A DNA stretch of 64,000 nucleotides, taken from NCBI GenBank assembly GCA_030272155.1, contig CP126195.1, positions 1,471,001 to 1,535,000 on the forward strand, given 5' to 3'. The stretch's first letter is position 1; the number at the start of each line of letters is the position of its first letter. This DNA comes from Tetradesmus obliquus (taxonomy: Eukaryota; Chlorophyta; Chlorophyceae; Sphaeropleales; Scenedesmaceae). The notes below the pieces were generated by a model, which was not told the DNA's origin, did no database searches, and was given only the letters and a program-made list of their open reading frames with translations. Position numbers and translations under genes: made by a program. Below, in pieces: positions 1-64,000 of this stretch.

Positions 1-46
1 CCGTCTGTTGTGAAACAGGCATCTGCCACTGCTCATGTTGTCTCAC

Positions 47-87
<41 letters not shown>

Positions 88-776
88 GCCGTCACAACAT
101 ATCTTGCATTCTGCAGGTGTGCTGGCGTATGTGATGATGCTACCGGCATCTGCTACTGCGACGGCCCCCATTTCGGCCGCGTGCCGGCTCCCCAGGGCTC
201 TTCCGCTGGCAGCCCACCGATCCGGCCCGGCCGGCTGCTGCACGGCAACTGCCAGCGGCTGAAAAGTGATGATAAAGGGCAGGCGCTGCAGTGGGGCACT
301 GGAGGTGGCATGAGCTACGATGACGTGTATGGCGCGCAGGTGGGTGGTTGGTTGCGAGAATGTTGGCTTCTGATGCGGCATGCTGCAGTAGGGTGAGTTG
401 CAGCAGTGTGCTTGTTCAGGTTCTGGCTGCATGCATTGGAGTGACGAGCGTTGGAAGCACGAGCTGGGTGCTGCTCGGCAGCTGCCAGCGCTTGAACAGC
501 GATGATAAAGGGCAGGCGCTGCGATGGGGCACCGGGGGCGGAGGCATGAGCTACAATGGCGTGTTTGGGCACAGGTGGGGCGGGGGGGAAACCGGCCGCC
601 ACACACAACCTTTGCCTTGCACGCAGTGATGCATGTCTGTATGACGCATTCTACCCTGGTGATGCTCAGCACTGCTGCTGCTGCTGCCGCGCAGGGCTGG
701 TGCACCGTAGACACGCCACGCGTCCGCTGCTCCTGCGACATGGACAGCGTGGATGGTGATTACCGGCATTATTCAC

Positions 777-815
<39 letters not shown>

Positions 816-1015
816 GCGCAGGGCTGGTGCACCGTAGACACGCCACGTGTACGCTGCTCCTGCGAGATGGATGGTGTCGACGACGACCACGATCGTTCAC
901 ACTGCTGCTTCTGCTGTTGCTGCTGCTATCGCGCAGTGCTGGTGCACCGTGGACACGCCGCGCGTGCGCTGCTCTTGCGACATGGACGGCATCGACGGCG
1001 GCCTGGACGATTCAC

Positions 1016-1053
<38 letters not shown>

Positions 1054-1657
1054 GAACAGGGCTGGTGCACTGTAGACACGCCGCGCGTGCGCTGCTCCTG
1101 CGACATGGATGGTGTCGACGGCGACCTGTGCCAGCTAGTGACAGAAACAGTCTGCCTGAATCAGTGCAGTGGCCACGGGGAGTGCCTCAGGGGCTTTTGC
1201 AGCTGCTTTGAGGGCTGGTATGGCTTAGATTGTGGCCGGCTGGCCAATGCAAGTGTGCTGGAGGCTCCGGCTACTGCTGCTGCAGGGGTTAATGGCAAGG
1301 ACGGTAGTAATGACAAGGAGGGGTTAGGTCAGAAGGATGAGGGCGAATCGAATTTGAATTCAAAAAGTGTTAGTGACAAAGAAGGAGATGAGGATGAGGA
1401 GGGTGAGGGGCGGGGTGTGAGTGAAAATGAGGCTGCGGAGATTGCAGGGGATGCGGCGTTAGAGGCAGAAGCCGCACTGTCTGCTGACTCGCCAGCTGGC
1501 GACGAGGCTGACGCAGCAGCAGCAGCAGCAGAGCAGATCGAGGCGGCGGCTGCGGCAGCAGCAGCAGCGCTGCCGGATCATTTGCGGTTGCTGTTTGAGC
1601 GGCCGTATTTGAAGAACCTCGCTGTGGATGTGTGGAGTACCACAACCTCTGCAGCCG

Positions 1658-1695
<38 letters not shown>

Positions 1696-2070
1696 TCTGC
1701 CACTGGGCCGGATGGGCAGTTTCTCCAAGAGGAGCAGCAGCAGCAGGCGCTGATCAACATTGCAGCGCACGGCGGGGCAGCAGATGCGGCAGCAGCAGAG
1801 GTGCAGGCGCCGCCAATTCCTGACATCTATTTCAAGCCTTTGCACGAGGCAGAGGAGGCAGCAGCAGCAGCAGTAGCGCAGGCGAAGAAGCGCACGACGC
1901 GGCACCTGACAGCAGCACCTGAAGACCAGCAGCAGCAGCAGCAGCAAGAAGAGGAGGAAGAGGAGCTTCGGCTGCAGCAGCTGGAAGAGCAGCTTGAGGC
2001 AGCAGTAGAATCTGCCAGGGCAGCAGCAGCAGCAGCAGCAGCAGCGACGGCTACATCACACGCAGATCAC

Positions 2071-2105
<35 letters not shown>

Positions 2106-3715
2106 CAGCCGGCAGCTGCTGCGTCACATGTGGACTGGCGGCGGCGGCCGCCGCGGCATGATCAGCATTGCACCAAAGCAGGAAACTGTCACTGCTGCTG
2201 TGCAAGCGTGGCTGTCCGCCAACACCACTGCCACCTCACCTAGCAGCAGCAGCAGCAGCAGTAAAGAGGCGTCGCTGGCTGCTGCGCTGGCGGCTGCGGG
2301 TGTGCAGATGGGCCGGCTGAGCAGTGAGGCTGATGGGGTGCTGCTGCGGCACCTGGTGGAGCAGGGGCTGGGGGAGGTGCCTGCCGGCAAGGCACGGCGG
2401 CCACGCATCTTTGTCTACGACATGCCTAGCAGGTGAGGTTGCAATCGATCACAAGTACATGTTATTGGTGTGTTTGGGGTGGTGCCGCCTGGTGGAGCGG
2501 GGGCTGGGAAAGGTGCCGACAGGGCAAGCCAGAAGACCGCGGATCTTTGTGCACGACATGCCTAGCAGGTGAGCAAGAGCAGTTGCGTGTTGATTTGTGT
2601 GGGGTGTGTAGAACCTCGTGGGGTGAGAAAGTGCCACTAAGAAGGGTGCAGCAGCCCCCCCCCCCCCCCCCCCTTCCCCCCCCCCAATCTCCATCAGTGT
2701 GGTGCTGAGCAGTGAGGCTGATGGGGTGCTGCTGCGGCACCTGGTGGAGCGGGGGCTGGGGCAGGTGCCGGCTGGGAGAGCCAGAAGGCCGCGGATCTTT
2801 GTGTATGACATGCCTAGCAGGTGAGGAAGAGCAGTTGCGTGTTGGTGTGTGTGTTGGTGTGTGGTATAGAGAGTGTGCTGCGTTGTAGGGCGCGAGGAAA
2901 TGCCGGCTGTCAAATCACGCCAGCGCTGTATGACCTTTGTTCTGGAAGGGGAATCGCAGTGCTGCTGCGGCACCTGGTGGAGCAGGGGCTGGGTGAGGTG
3001 CCGGCTGGCAAGGCACGGAGGCCACGCATCTTTGTGTACGACATGCCTAGCAGGTGAGCGTGAGACTTGGGTTGCAGGCAGTCGTGATTGAGGGTGTCTG
3101 GTGTAGCTGTTTGCCGGCCCGCTTGAGGGATTCCCGGCTGGCAAATCAGGCGAGGGAGCAGCACAGCACATTATCATTTGTTTTGTGGCTGATGGGGTGC
3201 TGCTGCGGCACCTGGTGGAGCAGGGGGTGGGTGAGGTGCCGGCTGGCAAGGCGCGGCGGCCACGCATCTTTGTCTACGACATGCCCAGCAGGTGAGGTTG
3301 CAATTGATCAAAAGTGTAAGTTCTTGGTGTTGTGTTTGGAGTGGCGGCACCTGGTGGAGCGGGGGCTGGGAAAGGTGCCGACAGGGAAAGCCAGAAGACC
3401 GCGGATCTTTGTGTACGACATGCCTAGCAGGTGAGGTTGTGATTGTGGTTTGTTTGGGGTCTTGTGTTGTTGCTGTTTGGTGGAGCGGGGGCTGGGGCAG
3501 GTGCCAGCAAGGCGCGGCGACCATCTTCGTGTATGACATGCTCAGCAGGTGAGCATGAGCAGCTACCACCGCAAAAGTGCAGAGGCATGCATTGCGCTGC
3601 ATGGCATCCAATAGAGCCAAGATTCTGTTGTGCTGTAGCTGCAGGTTGGTCAGGCCGCCAGCTGCATCACCTGCCAAATGATTGCACATGCGACGTGCTC
3701 AACGGCTTCAGTTGA

Positions 3716-3771
<56 letters not shown>

Positions 3772-6708
3772 AGGTTTGTGGGCCGCCTGCTGCAGTACCG
3801 GCCCAGCAAGCAGACCTGCACCTGGCGCATCTTCAGCAAGTCAAACTTCTCGCTGTACACCACCACGGAGAGTGAGTCACAACACCCACCAGTAGCAGCA
3901 GGAGCCAGTGCTGTTGAGCAGAGCCGTCGACTGTGTTGTTGGCGTGACAGGGCATGTTGTTTTGACTACTGCATACCAAACAACCACCCACCACCCCTGC
4001 TCTTCCACAGGCGCCAGCGCGCGCAGCAACCCACTTGAGACACTTAAACTGGCAGCCACCCACGCCCGCCCACATTTTTGCGACTGTGTTGACCTTGGTG
4101 TAACACCAATGGTGTCGTGCTGATGAGGTGCTGCTGGTACTGATGCTTGTGCGCGGCTGCTGTGCTTTGTCTGCAGGTTCCAGTGCGTGGCGCTATCCCC
4201 TGGAGAGCCACCTGCACGAGCTCTTGCTACAGAGCCCTCACAGAACGCTAGATCCAGAAGAGGCCGACTTCTTCTACGTGCCTGTGTATGCCTCCTGCTT
4301 CATGGAAGCAGTGGCGGGCTGGGCTGACGCACCCTGGTGGGGCGTGCAGAGGTGAGGCGGATGTGCAATGCACGGAGCAACTGTTGACCCTGACATCTAT
4401 AGTTTGTACTGTGCAAGCAGCGTGGCGTGTGCAGCACAAGAACTCATGAGACATTAATACAGCACAATCACGCAGGTGGCAACAACTCCTGGAGGCTACG
4501 CTGCTCTGCTTGCCAGGGTGTGCACTTCATCAGCAGCAAAACATGCCGCCCACTCGCCTCTGCAGCATATCACCATGCGGTGTCTACCGCAACGCGCCTG
4601 CAATCCCTGAAGTTGTGATTCCTTCCGTCGCTCTGTTGTTTGTCCGAATGTTGCAGCCGCTCCATTGTGAAGCAAGGTGTGGCAACATACCTGCACGCAC
4701 TGCATCAACTGTATACATCATGTTACACATCATGCCAAAGTTTGTTTACTGATCAAGCTGATCATACAGCGTCAAACACATCCACATATCACCGGATGTC
4801 CCTGCCCTCTTGCACTGTAGCCGCTCCATGGTCAAACAAGGCGTCGCCATGTACCTCGACGCGCTGAGCTGGGTTCGAACCGCGTACCCCTACTGGAACG
4901 CCACGCGCGGCGCCAACCACATCTGGCTCTTCTCGCATGACGAGGGCGCCTGCTGGGCCCCGCAGGAGATCTACAACGCCTCCATTATCTTGAGCCAGTG
5001 GGGGCGGCTGCCTGCGGCGGCTGGCGGTGATGACAAGAGGGATGGTGGCGGCGGGATGGTCAACAGCAGCACCAGCAGGTGAGATACCTTGCTTCAGCTT
5101 TTCTGTGTGATGCTGTAGTGTATGTGAACAAGCTTTTCTCTTTGTGGTATAGCTTTATTTTGGCTGAAGTTGTGGTGAGGGCGCCTGCTGGGCCCCCCAG
5201 GAGATCTACAACGCCTCCATCATCTTGAGCCAGTGGGGGCGGCTGCCTGCGGTGGCTGGGAAAGGCGGCAGCATGGTCAACAGCAGCACCAGCAGGTGAG
5301 GTTTGATCTCAGCTTGCTTCCCCTTGTTGCAGCTGCTGTCAAGTATGTGGCGGCTGTGGTTAGCGGTGCCATGGCTGGCTGCGCCGTGGTCAACAACAGC
5401 ATCTGACAAAATTGTCCCCTCCTGCAGGTGGGAGTATAACTTCAACAAGGGCGATGACAAGGACGACCCATCCATGCCGTCCTTTGCATCAAAGCCCCCA
5501 AGCGCTGCCATACCAAAAGCAAAGGCATTATATTGCTTTCTTCGTAATTCTTCTCCTGCAGGTGGGAGTACAACTTCAACAAGGGCGATGACAAGGACAA
5601 CCCAGCCATGCCATCTGGCTCAACAACATTCCACCTCTGCATATTGTGTTGTAACTTCTGCTACTGCAGGTGGGAGTACAACTTCAACAAGGGCGATGAC
5701 AAGGATGATCCAGCCATGCCTCGCGGCTACCAAGCAGCCATCGGCGCCCACCCCTGCTACACGCCAGGCAAGGACCTCGTGCTGCCTGCCTTCAAGCCCC
5801 CGCCGCGCTTCCACGCGAGCCCCTTTATGGGCGGCGACGCCCGCAGCCGCGACATCCTCGCGCTGCTGCGCACTGACTTAGGCGACGCGCGCCCGCCCGC
5901 CTTCAGCGGCGGGCTGCGGCAGAGCCTCGCGAAGCTCGCAAAGGACGGCCGCTGGAAGGAGCAGCACCGCATATGGATTGGCAGCGAGGCGGAGCTGGAG
6001 GGCGACGCGTCGGTGCTGTTGTCGCGCAGCCGGTTTTGCCTCGTTGTGCCTCGCGACGGCTGGCCGGGGCTGTTTGAGGACGCTGTGCTGCACGGCTGCA
6101 TCCCCGTCGTGGTTTCCGGCGGCGACATGGGCGCGATCGCGCAGCCGTTCAGTGCGGTGCTGCGGCTGTCGGCCGCCGTGCTGAAGGTGCGGCCCGAGGA
6201 GCTGCCGAACCTGCCGAGTATCCTCGGCGGTATAAGCGAGGCGCAGGAGGCAGGGTTTAGGAGGAGTATTGCCAAGTGGTGGCAGCGCATGGCGTGGCTG
6301 AGTCACCCGATGGTGCGGGAGCAGGCTGCTGCATTGGTGGCAGAGAACATGCGCAGTAGCCCGCGCATTCAGGATGAGCTGGCGCAGCAGCAGCTACAGC
6401 AGCAGCATGCGCTGAGTCATATGGGGCGGCGACGCAAAGCAGCCACGGCAGCAGCAACAGCAGCAGCAGCGCAGACTGATGCAGAGGAGGCGAGCAAGGA
6501 AGACAGAGAGCATGCGGCTAAGGTTTCCTCATTGCTGGAAATGCGGGTGTGGCAGCCGCAGGCAGCAGTTGATGATGCGTTCACCACACTCATGCAGTGG
6601 CTGCAGCATAAGATGCTGCACCCTTACAACCCTGCGAGTGCGAGGAGCAAGCAGCATGCTCGGCTGAGCAATGGGCCGGCCGTGACGACGGAGCGGCGGC
6701 AGAAGTAG
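1..6708 (+). CDS. EGF-domain exostosin-like glycosyltransferase (GT47), 5' end outside window
   Basis: Likely a Golgi type II glycosyltransferase acting on cell-wall or secreted glycans; donor and acceptor cannot be told. The exons I can join are 117-339, 1060-2432, 3774-3871, 4177-4351, 4821-5078 and 5670-6708, all GT-AG and in phase, with the stop at 6706-6708. Cys-rich EGF-like segments come first (CSGHGECLRGFCSC near 1165-1209). A long acidic Ala/Gln-rich linker follows. The exostosin domain begins at RPRIFVYDMPSR (about 2398-2432) and continues through ADFFYVPVYASCF, HIWLFSHDEGACW and the family hallmark RSRFCLVVPRDGWPGLFEDA plus GCIPVVVSGG near 6027-6120. Any signal anchor lies upstream of the window. 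The introns hold many copies of the adjoining exon ends, listed separately. Family assignment is firm; substrate is unknown. Confidence 0.9.
467..577 (+). repeat. Ghost copy of the 3' end of GT47 exon 117-339
   Basis: This intronic segment repeats the last ~100 nt of the upstream exon. The peptide reads NSDDKGQALRWGTGGGGMSY against KSDDKGQALQWGTGGGMSY in the exon, and it ends in its own CAG/GTGGGG donor. It cannot be used as an exon without carrying intron sequence. Confidence 0.85.
662..1059 (+). repeat. Three tandem CTG-tract/acceptor/exon-start modules before GT47 exon 1060-2432
   Basis: Three ghosts of the exon start (WCTVDTPRVRCSCDMDG) begin at 695, 822 and 937; the real exon start is at 1060. 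The period is about 120 nt. Most copies are immediately preceded by a CTG run and a CAG acceptor (CGCGCAG in the ghosts, GAACAG at the real exon). Ghost peptides read WCTVDTPRVRCSCDMDS, WCTVDTPRVRCSCEMDG and WCTVDTPRVRCSCDMDG. Confidence 0.88.
2484..3552 (+). repeat. Six tandem ghosts of the 3' end of GT47 exon 1060-2432
   Basis: After the real donor at 2432/2433 the intron holds six further copies of the exon's last ~90 nt, encoding GEVPAGKARRPRIFVYDMPS. They lie near 2484-2570, 2703-2821, 2957-3054, 3187-3293, 3343-3431 and 3474-3549. Each ends in an AG/GTGAG donor. Identity is high, and the last copy has lost several bases. With the exon copy this makes seven. Confidence 0.9.
2655..2685 (+). 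repeat. Poly-C tract in GT47 intron
   Basis: Nineteen consecutive C, then TT, then ten C. It lies between two exon-end ghosts, so the minus strand carries long G runs. It is unlike the triplet repeats that dominate the window. Confidence 0.95.
3717..3773 (+). repeat. (CTG)n tract forming the acceptor of GT47 exon 3774
   Basis: About 18 uninterrupted CTG units run directly into the CAG acceptor of exon 3774-3871. There is no ordinary C/T tract here, so the triplet run occupies the polypyrimidine-tract position. Confidence 0.9.
4657..4700 (+). repeat. Ghost of the 5' end of GT47 exon 4821-5078
   Basis: A TTGCAG acceptor is followed by a copy of the exon start, reading SIVKQGVATYLHAL against SMVKQGVAMYLDAL in the real exon, 164 nt further on. 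Confidence 0.8.
5179..5296 (+). repeat. Ghost of the 3' end of GT47 exon 4821-5078
   Basis: This copies the last ~120 nt of the exon (QEIYNASIILSQWGRLPA and MVNSSTSR), with an internal deletion, and ends in its own AG/GTGAGG donor. Confidence 0.88.
5428..5669 (+). repeat. Two ghosts of the 5' end of GT47 exon 5670-6708
   Basis: Copies beginning at 5428 and 5562 each follow a CTGCAG acceptor and encode WEYNFNKGDDKDDP or WEYNFNKGDDKDNP. The copy at 5670 is the real exon start and runs on into the rest of the catalytic domain. Confidence 0.88.
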
Positions 6709-7536
6709 GATTGGTGCTTGAGTTGTGCTTATGACTAGGGACATGCATTGCAATTGGTGCTATGGTTTTGCTGGTGGCTAGGCGCACACCCATAAGGAAT
6801 GCTTACCCCTGCTGTGCACATCTAGCGTACAGGGTTTGCTCATGGTGTCCTGTCCATGCATCGACATGTGTGCTGTCCATTTATCTTGCTGCCTGTCACA
6901 CAGGCGCATATGTAGAGCATGTCAGGGCCGACAATACTATGCCAACTTGCTGTTGAACAGCAGCAACAGCTACATACTTGTACAACAATGCTGCTGCTGC
7001 ACCCTGTAATGCCAGCGCACTGTCACACTGTGCTCTCAGCACGCTGACCATTAGAATGGTGCAGTCAGTTGCCCGGGAAGCTGACAAAACATTGTTGTTT
7101 AACAATTTGCGGCTGTTCTGGAAAGCCCAGCTGTCACAATTACGTTTGTACTTAATTGCGAGCTGAGTGCACGGCGTCGGAGCTTTTCAGTATCAGCCTG
7201 CAGGCAGGCTGTTAATGTGCAGTGTTGAGTTCAAGTCACCTGCTGCTGACATAAGACCGTTTGTCGACCAGCTTGCAGGAACCTGTCACATCCAGCTTTC
7301 AAGTCAATCTGGTACTAATTGATCGATTGCATGCTGGCTCAGGTGTGCTCTTGGTGGCCATCATTGGTCTTGGTGGTTGCGCGGGTTGCGTTGAGCGTCA
7401 AAGTGACACTGCAACCGAAGTTTTGGCAGCGCATTAATCAGCGTGCGCCCCTTCGCAATGCTGTACAAAGACTATTGTCAAGATTTGAACTAGGTTAGCT
7501 CTGAGCAAGCTGCATATACGGGTTGGCTCACGTACG
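6709..7536. other. Intergenic, 3' flank of GT47 gene
   Basis: No gene seen. TGTAA at 7005-7009, 297 nt past the stop, is a candidate green-algal polyadenylation signal for the GT47 transcript. Confidence 0.5.
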
Positions 7537-8284
7537 ATGAGGGCATTTCCATGTCTGCTGCTAGCCGGGCCCGGGGCTGCCGTGCACGCTCAGGAACAGA
7601 TCAATGATGAGCAGCAAACCACAAAAGTTGCTATAGTCTCGCTAGCCGCGGAGCTGGCACACATCGCCAGCAGACTAGCTGGAGCAGCAGCACACAACGG
7701 CAGCTTAGGAGGTCACATCAGGCATCGGAGGCCCCATCCAGCCGCTGCTGTACCGCAAACACAGGAAGCTGCCGTGCAGAACATCAACAAGGGGCTGGTG
7801 CAGTCTGTGCCTGTGGAGTTCTAAGGGCACAACTTGACTGTTGTTGCGCTGTCACATGAGTGAGTGCAGTGCTGGAGCTTGCAGGAGCATGCTAGCTTGG
7901 TCAAACAAGCATAATTTTTCTAAATACATAGTCTACTAGCTTGGGCTTGTGCCCATGCAACTGCTGTGTGGCGCCTGCAGCGCCAACAGGTCTGCTGCCT
8001 ATGTGTAACTGATGTCGGGTAAAAAGCAGTACATGTGATCACCAGCAGCAAGTTTTGCTGCGTCAGCTGTCATTGCAGGGGCAGTTATGGCACTGCTTCC
8101 TGATGTGATGCTGCAGCAGCTTGCAGAAACAGCAGCTGCTTGCAGCTGCTTTGCTGCATCCTCTGCCAACACATACAAATTTGCAGCCACCCTTGCAATA
8201 GGGCAGCTGTGGAGTCAGTCCTTGTCCTGCAAGCACCTTTGACCAACCCCCATAATGAACTGTGCTCTTAGCTGCGTTGCAGTG

Positions 8285-8515
8285 TGTTGCGGCGAGTATG
8301 TGGGCTTCCACACTTTGAGCACGCGCTACAGCAAGCAACATCTTTGTCAACCGCCATGCATGCTGTCTTGCGCTGCTTAGCTTTGCACTGCGCTGCAGCG
8401 AGTACGTGGGCTTCGACACGTTGAGCACGCGCATGCAACAAGCAACATCTTTGTCAACCGCCATGCATGCTGTCTTGCGCTGCTTTGCAATACACTGCGC
8501 TGCACTGTGCTGCAG
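8285..8515 (+). repeat. Two ghosts of the 5' end of FkbM copy 1 exon 2
   Basis: Before the real exon start at 8516, two decayed copies of the exon start (EYVGF.TLSTR, against EYVGSHILRTR) lie near 8290-8325 and 8400-8433. Shared upstream intron sequence travels with them (CCGCCATGCATGCTGTCTTG). Confidence 0.75.
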
Positions 8516-8699
8516 CGAGTACGTGGGCTCTCACATCCTGAGGACGCGCACGCCCTGGCAGGCCGACCTGCTGGGCCCGCTCATGGACAAAGTGAGGCCA
8601 GGCAGCGTGGTGGTGGACGCAGGTGAGGCAACGTATGTGGCTGCATCATGCGACACCTAGACGGGCTAGCAGCAGCAGCGGTGGCAGCGTAGGCAGTGG

Positions 8700-8856
8700 G
8701 TGCATAGCGGCCTTGATGCTGCGAGGCCGGGCAGCATGGTCGTGGGTGCAGGTGAGCCTGGCACTGAGCGCACCTGCTGTTGCTGTGAGTTTGAGCGCAG
8801 CTGCTGGGGCAGCTGGTGGACAAAGTAAGGCCGGGCAGCGTGGTGGTGGACGCAGG
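8700..8856 (+). repeat. Ghosts of the 3' end of FkbM copy 1 exon 2
   Basis: Two copies of the exon end (VRPGSVVVDAG) with donor-like GCAG/GTGAG and GCAG/GTGGG ends follow the real donor at 8622/8623. One encodes ARPGSMVVGAG; the other (LVDKVRPGSVVVDAG) is nearly intact. Confidence 0.8.
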
Positions 8857-9589
8857 TGGGCCCGCGCGCAACACATAACAGCTCTCCAATACTACCCTTC
8901 AGGTGCGTCGTGTCGGGACTTCAGGCGCTTTGCTGTATCAACTCGCTAGGCATCCTCTATTTCTGGTGGTGGCCTTGCATTGCACTTTGCAAATGTCTTT
9001 GCTTGACACCAGATGTAACAAGCATTCTTATGCTTACACCTCAACAGCTGCTTGTTGTAAAAGGCGCGTGGAGTACAGCCTGTATTTCAGCCCAAGGCTG
9101 CCCACAGCATGTTCCCAGCCAGCGTGTGAGGCCAGGCAGCAACGCTAGCAACGGCAGCAGCAGAAGTGGGGGTGGTGTTAGAGCTGCTGCAAGCATGGCA
9201 AAAGCAGGCATGCAGCGTAGTCGAGGCCTGGCATGGGCTAGTAGCAGCAGCAGCAGCAGCAGCAGCAGCTGCCACAGAGCAAGTGTGTGCAAGCGCGCTA
9301 GTCATGCCACTTTTGAAGTGCTATAGCTGGCGCCTGGTAGCTCAATGCCCTGCGTATCACAGATGATGATTTCGACGCCCATTCCGATCGAGAGTGCTCA
9401 GGGTGATTACATGCTGCATGCAAACTCGCTGTCAGGAGTGGCGTGGCTGCTGTACCCCTTGCTGCTGCTGCTGCTGCTGCCACTGCTGCTGTTGCTGCTG
9501 GTTTTACAGCAGGGGCTGCTGCTTCTGGGAGGCAGCTTGGGAGTCTGCGGCTTTTGCGGCTGATGATGCTGTGCGCGCCACTCAACACA

Positions 9590-9634
<45 letters not shown>

Positions 9635-9977
9635 TGCCAACATGGGTGACTTTGCCATCTTCCTGGCAGCTGCAACAGGCCCCACTGGAGTAGTTTATGC
9701 CTTTGAGCCGCAGGCGCGCATGTTTCAGCTTGTCTGCACCAACATGATCATCAAGTGAGCGGCTGCGCTGGCAGCTGATGGGTTGCAGTGTAGGTGTCTG
9801 CATATCAGCACCAGAGCAGCTGCCCCATATGCCTGGCAATAGTTTGCACCAACAGCATTGGCAAGGAAGCAGGCTGGCAGCTGGTTTGAGCAGAGTGCCT
9901 AGGTGCTTGCGGCAGCTGCTGGCAGTCTCATGGTCCGAGCTGTTCAAAGAGCCTCCAAGGCCGCAGCTTGATCAGCC

Positions 9978-10025
<48 letters not shown>
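9978..10025 (+). repeat. (CTG)n tract in FkbM copy 1 intron 3
   Basis: Roughly 15 CTG units, here not followed by a CAG acceptor. It is an exception to the acceptor-linked pattern and may be left over from a lost ghost exon. Confidence 0.85.
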
Positions 10026-10029
<4 letters not shown>

Positions 10030-10354
10030 TGTGAAGCTCCGTTCGTGTTGTGTAGCAGGCCTGAGTATAACGTGTGTGGAAGCGTAATGTAAAAGAAGGT
10101 TAGTAAACCAATGATAAGCCTGAGGCCCAGCGATAGCTGGTAAAGGCCGCCTACGTTGCAAGGCACGCGTAGTTCTAACAAGGCGGTACAATGTCACATT
10201 GACTGCCGCGTGCCTCACACGTAGGTGTGAGTCACAAATGTTCAATCAATCATCCACTACATGGATAGTAACAGCTCCTGTTACATGTTGATGCAGCGGG
10301 CTGCTACACGACCTGCATCTGCGCTACTTGGTTCGTACATGCCATATTCAGTCA

Positions 10355-10400
<46 letters not shown>

Positions 10401-11433
10401 AATGATGGCGATGCAGCGGGCTGCTGCACATGGTGCCGATGCGCAACGCCCTCAGCTACGAGCCTGGAGAACTGCACATGAGCGACAAGGTCACAGATGG
10501 CTCTGCAGGCGGCATGGAGTACAAGGACGGATTTGAACGACAAAGTGACCATCAACTATGGTGGGTTATGGTTTAGGGTCAATACTAGGATCAGGGTCAT
10601 TACTAGTCATAACCCATGATGTTGCGAAGCTTTGCATGCAAGTGATGTGTGGCGTGTTTGAGCTGCTGTCAAGTTTGCAGTGCTTGCTGTAGGCTAGGCA
10701 GCAGGAGCATGTTGCATGGGCCTCTCCACTACTGCTCTTGCAACTCTTTTTGCTGCTGCTGCTGCTGCTGCTGCAGGTGGTATGCGTCTGGGCCTGGGTG
10801 GCGAGACGGTGCCAGCAATCACACTGGACAGCATGAACCTCACGGATGTGTCCGTCATCAAGGTGGGTTGCAGCCGCATGTGGGCTTAGATGGTTGCGCG
10901 CATGTGTCGGTCAGCAGCAGCAGATGCATGCAGCCGGGCCTTTGGCGCATGCTGCGAGCATGGGGGCAGGGCATCTGGTGGTCCAGTGATTTGCCGCTAT
11001 GCTGCTGCTTCAGGGCTTGCTTGCAAATTGAGTGCCCGTGCTTCGGCTAAATCAGCAGACCTATGTTGTTATGCAGGATAGTGCTACTAGATAATGTCAC
11101 TGTCGTCGCTGCTTCAGCGGCGCATCATAACGCAGCGTTATTTGTTGCCTGTGCTGCTCCTGCAGGTGGACATCCAGGGAGCGGAAAAGCTGATGTTCTA
11201 CGGCGCCCAGGAAACCATCAAGTGAGCAGCAGGCACTTGACACCTATTGCATCATTTGTGCCCTCATCTGCCGCATTCTTACATCATTCTAGTCCTCAGC
11301 ATGTTGGCAATCCCATGTTGTTCATTCTGCTGCGGCGGCTACATGTGCCCCCTGCTGCCTGTGCTTCTCCTGCCCGCTTGCACGTGTGCCGCTTGACTAC
11401 TGCTTGCTTGTGATTGCTGCCTTGTATTACAAA

Positions 11434-11466
11434 AGGCGCAGCCTGCCAGTGGTGGCGTACGAGTGA
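11434..11466 (+). repeat. Ghost of the 5' end of FkbM copy 1 exon 7
   Basis: Reads RRSLPVVAYE followed by a stop, against RNLPVVAYE at the start of the real last exon at 11575. Confidence 0.75.
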
Positions 11467-11875
11467 CTTTTAGACATGCATGTCATACAGCGCGTGTAAC
11501 GCCTGAACAACAGCATCTAAACATACTTCATCCGGTCCCCTCCCTGCCTGCCTGCCTGCCTCACCGTGTTACAGGCGCAACCTGCCAGTGGTCGCGTACG
11601 AGTCAGTAGAAGCCGGCATGGCCACAGCAGTCGACGCAGAGCTGCAGCTGCCGCAGCATGTCAAAGACTTCAACGTGGACACATTCCTGAAGAGCCTCGG
11701 CTACACGACGCAGGTCTTCGGCAGCGACAACATCGGCACGCCGCCCGCCAATGCAACGGCCGGCGGCCGGCGCAGGATGCTTCAGGGCGGCAGCCGCCGG
11801 CGCATCCTGGCTGTGCCGCCCAATCGCAGGCGGCAGTGACCGAGTGCAGCGGCCTAGTACAATACCAACAGATGG

Positions 11876-12094
11876 ATAGATGCAGTCAAAGCAGAGCTGC
11901 AGCTGCCGCAGCTTGCTGAAGGCTTCAGCATGGAGGCCTCCCTCATGGGCCTGGGGTACGACGTGCAGCTGTACGGCAGCGATAACATCGGCACGCCGCC
12001 CGGCAAAGCAACGGCTGGCGGCCGGCGCAGGATGCTACACGGCGGCAGCCGCCGGCGTGTTCCTGCTGTGCCCCCCAATTGCAGGAGGCAGTAG
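11876..12094 (+). repeat. Second, diverged copy of the FkbM copy 1 C-terminal coding segment
   Basis: Directly after the stop at 11839 comes an open segment that repeats the last ~70 codons: DAVKAELQLPQLAEGF, then GSDNIGTPPGKATAGG, then an Arg-rich tail and TAG at 12092-12094. The frame is kept, but no clear acceptor precedes it. It is either a decayed duplicate or an alternative last exon. Confidence 0.8.
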
Positions 12095-14292
12095 TAATGG
12101 ATGTGGCTTGTGATTTCAATCGCAAGGGTTTTGCAACTATGGATGCAGTTATGCAAGTGTTGGGTGTCTGCATCGGCTGCAATATGCAGTTTCCTTACAC
12201 AGCTGCTGCAGCCAGCCAGTCAGAGCCCGGGAGTGCGGCAGCGCTCCAATTTTGCAGCAATCAGGCAGCCTTAGCTCAGGCCGCCTGCCTGTGTGTCTTG
12301 ATCAGCAGAGCTTGTCAATTGTGTCATGCAAATGCCTGCTGCTGCACCTGAATGGCGGCTGGTGCAAGTTGCTGCATGTGTATGACAATGACAGCACCTG
12401 GCAGGAGCGGATGATGCAGCTGAAATTACACCAGGTTCACTTGAGCTGGGTTGTGCCTGACAGATGTTATAACATGTTACACGCAACGTCGAGCCCGGCA
12501 GGGTCTCACTGACATGCTGCAAGGTGTGTTCACGCCTGGATGTTGCATTCATCAACCGAAAGTTTGCATTGCCTTAAACATGCCGGTGGTTGGTCTGCGT
12601 GGCCAGCGGGGTTTTTGCAGCCGAGTCTGAAGGGGCGCATATGCATGCATCCCATGAGCCTAGTCTGGGTTGGTGTGTCTGGGAATCAGCAAGTGCTGTG
12701 CGCCTCTGGCTGCAGGGTCAGAGTTGGTGAATTGGCATACTCAGGACGGTGTGGGTTGTTGTGTGTTGTTCTGGCTGAAGTGCTGAGTGGGCTGCAGCTG
12801 TTTGACCCATGTGTGGGGCCTGTGGGGGCATCCATGGATGCATAGCAACACGTAGCCCGGCCGTCAGCCCAGCGCTGAGCTGCGCTGGTGGTGCTTCGTA
12901 ACCACGCATGTGATATGCATGCGCAGGTGTGCCATGCACATGCTTGATACTCGGGGCTGCATCTAAATCACTGCGAGTGAGTCACTATGCGGACCAGATC
13001 TGTCCTTCTACAGTTTCTATTGTCTTTCGTGGCTGCGCTGCTGGGTGGGCTGGGCCAGCATGCGAGCGTGGTAAAATCAGTTCAGTCAAAATTTCTGACT
13101 GTTGCGGACTTGTGCAGCTTTTGAGCTGGCTGTAATGGTAACATGTTCTTGATGATGATGTTTCAGTGACAGAACAGCATTCACAGCCGCTGCCTAGCAC
13201 AGGCCATCCGTTTGCTTTACATGTTATGAACTCTGCAAACTCCCTGTTAACAGGTCTTGAACGTGAGATTAGCTTACAAGCCCCAGTTACGATTTTACAT
13301 GCGCACCTGACACCGTGTCCGGCCTGAGGCGGCCTGAACTTGTCTCCCGGGTCACCACGCGCTGATCTTACTGCCATTCATGCAAAGAAACATGCTCTCA
13401 GACACACAATATGAGCCTATGAGGGCTGCTGTGTAGTATGGTGCTCAGCATTGGCTATGAGCTCATCCTGTCAGCAGCTGCAGCGCTGCAGCCTGAGGCT
13501 GAGCTGTGTGCAAAGCTGCAGGTGCCAGACCCTTGTGCGCCAGGATGGAACGCGTTGTTTCATAAGAAAGCGAGTCTGAGTATGATAAACAAAACGTTGG
13601 TAAACCATCATCAACAACATGCGCCGTGCACCTGACATGCAGCCTTCCATGGTATTCCTCACAGCCCAGGATTGTGCAGCTACAGCTAAGGCTTTCGTTG
13701 GTACTGTGCTGGTATTACTATTGGTAATGGTATTTTGGTAATTTGGCGATAGCCACGCCTATATTGGCCAGCAGCGCAATCGAAAAGTTGTGACGGATTC
13801 TGTTTCACACGTTTTATCGATCTATGCGTACCAACTGGGCCGGCGCGCCTGCTTTGTCGCCCGAAAATGTAATCACATGCGCTTAGGTATTGGTATTGAT
13901 ATGGGTAATCCGTTGGTATTGGTATCGGCCCTTAGCTGCACGATTACCAAGAGACAGGAATGCCATGCCAGGCATATGCCTTGTTGCGCAACAGCTGTAC
14001 AGTGGCTTCAAATATGACCGGCCGGCCATGAAGCAACCTCGGACAGTACTTAAACAGTCAATTATATTTAATAATCACGGTTGAAACTGGTGCTAAGGAA
14101 CGAGCTGCTGGTAAACAACACCCGCCATCGCCGGGCGGGATGTCCGGCAACCTTGGTGACGGTTATATCACTCGGAGGCACCCGCAACTACTTCCGCTAC
14201 CACGCTCACCCTGAGGATGTAGGGTAACTTCTGAATGTACGCTTTGTTCTCCAAGCTCAATGTAGTCCTGCTGCATGCGCCTGTGACGAGGT
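12095..14292. other. Intergenic between the two FkbM genes
   Basis: No gene recognised. Around 13700-13930 there is a more A/T-rich patch with repeated GGTATTGGTA-like words, possibly an old mobile-element fragment. No coding motif or clear terminal repeats were seen. Confidence 0.45.
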
Positions 14293-15231
14293 ATGATGAG
14301 GACCTTCGCGTGCGTGCTGCTCTGCTTCTTGTTCGGCAGCCCTCTGCTGCACGCACAAGAAGATGCAGTAACAATGGTAAAAGAACGTCCTAGCTCGATA
14401 ATTGCCCTAGCCTCAGAGCTCGCACGCATAGCCAGCCTGCTGGCTAGCACAGCAGCACGTGCGCACAACGGGACAGCTGGGCAACGGCACCGCAGGCATA
14501 AGCAGGCAGCTGCTGCTGCCACCCCGCATAGAACAGAAGCTGCCGTGCAGAACATCAACAAGGGGCTGGTGCAGTCTGTGCCTGTGGATTTTAAAGGACA
14601 CAAGCTGACAGTGGTTGCACTGGCAAATGAGTGAGTTGGCACATGCCGCATGCACAGCATTGCAGCAGTAGCAGCTGCATCACAAGCAGCAATTCATCAA
14701 TATCGGCAGGACAGTTGAGCAGCAGCACTCTGTTCTTTTTCAGCCTGCAAGCGGCTGCGGAGGAATAAGTATCAGACGTCAAGTGTGGAAGAAGGCAAGT
14801 CTGCGTTTCACCTTGAAAAGGGGTTTTCTTGTGACCATGCGTTCGTAAGCAATGCAGATGTGAGCAGCAAAAAAACAAACACAGCTGCTGTTGCGCCTGT
14901 CATGCATAGCACATCCAAAGCCGTGAACTGTGCTCATGCTGCTGGGCCTCCCCCAGCACCAGCTGCTGCAAGCAACCCACTCACATTGCAAGTGATACAA
15001 TGATGAAAGCACATATACATTAGTATGTGACCAGCACAACCACCTGTCAAGTGCACTCTGTCTTGCCATTACACCAGATACTTCATGTACTCGTGTGCTG
15101 CTGCAGCGAGTTTGTGGGCAAGCACATCCTCAGAACCAAGACGCCCTTTCAGGCTGAGCTGCTGGGGCCGCTGCTGGACGCTGTGCGGCCAGGCAGCACC
15201 GTGATTGACGCAGGTGGGCCTGAGCCCGGCA

Positions 15232-15272
<41 letters not shown>

Positions 15273-16872
15273 GTAGGCAGTGGTTTGGTGAGTTTGCCTG
15301 GCCATAGCGTGTGGTGGTGGTGAGTTTGCCTGACCATAGCAATGTGGTAGTGGGCGCCCTTCCAGGCGGACCTGTTGCCAGTGGGGCCGCTGCTGGATGC
15401 AGTGCGGCCAGGCAGCACTGTGATTGATGCAGGTGGGCGCCCCCAGCTGTTTCATGACCAAACTAAGTAACTCAGGTAACGCAGCTTTCTCCAGTTGCAA
15501 GAGTCAGGCATTGATTTTCTGATGCTGGGGATGCGGTCATTGCTGCTGGATGACGTGAGGCGGGGATGCGGTCATTGCTGCTGGATGACGTAAGGCGGGG
15601 ATGCGGTCATTGCTGCTGGATGACGTGAGGCAGGGCAGCGTGGTGGTGGACGCAGGTGAGCCGGCGTATGTGGCTGCAACAGGTGGCTAGCAGCAGCGGC
15701 AGCGCAGACGGTGGGTGCCAGTAGCATCCTCGATGCTGTGAGGCCAGGCAGCACCGTGGTGGACGCAGGTGAGGCAGGGGCATACGGTTACCGTCTGAGA
15801 TGGTGCCTGCAGGCCCCACAAGTAACTATCCTATCCATACCCACCAAAATGGTACTACCAGGCAGCTACACATTGTTGATCCTACCTCACTAATCGCTGC
15901 TGCTGCTGCCAGGTGCTAACATGGGCGACTTCACGATCTTCTTTGCAGCAGCTGCCGGCCCCACTGGCGCAGTGTATGCCTTTGAGCCTCAGGCGCGCAT
16001 GTACCAGCTGCTGTGCACCAACATGATCATTAAGTGAGCGCACATGATCTGAGCACTCCCCTGCAAGACATCACACACACAGGCTGTGTCGGCAGCTTGG
16101 AGCAACCGCCAGATGTCACGTAGACATTTGCAGAATGTGCAACAGCTGAGTGCAGCAGCGCCGAGCTTGTGCAGTCTTGTGTACAACGTGTAGAAGGTTG
16201 AACTGCTCATATACCTGCAAGGCCTGTTTTGAATTGATGGTACGTTGCAGCCCTGAGCTGTCTTCAAATGAGATCCGGCTGGCTGCTGCTGCTGCTGCTG
16301 CTGCAGTGGGCTGCTGCAACTCCAGCCCATGCGCAATGCACCGAGCATCCTGGCATGCCGTGCTCAGTCACTGCTGCTGCTGCTGCTGCAGTGGGCTGCT
16401 GCAGATCCAGCCGATGCGCAACGCCCTCAGCCATGAGCCTGGGCAGCTGCAGCTAAGCGGCAAGGTCACAGATGGCTCAGCAGGCGGCATGGCCTACAAG
16501 GACGCTGACAGGAACGACAAAGTGAACCTCAACTACGGTGCGTTGTCACAGCCTGTTATGGTGTGAATCTTTGCATGCTCAGGCTGTGCCACTCAGCGGG
16601 AGGCATGGGTAACAGCGATGCTGATCAAGACATGACAGGCACGAGAAGGTGGACATCAACTATGGTGACCTGCAGCTGCCGCGCATTGTGCATCATGCAT
16701 AGCGATTGCTGTATGTTTCATCGGTTCTGTTGGTACAAGTTGTGCATGGGAGGCAATGTCCAGAGTGCAAAAGCATCATGCTGCCTGCTATTGCTCACAT
16801 GGCGATGTCCCAGCGGGCTGCTTACTTATGCTGCTGCTGCTGCTTACTTATGCTGCTGCTGCTGCTTACTCA

Positions 16873-16938
<66 letters not shown>

Positions 16939-17981
16939 AGGTGGCATGCGGCTAGGTGTGGGTGGCGAGACTGTGCAAGCCATAACCTTGGACAGCCTCA
17001 ACCTGACCGACGTGTCACTGATCAAGGTGCGGCAGCAGCAGGTGGCCTCAGACAGTGACCTCAACTTTGCTGCTTGTCGCCACACAGCACAGCATTTCAT
17101 GCAGCAGCAGTTGCATGCAGCGCCAAACTGATGTGCATGTGATCAAGGTGCGTCAGCAGTGTACGGTGCCCTGCCGCTTTCTGCTTGTGGTCTTGAAGCG
17201 CACAGCATTGCGTCTAGCAGTGCCTGCAACGACGTGTGCAGGCAGTCTGCAGCAGCGCATGCAGCAGCAGCCGCCACAGCAGCTGCATGCAGCAGCACGC
17301 ACTGTTTCAAAGCGCTGGCACTGCAGAAAATGCCAGTCGCAGTAGCACTGTGGTGCATGCTGGTTGCTGGCACTACGTGGCCAGATGCGCACAACCAACT
17401 GCCTGAGGAGGCAGGCAGGCATAGCAGTCACTACGCCTGATACTTCCTTTCACAAATCTCTGATTTGAGATCTAGTTCTGATCTGATCTGGGCGTGCAGG
17501 TGGACATCCAGGGCGCTGAGAAGCCGATGTTTTACGGCGCCCAGGAAACCATCAAGTGAGCAGCGGCAGACAGTTGCTGCGGTTGTAGTACACAGTGACT
17601 CAAGCTAATGTGCATTGGCTGGAGTGCACCCTGAGCAACACAGCAGCTTGTCATACGTTTGCGGCTGTCCACCGACGATCACCTACTGACTAAAATGCTG
17701 GCAACCTCTGCTGCCCACCACCACCACGCAGGCGCAACCTGCCAGTCATTGCATACGAGAAACAGGAACTTGCCATGGCAGCAGCAGTCGATGCAGAGCT
17801 ACACCTGCCGCAGCACGTGAAGGACTTCAACATTGAAGTTTTCCTTAAAGCACTGGGCTACACCACGCAGAATGCAGGGTATGACAACATCATGTGGCCG
17901 GCTGGCCGGCAGTGGGGCACTAGTGGCGCTACGGCGGCGGGCCGGCGCCGGATGCTGGCATTGCCTCCGCGCAGGCGATGA
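14293..17981 (+). CDS. FkbM-family SAM-dependent methyltransferase, secreted or lumenal, intact copy
   Basis: Predicted to transfer a methyl group from S-adenosylmethionine to an oxygen acceptor, probably a sugar, in the secretory pathway. Seven GT-AG exons join in phase: 14293-14630, 15107-15213, 15913-16033, 16392-16537, 16941-17026, 17500-17555, 17732-17981 (1104 nt, 367 aa). The start ATGATG gives a signal peptide (MMRTFACVLLCFLFGSPLLH). The SAM-binding motif VIDAGANMGDF lies near residues 145-155 and VYAFEPQ near 167; VDIQGAE at 267-273 and LPVIAYE just after are FkbM/Methyltransf_21 hallmarks. The tail is Arg-rich. The protein is of usual size for the family. It is the working partner of the broken copy upstream. 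Acceptor unknown. Confidence 0.9.
15233..15270 (+). repeat. (AGC)n tract just inside FkbM copy 2 intron 2
   Basis: About twelve AGC/CAG units begin 20 nt after the donor at 15213/15214. This is the opposite triplet orientation to the CTG tracts at acceptors. Confidence 0.85.
15362..15770 (+). repeat. Ghosts of the 3' end of FkbM copy 2 exon 2
   Basis: Copies of the exon end (LLDAVRPGSTVIDAG with a GCAG/GTGGG or GTGAG donor) occur near 15362-15433, 15600-15656 and 15717-15769. Between them a ~37-nt unit (GGGATGCGGTCATTGCTGCT...) is repeated three times near 15527-15628. Confidence 0.85.
16268..16391 (+). repeat. Ghost of the CTG-tract/acceptor/5' end of FkbM copy 2 exon 4
   Basis: A CTG run plus CAG, then GGGCTGCTGCAACTCCAGCC at ~16307-16326, copies the real exon start at 16392. 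The real acceptor has its own CTG run. The unit is about 85 nt. Confidence 0.8.
16577..16665 (+). repeat. Ghost of the 3' end of FkbM copy 2 exon 4
   Basis: A decayed copy of the exon end (SAGGM, then KVDINYG), ending in a GG/GTGAC-like donor. A short ghost of the next exon's 3' end lies at 17128-17158 (GTGATCAAGGTGCG against CTGATCAAGGTGCG). Confidence 0.7.
16877..16940 (+). repeat. (CTG)n tract forming the acceptor of FkbM copy 2 exon 5
   Basis: About 20 CTG units run into the CAG acceptor of exon 16941-17026. The matching exon of copy 1 has a shorter CTG run (10751-10776) at the same place, so the tract is homologous but varies in length. Confidence 0.92.
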
Positions 17982-20154
17982 ACTGAGACGAGATGACATG
18001 ACATGACATGACATGACATGACTCATGATGCTGTGTGAGGCCCTAGTTCGGGTTTATGTGTGTGTCCTAGGTGGTACTACCACCACTAGTAGTGCCGGGG
18101 CATTGCGGCTGCCAGCCAACGGGAAATGCTGGCGCTGCCGCCAAGCAGGCGATGACATGGCATGATGCTGTGTGAGGCCCTAGTAAGGTAGTAGTGTGTC
18201 CAGTAATGTTCTAGGAGGTATGTAGGTGCGTATCATGTATTGTCACAACGTACCGTACGTGTTTGTGTTGCTGCATTTGTGTTGCTGCACGAGTGTGCGC
18301 GCGGGCGCGTTATCTTGTTGTGTGTGAAACCTAGCTTGGTAGGTTGAGCTTGATTCTTTACTACATACTACGCCGTAGTATGCAGTTCGGAACTGACGTC
18401 TTCAGCCGCTGCCACTTTGGTTGGTATCAGCATGGATGTGTTTGGGAACAGACACAGGACGGTTTGTCCAGCACTGTTGTTGTCAATAGTTATGCCATGC
18501 ACAGCGTGCACAGTTGTCTACATTTGCGCGGCGCAGCCTGCTCTTCATTTGACAGCTGAGAACCGGCTGCTCCGGATCCTTGTTGCGTCAGCCTGGTGTT
18601 GTCCCCAAGCAATGCGCACATGCTTTTTTTTGTGGTTACCAAGGGGGACGGAATCCTACTGGCTCGCTACCACAGCACAATTGGGCAAGCCCAACTGCCG
18701 GGAGCGGGAGGCAATGCCTCACCAGCAGAACACGTCACAACACCCTATACCGGAGGTGCCCAGCGCCCGGACCAAAAAATAAGCGGGGGAGTTGAAACCC
18801 CACACCCCCTTGGTGTGCTACAGCAATGTGCGCATGCGTGCTGCACTGCATCGTCGCAGCTGCTGCAGCTGCATTCCACGTACTGTAGCTTCACCAGTAT
18901 TGTGCAGTCTGTGTGTCAGGCGGCTGGCACTACAGGTGGCACTGCACGAAGGGGCCATGGGTAAACTACGCAGCGGGCAGAGGGCGCGCACATAGCCTAT
19001 GTGGCACGGTGCCATCGCACATAGCTAATGATACTGACAACGATTCACTGCCGTTCATCAGATGCTCTACTGCTATAACGGCTGCTGGGCGATTTTAGGC
19101 CTGTGGGTTGCAGGTGTCTGTCTTGGACACGCTGCCTAGCGCCTTTGCCTTTCGCGGGTCTGACTCAGACTGTCAGCAGTGGGGGTGATCTGCTGTTAGC
19201 AGTCCATTCAGCACAGCCAAACTCTTTAATGAGATGAATAATGCAATTTACCATTTACGTAGCCCGTTTTGTATCTATTGCTTTGGCAAGGATCAACCAC
19301 CTTGTCAGAGAGTTGTCAAAGGCAGGGCCCGGCTGAGACTGAGACATCAGATTTGAGACATGTGCACGGTTGCAGACTGTTTGGCGCTTGTTGGCGTTGT
19401 GGCAAGTTACGCTTGTGCTAGAACCCATGGTTCGACAATCTGGTTGTGTATGCAGATGTCCCTTGGGCTTCAATCGCGACTTAACGCACACGGCTTGGCC
19501 ACCCAATTGGTGTACTGCCTGGCCTGACGTGAGCAGCCACAGTCAGCCCCTGAATTTCCAGAAATAGCAGCTGCACGCGTAAACATGCAGTGATTTTAAA
19601 AAAGGGCACCAATGTGAGATAACCGCGTATTGACAGCCCCGTTGTTCTTCGCCACAAAGCAACTAGCTGGACACTTGGCGCTTGCCAGGCTGGTGGCACT
19701 TCAAGCAAGGCACCAGCAGGCAACTTGAATCCAAGCACACAGACGTCCTGTGGTTACTACAACAAGGTCTACAGACACAACCAACCACACCTTGTATGTT
19801 CGCACGGCAGCTCAGCGAAGTAACAGTTAAGATCAAGCTGGTTTGCTTACAGGTGCGTGAGCTAAACCCATCGTTTCAAAAAGTTTCGTTGAATGGACAA
19901 GTTTAGCATTCGTCGGGGTCTATCGTTGCTGTGCTGTCTCTCGGCCAGGCCAGAGCATGAACCACTGACGCATTCGCGCTGCTTACATGCATTCTTGTTG
20001 AGAAGATCGCTTAATAGTCCAAAGGAAACGGCCTAAGCATTGCAGCAGTGGCATGATGGGGCAATGATGTCTGTGAGAGGGGCCTTACATACCCCTGCTG
20101 TGAATCCTGGGCGCTGCAGGTGCGTTCTTACGTCAATTAAACGATGCTGGCATC
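17982..20154. other. Intergenic after FkbM copy 2, with copied gene tail
   Basis: No gene recognised. A (ATGAC)n run sits right after the stop (about 17993-18022). A copy of the gene's last codons (MLALPPSRR plus stop) appears at about 18127-18154, followed by the same ATGATGCTGTGTGAGGCCCT seen at 18026-18045. A possible small mobile element occupies 18633-18820. Confidence 0.55.
18633..18820. mobile_element. Possible small non-autonomous element with imperfect terminal inverted repeats
   Basis: ACCAAGGGGG at 18638-18647 is inverted as CCCCCTTGGT near 18805-18814. The left end (GGGGGACGGAATCCTACTGG) resembles GGGGGAGCGAAACCCTACTG at 47069-47088. No coding capacity. Target-site duplication not clear. 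Confidence 0.35.
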
Positions 20155-20817
20155 ATGCATGGCGGTGCTGTACGCAGCAGGCGACCCTCACCTGACTTGC
20201 TGCTGCTTTGCTGGCCACTGCACTGCAGTGTGAAATCGGCCCAGCAGTGCACACCGCTGGCACACCCAGCAAGCAAAAAGCAGCTTCAGGTGCCCCTGGT
20301 GCCCTCAGTTGCAAGCCGGCTGCACCATGTGACACCCACACGCAGCTGCTGCTCTGTCACAGTCAGCAGCACAACTTCACAAGCAAGCAACGGCACGCCC
20401 GTCGACTGTCAGCAGCAGGAGGCATTTGCTGCTGCGCATGGCCTTTCAGTGATTGCAAGCCACTGGCAGCAGCAGCAGCAGCAGCAGCACAATGGCGCAG
20501 AACCTCAACATGGGGTGCTGCACAACTTGCCAGCTGAGGTGCAGCATGCTGTGCGCCTGCACACACCAGCAGCAGCAGCAGCAGCAGCAGCAGGTGAGGC
20601 TGCTGCTTGGCAACCGCTTGAGGCCCCTGCAGCAGCCGACGCCTGGCAGCTGTTACAGCTGCAAGGGCGTGATGACCTGTCAGCACGCATCCTAGCTTGC
20701 AGGAAACCATCCGAGCTGCTGCAGCTGTGCAGCCAGATAGCCAGCACAGGCAGCAAGCTGCATGCCGCACGCTTCACTGTAATGGCTGCGCTGCTCACAG
20801 CTGCTGGGGAGGCTCCT

Positions 20818-20871
<54 letters not shown>

Positions 20872-21253
20872 TCGTCGAGCGGGGACACCACATCTCAGCA
20901 GCAGCTTGTGCAGCAGGTGCTGCAGCTACTGTCTCATGGCAGCAGCTATTACCCCAACCCTCCGCTAGCATGCCTCAGCAGCGTATATCTCAAAGAGACG
21001 CTGGTTGCGCTGCAGCAGCTGGTGCCGCAGACATTAAGTAGTGACCAACAGCAGGCAGCGCAGCAGCAGCTGCAGCCGATAGTGCTGCAGCTGTCTCAGC
21101 AGGATGTGCTTTCTGGCATCCATGCATGTAGCGATGTGCAGCAGCTGTCTGCAGTTGTGCAGTGGCTGCAGTGCGGCTTTTCAGCAGTACATGTGAAGGC
21201 TGCCCTGGTGCAGCTGGCACGCCTGTGTGGCAGCAGCAGGGGCTGCAGCAGCG

Positions 21254-21284
<31 letters not shown>

Positions 21285-23462
21285 CAGCAGTAGTGTAGAA
21301 GCTAGGGTCTTGGCAGACCAGTTGATCCAGCTGCTGCTTGAGCAGCAGCAGCAGCAGCAGCCGCACCATGCTGCTAGCATAGTGTGGAGCTTAGGGCAGC
21401 TGCAGTCGCTAGATCTGCAGCAGTACAGCCAGCAACTAGGGCAGCAGCTGCTGCATGTCGCATTGAGCGGTGTAGTGCGCCTGAACCCTCGCGTGACTGC
21501 TATGCTGCTGCACGGTGCGGCGCGCCTGCAGCTGCAGCTGCCGGGGTGCAACGGCAACCAGCAGCAGCAGGAGGGGAATGACATCGTGCAGCAGCTGCTG
21601 CAGCATACGCAGCAGCAGCTGCCGAGCTGCGATCCTCAGGCGATGTCGTGCTGTGTCTGGTCCCTTGCAGTGCTGCAGCAGCAGCCTGGAGAGGCCTGGC
21701 TGCAGCAGTTCTACAGCAGCAGCTGGGCCATGCTGCTGCCAAAGGCCATGCAGCAGCATACACACAACGGCGGTAGTAGAAGCAGCACGCAGCAGCAGAG
21801 CAGCAGCCAGCACAGGGCAGCGCAGCAGCATGGCAATGGCAGCAGTAGGCAGCAGCAAAGGCAGGACCAGCAACCAAACAGCAGCAGCAGCAGCAGCAGC
21901 AGCTATAGTGAGGGGTTGCGGGACAGCCAATCCTCATTCAATCCTCAGGAGCTGACAGCAGTGCTGTCAGCACTGGTGCAGCTAGAGCAGCAGCCGCCAG
22001 TGGCATGGCTGGCAGCAGCAGCAGCAGCCTGGCACAGGCAGTTGCAGCAGTTTGGGCAGCAGGAGCTTGCAGTTATGCTGTGGGCCTTTGCAGGCCTGCA
22101 GCAGCAGCTGCCGCAGCAGATGCTGGATGCAGCAGTGCGCAGGGTGCAGCAGCTGCAGGGCAGTTTCACTCCGCACAGCACTGCGCTGCTGCTGTATGCA
22201 TTGACCCGTCTGCAGCAGCAACAGCAGCAGCAGCAAGAGGTGCTGCTGGCCCAGCTGTGGCAGCAGCTGCAGCAGTGCTCAGCTTCTGACTGGCCGGCCA
22301 CGCTTGAAGCAGCAATGCAGCAGCTGCAGGGCTCACAGGGCAAGTTGCCGGTTGCTGCTGCTGCTGCTGCTGCTGATTCTGGTAGTGCTGCCAGCAACAG
22401 CAGCAGCAGCAGTGTTGCGCAGCTGGTTGGAGCGATCTGCAGCCACACAGGGCAGCAGCTGCAACAGCACAATGCGCAGGACCTGTCGCTGCTCGCGTGG
22501 TCGCTTGGCAGGTACTGCTGGCAGCAGCAGCAGCAGCAGCAGCAGCTGGTGCTGCCTGACGCCTGCTGGCTGCAATCATTCATGGCAGCAGCAGCGCAGC
22601 AGCTGCAGCGGGGGCATATGGCCAGCAGCGCTATAAGCATGACCCTATGGGGCTTGGGGACAGTGCTGCATGCCTCCTCACAGCAGCTTGGAAGCAGCAG
22701 CAGCAGCACTTGCAGCAGCAGTATGAGCAGCATGGACGATGTACAGCTGCAGGCCGCAAGCAGCAGCAGCAGCAGCAGCAGCAGCTGGTCGCCCGCAGCA
22801 GCATTCTGGAAAGCATTGGAGCAGCAATCTGCGCAGCAGCTCTCATCTTTCAGCGGGCACGAGCTATCAAGCCTCCTTTGGGGTGCGGGGCGCTTTGTGT
22901 GTTGCACACACGTCAAACCCAGCAGCGATTGGATCGACATAGTGGCTTGCCAGTGCCTTGATCTGATCGATCAGCTGTCAAGCTACCAGCTGGTTTCAGC
23001 GCTGCAGGGCTTAGTGTGGCTAAACCACCCCCGGGGCTTAAGCCTGCTGCAGGCCGCACTGTCAGAGCGCAGCAGCAGTAGGCTGGCGGCTACAGCACCC
23101 CAGGAGCTGCTGCTGCTGCTGCGCGGCTGCGTGTTCTATCGGCACACGCCTGCTGCTGCTGCGTGCGCCGCGCTGCTAGCAGCGGTGCGCCGGAACGCGC
23201 GGCATATGCCAGCTCAGCAGTTGGCGCAGCTGCTGTATCTGCTCGGGAAGATGCAGCAGCAGCACAACAAGCGGCAGAACCAGCTGATGTTGCGGCAGCT
23301 GGCAGCAGCAGCAGCGGCGGCTGCTGGCCACTCGCCTGTCTCCTCATTCGATGAGAGCAGCAGCTACCAGCAGCAGCTGCTGCAGCAGCGGCAGCTGCTC
23401 CTGCAGCAGCGCAGCAAGGCAGCAGCAGCAGCAGCACTGGGTGCGGCACCGGCCAGAGCCCA

Positions 23463-23503
<41 letters not shown>

Positions 23504-24402
23504 TAGAGCTAAGGTGGGCCAGCAGCCACTGGCAGCAGCAGCAGCAGCAGGCGTCGGCAGTGCAGGGCGAGCGGCTAGTGCCTGCAGCAGCACTGTGTGA
23601 GTTAGTAAAGCACATGAATGGCTGCCTACAGCAGTGCTCTGCAACTCAGGTGATGCTGCTGTTCTGGGGGGTGTCTCAGCTGGCCCCTGTGGGCCTGCAA
23701 ATGCAGCCGCCAGCAGCCAGCAGTGATGCAGCCGCCGGCAGTAGCAGCAGTAGCAGCACCGGCAGCAGCAGAAAGGGGTTGGGCAGCTCCAAGACAGCTG
23801 ACAGCAGCAGCAGTAAGGTCAGCGGGATCTCTGCATTCCAGCAGCCGCTGGCAGCAGCATTGCCGTTCTCAGACTGCCCAGCTGGCGTGCAGCTTCTGCA
23901 GGAGCTCTACACACACAGCTTGCAGGAGCTGCATTCCTTTAGCAGCAGTGAGCTTGCTGCGCTGCTGTATGCAGTGCACAAGCTTGGTGTAGTGAGCCCG
24001 CCAGGTGCCTGGCCAGAAGCAGTAGCAGCGCGGCTGCATCTGCTAATGCCGGATCTGGATGGTCAGGCGCTTGCAGCGCTTGCTGTTGCGCTGTCGGGGT
24101 TCAACTGGGTGCCTTCTGACGCCTGGCTGGCATCGTTTGTGGAGGCAGCAGCAGCAGCGGAGCAGGGCGGGTGCTTCCGTACCGAGTGGCAGCAGCAGTG
24201 CTTCAGTAATGGGTTGTCTGCGCTAGATCCGGTTGCAGGGCAGATGTGGCTGCAGCGGGCGAAAGTGGGCGGCAGCAGCATCAGGGCGCCAGTCGTAGCA
24301 GCAGCAGCAGCAGCCGCAGCAGTAGTAGTCAGCCACAGCTATAGTGACAGGTGTGGCTGCAGCGGGCGAAAGTGGGCGGCAGCAGCAGCAGGGCGCCAGT
24401 AG
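20155..24402 (+). CDS. OPR-like helical repeat protein, probable organelle RNA-binding factor
   Basis: A single exon of 1415 codons. From about residue 490 onward there are degenerate ~38-residue helical repeats of the octotricopeptide (OPR/Tbc2-like) type: AMSCCVWSLAVLQQQP, ELTAVLSALVQLEQQPPVAW, ELAVMLWAFAGLQQQ, DLSLLAWSLGRY, ELSSLLWGAGRF, ELAALLYAVHKLGVVSPPGAW and ALAALAVALSGFNWVPSDAW. In chlorophyte algae such proteins stabilise or help translate specific chloroplast or mitochondrial mRNAs. The N-terminus is basic and Ser/Ala-rich, compatible with an organelle transit peptide. Long Gln, Ser and Ala runs separate the repeats. No RAP domain is visible. The end is odd: a ~107-nt tandem copy of the 3' coding sequence enters a second frame before the stop. 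The target RNA cannot be predicted. Confidence 0.68.
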
Positions 24403-24425
24403 TAGCAGCAGCAGCAGCAGGGGTG
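24245..24425 (+). repeat. Tandem copy of the OPR gene 3' end
   Basis: GTGGCTGCAGCGGGCGAAAG occurs at 24247 and again at 24354, period 107 nt. As 107 is not a multiple of three, the second copy is read in another frame (RCGCSGRKWA) and supplies the present stop codon. Confidence 0.85.
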
Positions 24426-25628
24426 AGCTATAGCAGTAGTGAGAGCGGTGCTGTGGGTGGCAGCAGGCTAGGTGTGCAGGGGGTGCCAGGCCCAGCTGCA
24501 GGTGTGTGTGAAGAGCTGCAGGAAACACACTTCGGTATCCTGGCTTTGCCTAGAATTCGTCATTTTACACACTTTGCAGAAGCACAATGCACAACAGAAT
24601 GCTCGCACACATGTATGGAGCTGCAGGTGTGCGGCTTTGGCGTGAAGTGCTACTAGCTAGCAGCTAGCAGGGCAGAAGCTTCTGGCTGCTGCTTTGTGGC
24701 AGCAGCTGCTGCAGGATGGCATGAGTGCACGGCATTGTGCAGCTGCGACGCATAATTGTCATTTCAATTGCTGCTAGCAGTTGCTGGCAGTCGGGTAGCA
24801 TCTAGTGTTGGCCCCATGCGTTAGGTGGTTTTGGGTGTTGGGGTTGTACCCACGAAGCTTGCGTTTTGAGTGACGTTTTGGACAGTGTAACCATTTTTCT
24901 GTGATGTTCAAGGCAGCCAGGTGTGGTTGTTGACGGCGTTGAGCAGCGTCCAAGGCAGTCCTAATGCTGCCTTTGAGAGCTTAGGGAAGTCTTTGACCTG
25001 CAGGCTATGCAAGCGAACACAGTCGGCGTCTGCAAGCGTGTTGTGCAGCAGCACAGGGGCCATGAATGGTCTTTGCGCAGAGGTAATCTCAAGGTCTGCT
25101 TGCGACACTGCTTGCAGTGCCTCATTCTTTCGCTGAAAAGGAGAACCCCGCTGCTGTTATGGTGCCGGCCACGAGCTGATCAACCCAACTCATAAGTCAA
25201 CTGGGAACCCAGTGGGCCTGATGTGCAACTGCAGGCAAGACACTGCAGCTGCCTCTGTGCAGCATAAGTCCATGAACATCCCAATCAATATGACAGTAGT
25301 TTTCCGCGCTTGAAATGATGCACAACGCAAGTTGTACTTGTCACCCCTGGTGTGTTATTGAGGATGTCACTTGCCTCTTTGATTTCTGAAACCTGCTGGA
25401 TGCAATTATGATCAGGCGTGCTGCACGCACATGTGTAGAGTTGCAGTTGGATTGGCGAGGAATGAAAGCATGAGGCGACTAGTAGTGCCTGATATTGGAG
25501 CCCTCTGCACTCGTGACGCATCTCCTTCTGCCTGCTGTGACAGTGTACGACGTTTCAGGGCTGGCGCGTAAACACAATGTTTTATAAGTCGTTATCAAAA
25601 GTGTTAGCGGTGTGACGTGTTGCTCGGC
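24403..25628. other. Intergenic, OPR gene to APC1
   Basis: No gene recognised on either strand. TGTAA at 24886-24890 is a candidate polyadenylation signal for the OPR gene. Confidence 0.45.
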
Positions 25629-27323
25629 ATGCTGGGCAAGCAGTTGCAGCTGGTTGAGGGCGAGCAGCAGTGGGAGGCCTATGGCCTGGCCCTGATCCGC
25701 CAGGAGGCAGAGCTGCAGGAGGTAAATTCAAACCACATCATAAATAACAGTATAACATATATGTTTGCAAGCAATGATCGTACTTGGTGGCCCATGCAGG
25801 TGCCCTTCTGCCCTGAGAAGTGCACAGTGCTGTATGCAGCAGGCAGCAGCGGCTGTACCGGCGTTGCATCAGAACAGTGTGTGGTGATCTATGAAAACAA
25901 GTGAGCAGATACAGCCGCAACATTAACAAATACACATTTGTATGAGCAGCTTGGCTAGTACTGGCGCGAGGTGCACGACAGCGCAGTTGTGCTGTGCATG
26001 CTCCCTTGTGCAACAGCATGCACTCTCCTGCAGCTGCAAGCTCCAGCAAAATATGGCAGGCAACTCACTGCACAATTGCAGCTGCAGTTAATCCAGCAGA
26101 TTATCTGTGTGGCCAGAGCATCCTGTGTATGTATTCGTATGTGGCAAGCCTGTGTGCCTCTGTGCTTCCTGCAGGGCTGTATGGACCTCTGGCCGCTCAG
26201 TGCGCAAGCGCTTCACTGTGGAGTCAGACATCCTGCAGGTGCGCTGTCATCTGCGCAAAGACACTGCAGCAGAGACAATCTTGAAGCAATGATGTGCACA
26301 GCAAAGACACTACAGACCAGACAAGCACAATCACTAAGCAGCGCACACGCAGTTGCCCGCTTACAACAGCAGCTTGCAGTCAGGTCCAGCAACTGCCGCC
26401 AAATGCTGTAGCACCAACTGTGCTCCAAGCATGGTCAATACCTTGCAACAGCAAGCACCGCAGCTCTCTGCAGCTCGTGGTCATGAGCAGCATGCCATGC
26501 AGGCATTGTTGTGGAGCATCTGCAACTGCTGTTATGGTTTGGCAGCGCTTTGATTTTTGCAGCATCCTGCTGCAGCCACACTTAGTGAGCCTCACTTATT
26601 CTCTGTTTTTGGTTTGTGTAACTGCCTGTACCAGTAAAGTTGTCGCTGCTGCACCAGCGCGTACAGCCTGTCATAACATGCTTCAGACGTGATGTGACAT
26701 GTTACATGCTGCAGGCATGCTGGGTCAACTTCACCAGCCAAACAGGCAGCCAGGCTGCTGCCGACAGCAGCAGCGCATCAGCTGCAGCAGCAGCAGCAGT
26801 ACCAGCAGCAACACCAGCAGCAGCCACACCCACATGGCGCCTGCAGCAGCAGCAACCGGCTGTTACACCAGCAGCTGATGCTAGCACGGGCCACCCTGCT
26901 CCTCCCGGCGGCAGCACGGCAGCAACACCAGCAACTGGCACAACTGTTCCTGCAAGCGCTGCAACAGCAGCAGCAGCTGCAGCTGCAGCAGCGCCTGTGC
27001 CGCAAGGGGTGGACGAGTGCGTGCTTTGTCTGCTGCAGAAGAGCAGCATCACATGCATCTACCCGTCTGGGGAGCAGATTGAGACGCCGCTGCTGCAGCC
27101 ATGCACGGCGCTGTGGCCGCTAACAGCTGGTGTACTGCTGGTGGTGGGTGGCGCTGCTGCAGCTGTCATGTTGAACTTAATTAGAATTGTGTTGTGATTG
27201 ACCAACCAAATGAGACTGCTGCATTGTGCAGCGCGGGGTAGGGCAGGAGCAAGGCAGGGATTGGCTGCTTGATCACATTCCCTGAAAGCAGAGGTCATTC
27301 AAACGGGTTTCCTGCAAGCAGCT

Positions 27324-27354
<31 letters not shown>

Positions 27355-27376
27355 AGCAGCAGCTGCAGCAGCACCC

Positions 27377-27408
<32 letters not shown>

Positions 27409-27583
27409 CACCATACCACATGTGTTTGTCTTCTGTCTTCACATGAGGCCCGGACCCTTGATGCAACCTCTATGACAGAGCAGATGTACCAAGCACAGGC
27501 AGGTGCTGCACCATGAATCTTAACACGCACGTCGCTTCTCCCTCTCCTGCTGTGCCATTGCGTGCTGTCGTTGATGCCTCTGC

Positions 27584-27649
<66 letters not shown>

Positions 27650-28631
27650 AGGGTCCCGCTGACTCCTCAGCGTCTGTGCTGAGTCACCCCCTGGAGGAGC
27701 CTTCCCCAGTGGTGGCAGACTGCGCCTTGAGCAGCAGCAGCAGCAGCAGCAGTGGCCGCAGCAATGTGGCAGCCTATGCAGGCTGGTCGCAGGAGAGCGT
27801 GGTGTGGACGAGCCGGGAGCTTCCGTTTGTTGCAACATACAATGAGGTACGAGCAGCAGCAGCAGCAGCAACCAGGCTCTTTCCTTTGCTTCAGTCGTGT
27901 CCCTGCTCCTGTCGCCATGACTTGTCTTACACTTGCAATGTTTGAAATGCAACGCCCGCATTCCTGCCGGCTGCTGCTGCAGGCGCGAGGCAGGCTGTCC
28001 ATCTGGCACATGCGCCCCCTGCCTCCAGAAGCAGCAGGCATCGGCAGCAGCTTTGACCTGCCTGTAGTAAGCCCCCTAGGGCTGCTGCAGCACCGCACAC
28101 CAGCAGCAGCAGCAGCAGCAGGCGCGTACGGAAGCCCTTTCAGCGGCAGCGCTGGCGGCTTTGGCAGCGCCGGGCGCTTTGCAGGAAGCACCGCGGGGTT
28201 TAGCAGTGCCGGCGGCGGCGGGGGTTTTGGCGCTACGGGTGCTGCTGCGTACAGCAGTAGCTTGCTGGGTCCTATTGTGGCTGGTGGCACGCCGAGGACT
28301 GCTGGCGGGGGTGGCGGCAAGTATGGTGCGATGTCTGTTGGCGCTGGATCGACTGCTCGGAGGTGCGGCGCTGCTGCAGCGAGGGCAGCAGTGTTACAGA
28401 AGTATCTTGATGTGTGGTTGGTATTTGCTGAAAGTAAAGCAGGTGTGGCAATTGAATGCTGCGGGTGTTGTCGGGTGGTGCATGCTGAAGAGTTTGCAAG
28501 GCAGCAGCTGCGACAAGATTGTGAGAAGACATGCCGTCTGGCAAGGGAACACTGCCGCGGCACATACAGCATCCACCCATCACAACAAACTTGTCTGACT
28601 GGTGTGCGTGGCCAGGACCTGCAATTTTGAC

Positions 28632-28666
<35 letters not shown>

Positions 28667-29903
28667 TCTGCGCTGCGCACCCCCCAAGGCTGCCTGCCCG
28701 CCTCCATCTTCAGCCCCACCCCTCAGCAGAGCAGCCAGGCACCCTGGGCAGGGGGGCTGGGGGCGCTGGGAGTGCTGCGCCCCTGCTTCAGGTGGGGCCT
28801 GTTGATGAGGTTGGCGGCATAGCAGTTGCAACGGCTTTAAGAAGGTTGTTGTGCGTAGGCTTGATGCAAGGCTGCTGGCAGCAGCCAGGCACCCTGGACG
28901 GGCGGCTTGGGGGCTCTGGGTGTGCTGCGGCCCTGCTTCAGGTGGGGCTGTTTGTACATGTATAATATTATATATAAATATAATTAAATAATGTAATTAT
29001 CAGGTGATATACCAAGGGCCTGGGGGCGCTTGGGGTGCTGCGGCCCTGCTGCAGGTGAAGCCGCAGCAGTGTCTTTGAGAGAGGGCAGTGACATGTGGGT
29101 CCTGGCACCATCTCAGATGGTATAAGCGACAACAGGGTGAACACATGGTCTGAAACCAGAGAAAAGCGAGTGAACACCGCAAAACATGATGCAGGCTGTG
29201 CAGGCTGTTGTGTGGGCGTTTGTGGGCAGTAATGCGTGCAGGGCTGCTGGCAGCAGCCAAGCGCCTGAGCCGGGCGGCCTGGGTGCGTTGGGTGTGCTGC
29301 GGCCCTGCTTCAGGTGTTCTACAAGCCTACACCCCATGCGCCAATAGCTCCAGCACACACGCCTCCTGCATGCTGCCGTGTTGCTCCCTTGCTGCCGCAG
29401 CAACACCACGCAGGCGCAGCAGGCGCTGCTGCTGCCAGGCCCCGACCCTCCCGTGCTCTTCAAGCTGGCCTGCTGCCAGCAGCTGACAGGCGGGGCCACA
29501 CCTGCAGAGGCCTGCCTGGCAACGGATGCGGATGGCGTGCCGCTGCTGTGCGTGCTGTGCAAAGGCGGCAGCAGTCCGGGGCTGGTGGCCTTCCGGCTGG
29601 CAGAGTGAGTGGTTCAGCGGGCAACAAAACCATTGCAAGTACGGTTAGTTTGCTTGCGTTGGTTGGGTTGTGCGGCTGTTGCAAGGTTATGTGTCGGAGT
29701 GAGCGGGTAGCACGTAACAAGAGCAGCCGATTACACCAACTGCTGCTTGTTCGTGTTTGCATTGTCCCACTCAATCGGTGTCGTGCAGGGCTGACAGCAG
29801 CAGCAGCAGCAGGATCAGCGGCAGCAGCCATGTTGTAGTCAAGCCAGCATTCAGCATTGCAGCGCTTGCAGCAGTGCCAGTCGCCACCGGCTTCAGCCTG
29901 CCT

Positions 29904-29942
<39 letters not shown>

Positions 29943-31120
29943 GAGCTGCTGGACCTGCTGGTGCTGCATCCCTCTGGGCAGCTGCTGCTGCACCGCGGCT
30001 GCACCCCCCTGACCAGCGTGGGGCTCACACTGCCCAGCAGCTGCTTGCAGCGCCTTGCCTCAGCAGCAGCAGCAGCAGCAGGAAAGCAGGGGCAGGGCCT
30101 CAGGGGCTCAGCAGCAGCAGCAGCAGCAGGTGTTAGGCCGGGCACTGCGGGCAGTTTGGGGTGTTGGTCTATGTCGGATGGCTCTCCGGGAGGGGATGAG
30201 TCGGATGACATGCTGCTGTCACCAGGTGGGTTGGTGTGTTACTTTTATAACAGAATGAATATCATTTTTGCACGACGGCTAGTCAATTTGGCGCACAGCA
30301 AAGCATTGCCTTCACCTGCAGACGCATTGCTGTGCAGTCGATCTTTACCACCTGGGCTGCTGTCATCCAGCATTTGTGTTGGTCAACGCGTGCTGCAGGA
30401 TCTGTTGTGAGGGGAGCCCCCAGCTCACTGCAGGCTGTGTCTGGTCTTGCAATTAGGCGCAGCGCTCCTAACAGGGTTGCCTTAAAAGCCTTTGAACGTG
30501 CTGTGTGACTTGTGCTGCAGGCTCTGTTGTGAGAGGAGGTCCCAGCTCACTGCAGGACGTGTACTGGTCTTGCAATCAGGCGCAGCGCTCCTAACAGGCC
30601 TGGCTTCCGAGCATCCCAGATTGACATACTGCACTTGCTGTGTGACTTGTGCTGCAGGCTCTGTTGTGAGAGGAGGTCCCAGCTCACTGCAGGATGTGTA
30701 CTGGCCTTGCAATCGGCGCAGCTCTCCTAACAGGGTTGGCTGACGAGCACCCCAGATTGACATACTGCACTTGCTGTGTGACTTGTGCAACAGGCTCTGT
30801 TCTGAGAGGAGGTCCCAGCTCACTGCAGGATGTGTACTGGCCTTGCAATCGGCGCAGCTCTCCTAACAGGGTTGGCTGACGAGCACCCCAGATTGACATA
30901 CTGCACTTGCTGTGTGACTTGTGCAACAGGCTCTGTTCTGAGAGGAGGTCCCAGCTCACTGCAGGATGTGTACTGGCCCTGCAATCAGGCACAGCGTGTG
31001 CTAACAGGGCTTGCTTACGAGCACCCCAGCATGACATATTGCACATGCTGTGTGACTTGGACTGCAGGCTCTGTTGTGAAAGGAGGCGGCAGTTCACTGC
31101 AGGCTGAGCAGACGCCCGAC

Positions 31121-31163
<43 letters not shown>

Positions 31164-33441
31164 GTGTCAGCATCACCGGCCTGAGCTGCGCAGCTGGCGA
31201 CAGGTTCAGCGTTGAGCTGCACCTGGCAGCAGCAGCAGCACCAGCTGCTGCTGCCTCTGCAGCAAACCGTACTGCTGCTGGAGGTGCCTCTGTGCGTGTG
31301 CGGCTGGGCCTGTCGTGGCTGCCGTCACTGCCGGGGCAGGTGCTGCAGGCGCTGCATGAGGCGCTGGGGCAGCAGCGGCACCTGCAGCTGCTGGCGGCCT
31401 GCCTGCTGCAGCCAGGTGAGCGCATTTGAGTACACTCAGAAATGGTTTCCACTGTATGGTGGTGTGATAGACCGCGCCTGCTTGTGTCTTGGTTGTGCTT
31501 CGTGTCGCAAGGTGGCTGGGCAGCGACTGCATGCCATGCGCAGCAGTTTCAGTACGAGTGATGCCTTGTGTTCTGGCGCTGCATGAGGCGCTGCGGCAGA
31601 CGCGGCACCTGCAGCTGCTGGGGGCCTGCCTGCTGCAGCCAGGTGGGTGCACCTGGGTACAAGTTTGTTGGGCTGTATAGTGATGTGATTGACTACGCCT
31701 GCGTATCTCGTACTCTAGTGCCTCATGCCGCAAGGTGGCTGGGACACTGACCAGGCAGCAAGTGCATGCTTTGCCCACAGGCATGAGTATGTGCCGTTTT
31801 CACTATGGCGCTGCATGAGGCGCTGGGGCAGCAGCGGCACCTGCAGCTGCTGGGGCCCTGCCTGCTGCAGCCAGGCGAGCGCATTTGAGTGTATTCAGAA
31901 GCGGTTTCTACGTTATGGTGGTGTGACAGACTACGCCTGCTTGTGTCTTTGTTGTGTGCATCATGCCGCAAGGTGGCTGGACACGTGACCAGAACAGCAA
32001 GTGCATGCTTCGCCCACAGGCATTAGTATGTGCCGTTAATAAAATCGCGCTGCATGAGGCGCTGGGGCAGCAGTAGCACCTGCAGCTGCTGGCGGCCTGC
32101 CTGCTGCAGCCGGGCGAGTCCAAGGTTGCAGATAGGGCCTATTCCATGTCGTTTGTGATGTGTCAAAGGCTATTTGGTCGTATGGTTGGTCGCGCCTGAT
32201 GTGTGCATTCACTAGTTCAGTGGCTCTTGAAGTCAAATGCCTGGCAATGGAATGCACTTCGCATCTGCATGTGTCACATCTTGTTTGCTGCCCCCTGCAG
32301 GTGCCTGCTGCGGCCACCTCGGCATGTGTCATCCTGTGCATGTGTTGTCAGCTGCATGTGTCATCATGTGCGTGTGTTGTCATCTGCATGTGTCATCATG
32401 TGCATGTGTTGTCATCTGCATGTGTCATCATGTGCATGTGTTGTCAGCTGCATGTGTCACCGTGTGCATGTGTTGTCAGCTGCATGTGTCATCATGTGCG
32501 TGTGTCATCATGTGCATGTGTTGTCAGCTGCATGTGTCATCATGTGCGTTTTCTTGTCATCTGCACGTGTCATCATGTGCATGTCTCATCCTGTGCAGGT
32601 GCCTGCTGCGGCCACCTCGGCAGCGAGTGGCGTGCTATCGCCTCCGTGCTGATTGCCTGGGCCATAAAACCAGGCACACTGGATCAGGTGCACAGCTCGC
32701 AGCTCAAGCAGCAGCAGCAGCAGCAGCAGCTAGGGCAGACAACCCCGCTGGCAGCAGCAGCAGGGCAGTTTGGGAGCCCTGTAACAGCCGGAGCGGCAGA
32801 AACACCAGCAGCAGCAGCAGCAGCAGCAGGTGATGAGGGTCTCAGTGAAGACATGGACATGGTGACACCTGCAACAGCTCAGCGTGGTAGCCAGCTTGCA
32901 CAGGCAGCAGCAGCAGGGCAGTTTGGCAGTCCTGTGACGGCAGCAGCAGTAACAGGGGGTGCCAGTGATGATATGGACATGGTCACACCTCCAACAGCTC
33001 AGCAAGACAATCAGCTTGCACAGGCAGCAGCAGCAGGGCAGTTTGGCAGTCCTGTAACAGCAGCAGCAGCAACTGGAGGTGGCAGTGATGACATGGACAT
33101 GGTTACACCTGAGACAGGTGCTGCTGCACGGGCGGCAGCAGCAGGCGCTGCTGCCACGATGCCTTTTGCGCTACCGACGGGCTGGCAGCAGCAGCAGCAG
33201 CAGACGCCGGGATCTGCTTACTCAGATATGTCCATGTCTATGTCAGTCGACTCAGCATCTGCAGCAGCAGCAGCAGCAGCAGCGGGTGCAAGGGGTGGCA
33301 GGGCAGCATCCGGCACACCTATGTCTATGAGTGGTACCCCCATGTCAGTAAGCACCACACGCTTAGCCAGTAGGCTCGGCCAGCTGCAGCACACCAGCAG
33401 GGCAGCAGACACGCAAGCAGCAAGCTTGCATGCAGCAGATG

Positions 33442-33475
<34 letters not shown>

Positions 33476-33545
33476 GCCATACTTCCCTACTGTGCATGGT
33501 AGCTGCAGCGCTGCAGGCGGCAGTAAGCAGCAAATGCTGCAGGAT

Positions 33546-33585
<40 letters not shown>

Positions 33586-34903
33586 CTGCAGTGACTCCAG
33601 CGCAGGCCTGGCAGCAGCTGCTGGGCAGTCAAGAGAGCAAGCAGCTCCTCAAGGCGCTACCATTCCTGCAGCAGAAGCAGCAGCAGCAGCAGCAGGCCGT
33701 TGACACCACATCATCAGCAGCAGCATTTGAAGATGCTGTGTTTGGCTGGCAAGGCCTTGCTGGCTCGCCCCAGCAGCAGCAGCAGCACAGGCAGGAGCTG
33801 GCTTCAGTGCTGCTGGCGCTGCATTCCGTGTACGAGGACTGTAAGCTCTACAAGCTGCGCCGGCAGCTGCTGCAGCTGCTGGGCCCGCTGCTGTGGCTGC
33901 TGTCAAAACTGCTTGGTGCTGCTGCATACCAGGAGCACTATGAAAGAGATGCTTCGCCCTCTGGACTGCAAGCTGCAGCACAGCAGCTGCTGGAAGCTGC
34001 TGCCGGCCTTGCTGGCAAGCCTGCTGCTGCTGCTGCTGCTGCTGCTACTGCAGCGGCCTCCCTGCAGTGGCACTCGCAGAAGGGTCAGCAGCAGCAGCAG
34101 CAGTTGGATGGTGCTGGCAGCAGCAGCAGCAGCAGCGTTGAGCTTATGCAGCTGCAGCAGCCGCCAGGAGACATTCTGCGCTGCTTGTCCCCGCTGCTGT
34201 CAGGCGCCGCTGAACAGCAGCAGCAGCAGCGTTATGTTCCATGGCTGGCCAGTAAAGGCAGCAGCTGCGTGCTGCGCTCATGTCAGCTGCTGGAGGCGTA
34301 CCGCCTGCTGTCAAGCTGCACACGCGCCTGCGCAGCAGCAGTGGCAGCAGCAGTGAGCAGCGGCCACCAGCAGCAGCAGCAGCAGGGGAGTTTGCTGCTG
34401 CAGCCGCTTGCCGGCTTTGGCCTCTTAGGCAGCAGCAGCAGCAGCAGCACACAAAACCAGTCCCCGGGCGGCGTTGGAGCTAAACAGTCCGGCAACAGTG
34501 CAGCAGATCCAAACAATGCATTGGCAGCGGAGCTGGAGCACCTGCTGCTGCTGGGCAGTCACCGGCTGGTGCTGCTGCTGGTGCAGCAGGGCTGGGATGT
34601 GCTGGCGCTGGATGGCCTGCCGCTGGGAGTTGCGCTGCCACTCAAAGAGGCTGCTGCAAGGTGCAGGACCAACCCGCCCGCAGGTGAGGGATTGCGCTTT
34701 GTCAACTTTTTGTGAACTGCTGATGAACCGCTGAAAGGGCACTAAACTCAGCGGTAATTGTCAAGTGTGTTGAGGCAGTCTGTACCATCAAAATAGCACG
34801 GAGCTCCAATGATGTTCGCTGTCATTTGTTGCAGGTTGGCCCATCATGGCGTATGCGCTCATTGGCAGGGAGGATGTGGCAGCAACACTGGCCAGCAACG
34901 ACT

Positions 34904-34934
<31 letters not shown>

Positions 34935-35157
34935 TAGCTGCTGCGCTAGCGATGCCATTCCCAGTGGCACTGCTGCTGCTGCTACCGCCTCAGCAGCTGC
35001 AGCTACTAGTCATGCAGCGCCCCACCGGCAGCAGCAGCAGCAGCAGCACGTGCTGCTGCCGTATGAGCAGCGGCTGCTGCTGCCCAGCAGCTGCAGCCTG
35101 ACCGGGCAGCAGCTCAGCTCAAGGCCCCTCAGTGGAGCCTCACAGCAAGCCGGCAAA

Positions 35158-35194
<37 letters not shown>

Positions 35195-35704
35195 CAAGGA
35201 GAGGGGGTAGGGGCCTGAGGGGTTCTGCTGCTGCGGCGGCTGCCGCTGCTGCTGCTGGCAGCAGCGGCGCATTTGGCGCCGGCATTGGTCAGAGCAGCAA
35301 TGCTGGGGTGACTGGAGAGCTTGGGCTGCCAATCGACGGCATGGAAGGCGTAGCAGGTGCGTGAAAGGCACTTCTGTGCTGCTGCTGAGTTTGATTAGTA
35401 TGCTTCGCCCATCAAGTGCCTTCTTAGTTGACATCATCGTGGGGGTGACAGGGGAGCTGGGGCTACCAATTGATGGAAGGCGTGGCGGGTGGGTGGATGG
35501 TGCTGCTGCTGCTGCTGCTGCTGCTGCGTTTGTTTGGTATGATTGGCCCAGCACTTGCTGCTTTGTATTGCGTGATATCATAGCTTAGGTGATTGATGGG
35601 GTCTTCCAGCTCATGGACGTGGACTGGGCTGAGCTGGGGCTGCCAATTGACGGAATGGAAGGCGTGGCAGGTGAGGCGCGAAGTGCTGCTGCTGCTGCTG
35701 CTGG

Positions 35705-35737
<33 letters not shown>

Positions 35738-36193
35738 AGTTTGAACCATGATGGTCAGCTTCGTTCTGAGTTCCTGCCCAAACGTTGGCCACACCTGGAA
35801 CTTGCATGCTTTTGCATCACGCGCGGGAAAGAAGCAACTGTGCTTCTACAACAGAATACAGCGCCGTGGTTCAAGTCTCTTTCGCTGTGTGTTTGCCTTG
35901 CTGTGTTCATTACCTTGCAGGCGGCATCTCCTCGCTGCGCTTTGGCCGTGATGAGCGGCTGGCCGAGGTGCAGAGCCTGCTGGGTACAAACATGCCTGTG
36001 GTGCTCACGGTGAGTGGGGTGGCAGCAGCAGTTGGCGTTAACAAGGGAGCAGCAGCAGCAGCAGTTGGCATAAAAGATGTAGCAGCAGCAGCAGCAGCAG
36101 CAGTGTGGTGCTGAGGTGCAGAGCCTGCTGGAAACAAACATGCCCGTGGTGCTCACGGTGAGTGGGGTGGCAGCAGCAGTTGGCGTTAACAAG

Positions 36194-36224
<31 letters not shown>

Positions 36225-39200
36225 TTGGCATTAAAGATGTAGCAGCAGCAGCAGCAGCAGTGTGGTGCTGAGGTGCAGAGCCTGCTGGAAACAAACATGC
36301 CCGTGGTGCTCACGATGAGTGGGACAGCAGCAGCTGTTGGCAATAAAGATGTGGCAGCAGCAGCAGCAGCAGCAGTGGCAGTGGCAGCAGTGTGGTGCTG
36401 AGGTGCAGAGCCTGCTGGGAACAAACATGCCCGTGGTGCTCACGATGAGTGGGGCGGCATGCACGTTCCACCCTGGCATCGCTTGTCAAATATTGCTGAG
36501 CTATCATTGTGCTGCACCAACCGGACAATTCCTTTGTGATTTGTGTAAATCAAGGAGTATAGTCTCAACCGATGCTGTGCGACTGATCCATCAATCCGTG
36601 ATGATCGTGATGACCCGTGATGTGCAGGTCCCTGGGCCAGACAGTGACCCGGATGTTCCCGCCAAGCAGCAAGCCGCCCTGCTCTCCCCCTGCACTGCGC
36701 ACCATGGCGCTGCCACTGGGCCGTGGTGCCTTCACCCTTTCTGATTCTGCTCTGTTTCTGCCGCATATGACCATACTCCCCATCTTTCTGCAGGTCCCTG
36801 GGCCAGACAGTGACCCGGATCTTCCTGCCTAACAACAGGCAGCGTTATTATCATTGTAACACCTGGACCCTTGTTGTGCTGCGGCACGTTTCCGAACTTT
36901 TTACATCTTTCTGCCTGTTTGCTTGCCCGCAGGTCCCTGGGCCAGACAGTGACCTGGATCCTTCCGTCAAACATCAAGCCGCCCTGCTCTCCTCCGCGCT
37001 GCGCACCATGGCGCTATTACAACACCTGGACCCTTGTTGTGTTGTGGCTCGTTTCTAAAGCCTTTACACATTTTTCTGCCTGTCCCCTTGCCTGCAGGTC
37101 CCAGGGCCAGACAGCAACCCAGACCTTCCCGCCAAGCAGCAAGCCGCTCTGCTCTCCTCCGCGCTGCGCACGATGGCGCTGCCACTACTCAACATGTGAT
37201 CCCTGCTCTGCTTGTGCCATGCATCCACATTGTTGTCCCCTGCAGGTCCCTGGGCCAGACAGTGATCCAGATCTTCCCGCCAAGCAGCAGGCAGCATTGC
37301 TCTCCTCCGCACTGCGCACCATGGCGCTGCCACTGGGCCGTGGTGCCTTCACGCTTGGGCTGTCTCAGCCGCTGCCTGGGGAGCAGCTGGGGGTGCCGCT
37401 GCTGTGCCTGAGTGGGGTGGTGCCTGGGCCGGGGCCTGAGGGGGGAGCGGGCGGCAGGGTGCTGGTGAACCTGGACCTCACCAATGCACAGCCCGCACCA
37501 GGTAGGCAAAATTGCAAGTGTGTGTTTGGTGTGTCTATTCCCGAAGGGTGTGTTTGGTGTGTCTGATTCGGAAGGATGTGTTTGGTGTGTTTAAGTTTTC
37601 ACGGCAGTGCAAGAGTGCAGGTGGCTGTTGAGGCGTGTCTGCTAACGCTAGCACAGCCGCTGCCTTGGGAGCACTTTATGCTGACAGTTGCATACAACTT
37701 CACGCAAGGTCGCGGCTGTGGACATGACGGCCTCATGTAGAGTTCTGAGTGCCAGGAGCACCTGAGGTAATCTTGTTTTTACAGCAGATGCCTTCTTCCA
37801 ACCTGTGCTTACCTCACAGGCGGCGGCGCGGCAGCTGACGTCACGGCCTGGTGTGAGTTTCACAACGGAGTGGCGGCTGGCATCAAGATCGCCCCTCGCA
37901 GGCGACACCGGCTCAAGCAGCAGCAGCAGCAGCAAGCTGGCGTGGCCGCACCCCAGCACGGATCCCAAACCCCCAACCCTAACTCTCCTGAAGGGGCTAC
38001 TCCTAGCCTTGCTGGATCAGTGGCTGGTGCTGCTGCTGAAGGGGCTGTCAGGCCTGAGCCTGGCAGCAGCAGCAGCAGCAGTGCAGACAGCTTGGCAGAT
38101 GCCTGGCTGCCGCACAGCAAGCCGGTGGTGCCTAATTATGCACATGCCGGGGTGCTGCTGGCGCTGGGGCTGACGGGGCACCTGGACCGGCTCTCATGGA
38201 CTGACCTGTACAGGTGAGCCGTGGCAGCAGCGGCAGCAGCACGCAGTGCACAGACGTTGTACAAAGAGCACGCAAGTACTGTTGCTCTGCCACTTGCATG
38301 ACTGGAGTTTTAAATAGGCTTTACTTCGGTGTTGTAGCTCCATTTGTTTTAGATTTGCCGCACTCCACTCCCATTGTGTTATGGCCGCCTGCATTCCCTG
38401 CAGGTACCTGTCTGATCAGCACGAGCCCACCACCATCGGCGTGCTGCTGGGCATGGCGGCCTGCAGCAGAGGGGCGGCAGACACCACCGTGGCGCGCATG
38501 CTGCTGCTGCACCTGCCCGCACGCCACCCGAGCTGCTTCCCGGAAATAGAGCTGTCGCCGCACGTGCAGGTGATGAGCTGTTTGTTTATGGTCTGATGGC
38601 TGTAGGTGTGTGTTTGTGTATGTGCATTGTGGTGCGTTGTGGTGCAGGTACGGTGGCTGACTATGACAGCTTTCTGCAAGGATACGACTTTGCTTGTGCT
38701 GTGTGCTGTGTTGTGTGGCGCAGCATGCTGTGTTCTGCAGCGACTGGATGATGTCGCACAAGTCTGTGGCACGCCACTCCAGCTGCTGCCGGAGATAGAG
38801 CTATTGATAGAAATGGCATTCTGTGCTCCTCAACTCTCCGTCACTAAAGTGACTCGTTTGTGTTCATCCCCTTTCTGTCTGCAGGCCGCCTCGCTGCTGG
38901 GCCTAGGCCTGCTCTACCAGGGCTCCTGCCACCGGCTCAACACCACCCCACCACCCTAAAAAAACATTAACATCAATTCGTTACCACAAGTGTCAACGTA
39001 GCGCTTCAATGCAACTTTATTGTGTTTTGCGCTCCTGGACACTCCAGCAAATTCGCTTTTTGCGGCTTCTTTTTGTTTTTTTCTGTTGCAGGCCGCCTCG
39101 CTGCTGGGCCTGGGCCTGCTGTACCAGGGCTCCTGCCACCGGCTCATGTCAGAGATCATGCTCGAGGAGATTACCAGAACCCCGGGCGTAAACCCCAGCC

Positions 39201-40041
39201 TCACTGGCGGCGGCGGCGGTTTAGGCGCCGAGGCCGGCGGCGGTTCAGGGCTTGGCGCGAGCCTGTCATCGCTGATGTGTGTGATGCAGGACAGGGAGGG
39301 GTATGCGCTTGCGGCTGGCTTTGGGCTGGGGCTGATCTGCCTTGGGCAGGGCAGGAGTGCGCCTGGGCTGGCTGATTTACACCTGGAGGATAAGCTGAGG
39401 TGCGCAGGATGCATTGGTTGTGTGATAGGCTACTGAAGATAGATGCTGACATTTGCAAAGTGTCAGTTGGAGTGTGCGGGTCTGGCTGCGCTGGCGGATC
39501 TGCATTTGGAAAATGAAACTGAGGTGTGGGTATGTTGGAGTGTGCAATAGTCACACGGGGCTGGGGCTGATCTGCCTGGGGCAGGGCAGGAGCGCGCCTG
39601 GGCTGGCTGATTTGCACCTGGAAGATACGCTGAGGTGCGGGTTATCTGTGATTCTTATGTGAAAAAAATGCAAAGAAAAGACATGGCAAAGTGCACAGTA
39701 AGTTTGCCAGTGTGTCTGGCTGGCTGATCTACGCTTGGAGGATAAGCTGATGCGCAGGTGTGTTTATGTGATGAAGATAGTGTTAGGGTCTGCGAGTGAC
39801 AGGACAGATTGTAGTGGCATTGTGCAAGTGTGAATGCTGTTAGCTCCTTTGGTCTACGCGTCTGCGAACACATTGGCGCAGCATTGAGCAATGCTGTCAT
39901 GCCACTACATGCAGCATGGCCTCTTCCAAGCCTCACCAAAAGCATAACGCTACCTTGCAGCCCTACAGTCTCACTTGCAGCAGTTCAATACGCCAGCTAT
40001 TGAACTCTGCACACTGCATCAGCCAGCAAGACAAAGTCACC

Positions 40042-40075
<34 letters not shown>

Positions 40076-41054
40076 TCAATACTACTGCTGCCGCTGCTGC
40101 TGCCACCACTGCCACAACCTCGATGCGGTCACCCTCGCAGGGCCCTCATGGATGGCTCCAGCCAGCCCCACAGCCTCCCAAGCACATTTTCAATCAGTCA
40201 CTCAGATCCAATGGCTAAAGCTGCCTCATTCGTGCTGCCACTGCTGCTGCTGCTGCCATTACTGCCACAACCGTAATATTTGCACTCTCGCAGGGCCCTC
40301 ATGGATGGCTCCAGCCAGCCCCACAGCCTCTCCCGCAGACCCCAGCAGCCACCCAAAGCCAAAGCAGCAGCAGCAGCAGCAGGCCCCAACAGTGCTGCTG
40401 CTGCTGCTGCCGGCCTGTATGGCAGCAGCAGGCCTGGCAGTGTGCTAGATGCTGTGCTTGGGACAGGCGTGGTGGGCTGGGATGCTGCTGCTGGTGGGCT
40501 GGGGGAGGACCCCAGTGGGCTGGGCAGCGGCGCTGCTGCTGCTGCTGGTGGTGGTGGTGGTGGGGTGAAGCTGGATGCAGACCTGATGCAGCAGTACGGC
40601 ATCTCACAGGTGAGAGTGGTGGGGGCGTGCGTGCTGCTGTACATTGTGTCCCGCTGCTTGCTGCCGTGTGGCGGACTTGTGGTTTGCGGACATGCTGCCA
40701 GGTGTGCTGCTGCTGCATGCATTGTGGGCAGCTCCTGCTGTTGACTCGGCCAAAGCTGGCGCTGCTGTGTTGCTGCTGCTGTTGCTGCTTGCTGCTGCTG
40801 CATGTGGTGCTTGAAGGTCAAGGCGGCAAAACCGCTGTCACTGGCCCTGCTGCTGGCCCTGCTGCCATGGCGCTGCTGCTGCTGCTGCTGCTGTACGTGG
40901 TGCTTGAAGGTCGGGGGCGGCAACACTTCTGTCACGGGCCCTGCTGCTGATGGTGCTATCCCACTGCTGCTGCTGCTGCTGCTGCTGCTGCAGGTGGTGC
41001 TTGAAGGTCAGGGCGGCAACACTGCTGTCACTGGCCCTGCTGCTGATGGTGCTA

Positions 41055-41093
<39 letters not shown>

Positions 41094-41156
41094 AGGTGGT
41101 GCTTGAGGGTCAGGGCGGCAACACTGCTGTCACTGGCCCTGCTGCTGATGGCGTTA

Positions 41157-41195
<39 letters not shown>

Positions 41196-44100
41196 TGCTG
41201 CAGGTGGTGCTTGAAGGTCAGGGCGGCAACACCGCTGTCACTGGCCCTGCTGCTGCCATGGCGCTGATGATGATGTACCTGAAGACGGGTGACGCTGACG
41301 TGGCAGCACGCTTCAAGGTGAAGTTCAGTGTACGCCGGCTGTGAAGTTCACGGCAGCCGGCTGTGAAGTTGAAAGCGATGTTGAGGAAGCTTGGCTCTGG
41401 CCACAGGCGGCTGCAACTGCATGTGGCTTAAAAGATGCACCTGCAACTGATGGGCCAAGCGAGCCGCACAGTATCACCTTGAAAACTCAGCCTTGCCTGT
41501 GAATCGTACAACTCGGACCGTGTGCCACTCCAATGCATGCAGGTGCCTGACAGTGTGTATGCACTGGACCACATGCGGCCCTCACTGGTGCTGCTGATGG
41601 TGCTGGGCAAGGCCCTGGTGCTGTGGGAGGGCATCAGCGCAACACAGGTGGGCAAGAACAACTTGTTGGTGCTGCTTGATCGCGTTGGTTACATAACATG
41701 TCAGTGACAAATGGTCATAACATGTTTAAGAGAAGAGGGTGCAGCTGCTGATGGTGCTGGGCAAGGCCCTGGTGCTGTGGGAGGGCATCAGCGCAACACA
41801 GGTGGGCTGATCTGTTACTGTTGCTGGACCTTGGTACATAACACGTTAGTGACAACTGTTTGTAACATGTTTGAGGGAAAGGGTGCAGCTGCTGATGGTG
41901 CTGGGCAGGGCCCTGGTGCTGTGGGAGGGCATCAGCGCAACACAGGTGAGTTGATCTGTTACTATCTGCTGTTGGCAAATCATGTAAAGCGGATCATGCT
42001 GGTGATGATTGGCATTTTGTTGTCACATGTGGGAAAAGGCTGAGTGTGGCTGATAGTCGGCAAGATGCTGACTGCAACGAGCCGACGCATGGCAATTGTG
42101 GTCTTGCCATCATCTCGTGCACATGCCTACTGCATGCAAGTGTCTGACAACGTGTTATGTATGCTGCTGCAGGAGTGGATCAGTGCACAGCTGCCGCCGC
42201 TGCTAGACCAGCCTCTGCTCAAGATACTGGATGCAATGCTGGCACCTCCAGCAGCAGCAGCAGCAGCAGCAGCAACACCCGGCAGCACACCTGCAGCAGC
42301 AGCAGCAGCACGCAGCGGCAGCGGCAGCCTCAGGGGCCCTGCAGGGCATGCCGCATCAGCAGTAGATTGGGGCGCCGTGGGCCTAGCGCATGTGCACGCA
42401 CTAGCTGGCGCCTGCTTTGCGATCGGATTGCGCTTTGCAGGAACTTGCAATGCAGGCGCAGAGGCTCTGCTGCGGCACCACCTACTGCAGCTGCTGCACG
42501 CAAAGCGGCGGGCTCCCGGCGGGCCCAACGAGCAGTCTGTGGCGCCTGCGGCGGCTGCTGCTGCTGCCGCTGCTGCAGCAAATGGGGCCGGCGTTGGCAT
42601 TGCGGTGGCTCCTGCTGCTGGGTCAGTTGGGCAGCTGGATAAGGGTGTGATTGAGAACTGCATCAGTGTGGTGCTGCTGGCGCTGGCGCTGGTCATGGCA
42701 GGGAGCGGCCACCTGCCTACCTTTCGGCTGATTCAGGTGCGCTGCTGCTGCTGGCTGCATGGCTGCATGGTTGTACTTGTAGCAACAGCGGTGCCGCACT
42801 TGCAGGAGACAAGTGCATGGCCCGTATCACCCTCCAGCATTGTAACAAACAAACACATGCCAATACGTCAATAACAGCAATCACAACGATTGCAATGCTG
42901 CCCGCAGGTGCTCAGCCGCCGCAGCGCTGGGCCGCTGCGCGCGACAGGCGCTGAGGGCCAGACGCCAGGCGGCATTGCTGCACTGCTGTCGGGCCCTGGG
43001 GTGGGCTGCGGCCAGGTGAGACACCTGATGACAGCATTTGATCAATCATGAAACCATGAATATGTGGCAGCTGCCCCGTCTGCAGTATGTGTGAGTGTCA
43101 TTCGCATGTGTTGGCAGCGGCCAGGTGAGCCACTTGATCAATGATTTGATGTTGAACCATGATGATAGGCCAGCGGTCCTGTCTGCAGCCTGTGTGATTG
43201 TCATTAGCATGTGTCGTTCTGTAGCTAGTCAGCTGTGGCTGTTGCAATTGCCAGCAGCTTGCTGCACGAAGGATGTGCAGCATTGTGTGCGTGACTGGCA
43301 GGGACCGCCATCAAACTTGCAGCAGCATTGCACACACCCGGCATTGTCCATTCTATGTTCAACAGCGCAAGCCATCATGTCACCCTGCGCACAAGAGCTG
43401 TGTGCTCTCTTCTGACCTTCACCTATCTATCTCTCGTGCTAACACCACCACTATAACTGCAATCAGCTGCAAACAAACTCTAGATACATGTCAGCTAATG
43501 ATGGAATGCCAACAGGCGTTGCTTACAAAAGACTGTTATAATTGTTTGCAGGTGAGCTACGGCCACCACCTCGCCACCAGCCTGGCTGCTGGCGTGCTGG
43601 CCTTGATAACCTCTGCACACCTATATCTCCGCTGCTGACACCGACACAACAACTGCAAACAAACATAATATTTTGCATCAAATGCAGGTCAGCTACGGCC
43701 ACCACCTTGCCACCAGCCTGGCTGCAGGGCTGCTGTTCCTGAGTGCGGGGCGCGCCAGCATCAGCAGCAGCAACGAGGCGGTCGCGGCGCTGCTGATCGC
43801 ACTGTACCCGGTGTGGCCTAATAGCCCCACAGACCAGCGCTGTCACCTGCAGGTGAGATGGGTGGATGATGACATGCATTTGTATGTGGAGGTTTGCTAT
43901 GCTTTTTGTGCAGTAAGGTGTTTTTTTGTTGTGTTGCGCGCCAGCAGCAGCAGCAGCAACGAGGCAGTTGCGGCGCTGCTGATCGTGCTGTACCCAGTGT
44001 GGCCTAATAGCCCCACAGACCAGCGCTGTCACCTGCAGGTGAGATTTGCGATCAAGTTGGAATCATTTGGGTGTGAAGACTTGCTGTGCTTGTTGCGCAT

Positions 44101-44915
44101 TGAGTTGGTCTAAAGTGTGGTGGCTCAACGGCCCAAAAGACCAGCGCTGCCACCTGCAGCTGCAAGTGGCGAGGCTTTTTGTATACATTTATGGTTTGCT
44201 GTGCTTGTTGTACAGTTGGGTGTGTGGTTGCGGTGCACCCGGTGTGGCCTAACAGCCCCACAGACCAGCGCTGCCACCTGCAGGTGAGAATGGTGATGGT
44301 TTATACGGACGGGAAGGTTTGATGTGCTTGTTGTGCAGTTGGGTGTGCTGATCGCACTGTATCCGGTGTGGCCTCATAGCCCCACAGACCAGCGCTGCCA
44401 CCTGCAGGTGAGATCTACATTTATGATGTGTTCTGATCGTTTGGGATGGGGTTCGAAGAATTGCTGTGCTTGTTGTGCAGTAAGCTGTTGCGGTGGTGTG
44501 CGACGCGGCGGCGTCACAGCGCCGGTGACCAGTGCTGCCACCTGCGGTAAGAATGGTGCGGAATGAATTCAATCATGCACGTGTTTGCAACAGTAAGTCC
44601 ATCTGGGAGTAAGAGTGTCTTTGACTATTCTGCGGTGCGTGGGTGTGGGTTGTTTGGATCAGTGACTCAGACCTTTGCCGGCTGTGTGTACGCGTGCCTG
44701 CAGGCGTTCCGGCATCTGTACGTGCTAGCTGCCGAGCCGCGCTGCCTGCAAGCAGTAGACGTGCATAGCAGGCAGCAGGTGGTGGTGCCTCTGCAGATCA
44801 CCGCACACAAGCACGGCATGGTGGGACCCCAGCCAGCAGCAGCAGCAGCAGCAGCAGCGCAGGCAAAGGCGGCCCACGCCAGCCAGCAGCATGGGGTGCA
44901 GAGCTTGATGGCTGC

Positions 44916-44953
<38 letters not shown>

Positions 44954-45488
44954 GTGGGTCCAAGGGTCCTGGTAAGGAAGGTGTGGAGCCAATGCTGTGG
45001 TCGCCTAGTGCTGGCCGACGCGGTGCAGCGCGGCAGCTGCTGCTACAGACTCACCAGCAGCAGCAGCAGCAGGGTACGGGGAGTATGCCTGCTGCTGCTC
45101 AGATCCCCGCAGCTGCAGAGAGCACAACAGCAGCAGCAGCAACAGCAGGGCTTGATCTGGTGCAGTTCCGCCGGCATGCTCCCTGCCTACTGCCGGAGCG
45201 GCAGCATCTGGTGTCTATGCGAGTGTGCGGCCCCCGCTACTGGCCCATCCAAGTGGCAGCGCCCGGCAGCAGCAGCAGCAGTAGGGGCGGCTGGAGCAGT
45301 CTGTACTTGCAGCAGCGCATCTGTGTGAAGAAAAAGGCAGGTAGCTTGCTGTATGTGGATGACCCGTCAGGCGTGAAGTCACTACTGTTCAAGGCCTTCT
45401 ACTCTGGCGGCAGCAGCAGCAGCATTGGCAGCAGCGCGGCTGCTGATGCAGAAGATGAAGAGCCAGGCGAAGACGGTGGCAGCCAGGC

Positions 45489-45527
<39 letters not shown>

Positions 45528-46617
45528 TGCCTTTGACATCGTGCACCTGTGTAGCACCTTCTCAGCTGACCCTGACATACAAGGATTTGCTCAGGTGCTG
45601 CGCGCAGCAACAGCAGCAGCTCATCACACAAGCAGCAGCAGCAGCAAGCAGTTGCGGCAGTGTGCAGGCGGTCTAGGTGGCTCTGTTGCTGTGTCTGGCT
45701 CTGCCGCTGCTGCAGTTCCTGGCAGCAGTGCTGCTGCAGCAGCAGCTTTCCTTGCATTCTGCCATGGCGCTTTGTATGAATGCATTGTACAGGAGAAGAC
45801 ATCAGTGCTGCCATGGTATCTGCAGCTGTACTCTTTAGGTCACAGGGTATGTGCAGCAGCAGCAGGCAGCAGCAGCAGCGGCCAGCTGCAGCAGCTGTCA
45901 CTGCTGGGCGGTGCAGGGTTCAGCTGGGGCTGCAGCTCGCTAAGCCCTGGGGTTCAGCTGCAGGACCTTCTGCTGGCGCTAGGGTACTACAACAGCAGCA
46001 TAGCAGCAGCAGCCGGCTTGTGCAGGGCAGCAGCAGTGCATACTTGCAGCAGCAGCAGCAGCAGGGGTGGAAGTGCAGCTGGCCAGCAGCAGCAGCAGCA
46101 GCAGCAAGAGGCATGGCAAGTTGAGGCCTTATCTTGGCTGCCGCTGCTGCAGCCAGGTTTCTGCGATGGCCTGTGGAAGGCGCTGCAGCAGCAGTGGCGG
46201 CAAGCACGCCTGCTGCCAGCTGTGCATGGCCTCTCCAGCAGCAGCAGCAGCAGCAGCAGTGAGGGCAGCGCTCTGGAGGCTTACATAGCCACAGGCAGCA
46301 TCCAAGCAGCAGCGGCGGCAGCAGCACCGCCTGCTGCTGCTGGGCGTGCCGAAGTGCTGGAGCAGCTGCTCGGCAGCTGTCTAGCCATGCTGAGTATGCC
46401 GAGCGCTGTGGATGTGCAGTGTGCAGCCGCAGCGGCTCTGCAGCAGCTGCAGCAGCAGCAGCGTGGCAGTGGTGCAGCAGCAGGTGTGGGGCCGGCTGCG
46501 CTGTCTGACGTGGCAGCAGCAATGCCTGTGCTGGCAGCACGCCTAGGGCCTGGGCTGTCTGGCTCGGCACTGGCTGCAGTGGCGGCTGCTGTTGCTCGCC
46601 AGCATGGTGGCACATAG
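25629..46617 (+). CDS. APC1: Anaphase-promoting complex subunit 1 (APC1)
   Basis: Scaffold of the APC/C ubiquitin ligase that drives anaphase and mitotic exit. Twenty-four GT-AG exons join in phase: 25629-25721, 25800-25900, 26175-26238, 26715-27140, 27652-27846, 27983-28362, 28666-28791, 29401-29604, 29789-30225, 31068-31415, 32599-34683, 34835-35356, 35921-36009, 37246-37501, 37820-38213, 38404-38569, 39092-39399, 40294-40609, 41204-41317, 41543-41647, 42173-42736, 42908-43015, 43688-43852, 44704-46617 (9480 nt, 3159 aa). Matches to APC1 include VWTSGRSVRKRFTVESDI, LHSVYEDCKLYKLRRQL, GVALPLKEAAARCR, WCEFHNGVAAGIKIAP and the proteasome/cyclosome repeats from NYAHAGVLLALGLTGHL to HHLATSLAAGLLFLSAGR. 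Usual length is about 1600-1950 aa; the excess is Gln/Ala/Ser runs. An in-frame TAG at 25605 precedes the chosen ATG. Confidence 0.93.
27585..27651 (+). repeat. (CTG)n tract forming the acceptor of APC1 exon 27652
   Basis: About 21 CTG units run into the CAG acceptor of exon 27652-27846. This is one of the longest tracts in the window. Confidence 0.92.
28869..29313 (+). repeat. Three ghosts of the 3' end of APC1 exon 28666-28791
   Basis: The exon end QAPWAGGLGALGVLRPCF with its CTTCAG/GTGGGG donor recurs near 28886-28941, 29014-29056 (short) and 29257-29312. The first ghost encodes QAPWTGGLGALGVLRPCF and the last GGLGALGVLRPCF. Confidence 0.88.
28955..29003. repeat. A/T-only island inside an APC1 intron
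   Basis: About 45 nt almost wholly of A and T between two G/C-rich exon ghosts. It includes TAATATTATATATAAATATA. It may be a small insertion. Confidence 0.7.
30398..31067 (+). repeat. Five tandem ghosts of the 5' end of APC1 exon 31068-31415
   Basis: A unit of about 136 nt begins near 30398 (shorter), 30520, 30657, 30793 and 30930; the real exon starts at 31068. Each unit carries an acceptor-like GCAG or ACAG, the exon start GSVVRGGPSSLQ and about 90 nt of following sequence. The units at 30657 and 30793 appear to differ at only one base, so the copying is recent or the copies are homogenised. Confidence 0.92.
31573..32114 (+). repeat. Three ghosts of the 3' end of APC1 exon 31068-31415
   Basis: The exon end ALHEALGQQRHLQLLAACLL, with a CCAG/GTGAG donor, recurs near 31577-31645, 31805-31877 and 32047-32114. 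The last ghost has TAG in place of the Arg codon and a decayed donor (GGCGAG). Confidence 0.9.
32299..32598 (+). repeat. Minisatellite flanked by duplicated exon start in APC1 intron
   Basis: Roughly nine imperfect units of about 30 nt (GCATGTGTCATCATGTGCAT plus GTGTTGTCAGCT) fill about 32320-32595. They sit between a ghost of the next exon's start (GCAG/GTGCCTGCTGCGGCC at 32299) and the real exon start at 32599. Confidence 0.9.
35438..35672 (+). repeat. Two ghosts of the 3' end of APC1 exon 34835-35356
   Basis: The exon end GELGLPIDGMEGVAG recurs at about 35446-35488 (decayed) and 35630-35670 (reading AELGLPIDGMEGVAG with a GCAG/GTGAG donor). The second copy has 20-odd extra codons upstream (FQLMDVDW) that the real exon lacks. 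Confidence 0.82.
36112..36450 (+). repeat. Three ghosts of the 3' end of APC1 exon 35921-36009
   Basis: AEVQSLLETNMPVVLT and close variants recur near 36110-36158, 36268-36315 and 36398-36446, each followed by a GTGAGTGG-like or ATGAGTGG donor remnant. CAG/AGC runs of varying length separate them. Confidence 0.9.
36627..37245 (+). repeat. Four ghosts of the 5' end of APC1 exon 37246-37501
   Basis: Each ghost starts with a GCAG acceptor and VPGPDSDPDLPAKQQAALLS-like coding: 36629, 36795, 36933 and 37099, with the real start at 37246. The period is about 140-165 nt. Ghosts carry scattered substitutions and small deletions; the second is truncated early. Confidence 0.9.
38640..38955 (+). repeat. 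Ghosts at the APC1 38569/39092 intron
   Basis: A remnant of the upstream exon end (LPEIELLIE, near 38788-38815) is followed at 38886 by a ghost of the downstream exon start (AASLLGLGLLYQGSCHRL) behind its own CTGCAG. The real downstream exon begins at 39092. Confidence 0.82.
39475..39752 (+). repeat. Three ghosts of the 3' end of APC1 exon 39092-39399
   Basis: The exon end GLICLGQGRSAPGLADLHLE recurs almost intact at 39560-39637, and as short remnants at ~39485-39525 and 39719-39758 (LADLRLEDKLM). Confidence 0.85.
40136..40190 (+). repeat. Ghost of the 5' end of APC1 exon 40294-40609
   Basis: TCGCAG followed by ALMDGSSQPHSLP copies the real exon start at 40294, period about 155 nt. Confidence 0.85.
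40802..41203 (+). repeat. Four CTG-tract/acceptor/exon-start modules before APC1 exon 41204-41317
   Basis: Ghosts of VVLEGQGGNTAVTGPAA start near 40804, 40898, 40993 and 41096; the real exon is at 41204. Each is preceded by a (CTG)7-13 tract, and the later copies by tract plus CAG. This is the clearest case of the tract, acceptor and exon start being copied as one unit. Confidence 0.92.
41730..41946 (+). repeat. Two ghosts of the 3' end of APC1 exon 41543-41647
   Basis: LLMVLGKALVLWEGISATQ with ACACAG/GTGGG or GTGAG donors recurs at 41734-41801 and 41886-41945, near-identical to the exon. Confidence 0.9.
43106..43687 (+). repeat. Ghosts in the APC1 intron between exons 42908 and 43688
   Basis: A short ghost of the upstream exon end (GGCAGCGGCCAGGTGAG) lies near 43110-43127. 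A ghost of the downstream exon start (VSYGHHLATSLAAG) begins at 43552 behind TTGCAG. Confidence 0.8.
43935..44545 (+). repeat. At least four ghosts of the 3' end of APC1 exon 43688-43852
   Basis: The exon end AALLIALYPVWPNSPTDQRC, then HLQ and a GTGAG donor, recurs at 43940-44038 (long), ~44130-44160, 44226-44283 and 44340-44408, with a last remnant near 44520-44545. Part of the intron (a GCTGTGCTTGTTG word) repeats with each. Confidence 0.9.
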
Positions 46618-48339
46618 CTTCTAAAATCGCAGATCTTTGTCAAGCAATGCAATGGACACCGGTGGTACCAGCATGATCACTGATGGTATGTGGTGTATAC
46701 GTGCGCCGGTTCCAGGTGTAACAGGCTCTCCTTCAGGTGCTGTGGCTGCATCGCGGTGCTGATCTTCCGCTTGTCAATTGCAAGTGCATTTAATCTCAAA
46801 TGCATGAGTGATGAGCCTTGCGCAAGGTTGCGCTTGTCAACAGGATGGCAATGGCTCAGCCAATGGCATGCTCACACTACCCAACTTCATCCTGGGTATC
46901 ACCCCACATAGGCTTGCAAAGCGGTTGCTGGTGGCGTTCATCTCTCGAATGCACCAAGCTCACTGCAGCCTGCAGCCAGGCTGAGACCCAGCAATGCCGT
47001 ACAAGGCGTGCCAGGTCAGCATGTGGCTCCTGCAGGGAGCCCGCTGCCCGGCAGCTTATTGTTTCCAGGGGGAGCGAAACCCTACTGGCACTGCCTTGGC
47101 GAGCCTCCCCCTGGTAACAAAAAGGCAGTGCCAGTTAACATAGAGTCCCTGCACTGCAAAGTCACATAGTCGGGGCGCCACACTGAGGCTCAGTGTGCCA
47201 CGGTCGCATAGGTAAAAGGGACGCATTTGAGATGTGGCACATGCATCTGACATGCTAGACACCTAGCCTTGATACACCTTAGCATATCCGTGTTTGAAAC
47301 GAATGTTAGCATGTCTTGGGTGCCTCGTGGGTGCCTGCCAGGCACAACTGCCCAGCAAGTGTTGGAGAGTTGCTGATGAGTTCTACTGCTGCAGTGGTGC
47401 ATGTATCTGGGTCATCCAGAACCTGTAGATAACAGTATCAGACGTGCAGCACCAAAAACGTTTACCATTGGGGGCGTTCTGCTCAGCAAACGAAGGGCAG
47501 CGATGCACGTGGGTCTGCACACATTGTACCTTGTACGACACAAAAGGATCACGCACCGCCCAGATGCCCTGGAGGCGTCATGTGTGGCTCGGTTGCAGAA
47601 ATAATACATCGTTGAAATTAAGTTCCTGGTCAGATCGGGCGACAGGAGATGACAGCCCAAAACACCCGCAGGCAGTAAGTGCAAAAGGAATTATAGTTGG
47701 CATGCACAGCGTCTAATAGGAAGCATAACCTTTGCTCAAGCTACACGAGAGCTTGAAGCGGGGTCTCGGTGCTGCAACGAGATACTGTAAGGGGTCTACT
47801 AAAAGGAAGTAAATGACGTTCGTTGCCGGAGCAGCGATACTGAGGCGTGTAGCATATTTTAAAATGCTGGAAACAGTTACAGCTGGTGGCCGTCTGCTGT
47901 GGCCCAGCGAGGCCATCTCCTGGTGCAACAGTGCCAGCGTGCTACTGGCGCTTGCACTTGTTGAATTTCCGTATTATTTAATCGCATCCTATCAGACATG
48001 TTACAGGTTGTTGATCTCTTCTACAGCTCTGCACGCCCCCAGTTCTGCCAGGACTTTGTCACTGCCGGTTTTTGCTGCCATCCCAACCGACAATTCCTCT
48101 CCCTGCGCCCCCAGCTTGTTTAATCATGGTCTGGACTTGATATTTGCAAAAGAACAATTGGTGGGCTCTAACCTTGCTTGTTGGCAGTGGGCGTTCCTCT
48201 GTTGTTGCAGAGCGTCTCGCGCACTGATCGTGATTAGTATTGAAGGTAACTAGCAGCAGCGGGTGGGCGTCAAGGCGGCTGGGTAACCAGCCAGTGTGTA
48301 GCGCTCATGTTGGGAAAGTAGTCGCAACAGGATGCCTCA
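46618..48339. other. Intergenic, APC1 to zinc finger gene
   Basis: TGTAA at 46717-46721, 100 nt after the APC1 stop, is a good candidate polyadenylation signal. An open frame at 47813-48253 has no recognisable similarity and is not called. The interval also holds the inverted-repeat element at 47059-47134. Confidence 0.5.
47059..47134. mobile_element. Small element with two interleaved inverted repeats
   Basis: Arm 1 TTGTTTCCAGGGGGAG (47059-47074) pairs with CTCCCCCTGGTAACAA (47105-47120), with one mismatch. Arm 2 CTGGCACTGCCTT (47085-47097) pairs with AAGGCAGTGCCAG (47122-47134). The pairs cross, giving a pseudoknot-like layout. A perfect CACACTGAG/CTCAGTGTG palindrome follows near 47180-47199. 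Confidence 0.55.
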
Positions 48340-51300
48340 ATGGCCGCAACGGGACGTGAACTGTCGAACCTGGAGAGCAACAGTTTCAAAATCTATGTAT
48401 ACAAGTGAGTGTAGCTCGTGGTGGGGATGCCCATAGCACTGCACTGCTTTCGCCTTGCTGGCTGCGTTTAAGCAGCGTAAAGGTGCCTGACAGGTTTCTA
48501 TAGCCTCACATTAGCCTTTTACCAAAGATCCTGCTGGTGTTGCGTTCCGCAGGATCGTGCCATGCGCAAAAAAGGTGACTAGTGCGCCAGACAGCGACTG
48601 TTTGACGTTGCTTGCGCCGGCCTGCATGCCAGCGCTACGCAGTGTCTCCGCTGTCATGTACAGCATGCTTACAGCAATGCGCAGGCAGCTTGCGGGCTGC
48701 TGAGCAGGCGAAGGACAGCAGCAGGCAGGCAGCAGCAGCCCCTCCCCTCCTTTACACGCCATGATTCGGCCAGGACAGCCATGTGCATCAGGCAGTGCAT
48801 GCTTTGATGCATCATACACATACATACGCAGCATTCGTGGCTGTCTCAGGCGGCAGCAGCCTATGTAGCAAGCAGCGGTCGCAGGGCCTGGGCCTGCAGA
48901 GAGCAAGCTCTGCTGCCCAGGCACTTCTTAGTTGATGAGCCTGGTTGGTGCTGCAGCTGATCATAAAAGTTGTAGCTATATGCAAGAGAAACACAAAGTG
49001 CCTTGCGCACCTTGGCAGCTGCCCACAGTCCAAGCCAGTGAGCAACGTCTGTTACATCAAGTGTGTCTGTGTGCAGCACAACTGGCACTCATTTTGCTTG
49101 TGCGCTGCTGCTGCTGCTGCTGCTGCTGCGTCCTTCTCTGCCGTGCAGTTCGGGCACGACTGGTCAGGTATGTTACTGCAGCATCCGCCGTATGCGCAAC
49201 GGGCGTGGCTCTGGGCAGAAAGCAGAGCAGCATGCATGCATGCAGCATCTCAGCAGCTGTTGTGAGAGTGACCTGCACACTGTGGGGTTGCACTGATAGG
49301 AGGTTTTCTTTTCGTTCTGGCTGCACCTCCATTAGTTGCGCTGCAGCAGTAATCTATGTTGCCTATGTGTCTGCCCTTCGCGCGCTTCACTGCTCAGCCC
49401 GCTTGCTGCTGCCTGTGCTGTTGCTACTGCTGCTTCTGTGTGTGCAGAGTGCCCGTTTGCGCATGAAGGAGAGAAGGCCACTAGGCGCTGCCCGGCATTA
49501 TACCGCTACTCGTCAATCGTGTGCCCGGACACGCGGCAGGTCAGCTTCGCAGCATGCTGCGCCAGCGGTTGCAGCTCAAGTGGCACTATTGTAGGACAGC
49601 TGCAGCAGTCGCCCTGGACGGTCTGCGCATGCAGCAGCAGCAGCAGCACAGCACAATCAGCAGCATGTGCCTGCAGGAAAGGTAGCAGCACAGAGCAGCA
49701 TGTGCTTGCAGGACAGGTAGCAGCACAGAGCAGCATGTGCTTGCAGGACAGGTAGCAGCACAGAGCAGCATGTGCCTGCAGGACAGGTAGCAGCACAGGG
49801 CAGCATGTGCTTGCAGGAAAGGTAGCAGCACAGAGCAGCATGTGCCTGCAGGACAGGTAGCAGCACAGAGCAGCATGTGCCTGCAGGACAGGCAGCAGCA
49901 CAGGGCAGCATGTGCTTGCAGGACACGTAGCAGCACACAGGAGCATGCTCGCACCATTGAACCGCCAGTAGAGCAGCAGTGCAGGCCTGGTTTAGGTTAC
50001 AGGCCGGCTGCACAGGGCAGCGCATGCCAGCAGAACAGGACAGCACGGGCAGCGGCGCAGTGGAACAGCCGGCTCTGCTTGCAGGACGACAGCAGCAGCC
50101 GCAGCCCGCAAGAACGTATCATGCTTGCACGACAGCAGCCCAGCTGTAGCTTACCATGCAAGTTTTGCTGTCAAACAGTCAAAGGGTCATCGCCTGACTC
50201 CACTTTGCTGTTGTCCTGCTTTTGTCTGCTGCCGCTTCTGCTGCAGTCAAAGGCCTGCCCTCGCGGCGATGTGTGCCCGTATTCGCACAGCATCTTCGAG
50301 GTATGCTGGCGCCGAGTGTAGCTGTGCGTATGTGAGGGCAAGTACCACATGGCATCATGTGCTTATGGATGCGCTGGCGTGCTGTGGGCGTGGTGTGTAA
50401 ACACAACACACAGCAGCTAGGGCGCACAGCGCTAGACTGCTGTTGCAGGACGTTGCTGCCACACTTGTTGCCGCTTGCTGTCGTGAGTGTTGTTCCTGCA
50501 GGCTGTGCCTGACAGCTCTAAGCCACTTGTGAAGATGTCACGCTGTGCTGACACTGTGCGCTGGTGCTGCTGCTTGCCGCCGCGTGTGTTGCTGCTGCAG
50601 TATTGGATGCACCCTGCAAGGTGAGCTGCCTGATGCTGGTGTGCTAGGCGGTGGCTTTTGCCTGCTGCTGTTGTCCAGGGAAGGGTTGTGTGCCAGTTTG
50701 AGGGGTCCTGCAGCGTCTGAGCCTGCACATTGGAACGACAGAACACAGCAGAATGCCTGCTTAATGGAGAATACAGATGTGCTGCTTGTGGTGACCTCGA
50801 CTGCTTCAGCGCAGTGTGGTTTGTGCGGTTCTGGCAGACTATTGTAAGGGGTGCATTCGCTGCCAGCGCTGCCATACTTGCGGCCAACCCTGTGCTGCTG
50901 CCACTGCTGCTGCTGTGTTCAGGTTCCGCGCGCAGCTGTGCAGCTTCGGCACCGACTGCAACCGCCGCATCTGCTTCTTCGCGCACACTCAGGAGCAGCT
51001 GCGCATCCCTAGCGAGCCTGTGGTAGCAGACGCAGTGGCCAGCAGGGCGCCCTACCTGCAGGGCCGCGTCGCGCCTGAGACGCGCTATGCCCTGTACCCT
51101 GATCAGGTCCCGCAGCTGGTGCCTGTGCAGGGCGGCCGCATGCTCACCGCCGGCGGCCAGCACCAGCACATGCAGCAGCAGCAGCAGCTGCTGGGCCAAG
51201 CCGACCTGTCAGGCATGCAGGTGGTGTACATGCCTGCTGCGCCGCAGGCTGCCACGCTGCAAGCGCACGGGCATGCCGCGGCGCTGCAGGGGCCGGCGCA

Positions 51301-52108
51301 GCAGTGGGCTGCTGCTGGCTCCGGCGGCGGCAACTTGGTGCTGGTGCCTGCAGGACAGGCAGCAGCCGGCGGCAGCTTGGGGTATTATGCAGTGCAGCCG
51401 GCAGGCGCAGCAGTGGCAGCAGGGCCAGCCTCGCAGGAGTACTCGAGCGGCATGCTGGTGGCCCCGGGCGTGCAGCTGCTGGGCGGCAGCTACGGCGGCG
51501 GGCAGCCGCTGCAGCTGGTGCAGATGCCTGGCGACGGCGGCATGCAGCAGTACGCTGCGGTGCACGCGGGCGGCATGCAGGGCGCCCAGGTTGCGTATGC
51601 GCCCGTGTTTGCGGCGCCCGGCGGCGGCGTGGCGATGCAGCAGTGGGGCGGGCAGGAGCAGCAGCCCGCGCCGCCGCCGCCGCACGTGCTGCTGCCGGGC
51701 ATGGTGATGCCGGTGCAGCAGCAGCAGCAGCAGCGCCGGCTGTCGCAGCACGCGGCGCACCACGCACCGCACTCGCAGCAGCAGCAGCTGCAGCTGGTGG
51801 TGCCGGAGGGTGCCGGGGACGCTGGGGTAGCTGCCGGCAGCTCGCGGCAGCAGCAGGAAGGCACATACATCCTCACGCCCTCGGGGCAGCTGGCGCCTGG
51901 CAGGGGGCAGCTGGCGCCTGGCAGGGGGCAGCTGGAAGGGGGCCCGTACACAGTCATGGCAGCTGGCCCCGCAGGCATGCTGCAGCAGGCTGCCTGCAGC
52001 AGCATGCCTGGCAGCAGCCAAGGCCCTGTGGAGCAGGGCGGCAGCGCGGCGTGCCCTCCTGGTGTCGACGAGATCGCGCAGCAGATGGCGGGCTGGGGCA
52101 TTCAGTGA
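48340..52108 (+). CDS. Plant-type CCCH tandem zinc finger protein (RR-TZF-like)
   Basis: Probably binds RNA and acts in mRNA turnover or translational control in cytoplasmic granules, as plant RR-TZF proteins do. Seven GT-AG exons join in phase: 48340-48404, 48553-48574, 49149-49167, 49448-49539, 50247-50300, 50601-50620, 50923-52108 (1458 nt, 485 aa). The N-terminal unit is C26-x5-H32-x4-C37-x3-H41 (IVPCAKKFGHDWSECPFAH). Finger 1 is C61-x8-C70-x5-C76-x3-H80 (CPRGDVCPYSH), then IFEYWMHPARF. Finger 2 is C97-x5-C103-x4-C108-x3-H112 (CSFGTDCNRRICFFAH), then TQEQLR. The remaining ~370 residues are Gln/Gly/Ala-rich and disordered, with LAPGRGQ repeated. All zinc ligands are present. The exons of 22, 19 and 20 nt are too short to stand out by themselves but are fixed by phase and motif. 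Confidence 0.94.
49660..49950 (+). repeat. 35-nt minisatellite in zinc finger gene intron
   Basis: About eight near-identical 35-nt units (GCAGCATGTGCCTGCAGGAC plus AGGTAGCAGCACAGA) begin near 49660, 49697, 49732, 49767, 49802, 49837, 49872 and 49907. Each unit contains CTGCAGGACAGGTAG, which resembles a splice junction. Confidence 0.93.
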
Positions 52109-52139
52109 TAGCACGCCTGCGGCTGGCGCGGGCTGTGCT

Positions 52140-52255
52140 GATCTGGTTTGATCAGGCTTGGTGTCTGGCGATGGCGTTTGGAGTTTCTGCTGATGCCTGA
52201 TGGCGATTTGAGTTCCTGCCGATGGCGTTTGACGTGTGTGCGGATCAGGTTGCGC
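52140..52255 (+). repeat. Imperfect ~37-nt repeats downstream of the zinc finger gene
   Basis: Three diverged copies built around GGCGATGGCGTTTGGAGTTT and TGATGGCGATTTGAGTTCCT. Confidence 0.6.
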
Positions 52256-52558
52256 GGAGGTTTGCCGCGAGCGCGTGCCGTCTGCTGATGTTGCGTTGCT
52301 TGTGCTGGGGCTTTGCTGGTAGTGCTGCTTGCGGATGAGGGTGCGGGGACTGTTTCTGTTTCGAATTGCGGTGCGGCTGCGCGACATGCACACAGCACGA
52401 CTGAGTGGCGCGAGGCCCCCCCCTTGTCAGTGTTGGCCTCAGGCGTGCTGCTAGGCGTTGCCTTTCAGCCGGCTGCGTTGGCGTGCAGCTTTGTGTTGCA
52501 TGCGTGCATGCAGGCTGCTGCACAGGCGCAGCTTTGGCAGGATCATGCCAGGCTCAGC

Positions 52559-52662
52559 GAGCTGTGGCAGTGAGCTATAACAGTGAGCTGTTGTGGTGAG
52601 CTGTTGTGGTGAGCTGTTGTGGTGAGCTGTTGCGGTGAGCTGTGGCAGCGAGCTGTGGCAAT
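52559..52662 (+). repeat. 13-nt tandem repeat, about eight copies
   Basis: The unit GAGCTGTTGTGGT is repeated eight times, with diverged ends (GAGCTGTGGCAGT). It lies in the gene-free stretch. Confidence 0.9.
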
Positions 52663-55600
52663 GCGCTGCGCCAGTTTGTGAGCAGGTTCCGCTAGGCCTG
52701 CTGGGCCCTCGTGACAACCTGTGTGCTGCAAGCGCCTCCCGCGCTGCGCCGTTTGCGTAGTACAGGTGCTCTGGCTGTGGTGGCTGTGTTTTGTAGGGGC
52801 AGCATTGTGTTGCCCTTGCGATGTAGCGGCACGCGCGCTTCTGGCTTTGGTTATCGTGTTGCTTGTGTTGCCTTTAGTTTCGCTGCGGCCTTGATGTAGT
52901 TCAGCAGCGCAGCCTGTCAGCGGCCTTTGCCTGCTGCGCCGCGCTAGGTTTTGCTCACTCCGCTTTGGTCGGCAGCTTGAAAGCGAGTATGCATTTTGTC
53001 AGTGTCTCAGTATGTCAGTATGTCGGTGTGTGTGGAGGCTGCGGTGCATTGGCAACGCCCGCGGCCCTGCCTCTGAAGGACTAGACAGCGCGTTTGTTTC
53101 GTTTCCGACTGCCGTGGCTGGTGCAGAACCACCGCATGTGCTCGTCAGGTGCATCCCATGAAACACACAAACATGCAGATTTGGTGGCACTGTCAGTTGC
53201 GGACAGGGATGCGGTGGCGGCAATTGCTTTGGCGAGCCAACTCTGGTTTATGGTTTTGGCGGCCCTCATTGGCTGGAGTGGGAGCTTGCGGGCGCTGCGG
53301 CGGCGCCTGACACTGCGCTGCTGGTGCATGGCGGGGGTTTCATTACGCATCTTATAGGGTTTGTATTGCCATTGCAGGCGCGGCAAGGTTTTGAAGGGGG
53401 CCTCGCGCACAGCTTAATTGCCACACCTTAGCAGCACTGCTGGTCCCTGCAATCGTATCCTGGTGGGGGCTGTGGCGTGGGGCGGCCTTGCCGTGTCCTG
53501 CTGGCTTTTCTTGCCAGGGAGGCATGCTGCTGCAGTTGGCAGGCGCCAGCAGGGCTGTCCCGCTGCTCCCCCGCGTGAAGCTCTCCTGCCACATACGCAC
53601 ACACATGCCACATGCTAGGTTGTGCTGCCGCTCTGGTGTTGCTCCGTGCATGCGCGTGTCTGTACGCCTTGCGCATGTGTGCGTGTGTGTGCGTGGCCTG
53701 GCTTGGCACAGCAGCAGGGGAGGTTTGGGTGGGAGGGGTTTGCAGTTTGGAAGTGGTGTGGCGCTTGGGGGCAGCCACGCGTGCACGCACGTGCTTGCAA
53801 CACAGCGCAGCCGACAGCAGCGGCAGCAGCAGCAGCAGCCAGGTGTGCAGCAGAGTTGCAGCGTGCGCGCAGGGACGCGTGTGTTGGTTTGCCTGGTTTC
53901 TGCGCAGCATAGCCGGCTGGGCAGATGTACATGGCTCTGTTGCTGACCGCGCGTGGCTTTACCATCTCAGCTGCTTGCTGGCACTTCTGGTTGCAGGCGT
54001 GATGTGTGTGCGTTGCGCTGTGAGCGCCGCATGTGCACATGCTCGCTGCCCACAGCTGGCTTTGTCAAAGCGCATGTTCACCAACAGGACAACAACTTGT
54101 TGTGTGTGGCTTTCAACTCTGCTTTTGCTGTGCGTGTTCCGGCCTCGGTGGCTGGTGCGCTGATGCTGTGCGTGTTGGCGTGCAGGGTCTAGCTAGGTCA
54201 AGATTAGTGGAACACGCTGTTATCGTGGCATAACCCATGTGGCCGCGCTTCAGCGCTGTGTGCAAGGGGGCTGAGCAATGCCGCGTGCTGAACGGCTGCG
54301 TGTCTGCGGTGTGTGGTGTTCAGGGTCAATATGCCAGTACAAACGGTGGTCATGACAGTGTGTGTAACTGTGTGTGTCTGTGCATCAGCCTGGTTTGTGT
54401 GTATGTGTGTGTTGCATAGTTCTGTTTGCACTGGTCGTGGGATCCCTTTTTGCATGGGCAGCAATAGCAGCTTACGGCACTGAGTCATCCTGACTTGCAT
54501 TCACCAACGACTGCGTTCACCAACGACTGCGTTCAGCATCGGGGGAAGTTGTGTGAGTCAGCTGTATGCTGTGGCCAGGTGCACACAACGCGACGAGCTG
54601 TCTCAGACTGACGCGTGACGCTTTTGGTTGCCTTTCATGCCCTGGTGCTGCTTTGCATGTGTGATGCACGCATGAGAAAGCACGAGGCTGTTCCCTTGCA
54701 CTTCACAGCGACGCGCACCGAGGAAACAAGAAACAGGCGGGGGTGGCGCGCCGCCCAATGTTGTTTTTGAAACCTCAGTGTGTGGGATTTGGTGGCGCCT
54801 GGGTCGTTGCATCCAGCAGTCAAATGCATTGTCATGCTGGGATGCAGTGAATTGCGTGTGAATGCGGCGGTGGCGGGCGGCATCCACATGCTGTGCTGGC
54901 CAGCGCCGCCGCTGGTATGATGCCTTGATTCTGGAAGTGGTGCAAAAGGCGAAACAGCAGGCTGGTGGTGCTGCTACTGCTGCTCTCTTCCTGTGGCATG
55001 TGGAGAGCAGCAGGCAGGAGCTCCCACCGGATGGGTTTGCTGAGTGCGCGTTTTTACTGATGTTGGCGCGCAGGTTCGATGCAGATATGATATCACAAAA
55101 AAACTAAAACTGTCTTTGGTGCTGCATTGCTGCTGGAGCGGTGACAATGCTCCAGTCCAACTCGGCGTTTCGAGGCTGGGTGTAGGCATTGAGGCATGTC
55201 AGCTAAAGGTGCGAGACTGGGTGTGTCTGCCTTAGCATAGTCTGCCTTGGTGTACGTGTGTGTCGACTCCTGTGGCAATGCCTTGTGCGGTCTTTGGGGC
55301 TTTGATTGCAGTCGACGTTTACAGGTTCAACAATCATGCCGGCTGCGGATGCGTTTTGTTGTTCGTAAGGCATGCCTTAACTGCATTGGAACCACCTGCT
55401 TGCTGCTTGTGGCGATGATGCATGTTGAGTGAAGTACAAAACACAGCTCATGACAAATGCACACACGCCTGTTTCTGCGGCGGCTCGGCACGTGTGTTGT
55501 TGTTTGTACGATGGGCATGCCGTTGCTCAGGTGGTGGCTGTGCGCGCTGCCGAGCAAGCTGCCTGGCTGCTGCTTCGCTGCGGCTGGCGTAGGCCCGCAC

Positions 55601-58370
55601 TGATGGCATTGTGTGCTGTTTGTCGCGCTGTGTGTCAATCAGGCTGTGTGCTCTGCTTTCGCTAATGCTGGGCTGTTGGCTGCAAACCGACGTGGTGTAG
55701 TGGTGGTGTGCGAGCGGCACGCAGGCAGCGGTCATCTGCAGCTGGCGTATCAACGCAGGCTGCTGCCTGTTGGCCGCGCATGTTTAGTGGCAGCTGTGGT
55801 CAGCTTATGCGGGCACTGGCATTCTGGAAGCACTTGCAAGGCTCCGTTTTGGGGGCCCGTCATTGTTTGGTGGTTGGCTCGCCGTGCACATCTGCATGGC
55901 AGCTGCAGCGGGAGCTCCGGGGTTTGCTGCGGCTGGCTGGGGCGCCAAACTGTAGACACAGTGGTGAGTTGCCGCGAATGCATGACACTGCCTCTTCTGA
56001 GAGCATGGGGGCACAGCAGAGCAATATGCATCTCACGTGTGTACTGCTGACCGCTGGCATGGTATGCTTTTCTTTGGTTGCCTGGTCTGCCTGATCTACG
56101 AGCGGTTCGGTTTCAACATAACCACAGGCGCGGGTGCGGTGCAGCGCTGGATTGTTGCAGGCCCGGCATGGCGTTTGTCGTGCCGGCGCCGTGCTGCACT
56201 CTGCTAGCCTTCCTCCCCCTTTAACTGCGCTCATGCTCTCTGCTTGGGGCCCAGCTGTGGCAGTTGTGTCGTGCTGTGCACGTGGATATTGCCGACAACT
56301 GCTCTTCAATTGTTGTGCGCAGCTGATTGGGCTATGTGTGTAGGCCTCGTAGCCGTGCCTCAGGCTGCACGCCACAGAACCTCGGGCTGGGTCACTGCGC
56401 TCACTGTGCTCAACGCGTGTGGTGGGTATGTCATGCAGCTTGCGGCACTTGCTTGGGCCCCTGCTGAGAGCCTGCGGGGTGCCGGGCGTGGTAGGCGGCC
56501 CAGCACTCTCACACACATTGTTTTCTGCGTCGCCTCAGGCTGTGTTTCGGCGAGCCGGCTTTGTTCGGCATCGGCTGCCTGCTACGTTGCTTGGTTGCTT
56601 GGTTGGTTGCTTGCTTGGTTTGTGGTGTGAAGCGGGTTGTTCTGTGCTCCTGTGGCAGGGCATTGCCTGGCATGATGATCTGATCCGGGCTGCCCTGCAT
56701 GTTCTGACAACATGCCGCTGCATGTTATGACAACATGCCGCTGCCCTGGAGGTGGTGTGGCGTGGCAGCAGCCAGGGTTGCGGGCAATGGCAATGTTGCC
56801 GTGCTGCAGGCACTTGGTGCATGGCCATTGTTTGGCTTGAGCAGAAGGGCAGCTGGCTGGTCTTGGTTGCAAGCTGCACCCATCCGTATGTGGTTGTTGC
56901 TGCAGCTGCGGGTGTGGGAGCTGCGGGGCAGCGCGCGCTAGCTGTTCTTGCGCTTTGGCTTTTTCGAACGGCGAGGCGCTACCAGTGTCTGGGATCTGCG
57001 TGTGATGTCTTACATGGCAGGGCATCTGGTAGTAGTGGAAGGTGCGGCGGACTTTGAGGTCGCAAAGAAGCTGCACTGCTGTGGCAGTATTGCAGCACAC
57101 ACAGCGACTACAGGCGGTATTGCGGCTGTGTGCTGCTGCATCAGTGCAGTGCTGGGTTGTAAGAATCGGTTCATGCTGCTGCACATGGGGCTGTGCAAGC
57201 AGCTCCTTGTGGTGCAGCTGATCTGTCTTGCTTTTCATTCATGCTACACCAACTTCGAGCGGATACATGTCACTTGGCGGGCGGCGGCTGGCTGTGCCCC
57301 ACTGCCCGCATTGCATGAGCGCTTTGGCACAGCCGTGCAGTGTTATCTCACTTCAACACTTGCCCAGAGTGTGAGGCACTGTGTGTTGGCTCTGTCTGTG
57401 AGGCTACGCATCGCGTGTTGCGGCTGCATTCTTGCAGTGCCGATCGTGTCGCCGGATGTTGCATGTGTCGTTTCTCGATGCAGAGCGTAGCCCAGCTGCC
57501 TGTTGTGTCGCACCTGCCCTGCAGTGCATAGTCTGCTTTGTGCTTTGAACACAGGAAGGTGAGCCTCCGTTTGTGACGTTGCTGTTTGGCGGCATCAGGC
57601 ATTCCTGTGCAAACATGTTGCCTGGCAGCTGCTCGTCATGCACCAATCACTTGGCGTGCTCTTTCTTACTTGTGGTGCACTGCAGCTTGAGGTGCGACAA
57701 TAAAGCGTTGCTCAGACGTTTTCAAAGGTTCGCGGTCGTTCTGTCAGATGGCAATTGTCTTACATTTGTCTGATGCATGCGATTGTTCGCTTTAATTGCC
57801 GAGCTGCTGTTGAGGGCTGGCATGTTGCTTGTGGTGCCAGGCTGAGGCAGCTTGGTCCTGGATGTGCAGCAGAGGTTGCTTGCTCTGTTGTTTGGACACA
57901 TTTGACAACAATTTTGTCATGTCACCGGCTGTAATTGGTGATCAAATCCGCCATGTGGCTCAGTTCTGGATGTGCCTGTCGTACCGACCCTGCATTATCA
58001 CCATCTTGGCACTTGGGGCCGGACGTCATAAGGAGTTGCTGCAGAAGTGTTTCATGAAAAGCGCAACACCAGTTCAAACGCACAGCGCCGTGTTGTTCGC
58101 CTGCCACTGTCACTGGCGTTTGAACCGCGCCCTACAACCTGGCAGGGTTTCTAACCCTCGGCATTGGTGACCGTGCGTACGTAAGCCATTTCGAACGCTC
58201 CTTACCGCCGCAGATGGCAGCTTCAAATTCACCTTGCTCGTTGGGCAAACACAGCTCTCGTCGTGCGTGTACCAAGCAAGCTATCAGGCACTCTCAAGAC
58301 AGCGCCACACTGTGTCACCCCTGATCTGCTTCTTGAAACACTTCTACTTAACAGCGTTTCAACGTGAGTT

Positions 58371-59212
58371 ATGGAGGGCGTGCAGCAGCCTCCTCGGCTC
58401 AAGCCACCACCTCCACTTGAAGCACAGCAGCAGAGTGCCATGATGAAGGTGCTAGAAAAGGTGTGACCCCATGCAGTACGGAATACTCGTCGCTACAGTT
58501 TCAGTGACATCAATTGTGTCCACTTCACCATCAGACCGTAGCAGCAGCTGCATGCTGAGGGTGGTCCCCACATCAGGCCTGCCTGTGAGCACTGCGGCAA
58601 CCGATGCTATGCCACTGTCTTGCAGGTGTCAAAGCAGCGATGGCTCACTGTGGGGGCCATTCTGTTTTTTGGTGGCGCTGGGCTGCTTGCAGCAGACTCG
58701 GTGAGACACAGGCTGCAACCAGCGCACACACTTGCATGTTGCCCCTGTCCAGATGGCAGGCATGCATGGGAACAAGAGCAGCTGATGCATTACATGCATT
58801 CATAGGCCGCAAGAGGCATAGGGCGCAAGTGGCAAGTAGCGCAACATCATGATGGCATACATCTGTTCGTCAGAAGTTCTCCCTGACAGCCGTGCAAGCC
58901 ACGCAGGAGCGCAGGCACGTGTAAGCAATGCATCAAGTGCTGGGTGCTGCAGCACCACTCTACAGCAATTGCAGATACCGACTTCACATGCCGAAAAGCA
59001 CAGGAACGGAGCAAGTAATGCAGCCGAGGTGGCATGTGTGTGTGCGTGCTGCTGGGAACGGGGCTTCCGGGTTTATCAAATAAAACATGAGGCACTACTG
59101 TGACTGACCGGTCTGTGCCGCGGACGGCTGCGTGCTCTGATGTCCTTGCTGCTCCCTACAGGCAGCGGAGCTGCTGGTAGGCAGGTTCCAGACTTTGGAT
59201 GACGACGATTGA
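58371..59212 (+). CDS. Small single-membrane-span protein, 71 aa, three exons
   Basis: Three exons join in phase 0: 58371-58460, 58626-58700 and 59162-59212, with AAG/GTGTGA, TTGCAG/GTG, TCG/GTGAGA and CTACAG/GCA junctions. The product begins MEGVQQPPRLKPPPPLEAQQ, continues MMKVLEKVSKQRW, has one hydrophobic segment (LTVGAILFFGGAGLLAA, about residues 37-53) and ends AAELLVGRFQTLDDDD. I do not recognise the family. A Pro-rich head, short coil, one span and acidic tail would suit a small subunit or assembly factor of an organelle membrane complex, but that is a guess. Support comes from matching phases, clean splice sites and a protein-like composition unlike the surrounding low-complexity frames. 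Confidence 0.6.
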
Positions 59213-59224
59213 AGCCGAGCATTT

Positions 59225-59259
<35 letters not shown>

Positions 59260-60889
59260 GTCACCAGCAAGGGGTTGGCAGCTTCGCAGAAGCACCTTGC
59301 GGCCAACAGCAAGCAGCAGCGCATGCGACGGGGGCTCAACACGTGCCTGTGAGCGTGACGGGGTGGAATAAAGTAATACCAAAGAGCACGCCGCTAGGGC
59401 TGGACACAGCCACTTGACAGCAGCTGCTGTCTGGGCATGCACAGGCCTTTCTGCTTCAGCAGCTATGCGCCTAGCAGCGGGCGATGCGAGCATTCGTGCA
59501 GCTGCCTGTGTTACATGGCAAGAGGAGGCACACAGTATCAGCTGTGCCTGCACCACGAGCTGGTCTCTCGCTTCAACCAGATGCATCTGCTACATGCCTC
59601 TGCAGGCACGGCTGCCAGCATTGCATAGGCAGTCTGCATGCCGTCCTGTCTTTTCTGTCTCCCTCAGGCTCAGTTCAAAATCCCTCAGCTTGATGGCAAG
59701 TCAGGCATGCTCATGTGCATCATGCTGCATGTCCATTTTGTATGGGAACGGTTTTAGACACCTTTTGTACTTCAGCCGCCAGCGGCAGCTGATGCAGGAT
59801 GCAAAGGGTCTGGCAAGGCTTGTCGCAAGTCTGCAGGACAGTTCATTATACAGAAGCGGCTTCAAAATGGCATTGTAGCATGCGTGTGGGTTGCACGCGT
59901 GCGGCATGTGCCATGCTACAAACAGGTGTATTTTGCTTTCAGGCTGCCCAGAGTGTGAGTCGTTGTGTGATATTATGGCAGTTTCTGCCATTGCGGCATC
60001 TGCCGGGTGTCACACGGTGTTGTACTTTACGGCATTTAAGAGACAGGGCATTCGTGCGGGCAGATCATCAGCCAACGCACAACTTTCATGTCTGTGGAAG
60101 GTTGTGAATCAAGAGCTCGTTGCTGCTGCTGTTGCTGATGTGGTGACAAGTTCATGGGGGGCGGTGGAACGTGTGTTGCATGCCGTGCTGCGTGACATGC
60201 GTCATGCGTCGTGCATTGTGCGTCCTGTTACTTGTTTAGATGACACGCGGCAGCTGCATGTGTTGTCTGTGGCATGGCAGGTTTGCTTGTGGTGTGCAAG
60301 ACACTGGCTTGCAATCACGATGGCGTTGATGCTATGGCTTGATGAGTAACATGATGATGATGGCTTGCAATCACCATAGAGCAGGGTTCACCGTTGAGCA
60401 ACCAGCACGGGTGCGTGCTCCAATGCAGCAGCTTTTTTGCTCCATACATGGCAGGGCTTGCACTTCTGTGACTGCTGCTCCCTACTGTGGCCAAGGAGTG
60501 ATAATACGCGATGGTCCATGGGCAAGCTTTCTGCGAGGCAGCCTCCGACCTGATGTTGCTGTGCACCCACCTGTACTGCCAGGCAACCGACCCAAACCCT
60601 CGTTGCGGAAGTGCAATGCCGCCATGCAACGTTTAGTGCAACTTATTTTATGGTGGAAGACCCGTCTATCTGTGACTGTATCTGAACGCGTCCTTTTGTG
60701 GAGTCCTGGGGCTTTGTCTTTCGGAGCTCATGTACAGTGCCCGTCATTCTCAGGCTCAATGTATCGTTCCCACGAGTGTCAATCGCTTCATCGTCTCAAC
60801 AAACAGCGAGTAATTGCAGCAGCAGTGCCTGCAGAAGTAGCAGTAAGCGTCAGGCCAGGAGCAGCAGTGCTGTCCTATGTCGTGCTAGT
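59213..60889. other. Intergenic between the small membrane protein and the kinesin
   Basis: No gene recognised. A (CAG)n run of about eleven units lies at 59225-59258, just past the stop of the small protein. Open frames across 59891-60349 and 60339-60989 have no recognisable similarity. Confidence 0.45.
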
Positions 60890-63800
60890 ATGGTGTCCAC
60901 CAGCAGCAATGTGCGGGTGCTGGCAAGGGTCAGACCCGCGCAGCCGCAGGAGTATCAGTATGAGCAGGCGACTGAGGCCCTGGAGGTGAGCATGCAGCCC
61001 CACCACGATTAATCAGCAGCGCTGCCAAACGTAGCTGAGCTGGCCTGGGCCCCAGGCTTGCATGCATGCTGGTGTGGTGCGGCTTGCAGGACCATTCAAA
61101 CGTCGCAAAACAGCTCTTCAAGACATACAGCGATCTGCTATGGCCTGCAGCTGTGCCACTAGCATATGAACGTGCCGCAGGGCAGACTGACTGGGCAGAC
61201 TGCAGCGTTGTGACACAGCTGCCGTTGACCATCTGTGTTCCTCCTGCTGTGGCTGCTATTCCACTGCTGTCCTGCAGGCCACGCGTATCAGGCTCAGCAG
61301 CAGCAGCACCCTGCAGAGTTATGAGTCAGTGTACGACTGTGTGCTGCCAGACAGTGCCAGTCAAGCTCAAGTGTACAGCCAAGTGCGCCAGTGTGTGCCA
61401 TCACTGGTTGCAGGATACAACAATACGCTGATGGCCTAGTGAGTGTGCTTCTCGGTGCTGCTCCGCCTGCCCTGCGCCACACGAACATGTTATGTACAGC
61501 AGACAAGCAGCGGGCAAGGCTCTTTGATGCTTGCAGGACCGGCAACAACACTGCGACACTGCAAACATGGTGCAAGTGCAGCTTGTAGTTGAGTGCTGGT
61601 TTCATCCAATGCTGGCATCGTGTGTCATTGCTGCGTCATACACTGCCCATGGCGCCAGTTGCTATGGCTTGATTGGTAATTGGATAGTGATGCGCTGCCG
61701 TGGGTATCTTTCAACCTTGCAGCGGCCAGACAGGCAGCGGCAAGACATACACCATCCTGGCTGACCAAACATGACGCTTGCAGAAGCACTCAGCACACCC
61801 AGCAGCAGCAGCGGCCATGGCATCGTGCCACGCGCAGCGCATGCGCTGTTCCAAGCGCTACAGCAGCGGCGCAGCGCTGCTTGTGGGTCAGCTGCTGCCG
61901 GAGCAGCAGGGGAGTCCAAGCTGGTGCTGAGCTACCTTGAGATCTACAATGATAGGCTGTATGATCTGCTGCAGCCCTACAAGCCCGGCAGCAGCAGGTG
62001 CGCTGGCTGCAGGAATGGCCAGGCATTTTGCAATGGACAGCAGTTGCTGCAGCTAGTATGATGTGGGAATGGCTGTTGCAGCAGTCGCAGCAGTAGCAGC
62101 AGCAGCATGTCAGGGAAGTTGATTCCGGAACATCCACAGCATGCAGGGGACACAAAGAGCTTACTGCTTGCAGGACAGGCAGACCTGGCTGCAGCAACAG
62201 CACAGCACATGGCGTGCGCAGCTCCGCCTTGTGAGACAACTCCAAACGCAGCTGATGCTGTGTGCATACGTGCCCAAGCGACTGCCTGGCCACACGCATA
62301 GCAACCCATCCTTCTGCCACACACTATTGCATGGCATGTTGGTGTATAGTAGCTTTTACATGTTTTGTGTAGCAATCGTGTCTGCACACAATGCTGACTT
62401 TACACGCAGGGACCCTTGCCGGCTGGCTGTCGGCAAGACAAGCCTTGAGGTGCACGAGGACCCGCTTGCAGGAACACACGTGCCCAACCTGCTGTATGTG
62501 GATGTGCAGAGCAGCGGGCAGGTGCTGCAGCTGGTGGCGGCAGGCAACTGCAACCGGGCAACAGCCCACACAGGTGCGCAGGTGCGCATGCGTACTGCAT
62601 GCCAGGCAAGGAGATATGAGTGTTGGTACATCAACAGCAGTAGCAGCCGCGGGTCCGCAGGGCAGCCTCTGGAGCAGTTTTGTGTCAGCTAAAGCTGATG
62701 CCGCATGGGTGTTACTGGCAGCAAACGCAACAGCTATTGCCAGGTGAGATCGTCAGACAGCAGTTGGGACGGCACAGGCCTGCGCTGCCATGTCACTGGT
62801 GCAATCAGCTGCTGCTGCCGGCAAACTTGCCGGTCATTGTGCGCACCGCAGCAGCATTCTTGCCTGCCGGCCTGCCTGTCCATCTGCCGCCCTTCCTGTC
62901 TGCCTGCCTGCCTGCCTGCTTTCCACCTACTTTTGTGCGTGTTGGATCCCATCCACAGACAGGAACCAGCACAGCAGCCGCAGCCACGCCATCCTGCAGT
63001 TCTGGCTGGAGCAGCGGCCGCCGGCAGGCGCTGCTGCGGCCCGCGACAGCACTGTGGTGCGCAGCAAGCTCAACTTTGTGGACCTGGCTGGCAGCGAGCG
63101 CTGGGGCAAGGCGCACACAGAGGCAGAGGGCGGCAAGCTGTGAGTGGGGGCGGCAAAGTTGTGTCAAATGTCTCGTTTTGCAGCCGCCAAATGCAGGATG
63201 TTCCCCACACAATTTCTTTCTTTCAAAGTTATAGTGCTGCATGAAGCTTCGAAGCAGGCTAAGCTGCCATCAGCCATAACACTGTGGCTGTAACAGCAGC
63301 ACAGGGCTGTCCAGCACCTGCTCACAGCTGCCGCGGCTGCCTTCTGCCGCCACCTGCATCAGCAACACATTGGCTGAAGAAGCGCCACAGAACCATCCAG
63401 TGCCTGGCTCAAAGCTGCTGCTGCTGCTACTGCTGCTGCTGCCGCTTGCCTGCAATGTGAGCGAGCTCACCTCCATCAACAACTCGCTGTCGGCGCTGGC
63501 GCAGGTGGTGGCGGCACTGACAGACCGAAGCGCCAAGCATGTGCCTTACAGGTGGGTTTGTTGTAGGCTTTTTGAGCAGCTGCGCAACGCTTGTGTTATT
63601 GATGCTGTCATAGCGTGCAGGCTGTGCAGGGCAAGCATATCGGCATGGTGCTGTTTGCGACGTAGCTGCTAGCGCTGCTGCATTTGCAAGACGCATGCGA
63701 GTGCGCGCTGTAGCTGCCCTCAAGAATGAATCAGGTGTATGCCTTCAGGGATGACGTAGGGCATGACACTGCTGGGGGCACCTGGACACACCCCAAGAAT

Positions 63801-64000
63801 GACACTGTCGTGATCACCAGCTGTTGCTTTACAACTGCTTCAGCACCACAACCCCTCCAATAGCTGTGGTGCTAGCATCTCTTTCAACTTGAAACTGAGT
63901 TTCCTGGCAGTGCTGCAAGCGGCCCAATGCCTGTATCATACAGACATGATGTCTGGTTGCATCCCTGCCTGGCCACACTGCGTGCAGGTCCAGCCGGCTG
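60890..64000 (+). CDS. Kinesin motor protein, 3' end outside window, one frame break
   Basis: Microtubule motor ATPase; subfamily not assigned. The exons are 60890-60985, 61278-61438, 61723-61997, 62410-62573, 62959-63139, 63462-63551 and 63988->64000. The motor domain runs from NVRVLARVRP, through YDCVLPDSASQAQVYSQV and GYNNTLMAYGQTGSGKTYTI (P-loop across exons 2 and 3), GIVPRAAHALF, LSYLEIYNDRLYDLL, NQHSSRSHAIL (switch I), NFVDLAGSERWGK (switch II) and LTSINNSLSAL to HVPYRSSRL at the window edge. Junctions are GT-AG and in phase, except that exon 3 is one base short: the frame changes between TILADQ (61759) and GIVPR (~61816), with no GT in between to allow an intron. This is a real lesion or a sequence error. 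Confidence 0.92.

Follow-up and report, generated by a model that had tools for sequence, protein, structure and literature searches.

The window analyzed here is a 64,000-nt stretch of the Tetradesmus obliquus genome, and the genes and exon-end copies placed below lie on its + strand. A GT47 (exostosin) gene occupied positions 117 to 6708, with hand-checked exons at 117–339, 1060–2432, 3774–3871, 4177–4351, 4821–5078, and 5670–6708; exon 1 possibly extends farther leftward, and the gene product matched PF03016. The last 18 exons of APC1, also in a hand-checked model, ran from 28666 to 46617 (28666–28791, 29401–29604, 29789–30225, 31068–31415, 32599–34683, 34835–35356, 35921–36009, 37246–37501, 37820–38213, 38404–38569, 39092–39399, 40294–40609, 41204–41317, 41543–41647, 42173–42736, 42908–43015, 43688–43852, and 44704–46617), and single exons matched PF20518 and PF18122 above the cut-off and PF21282 below it. 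Two predicted FkbM-methyltransferase genes (7955–17131; PF05050) are represented by gene-finder models only.

As the original prediction claimed, exon ends were repeated together with their splice sites inside the adjoining introns. Across GT47 and the 18 APC1 exons, 14 of 22 introns contained 48 exon-end copies, which were spread over 19 junctions with 1 to 6 copies each and retained an intact GT or AG dinucleotide in 40 of 48 cases. This count excludes two of 50 anchored copies as spurious (5408 and 38818), and a 20th junction, at 4821, had a diverged copy only. The stated span also held, with a first copy at 463 and the last decayed copy at about 44527–44545. Copies of exon 3' ends were said always to lie after the real donor; this rule is largely one of definition, since whichever copy is joined to the remainder of the exon is called the real one. 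Joining the outermost copies gave the continuous frame that had been predicted, consisting of 1055 codons with no internal stops in GT47 and of 2740 codons in APC1, the latter from 28666 onward only.

Within GT47, the exon end at 339 and its donor had one copy (463–574; identity 0.84), in which the GT was intact by eye and the alignment was shifted by one base, and the exon start at 1060 and its acceptor had three (695–744, 822–888, and 938–1005; identity 0.90–0.94). Six copies of the exon end at 2432 with its donor followed (2475–2568, 2704–2820, 2959–3053, 3184–3291, 3344–3430, and 3478–3548), at identities of 0.82–0.95 and with GT intact in all six. The diverged copy of the exon start at 4821 (4657–4702) lies outside the 48 counted. 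The exon end at 5078 with its donor had one copy without 18 nt (5194–5295; identity 0.95), and the exon start at 5670 with its acceptor had two (5428–5478 and 5562–5612).

Donor-side copies in APC1 comprised three of exon end 28791 with its donor (28880–29313); three of 31415 (31575–32111), with GC for GT in two; one of 35356 (35622–35670), beside a damaged copy outside the 48 counted (35442–35486); three of 36009 (36110–36444), with AT for GT in two; two of 39399 (39558–39750), with GT lost in one; two of 41647 (41744–41945), identical at 58/58 and 57/58 positions; and four of 43852 (43936–44038, 44120–44159, 44234–44283, and 44346–44407), one without GT, followed by a fifth, decayed copy at about 44527–44552 that was also left uncounted. 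On the acceptor side, exon start 31068 with its acceptor had five copies in a 136-nt array (30401–30968), 32599 had one (32301–32324), 37246 with its acceptor had four (36628–37186), 39092 had one (38885–38939; identity 0.96) with an unrelated intron side, 40294 had one (40141–40177) identical at 37/37 aligned bases, 41204 had four (40804–41153) with AG lost in two, and 43688 had one (43552–43599).

Successive copies in the curated introns were 93 to 314 nt apart. Intron length in GT47 and APC1 correlated with copy number (Spearman 0.92), and exon-like copies made up 23% of intron bases, which bears out the claim that a large share of intron length comes from copies. Repeats are hard to assemble, and the original prediction itself named an assembly artefact among the findings that could overturn it, but the copies differed from the real exon by 0–18%, on which ground we rejected such an artefact, and the pattern appeared in 14 of 20 separate loci; we regard this explanation as extremely improbable.

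Recurrence was scored by comparing exon-end probes with the adjoining intron, using the same probes on other introns as the null at the 99% level. In GT47 and APC1, 11 of 22 donor ends and 10 of 22 acceptor ends recurred. In the other predicted genes of the window, the numbers were 4 of 27 and 4 of 28; two of these eight matches fell in a 35-nt array at ~49.7–50.9 kb and six in the two predicted FkbM genes, within 13 predicted introns (7 + 6), at 7990–8515, 8623–9139, 11222–11574, 15433–15693, 16034–16391, and 16538–16940. Outside the window, 20 non-randomly sampled 10-kb loci, placed at preset round positions (1 Mb on every contig, plus 3 Mb on three of them), gave 31 of 158 donors and 19 of 155 acceptors, and 43 of 170 predicted introns contained exon-end copies. 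The observation is thus confirmed, also beyond the window. Reverse probes gave no matches in the two curated genes (0/22, 0/19, 0/22, and 0/17); over the full set of introns, in which the gene finder at times annotates copies as exons, they matched in 9/185, 7/170, 12/176, and 4/134 cases, where about 1% was expected. The 264 kb on which this gene finder was trained are also those that it annotated, and its sole outside check was Pfam matches for eight of eight proteins, which were chosen and not drawn at random (five proteins from sampled loci and three from the window).

Local repeats in this genome were overwhelmingly direct: the window had 94 direct pairs and no inverted ones, and the 20 loci had 171 and 7. 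Found in 18 of the 20, local direct repeats covered 19% of sampled bases, intergenic DNA among them. Tandem Repeats Finder reported arrays with periods of 102–239 over several copy-bearing introns, more diverged arrays were detected by self-comparison only, and the head-to-tail units of tens to hundreds of nt are those of a minisatellite. Splice junctions did not prove to be a special target of duplication, as had been supposed: in the sampled loci a local direct repeat crossed 91 of 358 predicted junctions (25%), and the rates elsewhere were 21% for random positions in introns, 17% in intergenic DNA, and 14% in predicted exons. We rejected the idea of a junction hotspot. Within the hand-checked exons of GT47 and APC1, repeats covered 44% of bases 0–49 nt from an intron, 22% at 50–99 nt, 4% at 100–199 nt, and 5% at 200 nt or more; the corresponding intron values were 33% (0–49 nt), 36% (50–99 nt), and 68% (100 nt or more). 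Coverage of predicted exons in the sampled loci (17.5%) came close to that of intergenic DNA (17.6%), owing to copies mistaken for exons by the gene finder and to hits on the exon ends themselves.

We infer that the arrays were made by tandem duplication, and we consider it likely that frequent local duplication, coupled to splicing out of those duplications that cross a junction, makes introns grow while the inner copies decay. Local tandem duplication would be frequent throughout the genome. A duplication within an exon would break the protein and be removed by selection, whereas one within an intron or across a single junction would be removed with the intron, provided that splicing uses the outermost, exon-joined junction. 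Introns would accumulate such duplications and lengthen, and each junction-crossing event would deposit an exon end and its splice site inside the intron, where the copy, unread, may erode at a nearly neutral rate and only the real exon remains under constraint. Splicing thus probably decides which duplications survive. The core of the original prediction, tandem duplication across splice junctions, is supported by the copies themselves, by the open frames of the outermost ones, and by the near-neutral decay described below.

Multiple comparisons bear on whether the copies are read, and on these the copies look dead and seem not to be used as exons. First, splicing at an inner copy would preserve a stop-free reading frame in only 6 of 48 cases and break it in 42, and the retained lengths fell into the three classes modulo 3 in numbers of 17, 19, and 12. 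Second, a plausible donor lay near the far border of just 1 of 22 acceptor-type copies, and donor-type copies had a nearby acceptor in 9, 6, and 6 of 28 cases for the three phases, a distribution without clear phase preference. Third, real-copy codon pairs contained three stops, and 52 of 59 gaps in lenient alignments were not multiples of three. Finally, in 12 arrays the changes specific to copies were 33 synonymous and 47 non-synonymous, compared with 9 and 3 specific to real exons (Fisher p 0.034), which suggests that the copies' own changes are near neutral and that the real exon is still constrained, in keeping with the free decay originally proposed.

Some measurements pull the other way. 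The ratio dN/dS was 0.19 (0.12–0.34) between real exons and copies and 0.24 (0.19–0.49) between copies under strict alignment, and 0.33 (0.19–0.61) and 0.26 (0.19–0.49) under lenient alignment. Copies that are dead while their exon is constrained should show at least 0.5, even before transition bias is allowed for, and the lower values seen count against the dead-copy account; because the real-copy ratio shifts with alignment strictness, from 0.19 to 0.33, we place weight on the contrast between branches. On the copy branches, the 33 synonymous changes also somewhat exceeded the 24 of 80 expected under neutrality (P 0.02, kappa 3). Low dN/dS, the 40 of 48 intact splice dinucleotides, and an in-phase acceptor near some donor-type copies (e.g., at 28885 and 29257) would fit copies that function as alternative exons or splice sites. 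Such a function is nevertheless improbable given the frames, lengths, stops, gaps, and phases above. Cassette or tandemly duplicated alternative exons, each copy of which would have an acceptor and a donor in compatible phase, were rejected on the frames and partner sites described, with a donor near only one of the 22 acceptor-type copies. Nor did the inner splice sites appear extra-preserved: dinucleotides were broken in 8 of 48 copies (one of the other 40 was scored intact by eye), or about 8% per base, a level close to the divergence of first and second codon positions (0.101 and 0.095) and below half of the third-position value (0.190), as measured over 50 pairs that include the two spurious ones.

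One feature is left unexplained by the duplication and decay originally proposed. In 22/47 and 31/64 copies, nearly half, similarity ended within 9 nt of the junction, compared with 15/120 and 2/122 controls; the share at pseudo-junctions inside introns was 12%. Plain tandem duplication followed by free decay predicts 0–7% of such ends, a figure that would be higher only if intron sequence changed 3 to 5 times as fast as the copies, and so does not predict these edges. Matching blocks occurred in 39 of 93 flank pairs and kept register to within 10 nt in 31 of the 39, which favors the duplication account; real and copy flanks were similar over 120 nt in 25 of 50 pairs, partly through neighboring copies, and in 18 of 41 pairs once the copies were masked. 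As a tentative reading, the splice site itself might bound the copies, either because copying or later exchange halts there or because competition between splice sites keeps only duplications that change the immediate flank. If this is true, splicing would determine almost to the base which DNA duplications persist, to within a few bases of the junction, and exon ends would pile up steadily in introns.

Two additions to the duplication model could produce such edges. In one, gene conversion or unequal exchange keeps moving sequence between the exon-like parts and the real exon while the intron between them drifts, and similarity stops at the splice site because the selected exon acts as the master copy. 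Sharp edges were present even at exon identities of at least 0.95 (10 of 30 copies, compared with 0 of 66 controls), and the copy ending at 41801 had an exon part identical at 58/58 positions beside an altered intron, as exchange would leave. We nonetheless think this addition somewhat unlikely, as a mosaic pattern was absent (longest-identity-run test, combined p 0.93 for 39 copies, 1/39 below 0.05), so that partial conversion tracts are not supported, and exon identity correlated weakly with flank length (0.28, p 0.002), as decay predicts.

In the other addition, duplications bring in filler DNA, and competition between splice sites retains those in which the flank of the real junction is unlike the inner flank, a difference that lets the outer site win. 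Spacers in sharp-edged examples were indeed unlike the flank of the other copy, and five of five searched were found nowhere else in the genome. The real site was stronger than the inner one by 31:10 (16 ties) in sharp-edged copies and by 31:11 (19 ties) in others, and the gap was wider in sharp-edged copies (medians 7.2 versus 5.5 and 7.1 versus 6.7), although these strength comparisons are biased because the gene finder favors strong sites. In the fairer comparison, among copies with intact dinucleotides, the difference was not significant (real site stronger for 17/46 donors, p 0.06, and 29/51 acceptors, p 0.09), and on this ground we set aside the idea that real and inner sites diverged adaptively; the filler addition seems to us unlikely. 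The copy-spacer-exon form of the sharp-edged cases would also suit introners, mobile elements carrying introns, which would have landed next to exon ends and left long target-site duplications. We rejected introners or other mobile elements, which we consider very improbable, because the five searched spacers, instead of forming a dispersed family, were unique outside their own arrays in the 104.7-Mb assembly (in a search that skips very common words), and the duplicated parts are 24–116 nt long.

The nearest known kind of event is a tandem genomic duplication that spans a splice junction. In the RdRp gene of potato, a duplication crossing an intron-exon border inherited its splicing signals from the parent junction, a single event whose new intron and exon are backed by RNA reads, and the first intron carries a further 83-bp tandem duplication (PMC4974935). 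The algal copies resemble this case in crossing the exon-intron border and lying near one another in the same orientation (48 copies, 93–314 nt apart), but they number in the dozens, sit in existing introns at many loci, and, judged from the DNA, are seemingly skipped. Intron gain by AGGT duplication, which places a new intron between two exonic AGGT copies (PMC3443670), likewise combines tandem duplication and splicing with a duplicated splice motif, whereas here existing introns lengthen and the unit contains an existing junction. Gain of that type does not match the structures seen, as the copies lie within introns with their own junction and do not abut the real splice sites. Among novel intron positions in Drosophila, 5 of 31 near intron pairs are ascribed to duplication (PMC2891723); there too coding sequence was tandemly duplicated and one copy lost from the message, but the duplication fell within the reading frame, unlike the arrays inside introns here. 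A candidate source of short tandem duplications is CST-guided Pol alpha-primase, which makes small ones at DNA breaks, in a report whose available portion does not mention splice junctions or introns (PMC8355091).

Junction-crossing tandem duplication, known from single cases, is here common enough to supply much of the length of many introns. It offers a concrete, testable source of long introns in compact genomes, and each intron becomes a readable record of its own growth. Introns of Chlamydomonas and its relatives are likewise longer than those of other compact genomes (medians 198–343 bp), the driver being left open in the sections of that report available, which do not mention exon copies within introns (PMC8226300); intron length there may be linked to what is seen in the genome studied here. 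Should RNA and strain data uphold the sharp copy ends, they would point to a link between splicing and how DNA duplications fare or how they arise. For annotation, the copies carry a warning, as gene finders, including the one used here, take some of them for exons.

Exon ends recurred, with their splice sites, inside the adjoining introns of the GT47 exostosin (PF03016) and APC1 (PF20518 and PF18122, both above cut-off) genes of the window, which also holds two FkbM methyltransferases (PF05050) and a partial kinesin (PF00225) and belongs to an assembly of 104.66 Mb in 17 contigs, whose gene content and composition would fit a chlorophycean green alga. As originally noted, joining hand-checked exons at their outermost (real) junctions gave one open frame, of 1055 codons for the six exons of GT47 and 2740 codons for the last 18 exons of APC1. 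When each of the 22 curated introns was searched with 60-nt probes from the adjacent ends of its neighboring exons, 15 contained a match above the 99% null threshold, and median length was 672 nt for introns with a match compared to 190 nt for the seven without. Anchoring away from the junction and removal of two spurious hits left 48 copies, which belonged to 19 junctions and lay in 14 introns, with three further copies recorded outside this count; GT or AG was kept in 40 of the 48 (one of the 40 judged by eye). The proposed contribution to intron length was also observed, as 3071 of 13157 curated intron bases (23%) lay inside copies and copy number rose with intron length (Spearman 0.92). 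In the two FkbM genes, six exon-end matches lay across 13 introns of models that are predicted only.

Exon-end copying is a genome-wide feature. In 20 loci of 10 kb sampled at fixed coordinates elsewhere in the assembly, local direct repeats occupied 38499 of 200000 bases (19%) and were present in 18 loci, with 171 direct and 7 inverted repeat pairs. A self-trained gene finder yielded models that placed exon-end copies in 43 of 170 predicted introns, whose median length was 426 nt with copies and 261 nt without; with a score cut, copies were found in 44 introns from 14 of the 20 loci. The original pattern is real and unusual. Five proteins chosen from these loci matched the GCS2, UBA, FMN oxidoreductase, RPE65-type, and AAA families. 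One sampled locus, L010, carries six copies of a glutamate-cysteine ligase exon end at 3822-4615, spaced by about 151 nt; some have TT instead of GT, and the gene finder called one of them an exon.

The pattern is that of tandem duplication across splice junctions, a known process. Earlier reports describe an AGGT model of intron gain (PMC3443670), Drosophila cases (PMC2891723), and, in potato, a single duplication across an intron-exon border (PMC4974935), which is the nearest known case to the copies here but involves one duplication. Our search of the open-access literature found no genome-wide arrays of exon ends inside introns, and the words 'intron' and 'tandem' were absent from the searched text of a comparative Sphaeropleales paper (PMC12571836). 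What is new is a scale beyond the open-access descriptions found and a sharp edge at the splice site, which the known tandem-duplication model leaves unexplained.

Multiple observations define this edge. First, the resemblance of copies to the exon frequently broke off at the junction: the intron-side match was 9 nt or less for 22 of 47 copies in the curated set and for 31 of 64 in the sampled loci, compared to 15 of 120 control pseudo-junctions placed in long introns and 2 of 122 placed in intergenic DNA. Second, at exon identities of 0.95 or higher, sharp edges marked 10 of 30 copies vs. 0 of 66 controls. The last of the six copies in L010 (GCS2) was identical at 57 of 57 positions with an unrelated flank, a copy in locus L015 matched over 55 nt and ended at the last exon base, and a copy in locus L023 was identical at 39 of 39 positions with a different acceptor tract. 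Third, when tandem duplication followed by neutral decay was simulated at the exon divergence measured here, 0-7% of edges were sharp, and matching the observed share would require intron sequence to change at 3 to 5 times the rate of the copies. In other arrays, flank similarity returned 15-90 nt farther on, which makes local scrambling beside the junction part of the effect; in 20 of 39 matching flank pairs, one or more copies had a block offset above 15 nt. Five of five spacers searched had no match outside their own array. Exchange restricted to exon-like parts is one candidate cause of the edge; a test for mosaics left by partial gene conversion was negative. Selection for duplications that alter the sequence beside the junction is another candidate. 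Real sites outscored inner ones by 31 to 10 in sharp-edged copies and 31 to 11 in the others, a result weakened by gene-finder bias, and no significant difference in strength was found among intact sites.

Sequence comparisons indicate decay of the copies. Across 12 arrays holding at least two copies, copy-private changes were 33 synonymous and 47 non-synonymous, whereas real-exon-private changes were 9 and 3 (Fisher p 0.034). Real-copy divergence at codon positions 1, 2, and 3 was 0.101, 0.095, and 0.190 (50 pairs), close to the 1:1:2 ratio expected if one sequence of the pair is unconstrained and the other can vary at silent sites only, and the 8 of 48 copies with a broken splice dinucleotide fit this rate. 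Synonymous copy changes were mildly above neutral (33 vs. about 24 of 80 expected, kappa 3, P 0.02), however, and dN/dS (real-copy 0.19 and copy-copy 0.24 by strict alignment; 0.33 and 0.26 by lenient alignment) was lower overall than dead copies should give, which counts against decay. The predicted freedom of inner copies to decay finds support in the branch contrast but not in dN/dS. From frame and splice-site patterns, the copies also appear not to be read as exons. Use of the inner junction would leave the frame intact and stop-free in 6 of 48 copies, with retained lengths modulo three falling in classes of 17, 19, and 12; a plausible donor lay near 1 of 22 acceptor-type copies, and donor-type copies had no clear acceptor phase preference (9, 6, and 6 of 28).

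Junctions were considered as special duplication targets and rejected: in the sampled loci, a local direct repeat crossed 25% of predicted junctions, close to the 21% and 17% of random intron and intergenic positions and higher than the 14% of predicted exon positions. Repeats covered 17.5% of predicted exons overall, a share explained by repeats at exon ends and by the occasional calling of copies as exons. Close to the junction, 44% of exon bases in the hand-checked genes lay in repeats, compared to 4-5% past 100 nt, and intron interiors reached 68%. Exons probably act as a filter, and junctions are not a special target; most simply, duplications may arise everywhere and persist where splicing takes them out. 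The clearest within-exon arrays, at 32843-33110, 1921-1989, 51883-51935, and 28145-28181, have periods of 120, 36, 21, and 18, all multiples of three, the pattern predicted if exons retain in-frame duplications only; other periods were listed for low-complexity exon stretches.

The two FkbM genes (7955-12094 and 14852-17131) adjoin each other, and the 3'-terminal region of the first is apparently duplicated (11627-11837 and 11882-12092). The acceptor regions of real junctions at 1018-1059, 3717-3773, and 41160-41203, like those of some copies, are CTG runs that terminate in CAG. A long C run (about 2650-2687) lies within the GT47 intron that holds six copies, and a 16/32-nt array (32322-32601) abuts the acceptor of an APC1 exon on its upstream side. 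Upstream of a predicted gene, a 35-nt unit is repeated 8.3 times at 49659-49947, and two exon-end matches fall in this array.
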